Part shown: piece by piece, positions 1 to 21,146 of the stretch | How positions within the stretch are numbered: the stretch's first letter is position 1 | Layout of the letters: the number at the start of each line of letters is the position of its first letter | Source of the DNA: a virus | Virus record (IMG/VR): IMGVR_UViG_3300024346_000617 | Span: 1-21,146 of that record | Direction: 5' to 3' (one strand) | DNA length: 21,146 nucleotides | Position numbers and translations under genes: made by a program | Notes under the pieces: generated by a model | Told to the model about the DNA's origin: nothing | The model's database searches: none | The model's input: only the letters and a program-made list of their open reading frames with translations

Positions 1-1577
1 TTTTGGCTTCCAGAAAGAGAAGTCGTAGAATATGTTCCGCCATTTGGTAGTGGAGTAGTCGATAGGTCTTTATATCCAACAACAGAAGCTGTTCCGTTAA
101 GGTTAAAGTAGTATATTTGGCCAGCTGATATGCCAGAAGGCCCCTGCGCTCCGGAAGTTCCGCTTGTTCCGTTGGTTCCATTCGAGCCAGTCGCTCCTGC
201 TGCTCCATTTATTCCGCTGGTTCCAGAGGTTCCATTCGAGCCAGTCGCGCCATTTGCGCCGGCTAATCCATCTACGCCAGAAGTTCCGCTTGTGCCGCTT
301 TTTGTAAGCGCGCCTTGTATAGCATACCAGCTGTTGTATTCTCCTGAGCCATAGCTTTCTATAATGCTAAAACCAAGCGCAAAAGGGCTGTCGTTTACGC
401 TAGATATAATGCCGACCATATAGTTGTTAAAATCTATGACGCCATTTGCGAATATAGTCCAAGGCTGGCCCGCTGGTATTAAATAAAAGCTTGAAGTCGA
501 GCCATTATATGAATATAGGTCTGTAAGATAGAAGTTATCAGAACCTGGCCCTACAATGCTTGCTGTTCCGTTGGCATATGTTCTGCTTATCTGGTTAGCG
601 CCATTAAGGCCTGAAGTTCCAGAGGTTCCGTTTGAGCCAGTCGCTCCTGCTGCTCCATTTGCGCCGCTTGTTCCAGAGGTTCCATTGCTTCCGCTAACCC
701 CAGAAGAGCCTTGCGCTCCGCTAGTTCCAGAAGTTCCATTTACTCCGCTTGTTCCAGAGGTTCCGCTTGTTCCAATAGCTATCATAGAAGCTTTTGACAC
801 TCTAACTATGTCGCCGCTAGCGCTTCTTGCCAAAAGGTCGTCAGTTATCGCGTCAAGCGCTGGCATATTGCCTATAGAAACGGTTCCGCCAGCAGATATA
901 GATAGTCGTTTGGCAGCAGTCGCGAGCGGCCCAGTTCTAAAATCTATAGATTCTGCTACTATATGTGTTTTGTTAGCGCTGTATAGGAATCCGCAGTTTC
1001 TTAAATAAGCCGCGCTATATCCGCTGTTGGCCCAGTTCAGCGAAAGGGCATTCGCGTATAAGCCATTTGTATAGTCGCCGTCAGTGGCATCTCCAAGCGC
1101 GACGACGCTCGCGAGGGCTCCGCTGCCAGTATTTGTATTTGACGCAATATATCCAACAGCGCCGTTTATAGACTTTTCTGTCAAAAATCCATTCGTAGAG
1201 GCTGTAGCAAGAAGCCTTGTTCCTTGGTATTCGTCTATGGTGTATTGCGATAAGACTCCAGATGCCGCTAGGTTTGCGAGTATAAAATCGATGTTGGTGT
1301 TTATCTCTGCGATAGCCGCGTTTATCAATATATTGTTTGAGTTGTAGTCGGATAAGCTAACTAGGTTATCGAGAGCCGATTGTAGCCCGGCAACATCGCT
1401 TATTTGGAATGGCGGCTGCGCGAGGCTATCGAGAGCGCTTTGTATAGCCAATATATCGGCTTCTAAAGTTGTTGAGATTGAAGAAAGTTCTGTGAAATTA
1501 TCGTTGCATATAATCATCGCATTCCTCAGCTTATCGCCTAGGCCGTCGTTCGGGGTTGATACATTTATATTTGTCAT
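1..1577 (-). CDS. Collagen-like tail fibre protein (3' end outside window)
   Basis: Probable fibre or receptor-binding protein at the tail tip. The frame is open from the ATG at 1577 to the left edge (525 codons), so the C-terminus is missing. Residues 1-32 form a small module (NVSTPNDGLGDKLRNA...NDNFTEL) that closely matches the start of the upstream gene product and resembles an attachment module common in phage fibre proteins. Residues about 33-110 look helical. Two collagen-like Gly-X-Y runs follow, at residues 269-328 (20 triplets) and 428-481 (18 triplets), rich in GTS, GAN, GAT and GSN. A segment of about 100 residues separates them. Each run is followed by a short similar stretch (NGTASIVG and NGTASVVG), which suggests a repeated run-plus-cap unit. 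The ATG overlaps the previous stop as TAATG, so translation is probably coupled. Collagen-like triplets are typical of trimeric fibres. The fibre role is inferred from architecture and position, and the receptor is unknown. Confidence 0.8.
   Translation of the reverse strand, partial: MTNINVSTPNDGLGDKLRNAMIICNDNFTELSSISTTLEADILAIQSALDSLAQPPFQISDVAGLQSALDNLVSLSDYNSNNILINAAIAEINTNIDFILANLAASGVLSQYTIDEYQGTRLLATASTNGFLTEKSINGAVGYIASNTNTGSGALASVVALGDATDGDYTNGLYANALSLNWANSGYSAAYLRNCGFLYSANKTHIVAESIDFRTGPLATAAKRLSISAGGTVSIGNMPALDAITDDLLARSASGDIVRVSKASMIAIGTSGTSGTSGVNGTSGTSGAQGSSGVSGSNGTSGTSGANGAAGATGSNGTSGTSGLNGANQISRTYANGTASIVGPGSDNFYLTDLYSYNGSTSSFYLIPAGQPWTIFANGVIDFNNYMVGIISSVNDSPFALGFSIIESYGSGEYNSWYAIQGALTKSGTSGTSGVDGLAGANGATGSNGTSGTSGINGAAGATGSNGTNGTSGTSGAQGPSGISAGQIYYFNLNGTASVVGYKDLSTTPLPNGGTYSTTSLSGSQ
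135..296 (-). repeat. Collagen-like Gly-X-Y run 2 (18 triplets)
   Basis: Eighteen Gly-X-Y triplets encode residues 428-481 of the same fibre protein. The composition is nearly the same as run 1, and several triplet blocks are shared in order (GAT GSN GTS GTS, then a GxN triplet), so one run probably arose by duplication of the other. Run 2 ends at GPS before a non-repetitive segment. Confidence 0.9.
594..773 (-). repeat. Collagen-like Gly-X-Y run 1 (20 triplets)
   Basis: Twenty consecutive Gly-X-Y codon triplets encode residues 269-328 of the fibre protein, dominated by GTS with GVN, GAQ, GSS, GAN, GAA, GAT and GSN. The 9-nt periodicity is visible directly and creates spurious Pro/Val-rich frames on the other strand. 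Such tracts are recombination-prone and can change length between relatives. Confidence 0.9.
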
Positions 1578-1918
1578 TATAGATTTCCTATGATTTCGTA
1601 TAGCTCTGCTATGGCCGCAGATTGAGACGCAATAATAGCGTTCATCGAGCTTATTGTTATATTCTGGTTTGATATGAGAGTATTTATCGCCATTATTTGC
1701 CCGTTTATAGAGGTTATGCTAGCATCTTGCGTCGTATTTTTTGCTTCAACAGCGTCCATTCTAGTATCTAGGCCTGATATGGATGAGTTTAATCCTATAA
1801 CGGCAGCATCTAGGTCATCGAAAATCTCTACAAAGTTTGCGTTTGTTATGATAAACGCATTTCTCAGTACATCCCCGGTTCCGTCGTCTGGGACTGTTCC
1901 TACATTTACTTGAGTCAT
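1577..1918 (-). CDS. Short fibre / coiled-coil tail protein
   Basis: A 113-residue protein starting with an attachment-like module (residues 2-34: VNVGTVPDDGTGDVLRNAF...NFVEIFDDL) nearly identical in pattern to that of the next gene. Residues about 35-113 form a predicted long helix with regular hydrophobic spacing (many I, L and V every 3-4 residues, few prolines), consistent with a trimeric coiled coil. It lacks a receptor-binding head, so it may be a linker, a short fibre or a chaperone-like partner of the long fibre. The ATG overlaps the upstream 39-codon ORF by ATGA, and its stop overlaps the next start by TAATG, so the three ORFs are probably translated from one message. The fibre association is inferred from the shared module and the position. 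Confidence 0.75.
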   Translation of the reverse strand: MTQVNVGTVPDDGTGDVLRNAFIITNANFVEIFDDLDAAVIGLNSSISGLDTRMDAVEAKNTTQDASITSINGQIMAINTLISNQNITISSMNAIIASQSAAIAELYEIIGNL

Positions 1919-2034
1919 TTTTTGTCTTCTTCTTTTTTGTCTTCGGATTTCTCCTTTTCTAGCTTGATGATATATATATCAAGCTTGGCTAGCCATTCTT
2001 TTTTAATCTTGTAATCTCCCCTCTTCTTCTTCAT
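1915..2034 (-). CDS. Small Lys/Glu-rich hypothetical protein (39 aa)
   Basis: A short frame of 39 codons from the ATG at 2034 to a TGA that overlaps the next ATG (ATGA). The product is highly charged: MKKKRGDYKIKKEWLAKL at the start, then a Lys/Glu/Asp-rich helical tail. I do not recognise a family. Support comes from tight packing between two genes, the ATGA coupling and the lack of any other explanation for the gap. Against it, the start codon overlaps the conserved GTCTTAAA element; if that element is a promoter -10, transcripts starting there would miss this ATG and the ORF would need read-through from upstream. Confidence 0.5.
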   Translation of the reverse strand: MKKKRGDYKIKKEWLAKLDIYIIKLEKEKSEDKKEEDKK

Positions 2035-2059
2035 TTAAGACCGATAATTCTTTTTTGTT
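2034..2059 (-). promoter_or_regulatory. Conserved AACAAAA/GTCTTAAA element, copy a (fibre unit)
   Basis: On the minus strand AACAAAA begins at 2059 and GTCTTAAA occupies 2041-2034, with 18 nt from AAC to GTC. It lies just after the stop of the connector gene and before the fibre genes. The spacing matches an ECF-type -35/-10 pair. The final A of GTCTTAAA is the A of the ATG of the 39-codon ORF. Confidence 0.6.
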
Positions 2060-2060
2060 T

Positions 2061-2579
2061 TTAGCATCTTCTAACCCTAGGCAAGACCCATCCACCAACA
2101 TTTACTATGCGGTCGCTGGTTTTTATTGTCATGCTATATTCTGGTATAGAAGGGCCATTTACTCTAATCCATTCTCTATAATCTCTTTCGTAGTCTCTAT
2201 AAAGCCCACGTGATGCCTGTGCTAAAAAGTCGACCTCTTCTTTTGATATAGAATCCGCATCTGGTGTTTTTGATTTTGTGATGCCGTTGTTTGACACAAG
2301 GTAAGCCCCAGAACGCAAGAATATATCAGCTGAGCCATGAATAAGCATTGGCTTAATATAGTCGTTGTATAGCTCTAGATAGAGACCAGTGAAGCCTGCT
2401 GAACCATTTCCAGCTAAGTAGTCGTTGGTCATCTTAGTATATAGAGGTATGCCAAGCAGCTTTCTAATCATTGTCTCCTGACATGCTTTTACAGCCGGCA
2501 ATAATCTGTCTATATCGACATTCCCACCAATGATTGTGTTTTTTGTGATGTCGTTCGTTTGTAATAGTATAATAGCCAT
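2061..2579 (-). CDS. Head-tail connector-like protein
   Basis: A 172-residue protein directly downstream of the portal gene (10-nt gap). It resembles a conserved Bacteroidota phage family, possibly the one named DUF6712, that typically sits beside portal and capsid genes. The recalled signature includes an N-terminal 'inDitkNTiigGNVDidrllpav', then a 'qeTmIrklLGipLYtkm' helix, and an aromatic, charged helix (residues about 124-140, RGLYRDYERDYREW). The fold is probably mostly helical, as in head-tail adaptors. The end differs from what I remember of the family: residues 150-172 add a beta-like tail finishing GGWVLPRVRRC. A role at the portal-tail joint is inferred from position and size; family membership is from memory. 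Confidence 0.6.
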   Translation of the reverse strand: MAIILLQTNDITKNTIIGGNVDIDRLLPAVKACQETMIRKLLGIPLYTKMTNDYLAGNGSAGFTGLYLELYNDYIKPMLIHGSADIFLRSGAYLVSNNGITKSKTPDADSISKEEVDFLAQASRGLYRDYERDYREWIRVNGPSIPEYSMTIKTSDRIVNVGGWVLPRVRRC

Positions 2580-2589
2580 AGTTTTTTAT

Positions 2590-4026
2590 TTATTTTAATG
2601 AACCCCCTCGTGAGTATCTAACGCCGTCTAAAAGTTGGCTGACGGCCGCTCCAACGCTTGGTGTTTTTCCTACGAACCAAGAACCCCACCTATTCGCGCC
2701 TTGTGTTCGGCATATTCCTGCGCCGTTTAGTATTGCCTGAAATAAAGAAAAGTTTATGTCATAGTATGTGTATATATCGCCTGAGTTAAATTGTATCGTC
2801 ATATCTCTTGTTTCATCTTCGTATAGTATCTTCTTTACATTAGAACTTTCCGGTGTTGAACGCCATTTTTTTAGTTCTACCTCGCCAACGAGTTCGTCGA
2901 ACTCTTCTTTTGACATTGCTACTGGTGCCACTACTGGCTCGACCACTGGCACGACCGGTTCTTCTTTAACAACGAGTTCCTCGAAATCCTTAAAGTATAG
3001 TTCTGGGGTAGTTCCACCATAGGCGAGTATATTTTCTAGTCCATCAATAAATATCTCCCTAAAAGGCTTGATTTGGCTTCTGTATAAGGTCTTTAAGGCA
3101 ACTGTCATTTCGTCTGCGTTGTTTCCTAATCCGCCTCCATCTTTTATCCCAAATAGAATAGGATTTACAACTTTATGCGCCATTAAAATCTTGTCTCTCG
3201 CCTCAGTGGATAGCCATTCGTATTGGTTATATGCGTCTGCTATCACAATCTGCTCCACTGTTGTCGCATTTTCTTTATTATCATTTACTGATATAATGAC
3301 CGTTCCTGCATTTGTTGTGCCAGTAGTTTTGGCTAATATGCTTCTTTCAGCTTCTTCTTGTTCTTCTGGTGTATCAAAGCCTTGGTTTATATTTACTATC
3401 GTTCCGGCTGAAAACTTGTTCTTTACGTGGCAATTGTAGAAGTTTGATAACTCTTCTTCTAGGTCGCAATATTGTAGTGCTGACTGATAGTCTGGTAGTG
3501 AATATATAGGCTCACAAGAAGGGGTTCTTACAAAAGCAATCTCAGTTTCTTTGCCAGATGTGGTTCCGAAAGCAGGAACAAGGGCAGGTCTGTATTTTGT
3601 TTGGTATCTCCAATCAAAACTGTACCAGAAGTTTTCTATGGGGTCTGTGATGTCTAATGGTCTATCTACTGCTATTTGCTTTACTGGAATATGGTATAGT
3701 TTTGCTATGTTTTTTCTATCTTTTGTATAAACAACCTGCAAAGTATATTGCCCATGCATCTTTAAGTCTTTTATTGCGAGCCTAACATCGTTTTTTGATA
3801 TAATGCTGTTTATGTCTATATTGGCTTGTAACCCTTCTCCATAGATATACGAGCAATAAGCATCGATAACTGCGTTGTTTGTCGGAGAACCGATATATCT
3901 TTCTTCTACATACTGATAGTAGGAGTTGTTTTGACCATGTGTTAAATATTTCCCGGTGTTTGTAAGGACTATTCTTTCGTCTGGCCTAACATAGTTGTTT
4001 AGTTCAAATGCTTGTATTTTTTTCAT
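2590..4026 (-). CDS. Portal protein with C-terminal KTSC-like domain
   Basis: The probable dodecameric portal through which DNA enters and leaves the head. Residues 30-350 show the pattern of portals in Bacteroidota phages: an N-terminal YYQYVEERYIGSPTNNAVIDAY segment, a central beta-rich part, and a helical segment with ARDKILMAHKVVNPILFGI (277-294) and GLGNNADEM (299-307), followed by SQIKPFREIFIDGLENIL (317-334). A Pro/Val-rich linker (residues 351-371, repeated PVV and PVVEP) joins a C-terminal part. There, residues about 393-467 (ILYEDETRDMTIQFNSGDIYTYYD...) resemble a KTSC domain, a small beta fold found in phage and bacterial proteins. The leader is A/T-rich (aaacaaataaaATG) with no Shine-Dalgarno. 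The portal lies downstream of the capsid gene, the reverse of the common order. Confidence 0.8.
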   Translation of the reverse strand: MKKIQAFELNNYVRPDERIVLTNTGKYLTHGQNNSYYQYVEERYIGSPTNNAVIDAYCSYIYGEGLQANIDINSIISKNDVRLAIKDLKMHGQYTLQVVYTKDRKNIAKLYHIPVKQIAVDRPLDITDPIENFWYSFDWRYQTKYRPALVPAFGTTSGKETEIAFVRTPSCEPIYSLPDYQSALQYCDLEEELSNFYNCHVKNKFSAGTIVNINQGFDTPEEQEEAERSILAKTTGTTNAGTVIISVNDNKENATTVEQIVIADAYNQYEWLSTEARDKILMAHKVVNPILFGIKDGGGLGNNADEMTVALKTLYRSQIKPFREIFIDGLENILAYGGTTPELYFKDFEELVVKEEPVVPVVEPVVAPVAMSKEEFDELVGEVELKKWRSTPESSNVKKILYEDETRDMTIQFNSGDIYTYYDINFSLFQAILNGAGICRTQGANRWGSWFVGKTPSVGAAVSQLLDGVRYSRGGSLK

Positions 4027-4035
4027 TTTATTTGT

Positions 4036-4440
4036 TTATATTTGTATAACGCTGTTCGTCATTGTAAGCAATCTGTAGTTTTGTAAGTCATTGCTTGTAG
4101 TTACATATGCCTTTGTTCTATATATAATAGTTTCATCTGTCTTTCTGACCGTAACCTCGTAGTTTTCTCCGTCATTAAACCCGAAGTTGCTATAATATAT
4201 TCTCATTTTACCGTTGAATATGGTTGTTGGTGTTGATGTCCGAGTGGTTACCTGAGTAAGCTCATTCCAGAAGTCCATATAAGCCTCTGCTGGATATTCA
4301 GATGGGATTATTTCCATAAAAAGCGAGCTTGTTCCACCAGTAGTCATATCGACTGTGATGTGCGTGTTGTCTACCGATATAATCGTTGTGTCGACTGTGA
4401 AAGATAGAAAGCCTATATCATCTACATTGATAATTTTCAT
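4036..4440 (-). CDS. Small beta-rich hypothetical virion protein
   Basis: A 134-residue protein that I do not recognise by name. It is rich in Thr, Val, Ile and aromatic residues with almost no charged helix, suggesting a beta-sandwich. The pattern FMEIIPSEYPAEAYMDFWNEL followed by beta strands and NYRLLTMTNSVIQI is compatible with a minor virion protein. It is the first gene after the terminator and structured region at 4441-4680 and carries a conserved GTCTTAAA element 17 nt before its ATG, so it probably opens a transcription unit with the portal (gap 9 nt) and connector. It could be a head decoration, connector or tail protein. Confidence that it is a gene is high; its function is unknown. 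Confidence 0.65.
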   Translation of the reverse strand: MKIINVDDIGFLSFTVDTTIISVDNTHITVDMTTGGTSSLFMEIIPSEYPAEAYMDFWNELTQVTTRTSTPTTIFNGKMRIYYSNFGFNDGENYEVTVRKTDETIIYRTKAYVTTSNDLQNYRLLTMTNSVIQI

Positions 4441-4457
4441 TGCTTTTGTTTATTTAT

Positions 4458-4484
4458 TTTAAGACAGAAGTTTATGTTTTTGTT
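4458..4484 (-). promoter_or_regulatory. Conserved AACAAAA/GTCTTAAA element, copy b (portal unit)
   Basis: AACAAAA begins at 4484 and GTCTTAAA covers 4465-4458 on the minus strand (19 nt from AAC to GTC, one more than in the other copies). It follows the terminator at 4615-4649 and the inverted repeat at 4496-4608, and sits 17 nt before the ATG at 4440, separated by an A/T-rich leader (ataaataaacaaaagca). A new transcription start after a terminator makes promoter function especially plausible here. Confidence 0.65.
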
Positions 4485-4495
4485 TTTAATATATC

Positions 4496-4608
4496 AAAAC
4501 GCGAAGAGCTAGGGCTCACGCTACGAGTGCGTATGTGTATATAATATATACTATATCATTATATTGTCCCTCGCTTTTGAGCAGTAGCCAGCCCTAGCGT
4601 GGCGTTTT
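4496..4608. other. Nested inverted repeats in non-coding DNA
   Basis: An imperfect long inverted repeat: AAAACGC (4496-4502) pairs with GCGTTTT (4602-4608), and GCTAGGGCT (4508-4516) pairs with AGCCCTAGC (4590-4598). Near its centre is a 15-nt palindrome, GTATATAATATATAC (4537-4551). No ORF of note crosses it. It could be a protein-binding or replication site, a structured RNA made on the minus strand, or an extended terminator structure. Confidence 0.6.
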
Positions 4609-4614
4609 AAATAA

Positions 4615-4649
4615 GAAACCCCCATCTAAAAAAAGTAGATAGGGGTTTC
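4615..4649 (-). terminator. Rho-independent-like terminator after the tail-tube gene
   Basis: GAAACCCC and ATCTA pair with TAGAT and GGGGTTTC around a 7-nt loop, with a single C/A mismatch: about 13 bp of stem. It lies 31 nt past the stop of 4681-5217. On the minus strand it is followed by TTATTTA, a short and imperfect U-tract. It would end the protease-capsid-tube message before the portal unit begins. Confidence 0.75.
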
Positions 4650-4680
4650 ATCTGTTGCTCCGCCAGGAGCTATATAGAGA

Positions 4681-5217
4681 TTAAATAGTCGCCGGAGAAA
4701 CCAATGCGTTTAATGCAGTTACTGCCGCAGGCTCTAAGTAGTAGATAGGCTCTGGTTCAGTTCCAACCGCAGTCAGAGTGTATCCGTTTAATGAGTCTAA
4801 TGTTCCACCTACTCCGTTCGCCGAGCTAACCTCGCAACCGTGGTTTTTTCCTAAAAGAACTACTTGTCCAGTGTTAAGTTCTACAAAGACCAAAGGCCGC
4901 CCATATATCATCATTTTCACTTGGTATTCTTTAAGCTTGTCGATTTTCGTCAAGATAAAAGTAAGAGTTTGAGTATACAGAGTCGTTCCGTTGTCTCTTG
5001 AAGAGGCGCTAGTCTGAGCTAAAGTATTCCCTGAGTTTTTAAGCTCATATTTATATACGACCGATAAGCTTCCTAATCCGCTAATAATATGTCCAGCATC
5101 TGTTGAAGACGCAGTCATTCCGTAGTTTTCGTAGTTTGCTAAATATACAGCCCTGTATCCGGACACTGCGTTCTTGCATTCAAGCTCGAGCATTCCTTTT
5201 GTAATATCACATGCCAT
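4681..5217 (-). CDS. Putative major tail tube protein
   Basis: A 178-residue protein immediately after the capsid gene. Its pattern (MACDITKGMLELECKNAVSG, then YLANYENYG, then SSRDNGTTLYTQTLTFIL, then IYGRPLVFVE and a GYTLTAVGTE end) matches an abundant Bacteroidota phage structural family that I recall as a tail-tube-like protein. The all-beta composition with a glycine-rich C-terminal part fits a tube subunit. Codon use resembles that of the capsid gene (Ile mostly ATT/ATC), which suggests high expression. A hairpin precedes it at 5244-5265 and a terminator follows at 4615-4649, so it is the last gene of the capsid unit. The tube role is from memory and position; a head decoration protein is the main alternative. 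Confidence 0.6.
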   Translation of the reverse strand: MACDITKGMLELECKNAVSGYRAVYLANYENYGMTASSTDAGHIISGLGSLSVVYKYELKNSGNTLAQTSASSRDNGTTLYTQTLTFILTKIDKLKEYQVKMMIYGRPLVFVELNTGQVVLLGKNHGCEVSSANGVGGTLDSLNGYTLTAVGTEPEPIYYLEPAAVTALNALVSPATI

Positions 5218-5243
5218 GTTTTATTTATTTATTTTTATATAAA

Positions 5244-5265
5244 GCGCCTAACTTTCGCCAGGCGC
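5244..5265 (-). terminator. Hairpin between capsid and tail-tube genes
   Basis: GCGCCT (5244-5249) pairs with AGGCGC (5260-5265) around a 10-nt loop. On the minus strand it begins 11 nt after the capsid stop and is followed by TTTATATAAAAA, only weakly U-rich. It could be a partial terminator or a 3'-end stabilising hairpin that sets the capsid-to-tube ratio. Full termination is unlikely unless another promoter serves the tube gene, and none is visible. Confidence 0.5.
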
Positions 5266-5276
5266 ATTATTTTTTA

Positions 5277-6173
5277 TTATGCTAAGTAAGCTACGATTTC
5301 TGGTCCGTAAGTATATCCTACTCCACCAGTGAAAACTACTTTTGTTCTGATGTTACCATCTAATCTGTCTTGGTCATCAGAAAGAAGAACTTCATTCGTA
5401 TCTGATTGCAAGCCTGTTAAGAAACCAATGTTTCTAACTCTATATACCAAGATAGTCTTAGCAGGTAGAGATGCTACGCTTTGTAGTGGCCATCCTGCAT
5501 ATGCTGGTTCTAGTTTGTCAGCCCCAGTGTTGAATCCTTGTCCAGAAAGCGCTTGTGAAGCATATCTTGCTACGTCGTTTGAAACAACCCATACAAGGTC
5601 AGATTCTCCTTCGATTTCAGGAAGAACACTTGCATATACTCTATCAAGCTCAGCATAGATGTTCGCTTTTGATAAAGAAGCAGAAGCAGTCAATAAGACA
5701 ACTCCAGAAGAAGCAGTAGCGAACTGTCTTAAAAGACCGTCGAATTGGTTTGTAGTTCCATTTCCGTTCCAGATTTGGTAATCTACTTTTGCCGCCATGT
5801 TGTCTACGATAGCTCCAAGAATAGCTGTTTGGAAGTCAGCAGGAATATCGTTGTTTGCTGCGAACAATCCTTGAACTTGTGCTTGGAAAGTTGCGTAGAA
5901 CTTGTCTTTACAAAGTTCGTGTTGGATTTGGTATTTTTTTACAATAACCTCTTTTTCAGTATATGCTACTGTTCCAGTTGGGTCCCATCCACAAGCATAA
6001 GCAGATATATCGCCAGTGTAAGCGATTTTTGGAAGAAAACCTGAACCAATCACGTTTGGAATAACAGTGATAAGCCCTTTGTTAATAGTGTCTGCTTTCT
6101 TGAAAGCCGCCACAAAAATCTCGCCAGCAAGTGTACCAGCGTAATTCGTAGTTACATTTAATGTTGTAGCCAT
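5277..6173 (-). CDS. Major capsid protein
   Basis: A 298-residue protein that forms the icosahedral shell. It fits the pattern of HK97-fold capsid proteins of Bacteroidota phages: N-terminal MATTLNVTTNYAGTLAGEIF, a long helical segment (about 100-140), GLLRQFATA (146-154), a conserved 'DLVWVVSNDVARYASQAL' strand-helix, and a C-terminal 'GFLTGLQSDTNEVLLSD...VVFTGGVGYTYGPEIVAYLA'. It follows the protease-scaffold gene by 10 nt, the usual pairing. There is no cleavable N-terminal delta domain within it, so scaffolding is probably supplied by the protease fusion. By hand count about 1 of 19 Ile codons is ATA, far lower than in neighbouring genes, consistent with strong expression. The A-rich leader has no Shine-Dalgarno. 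Confidence 0.85.
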   Translation of the reverse strand: MATTLNVTTNYAGTLAGEIFVAAFKKADTINKGLITVIPNVIGSGFLPKIAYTGDISAYACGWDPTGTVAYTEKEVIVKKYQIQHELCKDKFYATFQAQVQGLFAANNDIPADFQTAILGAIVDNMAAKVDYQIWNGNGTTNQFDGLLRQFATASSGVVLLTASASLSKANIYAELDRVYASVLPEIEGESDLVWVVSNDVARYASQALSGQGFNTGADKLEPAYAGWPLQSVASLPAKTILVYRVRNIGFLTGLQSDTNEVLLSDDQDRLDGNIRTKVVFTGGVGYTYGPEIVAYLA

Positions 6174-6183
6174 GTTTTTTAAA

Positions 6184-7368
6184 TTATTTTTTGTTTTTGT
6201 TTTCGGCCACTATTCTAGAAAGTCTCTCCATAGTGGTTTCTTTTGAGTTTGTCTTAGTCTCGTTTGCTCCAAGCTTTACAGCAGCAGGTTGTTTGCTTAG
6301 CTCTTCTACTTGTGCTTGTAGAGCGACATTCTGATTTAAGACATCTTGTAGTTGTTTTGTAATATTTTCGATAAGCGCGTTGTAGTCGATAGACTCTGCA
6401 GGCATGCCTTCTTCTACTGACTCTATAATGTTTTCCATAATAGATTCAACAGCCTCTGATGCAATCTCTTCTTCGATAGCCGAGGCATTTACTGGAGTTT
6501 CTGCTACAGTTTCTTCTGCTAATATTTCTTCTGTTGCTTCTGCTTCTACTGGTGCTTCCGCTACTGGTTCAGCAGAGATGATAACTCCCATATCGTCAGT
6601 TTTTACGACTTTGCCTTCAACCACTATTTCTGCGTTCGCATATGACATAGGTCCATTGCCGTCATTTTTGTCTAGGGTTAATGTTTCTCCAACAGAATAT
6701 GTTTCTGAGAATAAAGTCCCCTCTGGAATTTCAACGCTTCCAAGATTTACGTCGGCTGTAAGCTTACCTACAATCCTGCTTAGCTCTTTTAATAGATTCA
6801 TTTGTTCTTTATTTTTTTTTGTGATATTCATTTCTATTTTTCTAGTGCTTAATATACTATCAATAGAAAAGCCTTTGACTTTCTTGGATTTTATTAAATC
6901 CCAAGTGTCGTTATTTTCTACATAGGCGCTTGCCATCCAGGTTCCTGCTGGAAGGTCTTTAAACCCCAATGCGTTTGCTTTGTCATTTTTGCCATCTTCT
7001 ATAATCCAAGATTCAACAAAAGTTAAATCCTGTATAGCAGCGTTTTCGTCGTGGCCTACTGTGGAATTATGCTGATAGTCATTTTTCATAAAATCTTGGC
7101 TGAACATCCTGATTTCATTTTCGCCGAACACAAGGTTGAACTCCTCATTTGTCTGCTTGTTGAACCTTAAAATCTTTTTGTTCGGAATAAGTACTGGCCC
7201 AGTGATGAGCCTTTTTTCCCCTTCGACTGCTAGCTTTACCTCTTCTTGTTCTTTTGATAGAGCAACAAAGAATTCCTCCATAGCCGGGTCTTCTACTAGT
7301 GAGATAGCATATACACCATCGCTTTGTTGTGGGTTATATACCACTTTGTATAGGTCTAGGTTTTCCAT
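6184..7368 (-). CDS. XkdF-like prohead protease with scaffold domain
   Basis: A 394-residue protein in two parts. Residues about 1-180 resemble the XkdF-like prohead serine protease: DGVYAISLVEDPAMEEFFVAL near the start, a LITGPVLIPNK strand, then HNSTVGHDE (100-108), VESWIIED (118-125) and VKGFSIDS (164-171). H100 or H106 and S168 are the likely catalytic residues. Residues about 265-325 are very acidic and Ala/Glu/Val-rich, residues 330-360 form a coiled coil (ITKQLQDVLNQNVALQAQVEEL), and the end is basic (RLSRIVAENKNKK), which together look like an internal scaffold ending in a capsid-binding tail. The protein should assemble inside the prohead and then be degraded. The conserved GTCTTAAA element lies 3 nt before its ATG. 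Protease-scaffold fusion is known in other phages; the catalytic assignment is inferred. Confidence 0.75.
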   Translation of the reverse strand: MENLDLYKVVYNPQQSDGVYAISLVEDPAMEEFFVALSKEQEEVKLAVEGEKRLITGPVLIPNKKILRFNKQTNEEFNLVFGENEIRMFSQDFMKNDYQHNSTVGHDENAAIQDLTFVESWIIEDGKNDKANALGFKDLPAGTWMASAYVENNDTWDLIKSKKVKGFSIDSILSTRKIEMNITKKNKEQMNLLKELSRIVGKLTADVNLGSVEIPEGTLFSETYSVGETLTLDKNDGNGPMSYANAEIVVEGKVVKTDDMGVIISAEPVAEAPVEAEATEEILAEETVAETPVNASAIEEEIASEAVESIMENIIESVEEGMPAESIDYNALIENITKQLQDVLNQNVALQAQVEELSKQPAAVKLGANETKTNSKETTMERLSRIVAENKNKK

Positions 7369-7371
7369 ATA

Positions 7372-7397
7372 TTTAAGACATGATTTTTTATTTTGTT
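7372..7397 (-). promoter_or_regulatory. Conserved AACAAAA/GTCTTAAA element, copy c (capsid unit)
   Basis: AACAAAA begins at 7397 and GTCTTAAA covers 7379-7372 (18 nt from AAC to GTC), placed between the tape-measure stop and the protease ATG, which lies 3 nt downstream. If this is a -10 element, the message would be leaderless or nearly so. It would drive protease, capsid and tube genes up to the terminator at 4615-4649. Confidence 0.6.
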
Positions 7398-7403
7398 ATA
7401 TTT

Positions 7404-9749
7404 TTACAAAAAGGTTGCATTATTTGTTATATTCCTGTCAAGCGCTTGTTGAGTAGTCATATCAGTTCCAACAACATATGCTTTTACTGGTTGCTGCTGT
7501 TGAGCTGCGATAGTCGCCGCTAACTGGTTTGTAGTAGAGCTCCCCACTATATTAAATGATGCCTGCGGAGCATTGGCAGTTCCAGATGAAGAGTTGTTAC
7601 CAGATGAGCCACCTGTAAGTTTTTGTGCCAAGATAGTCGCGATAGATAGACCCGCTCTGGCTACGGCCGCTGCGGTAAGCAACCCTTTTGAGACAACCCC
7701 CGTATCAGGAAGAGCAGTAAGAGATGGATTCGCCCATATTCCTCTTATCTCTTCTTGCCCAGTGATAACAACATTCGCGACCCCAATGACTTTTCTAAGC
7801 GCTAGGGCGTCTTCGGCTGCTTTCTTTCCTTTAAGATGGCCATTTGTTATTAAAGCGTCTACGAAATTTTGGCTTTCGCTTGCAATGCCCATGACAGCGT
7901 TTTTATATTGCTGTTCTCTGTCAAGAGCTTCGTCCCTCATAAGCTTTCTTTTATCCCATGTGGTCGCTTCTATTTCAAGCTCTTTGTCAGAAGTCGTTGT
8001 AGCGATTTCTATCATAAGGTCGCTAGTGTTTTGTGCTATGGCTACAGAGTTTTCAGAAATCTGTACATCTACGTCAATAGCTTTCGCTAGCTTATCCCTA
8101 AGCATTTGGTCTTGAGTCTGTCCAGATAGCTTTCGCTCGTTGTCTAGCTCCTTAAGCCTTTCTTTTTCGGCATCTGTAAGCTTTATTTCTCCATCTATTT
8201 TAGCAGCAAGAATCGATGCGTCAGACATAAGTTGCTTTGAGTCGGCTACAAGCATATCTTGCTTTTCTTGTAGAACCTCGCGCTCGGCAAGCTTTGTCTT
8301 CTCTATTACCTCTATTCTATTTTCATAGCTCTTGTTTATCCTTCTTTGTATTTCGTCAAACTTGTTAGAGTTGTCTAGTCGTCCATCCACGGACTTTTCA
8401 TACTGGAAAAGCTTGTTGTTAAGCTCATATTCTTCTAGCTTTAATTTATTTATTTCATCATACTGTTCTATAATCTTTTCATTCCCGATTATCACTGCAG
8501 CCTGTTCTGTAAATATAATGTCGTTCTTTTTTTCAGCTAGGTCTTTTGCTATCTGCGCTTTTTCGCGGTATGCATCCGAATCCTTAAATAAGTCCTTTAG
8601 CTGTTTTTTAAGCTCATTGTATTCTTTATCCGAATAGGCGCCCGAAGCCACCATTTCTCTCTGTCTTTTAGCAGCCTCTTCTATTTTTTGAGTAACTTTA
8701 TCGTTGGCTTCTATCAAATCATCTGCGAGCTTGTTTAGCTTTGTCATATCGGCAAAAACTTTGCCATATTTCGAGTTGTCAATCTCTGTAAGAGCCTTCC
8801 CGCTTGCGTTTATTATATCATAGTATTTTTTAATAAATGCTATGCTTTCTGTAAGGTATTTCTTTTCGTTTGCTAAAGCTTCTTCTCTTAGCCTTTTTTC
8901 TTCGGCGAACTTAGCAACGCTGCTGCTGGTTTCGGTCTTGTCTCGGTCTATCTTTGCTTGCGAAACCAAATCTTGTGTAGCGCTTAGCTTCTTTACGATT
9001 TCATTTTCATTATCATATATAGTAAGCCTGGCGCTGGCGTTTTTAAGGTCGTCTCGCGCTTCTTGTCTAGCTTCTTGTGTAGAAGCGTTTAGCCTTATGG
9101 TCGCGATTACGACCTCGTTTAGTATTTTGTTTCTTTCGCTATCTGTATCAACAGCTTGTTTCAATAAAGCCACCTCGCTTTCTAGTTGTGGAATAGAAAG
9201 GTCATAGTATGCTTTTTTGGCGTCGTTTATTTCAAGAGTCTTTTTAAGTATCAAATCTTGCGAGGCTCCTTGTGCTTGCAATATAGCCAGTTCGTTTTCT
9301 AAAGAAGCTACTGTTGCGTCTAGCGAAACTTTTGTAGATTTCTGAATCTGGTCGAAGCTTATTAAAGAAGCATTAAAATTTTCTAAAAGCTTGGCCGAGC
9401 CAGACAAAATCCCATTCCACTTTTCCCAGTTGGTTACAAGCTCTAGCAAAACAATAGCCAATGCTCCAATCCCTGTCGCTATAAGCGCACCTCTAAGACC
9501 CTTTAATGATAGTCCTGTTCCCTCTATGGCTTCTATAGCATCCTTAAAATCCATTGCGAGTCCGCCAGTAGCCGCGCCAAGAAGGCCCATTGCTCCGCCA
9601 TTTTCTAAAAGTCCTTTCTTATTATGGTCTAATGATTTTGTATTGTTTTCAGTCGCCTTCGTAACCTTTTCTACGCCTTGCGCTGTTTTGTCAAGGTTTT
9701 GAGTATCTACTACTACATCGATTTCTATAGTCTTGTTTATATCGGCCAT
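7404..9749 (-). CDS. Tail tape measure protein
   Basis: A 781-residue protein with the typical tape-measure layout. The N-terminus (IEIDVVVDTQNLDKTAQGVEKVTKATE) leads into a Gly/Ala-rich hydrophobic stretch (51-64) and a membrane-like segment (86-106, RGALIATGIGALAIVLLEL). A very long charged helical region (about 130-600) with heptad-like spacing follows, then a Gly/Ser/Asn-rich C-terminal part ending in VVGTDMTTQQALDRNITNNATFL. Tape measures set tail length; at the usual ~1.5 A per residue this would give a tail of about 115 nm. Its ATG overlaps the stop of the 41-codon ORF as TAATG. The usual chaperone neighbour is not directly upstream; the probable chaperone lies some 7 kb away beside the terminase. 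Confidence 0.85.
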   Translation of the reverse strand: MADINKTIEIDVVVDTQNLDKTAQGVEKVTKATENNTKSLDHNKKGLLENGGAMGLLGAATGGLAMDFKDAIEAIEGTGLSLKGLRGALIATGIGALAIVLLELVTNWEKWNGILSGSAKLLENFNASLISFDQIQKSTKVSLDATVASLENELAILQAQGASQDLILKKTLEINDAKKAYYDLSIPQLESEVALLKQAVDTDSERNKILNEVVIATIRLNASTQEARQEARDDLKNASARLTIYDNENEIVKKLSATQDLVSQAKIDRDKTETSSSVAKFAEEKRLREEALANEKKYLTESIAFIKKYYDIINASGKALTEIDNSKYGKVFADMTKLNKLADDLIEANDKVTQKIEEAAKRQREMVASGAYSDKEYNELKKQLKDLFKDSDAYREKAQIAKDLAEKKNDIIFTEQAAVIIGNEKIIEQYDEINKLKLEEYELNNKLFQYEKSVDGRLDNSNKFDEIQRRINKSYENRIEVIEKTKLAEREVLQEKQDMLVADSKQLMSDASILAAKIDGEIKLTDAEKERLKELDNERKLSGQTQDQMLRDKLAKAIDVDVQISENSVAIAQNTSDLMIEIATTTSDKELEIEATTWDKRKLMRDEALDREQQYKNAVMGIASESQNFVDALITNGHLKGKKAAEDALALRKVIGVANVVITGQEEIRGIWANPSLTALPDTGVVSKGLLTAAAVARAGLSIATILAQKLTGGSSGNNSSSGTANAPQASFNIVGSSTTNQLAATIAAQQQQPVKAYVVGTDMTTQQALDRNITNNATFL

Positions 9750-9874
9750 TATTTAAGTATTTTTTTTATCCACTCCATAAAAGTGCTTGGCATTTCATAT
9801 TTGCCCATTGCTATGTCTATAAAATCGGTGCCAGACCAGTTTCCTAAAAAAAGGATTTCCATTATATCTCTCAT
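9749..9874 (-). CDS. 41-residue protein coupled to the tape measure
   Basis: A short frame, ATG at 9874 and TAA at 9751-9749, whose stop overlaps the tape-measure start (TAATG). The product begins MRDIMEILFLGNWSGTDFID and ends in a basic helix (WIKKILK). No family is recognised with confidence. A real gene is supported by its exact fit in the gap, by stop-start coupling and by the GTCTTAAA element 3 nt upstream. It could be a translational leader for the tape measure or a small assembly factor. An internal ATG at codon 5 is an alternative start. Confidence 0.6.
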   Translation of the reverse strand: MRDIMEILFLGNWSGTDFIDIAMGKYEMPSTFMEWIKKILK

Positions 9875-9877
9875 ATG

Positions 9878-9903
9878 TTTAAGACCAGCTTTTATGTTTT
9901 GTT
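9878..9903 (-). promoter_or_regulatory. Conserved AACAAAA/GTCTTAAA element, copy d (tape-measure unit)
   Basis: AACAAAA begins at 9903, inside the TAA stop of the upstream gene, and GTCTTAAA covers 9885-9878 (18 nt from AAC to GTC). The ATG of the 41-codon ORF is 3 nt downstream, as in copy c. It would serve the 41-residue ORF and the tape measure. Confidence 0.6.
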
Positions 9904-12397
9904 AAGCCGGCTCATTAAGGCCTCTTTGTATAAGCTCTACGGCATGTCCTGTAACATATCCTTCTCCTTGCCATATATTTATAGTCATGACACGGTCTTC
10001 ATATACCTCTGGTATGCCTTGTGTGGCCTTTTCTAAAACTCTAATGACTATTTCGGTTGAGCCCGTGCCTGATGGTGTCAAGACCTCTACCCAGTCTGTT
10101 CCATTTCCTTCGTCTGATAGAGAAACATGCCAGTACCCATCCGTATTTATCGGTATGCCGTAGTATTTTGTTCCAGCATTTGCATCTATCGATGTGGTTA
10201 TAGCGAAAGGCTGTGGTGCAACATAAGAGAATATATCATTAAATAAAGTGAATTTAGTCTGTCCAGTGCTGACATCTACCGTGAAGTCGTTTATTTTAAA
10301 TCTATTGTTACCTATTATTATCCTATCATTTAATGAAAGTTCTTGTATATATCTTGCTGGAAGAGCCGCCGCGATATATGTGAATTTTCTCTGCTTTAAT
10401 GAGTATATCGTTTCTACCCAGTTTCTCCAATAGTTTAAGTATAGCGAGTTATCTACTTGCAGAAGATGCCAAGGGTCTATTTCGGCTCCGAAGTTTATAG
10501 CATCCGTAACTTGATATAATAAAGCATCGTTCGTGTTTCCTACAATATATGGAAAGGAGACTGTCGTATATATGTTTTGGTATTTTACTTTGAACGGAAA
10601 ATCAGAGGAGACTGCTATTCCATTGTTAAAAAATAAAATAGGTTTCGACACTCTTCTAGATATAGTGGTTCCATCGTCAGATAAGGTGGCTGACTGGCCT
10701 ATAACTATATTTGTTGTTGTGTCAATAAGTGTTGGGTCAGTAAGATATGGTGCTTGAACATCTAGTCGCTCAAAAAGCATATTCTCAAATGGAAGTTCTA
10801 CTTTAAGTTCGTCTAGGTTTTCTACTGTAGCATATGTGCTTCTAAGGTCGCCATATGCATAGCCTCTTGATGCTTCATTTAATCTATTAAACTCGGCAGC
10901 TGCTATATTTTCTGTCTTTTGATATAAAAACCGAAGAGTCCTGTATATCAGTGGTCTTTCAATAAGAACATTTGAGTGGTTGACATAGTTTGATATGTTG
11001 AGTATGCTTCCTCTGCTATAATAGCCATCTAAGGTATCTACGTAGAACTGTGTCTCCGATATAGGCCTGACAATAAGCTTAAACATTTTCATTATGCCTT
11101 GAAAAAAGTCTAAAACTTTCATTTTTGGAATATTATCTTCTATTTTTACCGAGACTGTTAAGGTAGATAGGTTGCTTGATGAAGATAAATCTACATATAC
11201 GTAAGTTTCACTGGCATATTTTCCTTGATAATAGACCTCACATCTTGTAACGACGTCCATTGTAACTGTCGGAATCAATATAAGTTTAACATTATCGATA
11301 GTATATTCACATGGATTTCCATCTAAAGTGCTAAAGTTAAACGATATATAGTTTGCTCCTGATATAGCAGTGTAAGTTTTTACCGTATTTCCGTCTTGGT
11401 CGACTATCAATGCGTCATATTCCGCGGTCGGATTTGATGGATTTACATACCACCTTATATATCCGCTGAATATAACTGCTGCGATGTTGCTATATCTTCT
11501 TCTATTTATAGACATAACATTTCCGCTTCTAAAAAATATAGGAAAAGGATGTGGGCATGGTGGAACTGGGTCATCTGCCTCTATGTGTATTCCCTCAAAA
11601 GGCTGATATATATCTGGCTCAAACTGTGCTCCTAATATATTGTCTGTTTTTGCATTCATCCACATAAAAAGGTTGTTAAACACAGCCTTTCCGAAAAAGT
11701 CCCGTGTGAAAGATATACCATACTTTGCTTCTATACCTTCCAGTATATTCGCTATTCTAATGGCGGGCCTTAGCTCTGTTTCTAATATGGAGCCACTGGA
11801 TTCTGGTCCACCTGATATATCTGTTGAGTCGTTTGTTCCATAGTTCCAGTCCCTGTTGGCATATGCAATAAGTGGAGTTATTATGTTTCCATCCTTAAAT
11901 GATGGGTTGTTTAAGGTCTTCTCAAAATTTTCAAGCGTATAGTCATAGTCAAACTGTGAAAGAGATGTTAAAGTCTTTGTTTCGTTTCCGAATATATCTT
12001 TTGTATAGTCTAGCCTATCTATCGTATCTTCTCCGAAAACATCCGATAGTTGTCTTAATGAGCCGAAGAAAGTTATCTTGTATGTTGAGGGCATATGGTC
12101 TATAAGAACCACATTTTCAAGTTGAACTCGTCCAGTCCTAAACGGAAGAGTATCTACCTCGATATATGCCGAAACCCGTATGTTTGCGTTGAAGCCATTG
12201 TCTATACTGTAATCATAATAGTGCTCAAATATGGCATTGTTGTTCGGGGTCGCAGGAATAGTAAACGAGTTGCTATAGTCGTTGAACACGCTTGATAACT
12301 TTTCTATGTCTGATAGTTTTGACGTAACTTGTATCGTTTCGTCGTCGAACATATCGAGTAATCTATAATCTTCTCCTATATATATCTTTGTCTTCAT
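9902..12397 (-). CDS. Large tail-tip protein with C-terminal BACON-like domain
   Basis: An 831-residue structural protein. The start (IYIGEDYRLLDMFDDETIQVTSKLSDIEKLSSVFNDYSNSFTIPATPNNNAIFEHYY) matches a pattern I recall from tail proteins of Bacteroidota siphoviruses. The body is beta-rich with aromatic residues, including VLDFFQGIMKMFKLIVRPISETQFYVDTLDGYY, as in distal-tail or baseplate hub proteins. Residues about 732-826 (YYGIPINTDGYWHVSLSDE...WVEVLTPSGTGSTEIVIRV...RVMTINIWQ...VELIQRG) look like a BACON domain: a W near the start, a PSGTGS turn, an R-initiated strand and a final Q. BACON domains are suspected carbohydrate or mucin binders and occur in crAss-like phage tails. Its ATG overlaps the stop of the upstream tail gene (TAATG). 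Tail-tip placement is inferred from family pattern and position. Confidence 0.65.
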   Translation of the reverse strand: MKTKIYIGEDYRLLDMFDDETIQVTSKLSDIEKLSSVFNDYSNSFTIPATPNNNAIFEHYYDYSIDNGFNANIRVSAYIEVDTLPFRTGRVQLENVVLIDHMPSTYKITFFGSLRQLSDVFGEDTIDRLDYTKDIFGNETKTLTSLSQFDYDYTLENFEKTLNNPSFKDGNIITPLIAYANRDWNYGTNDSTDISGGPESSGSILETELRPAIRIANILEGIEAKYGISFTRDFFGKAVFNNLFMWMNAKTDNILGAQFEPDIYQPFEGIHIEADDPVPPCPHPFPIFFRSGNVMSINRRRYSNIAAVIFSGYIRWYVNPSNPTAEYDALIVDQDGNTVKTYTAISGANYISFNFSTLDGNPCEYTIDNVKLILIPTVTMDVVTRCEVYYQGKYASETYVYVDLSSSSNLSTLTVSVKIEDNIPKMKVLDFFQGIMKMFKLIVRPISETQFYVDTLDGYYSRGSILNISNYVNHSNVLIERPLIYRTLRFLYQKTENIAAAEFNRLNEASRGYAYGDLRSTYATVENLDELKVELPFENMLFERLDVQAPYLTDPTLIDTTTNIVIGQSATLSDDGTTISRRVSKPILFFNNGIAVSSDFPFKVKYQNIYTTVSFPYIVGNTNDALLYQVTDAINFGAEIDPWHLLQVDNSLYLNYWRNWVETIYSLKQRKFTYIAAALPARYIQELSLNDRIIIGNNRFKINDFTVDVSTGQTKFTLFNDIFSYVAPQPFAITTSIDANAGTKYYGIPINTDGYWHVSLSDEGNGTDWVEVLTPSGTGSTEIVIRVLEKATQGIPEVYEDRVMTINIWQGEGYVTGHAVELIQRGLNEPA

Positions 12398-15300
12398 TAT
12401 CTTATGTTCTTTATTTCATTATGGCTTAGCCTAACTTTAATCGTATATTGTATATTCTTGTCGTTCAAGTTCGTTTTGTATGCCAATGACTGGTCCATTC
12501 TTATTGCTGGGTATGCATAGTCTGTTCTTACTAGTTCGCCGAAAGAAAAGTATCCACTCGACCTAATCCATATCTCTTCACTTAGCATGGCTTCTTTTAT
12601 GCTTTCGTTCATATATTCTGGAATAAAAGGTGTGTTTAATGTCCATTCTTCATAACCAGTTACGTTAAGCTGCTTTTTGGTGTGTCTATTTATGTCATAA
12701 TCGCCATTCATATCTACAATGCTTCTAAGATAATCGTCTCCTGATATATTAAGCTGCTTTGTCGTCTTCTTACTCATAGAGATGCTTTCTAAGACACCCC
12801 ATTTGTTCTTGAATATAAGTTCATAGTTATCGTATCTACATTCGTCATATGCCTCGTATGTGATTATCTCTTCTAGTTCGTCCATATATACTATTCCGAA
12901 AATGACTTGGTTATTCGCACCTAGATATGTCGCCACATCGATTGAATTATAATATTGGTCGTTTTGCGACACGAAGACATTTGGTTCTATAACGATATAA
13001 AACCCATCAGATATGGCATACATAACGGCAACATCTCTGTTTCTATAATATAGTCGTGGAGCCGAGCCTCTTGCGATAATGTTTGTATGTGGAGTCAGTA
13101 TTCGTGGAAAGTTGTTTATGCTCTCTGGTGTTCCGTTAAGTTCTAATGGAGTTACGAATCCATCCATAACATGATATAGGCTCATTGGATTTGATGCCGT
13201 TGCTGTTCCATTATAGTTTTGTGCGCGAACTCTAACCCATCTGCTTTCATTTTCTCCAAGCTGCATGACAGGTGTATCCGATAAGAATCCAGTGATGTCT
13301 GCCTCCAAGTCTTCTTTGACTATATTCGCCAAGTCTATATAAAGTGCTGTTTGGCTTGGAACCATTTTTTGTTTTGTAATCGAATAGCTTAGTGGTGCGA
13401 TGTCTTCTATGTTTCCAATAAAAGAATATATATCAAACACTGTGCTTGACTGCGTTCCTATCGATTTCTGCAATATAGGGCTTCGCGTAAGCGCTAGCCT
13501 TGCGTTTGCTAGGAGTTCGTCTAAGTCAAAGAGTTCTATCTCTCCTAATAGCTGAACTATATCTATAAAAGATATTATCCTTGGAACTATAGGCGGAACA
13601 AAAGGCCCACCATCATCTAATGCAAGATTTATAGTCGAGCCATAAAAAGATGTGTCAAAAGAATAGTATCCATATTTTAAGTTTACATAATAGAAGTTTA
13701 CTACTTGCCATTCAAGGTTAAACTTTTTATATGTGTTCCAATATGTGTGAGCGAGCGCTGAACGCCACTCTATTGCGTCCGTTACGTTTGGAATAATGGC
13801 AGGCTCCTCAAAGTCTGGTATAGCTATAAGCCAGTTTTCCCATAAAGGGTTGTTAAGTTCAAGCGTAACCACATTTTCAACTATTGTGATGTTGTAATAA
13901 AAATCTCGTATGCCTGGCTTTCCTGTGGTGCCAAGTTCTCTCGTGGCTGCTATAAGATTTGGATAGACAACCGTGTCCATCCATTCTTCTAAAAACACCG
14001 CCAAATTTTGCTTCATGTTTATATCTAGCTTTACCGTGCCTGGGTCGCCGTCTTCTGTGAACTGAATAAGCAGTCCATCATAATAGAAAAAGTTTGTATC
14101 TGGGTTGTATAAGTTTCCAATAGCGAGAGATATGCTTCCTTGTGCTGCGGCTGGGTATAATGGGTCAAACTCAAAGGAGACTGATGTTTTATTTATTTTA
14201 TATTCGCCGATTTCTATATTTCTATTTATATGCCATTTATCTACTGCTGGGTATATGCTATCGTCTAAATAGTAGTTTGTTGTCGTGTTCATGCCTCTGG
14301 CGGTCTGGAACCTTCCTAATGCGAGACAATGTGTTGTGTATTGGTCGCTAACTGCCCCACCCGGTCTTAGTCTAGAAGATATAACCCTATATATTATAGA
14401 GCCGTCTAAAAATCGTATAGTATCAAAGTTTTGTGAATCAAAAGGCGTATTTTGATTTATCACAAAGGGTGCGTCGAACTCGTTGAACCACTCAAACGAT
14501 ATTATATTCTCTGCTCTATATGGCCCGAACTTCTTAAAGTTTCCACCTAAGACTACAAAGGTGCCACCCCTTCCATATGGTGTGCCAGGGTTTTCAATGA
14601 TTTGTATATCGTATATTCCGCCCTCGACATAGTTTGGACTTGATATACCAGTTCCTATACGGCTCATAAAATAATCATTTACAAGACCAGTCGCTGCATC
14701 TACTGCTGTGATGCCTAGTCCGGCCATTCCATATGTAGTTTCTAAAGGGTCGGCGAACGACATGACTGCGTTTGCGTCAGTTGCTATAAGCATAAATGGA
14801 TATAGACTACCGCCTTGAAGGCATATTGCTTTACAATCCGAACCGCCCGTGAATGCTAAAAGCTCTTCCCACACTCCAAACTGGTTTAGTTTGGCTACAA
14901 GCCTTGATGTGTTTGTGTTACATGTCTCGAAGTTTCCGCCGATATATACGTCGGCTGTGCCAGGGTCTTTTGTAATGGCTCTAATATATACTCTACCATA
15001 ACCAGTGCTATTCGTGCATGATGTGATAGTCCATGTTGCATCTAATGTTCCATCCGTCTCAAACCTAGCCACTCTTCCACCACCAGTACTGTTCGTATAA
15101 CCAACATATATTCTTCCAGTATCAGGCTCGACTGTAATTTTAGTTACGATAGTGGTCGAATTGAATAATCCAGTCGCCGCAACATTCGCCCTAAAAGCCA
15201 TATCTAATGTTCCGTCGCCATTTATTTTCGCGAACTGTTTTATAGAAGTTCCGTTCCATAGTGTCTGTTCGCCACCGATATAGAAAGAACCACCGTCGCC

Positions 15301-15753
15301 TGGTGCGAACCTGACCGCATATATTATGCTCGCCACTGTTGTCGCGTAAGACGTAAGCAATGAACCATTTCGTGAGTTTATTCTTGCTATATTTACAGAA
15401 GAAATGTCGTTGTATAGGTCAAAAAATCCTACAATCATAGTGCTATCCCCATCTGAGTCAGCGTCGTATATATCTCCGGCTGCCCCAACAGCTCTTCTAG
15501 CTCCTAATAAGTCTGTCCCCATTGGGTCGGGGTTGAAAGCCGAAAGAAGAGTTAAGTCATTGTTAAGTCCAATAACTCCATTTACTGTTCTTGATATAGG
15601 GGCTCTATATGTGAAGCTTGGGTCTGTTAAAAGTCCTACCTGCTCAAACTCATATAGGCCATATGTTGCTGCGTCATCTGCTATCTTGAATGCGATTTGG
15701 TCGCCTTCTTCTGGTTGCGAATAAAACTTCATCGTGAGTTTTCTTTCTGCCAT
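12397..15753 (-). CDS. Very large tail protein with delta-60-like propeller repeats
   Basis: An 1118-residue protein, the largest in the window. Residues about 85-440 contain repeats resembling the delta-60 (DUF5122-type) beta-propeller blade: a VYIGGNF or IYVGYT strand, a short loop, then a VARFETDGTLD strand. Copies with 'aRiNsrnGsL', 'akiNGDGTLDmaF', 'ARFETDGTLDATW' and 'aKLNqfGvweellaF' lie near residues 120, 172, 226 and 283, with VLGGNF near 402. Residues 440-1118 are beta-rich with helical segments and hold a fibronectin-like stretch (ESRWVRVRAQNYNGTATASNPMSLYHV). Propellers in tail proteins commonly mediate carbohydrate binding or act as spike scaffolds. The gene starts 1 nt after the neck-protein stop and is coupled to the next gene by TAATG. 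A tail-tip or host-binding role is inferred; the size and repeat type are seen directly. Confidence 0.65.
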   Translation of the reverse strand: MAERKLTMKFYSQPEEGDQIAFKIADDAATYGLYEFEQVGLLTDPSFTYRAPISRTVNGVIGLNNDLTLLSAFNPDPMGTDLLGARRAVGAAGDIYDADSDGDSTMIVGFFDLYNDISSVNIARINSRNGSLLTSYATTVASIIYAVRFAPGDGGSFYIGGEQTLWNGTSIKQFAKINGDGTLDMAFRANVAATGLFNSTTIVTKITVEPDTGRIYVGYTNSTGGGRVARFETDGTLDATWTITSCTNSTGYGRVYIRAITKDPGTADVYIGGNFETCNTNTSRLVAKLNQFGVWEELLAFTGGSDCKAICLQGGSLYPFMLIATDANAVMSFADPLETTYGMAGLGITAVDAATGLVNDYFMSRIGTGISSPNYVEGGIYDIQIIENPGTPYGRGGTFVVLGGNFKKFGPYRAENIISFEWFNEFDAPFVINQNTPFDSQNFDTIRFLDGSIIYRVISSRLRPGGAVSDQYTTHCLALGRFQTARGMNTTTNYYLDDSIYPAVDKWHINRNIEIGEYKINKTSVSFEFDPLYPAAAQGSISLAIGNLYNPDTNFFYYDGLLIQFTEDGDPGTVKLDINMKQNLAVFLEEWMDTVVYPNLIAATRELGTTGKPGIRDFYYNITIVENVVTLELNNPLWENWLIAIPDFEEPAIIPNVTDAIEWRSALAHTYWNTYKKFNLEWQVVNFYYVNLKYGYYSFDTSFYGSTINLALDDGGPFVPPIVPRIISFIDIVQLLGEIELFDLDELLANARLALTRSPILQKSIGTQSSTVFDIYSFIGNIEDIAPLSYSITKQKMVPSQTALYIDLANIVKEDLEADITGFLSDTPVMQLGENESRWVRVRAQNYNGTATASNPMSLYHVMDGFVTPLELNGTPESINNFPRILTPHTNIIARGSAPRLYYRNRDVAVMYAISDGFYIVIEPNVFVSQNDQYYNSIDVATYLGANNQVIFGIVYMDELEEIITYEAYDECRYDNYELIFKNKWGVLESISMSKKTTKQLNISGDDYLRSIVDMNGDYDINRHTKKQLNVTGYEEWTLNTPFIPEYMNESIKEAMLSEEIWIRSSGYFSFGELVRTDYAYPAIRMDQSLAYKTNLNDKNIQYTIKVRLSHNEIKNIR

Positions 15754-15754
15754 C

Positions 15755-16237
15755 TTATTTGTTTATTTTTTTATCTTCTAGGCTGACATAAAAGTCAGTC
15801 CATATGCTTTCTGCGATATCGGTCGCCATTTTGTCTAATGTTCCATCGCTGAAAGACCTTTCTATAAATGGATTTCTCCTTATACCTTTTGTATATATCG
15901 AATATCTTAATGCCCATGGATTTATGCCCTTTGCGTTTGCCCATGCTTGGAGCGCCGATATTGGCGGCATCTTATCTTTATATCTGAACCGGCTGTTTTT
16001 ATTTTCAATATAAGATGACTTTGCACCATTTACTCCTTCATTTATATATGTTCCATGCTCAGCCATATATATACCAACATTCGCGGTTCCGTTTTGGTCG
16101 AACTCTATCTCGCCAGTTATCGAGTCTCTTAATGAGCCAGAAAAAGAAGGTGCTTGTTCTTTAAGCGTCGCTTCTATAAGGCTCGCATAGTCTTGTAGAG
16201 TCTTATAGTAGTTTTTTTGTTGGTCTTTTAACTGCAT
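15755..16237 (-). CDS. HK97 gp10-like neck / tail-completion protein
   Basis: A 160-residue protein that resembles the HK97 gp10 family of head-tail joining or tail-completion proteins: helix 1 (YYKTLQDYASLIEATLKEQAPSFSGSLRDSI), a beta hairpin (EIEFDQNGTANVGIYMAEHGTYINEGVNG), a loop, then LQAWANAKGIN and the IRRNPFIERSFSD segment. The APSFSGSLRDSI and YINEGVNG motifs are the most telling. It overlaps the upstream gene by 10 nt, so the two are translated together, as expected for two completion proteins acting at the head-tail interface. The next gene begins 1 nt after its stop. Confidence 0.75.
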   Translation of the reverse strand: MQLKDQQKNYYKTLQDYASLIEATLKEQAPSFSGSLRDSITGEIEFDQNGTANVGIYMAEHGTYINEGVNGAKSSYIENKNSRFRYKDKMPPISALQAWANAKGINPWALRYSIYTKGIRRNPFIERSFSDGTLDKMATDIAESIWTDFYVSLEDKKINK

Positions 16238-16683
16238 GGGCTGATGATGTCATTTTGTGTAGCGACTGTAATCTGAACAACCCATCCATCAAGAAGATTT
16301 GTATGTTTCAGTATAAGAGGAGTTGCAGTTCCTACGCTTAAAAGTGTGATGGCCGTTCTAGTGTTGTTTAGCCTAGTTATTAAAAAGTTAAGTGCATAGT
16401 CGCATAAATTTAAGTTGTCTATCTCATTATCGTTGCCAGCAAACTTGTCTTCCTCCTGAAATTTTGATATGTTCCTTTGGTCAAGGACTGCTATCTCAAA
16501 AGTATATGTGTTTTGTTGGCTGTTTCCGAACGCTCTCGATATAGGGTTTATATGTGCTATCGGTGGAATAGACTTTTTATATGTGTCCAACTCGCCAGTT
16601 CCGCCATGTATAATGGTGTGGATTTCCGTGCATTCCGAAAGTATCCCGTGAATCGTGTTAATGCAAGTATAATAATCGTTCAT
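16228..16683 (-). CDS. Tail terminator-like protein
   Basis: A 151-residue protein with an alpha/beta pattern like tail terminators: N-terminal helix (YYTCINTIHGILSE), a strand-turn-strand with IPPIAHINPISRAF, the beta strand TYTFEIAVLDQRN, helix DYALNFLITRLNN, and a C-terminal DGWVVQITVATQND strand. I recall this pattern in Bacteroidota phage structural clusters, and its position beside a gp10-like gene fits. Tail terminators cap the tube and connect it to the neck. Its ATG is preceded by the GTCTTAAA element with a 17-nt A/T-rich leader, so it probably opens the long tail unit that runs to 9902. Confidence 0.6.
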   Translation of the reverse strand: MNDYYTCINTIHGILSECTEIHTIIHGGTGELDTYKKSIPPIAHINPISRAFGNSQQNTYTFEIAVLDQRNISKFQEEDKFAGNDNEIDNLNLCDYALNFLITRLNNTRTAITLLSVGTATPLILKHTNLLDGWVVQITVATQNDIISPCS

Positions 16684-16700
16684 TTGATATGTTTATTTAG

Positions 16701-16726
16701 TTTAAGACAGATAAATCTTTTTTGTT
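16701..16726 (-). promoter_or_regulatory. Conserved AACAAAA/GTCTTAAA element, copy e (tail unit)
   Basis: AACAAAA begins at 16726, inside the TAA stop of the -1-frame chaperone extension, and GTCTTAAA covers 16708-16701 (18 nt from AAC to GTC). The ATG of the terminator-like gene lies 17 nt downstream after an A/T-rich leader, the same distance as in copy b. Confidence 0.65.
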
Positions 16727-16928
16727 AAGAACCTCTTTTTATGCGTGCTATGTCTAGCTGGCTCTTGCGGACAAAGAAGTTCATAAACGCTAAAAACTCT
16801 ATCGCTGGGCTCTGTCCAACCTCCTCTATTTTAAGGTAGTCCTCGTGAGCCGCTTGATAGAGCATGCTGTACCAAGAAAACTCTTCCTGGAATATGGCTT
16901 CGTCATTTACTATTTGGAGGCTATCTTC
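16725..16928 (-). CDS. -1 frame extension of the tail assembly chaperone
   Basis: A conserved-looking frame with no ATG at its beginning, entered by a -1 shift from the upstream gene. Sixty-seven codons remain after a slip at 16928, ending at TAA 16727-16725. The peptide (EDSLQIVNDEAIFQEEFSWYSMLYQAAHEDY...IEFLAFMNFFVRKSQLDIARIKRGS) is typical of a folded helical domain and resembles small chaperone-like partners I recall beside such genes in Bacteroidota phages. The likely site is G AAA AAG (16934-16928) within an AAG/AAA run of Lys codons. The long product would be about 249 residues. An independent start at the internal ATG (codon 22) would lose the conserved first helix. Confidence 0.6.
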   Translation of the reverse strand, partial: EDSLQIVNDEAIFQEEFSWYSMLYQAAHEDYLKIEEVGQSPAIEFLAFMNFFVRKSQLDIARIKRGS

Positions 16929-17473
16929 TTTTTCTTCTTCGTCTCTTTCTGGATATAGGTATTTGTAGCGTCCGATAACTCCTTTCCTAAACTTGAAAAA
17001 AAAAACATGGCTCCTAGAACTATTCTGAAATCTATATGCTTTAAGGTGTCGGCATATTTTGTTCCGTCATATTTTTCTATCGCATAAAGTTCTTTATCGA
17101 AGAATATGGTGTTTATCGCATCTTTCAGCATGTTCTGCTTTACAATAGGCCTATACAATATGGAGGCTATTCGGTGGAGCTGCTTTCCATCTTTTATATA
17201 TTGCTCCAAGTCGATGAACTCGTTTGTAGTTATCTTTTGTAGATTCGGTATAAAGCCCCACTCTTTTCCATCAAACTCAAATCGACTAACCAATGGTGGA
17301 ACAGTATCGAGCATATCGTTTATCTCTTTTAATATTTTATCGTTCTCTGCCTTTGGCCTGTCTGGGTCCAGGCCTAGCGTTTTTATTATCTCTCGCTCTA
17401 TTTTGCCATCGTCGCCCTTAAAAGTTTCTGATATAAGCTTTATGTGCATATACTTTTCTGTTGTAAGTCTCAT
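16910..17473 (-). CDS. Probable tail assembly chaperone, short form
   Basis: A 187-residue protein next to the large terminase (TAAATG junction). The pattern DGKEWGFIPNLQKITTNEFIDLEQYIKDG, then HRIASILYRPIV, then IDFRIVLGAMFFFSSLGKELSDATNTYIQKE resembles a Bacteroidota phage family usually followed by a small second ORF. This mimics the lambda gpG/gpGT arrangement, where a -1 shift adds a domain that binds the tape measure. The C-terminus is a Lys run (ETKKKKKIASK) encoded by AAG/AAA codons that could act as the slippery stretch. A T10 homopolymer at 17005-16996 is a second possible slip site. It is unusual that this gene sits beside the terminase rather than beside the tape measure. The function is inferred from layout and memory of the family. 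Confidence 0.6.
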   Translation of the reverse strand: MRLTTEKYMHIKLISETFKGDDGKIEREIIKTLGLDPDRPKAENDKILKEINDMLDTVPPLVSRFEFDGKEWGFIPNLQKITTNEFIDLEQYIKDGKQLHRIASILYRPIVKQNMLKDAINTIFFDKELYAIEKYDGTKYADTLKHIDFRIVLGAMFFFSSLGKELSDATNTYIQKETKKKKKIASK

Positions 17474-18718
17474 TTAATATACTTTTCTTTTTGTGTTGGA
17501 GGCTTTTAGCCTATGTGTGATGGCATATCTGAACGCATCTATGGTATGGTTATACATATCTATCGGACTATCAGCCTTTCTGTCCGACCATATATAGTTG
17601 TTTAGTTCTCTTATTATGTTTGTGCTAGATGAGTCAACCACAAGTTTATAGTTTTGTATCAGCTTTATGCCTTCCGCTATCGAACCAGCCCCTTTTACAC
17701 ATGGCTTTATATTTATACCGCTTCTTTTGAGTTCTTCAATAAGTCTTGGCTCTGCGCTATCTGCGATAACTTCTGTTCTTCCAACAATGCCTCTTATTAA
17801 GTTATATATCTCGTTTGTTGTTAAGTGTTCACCGTGCATCTCTTCTTTAAGATATATAGTTTCATTCTTTTTGTCAACCGCAACTCGTATCAGAGTGGAG
17901 GGGTCAGATTTAAACCCAAAATCCATTCCATATATATAATCTATATTGTAGTTAAAAGAACCGATAGACCAGTTTGAGAAGATAACTCCCTCCGCGGTAT
18001 CTAGCCAACCACCCATAATAACATGCTCAAACTTTTTTATATTTTTTTCTTTTACCCACTCGATTTCATTAATAAAAGATTGGTCGAGGTTATTCATGTT
18101 GTCTAGATATGTTGTATGCATATAGGAGACGTTACCTTTTGATGTGTTGGCACCCTCTTCTACTCCCATGCCCTCAAAAAACCGTTTATATACAAAATGC
18201 GTTTTAGTGGTCGGGTTCATTAACAATATAATCCGGTTCTGCCTGCCCTTTTGTCTTACAGAAAGTTGTATATCGTCAAAAGTTTTCTCGTCAATAAGCT
18301 CCTCAGCTTCATCTAGAATCCATGTGGTTACACCTTGCAATGATTTTAGCGATGCGGTTTGTATTCCCGATGCTGTTTTTATACCCTTAAACAAGATTTT
18401 ACTTCCAGTGAATATACATGTGATGGAGTCTTTTGTGATTTCAAAGTATTCTTTATATCCGGTCATCTCCAACTTTGACACAAATTCCGGAATGATGGAG
18501 ATATGGGCGGATTTCATAGTATATCGAGTGAATAATATGGTATGGTCTTTCTCAAAAAGCATAAGAAGGACCGCCCAGTACGAAACTGAGAAGGACTTTC
18601 CCGACCCACGTCCACCTGTTATTATAAAAAACCGGCTTTTATCTATAAAAAGGGGTTGATACTTTTCTGGTAGAACAATCATTTGCTTGCGTTTTTTATT
18701 AAATAGAACCATAACCAT
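17474..18718 (-). CDS. terL: Terminase large subunit
   Basis: The 414-residue packaging motor ATPase and nuclease. Walker A is GGRGSGKS (35-42). Walker B is WILDEAEE (133-140) with catalytic D136 and E137. The coupling motif LLMNPT is at 165-170. The nuclease domain shows D266 in YGMDFGFKSDPS, D320 in IADSAEPR and D394 in HTIDAFRYA, the three acidic residues expected of the RNase H-like fold. The length and the DEAEE/GMDFG pattern fit the PBSX/Terminase_3 group. The start at 18718 gives MVMVLFNKKRK; ATG codons at 3 and 13 are alternatives, and none has a Shine-Dalgarno. The small subunit lies 53 nt upstream and the chaperone gene starts immediately after the stop. All key residues are intact. 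Confidence 0.95.
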   Translation of the reverse strand: MVMVLFNKKRKQMIVLPEKYQPLFIDKSRFFIITGGRGSGKSFSVSYWAVLLMLFEKDHTILFTRYTMKSAHISIIPEFVSKLEMTGYKEYFEITKDSITCIFTGSKILFKGIKTASGIQTASLKSLQGVTTWILDEAEELIDEKTFDDIQLSVRQKGRQNRIILLMNPTTKTHFVYKRFFEGMGVEEGANTSKGNVSYMHTTYLDNMNNLDQSFINEIEWVKEKNIKKFEHVIMGGWLDTAEGVIFSNWSIGSFNYNIDYIYGMDFGFKSDPSTLIRVAVDKKNETIYLKEEMHGEHLTTNEIYNLIRGIVGRTEVIADSAEPRLIEELKRSGINIKPCVKGAGSIAEGIKLIQNYKLVVDSSSTNIIRELNNYIWSDRKADSPIDMYNHTIDAFRYAITHRLKASNTKRKVY

Positions 18719-18771
18719 ATAAGTTTTGGTCTAATAAACTCATATGCGAGCCATATCAATATATACCCCAT

Positions 18772-19062
18772 TTACCCTTCTTTTTTCTTTTCAAACGCAA
18801 TCAGGTCGGATATATTAAGGTCGTTGACCGTGAGACTTGTAGTTTGTTCTATAGATTGTAGTGGCTTTCCATATACATAGTTCATATAGAGCGTGATTGC
18901 TTTCATATCGCCCTGCTTAATCTTTTCTAACAGCTTTTGTGCAACCAAATTTCTATCTATATGTTTGTCTAGAAGGTTGATAATCTCTTGTTCCTCTGCT
19001 CTTTTCGGTCGGCCTGGCTGGTAGGACCGCCTACCTCCTCTGTTTTCTTTCTTTTCTTCCAT
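18772..19062 (-). CDS. terS: Terminase small subunit-like protein
   Basis: A 96-residue DNA-recognition component of the packaging machine, assigned by position directly before the large terminase and by pattern: a basic N-terminus (GGRRSYQPGRPKRA), a helical core (EEQEIINLLDKHIDRNLVAQKLLEKIKQGDMKAITLYMNYVYGKPLQ), and a C-terminal helix (NISDLIAFEKKKEG). The phrase 'GDMKAITLYMNYVYGKPLQ' is typical of small terminases. I chose the ATG at 19062. A longer frame from 19137 exists but would overlap the upstream gene by 58 nt, and its extra 25 residues look unlike a real N-terminus. The chosen start lies 17 nt after the upstream stop in an A-rich leader. Confidence 0.8.
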   Translation of the reverse strand: MEEKKENRGGRRSYQPGRPKRAEEQEIINLLDKHIDRNLVAQKLLEKIKQGDMKAITLYMNYVYGKPLQSIEQTTSLTVNDLNISDLIAFEKKKEG

Positions 19063-19079
19063 AACTGTTTTATTTTTGT

Positions 19080-19412
19080 CTAAGCAAATGCTGCTACTCT
19101 CTCGACCATCTTCCCTATTAACCCAGGACATGCGCATTTTTCAAGCTTGCTGCTGAACACATCGTTATATAGAATAAATAAAGCATCTAAGTCTTCGCTT
19201 TGGATGACCGGATTTGATTTGATTCTATTTACGAACGCAGACTCTTCTTTTGTGAAGTCTCTGTTTGATTTTAGCCACGGAAACATTTTGTTGAAGTTTA
19301 TCCTTCTTTGTTCGCAGCCTTCGCATTTATCTATGCCTAACACAGTTGTTGCCTTTTCTATAAGGTCTCCTAAGCCAGCCGATTTTAATGTTGGTTCTTT
19401 TTTCTTTGCCAT
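19080..19412 (-). CDS. Conserved Cys-containing phage protein of unknown function
   Basis: A 110-residue protein. The pattern LGDLIEKATTVLGIDKCEGCEQRRINFNKMFPW (residues 14-46) matches a small protein I recall in many Bacteroidota phages, normally with a Cys-x-x-Cys or Cys-Gly-Cys pair before RR..LN..FP. Cysteines C30 and C33 near the front and C93 and C95 near the end could bind one zinc ion. The second half (LDALFILYNDVFSSKLEKCACPGLIGKMVERVAAF) also matches that remembered family, which often ends in a paired-Cys motif and a short helix. Its function is unknown. It starts four nucleotides after the sigma-like gene's stop and precedes the small terminase. Confidence 0.7.
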   Translation of the reverse strand: MAKKKEPTLKSAGLGDLIEKATTVLGIDKCEGCEQRRINFNKMFPWLKSNRDFTKEESAFVNRIKSNPVIQSEDLDALFILYNDVFSSKLEKCACPGLIGKMVERVAAFA

Positions 19413-19416
19413 ATTG

Positions 19417-19917
19417 TTATTTTAAGTTTTGGTATTCTGTTTTTATTTTTTCTTTAATCTTTTTTATGCGTTGGTTTATCATCACGAAAGATATGCCGCT
19501 TTCCCTGCTTATGCATCTTTGGCTCTTTCCTTCTATAAAGTGAATCCTATAAAGCTTGGCATCAAATATGTCTAACTTGCTCACAGCGATTTCTAATGCT
19601 GACAGTTGCTTTGTTTTTTCATAGTCTATGTCCAAGTCATATTCTTCGTTTGGGTTGATGTGGTCTATCGCATCGCCTCGGTCGGTAAGCTTGTAGTCTT
19701 TCTTTGTGATGTGGTTGACATGCTTGTTGCGAAGGGACATGAATATATAGTTGTCGATGTTTTTGATATCGTCTTTTCTCCTATATATGTCGATGAGGAT
19801 TTCTTGGAGCAAGTCTTTTGTCAAGTCCTCATCGGCGCATATAATCTTTCCGAACCGTATCCATCTATTCCAGTCTTTACTATCGAACATTCGTTTTGAA
19901 TCGATTTGTAGCAACAT
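19417..19917 (-). CDS. ECF-like RNA polymerase sigma factor
   Basis: A 166-residue protein with the two-domain layout of small (group IV) sigma factors. The sigma-2-like part (about 15-75) has DWNRWIRFGKIICADEDLTKDLLQEILIDIYRRKDDIKNIDNYIFMSLRNKHVNH, with the usual DLxQEIxxxIY core and a following helix. A linker (76-105) is acidic. The sigma-4-like part (about 106-163) ends in a helix-turn-helix: ALEIAVSKLDIFDAKLYRIHFIEGKSQRCISRESGISFVMINQRIKKIKEKI. It may direct host RNA polymerase to the five conserved elements ahead of the structural genes. The start at 19917 overlaps the two-TM gene by 38 nt; an ATG at 19890 (MFDSKDW) would cut the overlap to 11 nt and may be the true start. A non-sigma HTH regulator is the alternative. 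Confidence 0.7.
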   Translation of the reverse strand: MLLQIDSKRMFDSKDWNRWIRFGKIICADEDLTKDLLQEILIDIYRRKDDIKNIDNYIFMSLRNKHVNHITKKDYKLTDRGDAIDHINPNEEYDLDIDYEKTKQLSALEIAVSKLDIFDAKLYRIHFIEGKSQRCISRESGISFVMINQRIKKIKEKIKTEYQNLK

Positions 19918-20101
19918 TAAGAGTTGTTGCTATAAAAAATATAGAAGCCGACTCAACATAGCTTATATTAAGACCGAAGATATGCAAGTTGATTATATGG
20001 AATATAGGTATCAATATGGCGAAACATATAATATATCTGGCCAACTGCATAGAAAGCCTCTTTTGTAAGCCTTCTTTCGGTATAAAAACTTTAATGTTCA
20101 T
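19880..20101 (-). CDS. Small two-transmembrane protein of unknown function
   Basis: A 73-residue protein with two hydrophobic segments, residues about 23-43 (YIICFAILIPIFHIINLHIF) and about 48-66 (YVESASIFFIATTLNVAT), and a basic N-terminal part (KEGLQKRLSMQLAR). It overlaps the upstream ORF by 11 nt and the sigma-like gene by 38 nt (or 11 nt with the later sigma start), typical of tightly packed phage genes. The topology would allow a holin-like or superinfection-exclusion role, but no endolysin is in the window and nothing proves either. Confidence 0.55.
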   Translation of the reverse strand: MNIKVFIPKEGLQKRLSMQLARYIICFAILIPIFHIINLHIFGLNISYVESASIFFIATTLNVATNRFKTNVR

Positions 20102-20363
20102 TTTTAAATATATCTTTTATGTCTCCACCTTTCTTTTCAATATAGGCAACAGTTTCCTCGTCCGCTTTTATTTTAAGGTCTCCATATCTTATAGAGTACC
20201 TGCCTTCCTCCATCTCAAAAAAGAGGATATCGGTATCTTCCTGATTTTCCTTTTCCTCATCGCTGGCATATTGGTTATAATATAGGAGTAGTCTGATATG
20301 CAGTGTGCCTCCTTGGCTCTCCCAGAATTCCAGGTTTCTTTTGTTTCTTTCTTCGTCAGTCAT
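20091..20363 (-). CDS. Small acidic hypothetical protein
   Basis: A 90-residue acidic protein (MTDEERNKRNLEFWESQGGTLHIRLLLYYNQYASDEEKENQ...). The second half has a short strand (DILFFEMEEGRYSIRYGDLKIKA) and a terminal helix (YIEKKGGDIKDIFKNEH). No family is recognised. It starts 9 nt after the methyltransferase stop with an A-rich leader (aataacacaATG), and its 3' end overlaps the next gene by 11 nt, so it belongs to the same operon. Reality as a gene is supported by that packing and by the absence of another frame. Confidence 0.6.
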   Translation of the reverse strand: MTDEERNKRNLEFWESQGGTLHIRLLLYYNQYASDEEKENQEDTDILFFEMEEGRYSIRYGDLKIKADEETVAYIEKKGGDIKDIFKNEH

Positions 20364-20372
20364 TGTGTTATT

Positions 20373-21146
20373 TTATTTTTTTAATAAGTCTCTATATTTT
20401 TCGTATGCTTCTGTTCTAGCGGTTGCTATATCAAAGTAAGCCTCATCCATTTCCATGCCGACAAATTTAAATCCTTCTAGTTGAGCAGCGATGCCGGTTG
20501 AGCCAGAGCCCATAAAGGGGTCTAACACTGTTCCATTTGGTGGTGTAACTAGTCTGCATAAATATGCCATCAGATTTACTGGCTTTAAAGTTGGGTGTAT
20601 ATTCTTTTTTGCCTTTACAACCCAGGTGTTGTCTTCGCAGTCGCATGGGTTTAGTTGCGGAGTTGCGCATATAGAACATATTCTATCCAATCCGTGCCCT
20701 AGTCCTTCTGGTGATACAGGCTCAAAATCTTCTAGTCCTAGATTTCTTTCTTTTTGGCCTACTTTTGAGCAGTAGAAGAAACGAGATGGTCCGCCTATGT
20801 CAGCATAGGTGTTATTTCCGCTATATCCACCACCGAAAGAGCATTGGTTTGTTGAGCTATCATATTGGTTCCCTGTATAGTCAGTAGCTCCATAGTTTTT
20901 TTTCCAGTTATTTCCAACCATACCAGTTTGTTCATCCATTGCTGCTCCGGCTTCTTCATCTAATATAATGTTGGCAGGCCATCTGCCTTCTGTGCTTGGT
21001 ACGTAGTTTCTTTTTTCTGGTAAGTCCGCTCCACTTTCAATAAATGCGTTTCCTTTATTGTCGTTAAACCCAGTTGCAATAACTTCGCCATTTGTTTCTA
21101 CTCTACATCCATCTATATTTATGCCACCAGTGCCCCACTTTAAGAC
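20373..21146 (-). CDS. Site-specific DNA methyltransferase (5' end outside window)
   Basis: An amino-methyltransferase (N6-A or N4-C type) whose frame is open to the right edge: 257 codons are visible. From the edge inwards it shows LKWGTGGINIDGCRVETNGE, GRWPANIILDEE, RFFYCSKVGQKERNLGLEDFEP, HPTLKP (20597-20580) and the S-adenosylmethionine-binding DPFMGSGSTG (20522-20493). The order is of the beta class: the DPPY catalytic motif comes first and would lie beyond the window. A Cys cluster CSICATPQLNPCDC, 14 residues before HPTLKP, could bind zinc. An ATG at 20939 also exists, but the conserved sequence continues upstream of it, so it is not the start. It may modify phage DNA against restriction; the absence of GATC in the window argues that its target is another sequence. 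No restriction partner is visible. Confidence 0.85.
   Translation of the reverse strand, partial: VLKWGTGGINIDGCRVETNGEVIATGFNDNKGNAFIESGADLPEKRNYVPSTEGRWPANIILDEEAGAAMDEQTGMVGNNWKKNYGATDYTGNQYDSSTNQCSFGGGYSGNNTYADIGGPSRFFYCSKVGQKERNLGLEDFEPVSPEGLGHGLDRICSICATPQLNPCDCEDNTWVVKAKKNIHPTLKPVNLMAYLCRLVTPPNGTVLDPFMGSGSTGIAAQLEGFKFVGMEMDEAYFDIATARTEAYEKYRDLLKK

Follow-up and report, generated by a model that had tools for sequence, protein, structure and literature searches.

Five repeated two-box elements in this phage fragment are best explained as ECF-type late promoters that are read by the phage's own ECF-like sigma factor together with the host core RNA polymerase (probability about 0.83). The fragment, hereafter the window, is the entire 21,146-base record. 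Initiation at the elements, reading by the phage sigma and late expression are all inferred; there are no transcript or binding data. In the proposed scheme, AAC(AAAA) would serve as the -35 box and GTC(TTAAA) as the -10 box. The sigma gene, just upstream of the terminase gene, would be expressed from host-type promoters along with the early genes, as inferred from the cultured phage P12024L, and its product would then switch the host core polymerase to five separate structural-gene units. The phage late-promoter system suggested by the first-pass annotation is supported here by conserved footprints, by the profile and fold of the sigma factor, by synteny with P12024L, by further relatives and by co-variation; activity and sigma dependence have not been tested experimentally.

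The pattern AACAAAA-N11/12-GTCTTAAA has exactly five matches in the window, all on the minus strand, and none in 100 dinucleotide shuffles, which bears out the positions and exact boxes initially reported. The AAC-to-GTC distance is also as described then, 18 nt in four elements and 19 nt in the copy at 4458. By itself, GTCTTAAA occurs 8 times in the window (1.0 expected), and a search of the window at spacing 18 with up to 3 mismatches returned 9 matches where 1.9 were expected; those additional matches that fall inside genes are degenerate. A degenerate sixth site, TACAAAA-N12-GTCTTAAA (6335..6361, minus strand), lies within the protease gene, ahead of the capsid gene, and has a perfect copy in relatives L139 and L140.

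Each element opens one structural-gene unit, on the same strand. E5 (16701..16726, AACAAAA-N11-GTCTTAAA), downstream of the large terminase gene (17474..18718, minus strand), overlaps the stop codon of the preceding small gene, and a leader of ~12-14 nt is expected before the ATG at 16683. Its unit (9902..16683) contains two small genes, the second with a weak likeness to tail completion/Neck1, and genes for proteins of 1118 and 831 aa. E4 (9878..9903, exact match) shares 2 nt with the stop of the 831-aa gene and places GTC 11 nt upstream of the ATG (9874) that opens a conserved 41-aa ORF (9749..9874), predicting a near-leaderless start; the stop of this ORF overlaps the ATG of the 781-aa gene that forms the unit (7404..9749). 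E3 (7372..7397, exact match) is likewise predicted to be near-leaderless, with GTC 11 nt before the ATG (7368) of the head maturation protease gene, which is followed by genes for the major head protein and a 178-aa protein (unit 4681..7368). Between this capsid unit and the portal unit, upstream of E2, an intrinsic terminator (4649-4615, minus strand) has a 14-bp stem and a T-rich tail, confirming that the 4458 copy follows a terminator. E2 (4458..4484, spacing 19) has its GTC 25 nt upstream of the ATG at 4440, leaving a short A-rich leader, and precedes genes for a 134-aa protein, the portal and a 172-aa protein (2061..4440). E1 (2034..2059, exact match) begins 1 nt past a stop, and its final base is the A of the ATG that opens a conserved 39-aa ORF (1915..2034). 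This ORF overlaps the ATG at 1918 of the last unit (3..1918; 113-aa protein and tail fibre). Because GTC is only 7 nt from the ATG in E1 (9 nt in L139), the true start codon of the 39-aa ORF is uncertain. Among the unit labels proposed at first, capsid (protease and major head protein), portal and fibre hold, but the tape measure is not established as any particular protein. The elements do sit at gene borders, though not in open intergenic space as had been implied: they abut or overlap coding ends.

Sigma-70-like matches in the window were rejected as promoters (41 found, 43 expected). The TAnnTTTG -7 element occurs 25 times in the window against 22 by chance, with 3 copies on the transcribed strand and none at the elements, in keeping with the original view that these are ECF-like and not of the Bacteroidota housekeeping type.

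Relatives with a ~96% identical capsid or a 90% identical terminase keep both boxes letter-perfect at all five sites, while the spacers have diverged. In this comparison (E1-E4 with L139, E5 with the L006:3905 copy), 75/75 box bases are identical, as compared to 37/56 in the spacers and 103/150 in the 30 nt upstream. The 19-nt spacing of E2 is kept in both L139 and L140. In addition, both layouts, a predicted leaderless protease gene and a leadered 134-137-aa gene, recur in L141 and L142 with a different -10 sequence.

On profile and predicted fold, the protein encoded at 19417..19917 (minus strand; likely start codon 19890, judged from L006/L007) is an ECF-type sigma factor, as first proposed; core binding and initiation are inferred. 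Its profile matches SigW (residues 17-155, both domains, 8e-9) and other ECF sigmas. Both profile and AlphaFold model indicate sigma2 and sigma4 only, without sigma1.1 or sigma3: in the model, helices 14-77 (sigma2) and 99-165 (sigma4) are connected by a disordered linker. The top PDB fold matches are solved ECF sigmas, M. tuberculosis SigL and SigE and Bartonella RpoE, and the modelled sigma4 reaches a target-normalised TM of 0.8 with E. coli sigmaE region 4 on -35 DNA. The low pTM (0.40) probably results from the flexible joining of the two domains. The window sigma stays below the Pfam Sigma70_r2 cut-off (13 bits versus 24), the r2 and r4 cut-offs being detection thresholds and not biological features; 10 of 38 sigmas from relatives match Sigma70_r2 at E<0.01 (best 4.9e-7). 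A tblastn search of GenBank phages with three sigmas gave no matches because the family diverges too fast; therefore, the family was followed by synteny and profiles. The analysis identified no anti-sigma gene.

The window phage is not alone in carrying such a system, as judged by comparison with its relatives. The cultured Nonlabens (Persicivirga) phages P12024L and P12024S have related proteins in a similar order (TerL 53%), and in P12024L a sigma gene also lies upstream of TerL and elements of the same class precede late genes. A variable-spacing search of P12024L, which was decisive, found seven AACAA-N14/15-CGTTA sites, all preceding late genes, with 12 nt from C to the A of the ATG in six and 11 nt in one; on both strands together there are 8 sites against 0.2 in shuffles. 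A mismatch-tolerant search at a single spacing hardly exceeded chance, since only one of the two spacings was covered. Unlike the window phage, these phages carry CGTTAATA as -10 box instead of GTCTTAAA, and the 15 nt between AAC and GTC in the window phage are two fewer than in P12024L. Their sigma gene is annotated only as 'Sigma-70 region 2', and we found no description of their promoters in the open-access literature searched. The early genes of P12024L are probably driven by the Bacteroidota housekeeping promoter.

Among ~230 IMG/VR relatives, a sigma gene upstream of the terminase gene is the rule, and its place is conserved in 69 of the 80 relatives with enough flank. In these relatives, a clade-specific -10 box precedes the ATG by exactly 12 nt in late genes but not in early ones, the late class being inferred from gene content. 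Before late genes, offset 12 stands out as a sharp peak (30 versus ~4 at other offsets); before early genes it is weak (6, of which three are in fact late genes of P12024L). Repeating the test on 148 contigs outside those that defined the rule gave 43 offset-12 sites before late genes versus ~6 at other offsets, and 13 before early genes, which is the background level. Relatives that lack the sigma show no offset-12 peak, and 32 of 56 sigma-bearing contigs have such a site within the examined stretch, many stretches being short. An exact-pattern scan of IMG/VR was uninformative, with single hits only among the matches listed. AAC is exactly in place at only 15 of the 43 new offset-12 sites; therefore, the -35 box varies too. 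The fixed distance from -10 box to start codon is the most striking feature of the system and was not noted in the first-pass annotation. The 12-nt rule has exceptions even in the window, where E2 and E5 would leave short leaders and E1 is awkwardly near its ATG.

The -10 box also co-varies with sigma region 2 beyond shared ancestry, and not with region 4 or the terminase. After correction for TerL, motif distance tracks sigma distance with a partial r of 0.44 (p 2e-4). When the largest clade is left out, the correlation is with region 2 (0.31, p 0.001) and not with region 4 (0.10, p 0.17). Where the -10 box sits 12 nt before the start codon, as at E3, E4 and most sites in relatives, we infer that transcription begins at that codon or no more than ~2 nt away. 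The commonest promoter arrangement would give leaderless or nearly leaderless mRNAs, a prediction for which no 5' ends have been mapped.

Other readings of the elements have to be weighed against these data. ECF sigmas are numerous in Bacteroidota and AAC/GTC is typical of ECF promoters in general, so that a host ECF sigma could read the elements while the phage protein does something else. We consider this unlikely: the -10 box varies among phage clades and follows region 2 of the phage sigma, not the terminase, sigma-less relatives are without the signal, and the phage gene keeps its place in nearly all relatives. Still less probable is that the protein is an activator working with the host housekeeping sigma, like RinA/ArpU, the proposed late activators of Firmicutes phages. 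It does occupy the same genomic place, directly before the terminase gene, and nine members of its family match phrog_36 'transcriptional regulator'; however, it has both sigma2 and sigma4, the elements come without a TAnnTTTG box, and two boxes at ECF-like spacing fit direct recognition.

The fixed distance to the ATG in relatives would also suit a translation-start signal. We regard this as very improbable, since E2 and E5 keep the box spacing at a distance of 25 nt from the ATG, AAC is ~30 nt upstream of the start codon, the block is found at unit-opening genes, and L141/L142 repeat both layouts with another -10 sequence. Least credible of all are packaging, recombination or RNA processing sites: repeats at gene borders could have such roles, but these always lie on one strand, at unit starts, as two short boxes with a free spacer, and the box sequence changes by clade together with the sigma.

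Beyond the promoter reading itself, we favour, with some reservation, a broader picture in which a large group of Bacteroidota phages, most of them uncultured, relies on a fast-diverging late sigma of ECF-like type and on start-codon-locked promoters, giving largely leaderless late structural mRNAs in hosts with mostly leadered mRNAs, and in which changes in region 2 and the -10 box represent a natural re-tuning of promoter specificity. P12024L is a cultured phage with a predicted sigma/promoter pair, and the relatives hold numerous natural sigma/-10 variants through which DNA reading by ECF region 2 can be studied. The elements are candidate orthogonal promoters for Bacteroidota genetics. They also allow a direct test of whether late phage genes use leaderless translation in a phylum without Shine-Dalgarno signals.

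To our knowledge, only a few phages are known to have late sigma factors, and the open-access literature searched holds no description of one for Bacteroidota phages. The Bacteroidota housekeeping promoter, TTTG/TAnnTTTG (PMC6847099), is absent from the late elements, and the predicted near-leaderless starts are unlike the transcripts of F. johnsoniae, most of which are leadered, 87% by over 10 nt (PMC6847099). With B. subtilis SigW and E. coli sigmaE, the window system shares the sigma2-sigma4 layout, an AAC-type -35 and a CGTT/GTC-type -10, but its genes are viral and its AAC-N15-GTC spacing is shorter; the AAC-N17-GT spacing of P12024L equals that of SigW. PhiEco32 gp36 and Salmonella phage 7-11 gp47 are sigma factors with late promoters, that of 7-11 being GTAAtg-16-aCTA, with early genes on the host sigma (PMC8948821). 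These phages combine, as the window phage is inferred to do, an alternative phage sigma, host core polymerase, two-box promoters before late genes and early genes on the host sigma; repeated elements before late genes only, a hallmark of this type, are found here too, with the late class inferred from gene content. They differ in being enterobacterial phages with another promoter sequence, and the accessible text reports no fixed promoter-to-ATG distance, unlike the relatives studied here (PMC8948821). The sigma of the window system, for its part, is found by ECF profiles and precedes the terminase of Bacteroidota phages. Overall, the system is similar in kind to those of phiEco32 and 7-11, as a new variant.

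The five AAC/GTC two-box elements that the first-pass annotation had placed ahead of the structural-gene units (E1 to E5, at 2034-2059, 4458-4484, 7372-7397, 9878-9903 and 16701-16726) were all recovered, on the minus strand only, with no match in 100 shuffles. The AAC and GTC boxes are indeed 18 nt apart in four elements and 19 nt in one. Our analysis covered the complete 21,146-base IMG/VR record; the remainder of the phage genome, including the early genes, lay outside it. The window encodes terminase, protease, major head protein, portal and fibre, as expected for a tailed phage, and late expression of these genes is inferred from this content. Some noise came from the mechanical gene calling, which took the first ATG and required at least 60 aa. 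Two smaller minus-strand ORFs, of 41 aa (9749-9874) and 39 aa (1915-2034), come first after their respective elements and are conserved in the related contig L139. Directly 5' of the major head protein ATG, an A-rich stretch without a GTC box (AACAAAAACAAAAAATAATTTAAAAAAC, 6174-6201, minus strand) is probably a strong Bacteroidota translation leader.

Close relatives were collected via capsid and terminase similarity. Capsid identity to the window is 96-97% in L139 and L140, terminase identity about 90% in L006, and the matching places in all three also hold the element. When E1-E4 were compared with L139 and E5 with L006, the summed box positions were identical (75/75), while 37/56 spacer positions between the boxes and 103/150 positions of the 30-nt upstream flanks matched. 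The 19-nt spacing of E2 is retained in L139 and L140. In addition, a copy lies within the protease gene and 5' of the capsid gene: perfect in L139 (3550) and L140 (2045), it is degenerate in the window (6335-6361, minus strand). It may serve as an internal promoter for the capsid gene.

Nonlabens (Persicivirga) phage P12024L, which is in culture, is a relative whose proteins and gene order resemble those of the window; its gp35, annotated "Sigma-70 region 2", lies directly upstream of the terminase gene. Seven AACAA-N14/15-CGTTA sites lie at its unit starts, each before a late gene (gp1, gp5, gp8, gp37, gp42, gp45, gp46), and the distance from the C of CGTT to the A of ATG is 12 nt at six sites and 11 nt at one. 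Counted on both strands, AACAA/CGTTA sites number 8 against 0.2 expected. Ahead of the gp5 and gp8 units there are terminator-like sequences. Several early genes, including gp16 and gp25, have upstream host-type TAnnTTTG boxes, a few of which also occur before late genes. The gaps upstream of late promoters are occupied by annotated minus-strand ORFs (gp4, gp7, gp44); these may be annotation artefacts or genuine antisense genes.

Searching with the P12024L terminase yielded 80 contigs, most of which, where upstream sequence sufficed, carry a sigma gene before the terminase. Upstream of their late genes, a clade-specific -10 box stands at exactly 12 nt from the ATG (CGTTAATA, CGTTTATA, TGTTTATA, AGTTATATA or CTATTATATA; GTCTTAAA in the window). 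In the contigs used to find this rule, the box stands at offset 12 in 30 late genes, versus about 4 at other offsets. Six "early" genes also have it, three of them P12024L late genes counted as early because the record's cut places them before the sigma gene. The enrichment upstream of late genes was reproduced in 148 contigs not used in finding the rule: 43 late genes at offset 12 versus about 6 elsewhere, with early genes at background (13). Where at least 2.5 kb upstream of the terminase was available, a sigma gene was detected in 69/80 contigs. The peak is absent in RAP44, BS-TP2 and Harreka, three phages without a detected sigma homologue, and in two distant MAG contigs. Relatives from genome assemblies fall mostly in Bacteroidota bins. 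Although the group is Bacteroidota-type, L224 lies in a Euryarchaeota MAG and L228 in a Pseudooceanicola MAG, likely binning errors. The terminase of "Shigella phage Henu10" (OQ791282.1) matches Riemerella phages, with coordinates and score equal to those of vB_RanS_PT15; Shigella is doubtful as its host.

The putative reader of E1 to E5, a 166-aa protein (19417-19917, minus strand), is singly a weak match to Pfam Sigma70_r2 (13 bits, under cut-off) and matches the PHROG "RNA polymerase sigma factor" at 1e-7. A profile built from 38 relatives matches SigW, SigH and other ECF sigmas over both domains. The AlphaFold model of the 166-aa protein (pLDDT 73, pTM 0.40) predicts a helical sigma2 and, across a flexible linker, a sigma4 with a helix-turn-helix. 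The closest PDB structures are ECF sigmas, several within initiation complexes, and the modelled sigma4 by itself resembles E. coli sigmaE region 4 on -35 DNA (target-normalised TM 0.8). A separate sigma subfamily (L191-L222) goes with a very constant TTCTATTATATA box; 12 of its members match phrog_31712, of unknown function, for which a sigma-factor annotation may be appropriate.

The distance between boxes is correlated with that between sigmas across 26 non-redundant sigma/box pairs (r 0.67), and a correlation persists once terminase distance is accounted for (partial r 0.44, p 2e-4); terminase distance shows no residual correlation with box distance. Sigma region 2 reads -10 boxes and region 4 reads -35 boxes. 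With the large CTATTATATA clade excluded, region 2 has a partial correlation with the box of 0.31 (p 0.001) and region 4 one of 0.10 (p 0.17). As a sequence-based argument, this co-variation supports recognition of the box by the phage sigma; it is not proof, because sites and sigmas share descent and the sample is small.

In the mechanism we propose, host polymerase would transcribe the early genes, sigma gene included, from host-type promoters; the phage sigma would then steer the core polymerase to the AAC/-10 elements ahead of each structural unit. If the start point, as assumed here, is 10-13 nt past the -10 core, the constant -10-to-ATG distance implies mRNAs whose 5' end is the AUG or lies a couple of bases from it at most. 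For leadered transcripts, the fixed distance would have no obvious reason. Start points are inferred, without transcript data. In the window, E3 and E4 follow the near-ATG layout and E2 and E5 have short leaders, while E1 adjoins its ATG so closely that the real start is uncertain. Both layouts recur in L141 and L142, which have a different -10 sequence, at the protease gene and a 134-137-aa gene. Since 87% of predicted leaders in F. johnsoniae exceed 10 nt (PMC6847099), a leaderless phage mRNA class, if present, would be unusual in such a setting.

The open-access literature searched, which left most subscription papers and preprints outside its scope, describes neither a late sigma/promoter pair for Bacteroidota phages nor a fixed promoter-to-ATG distance. 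The nearest described systems belong to phiEco32 and 7-11, each of which encodes a sigma factor for late promoters with one box or two (PMC8948821); like the system proposed here for Bacteroidota phages, they pair a phage-encoded sigma with late promoters.
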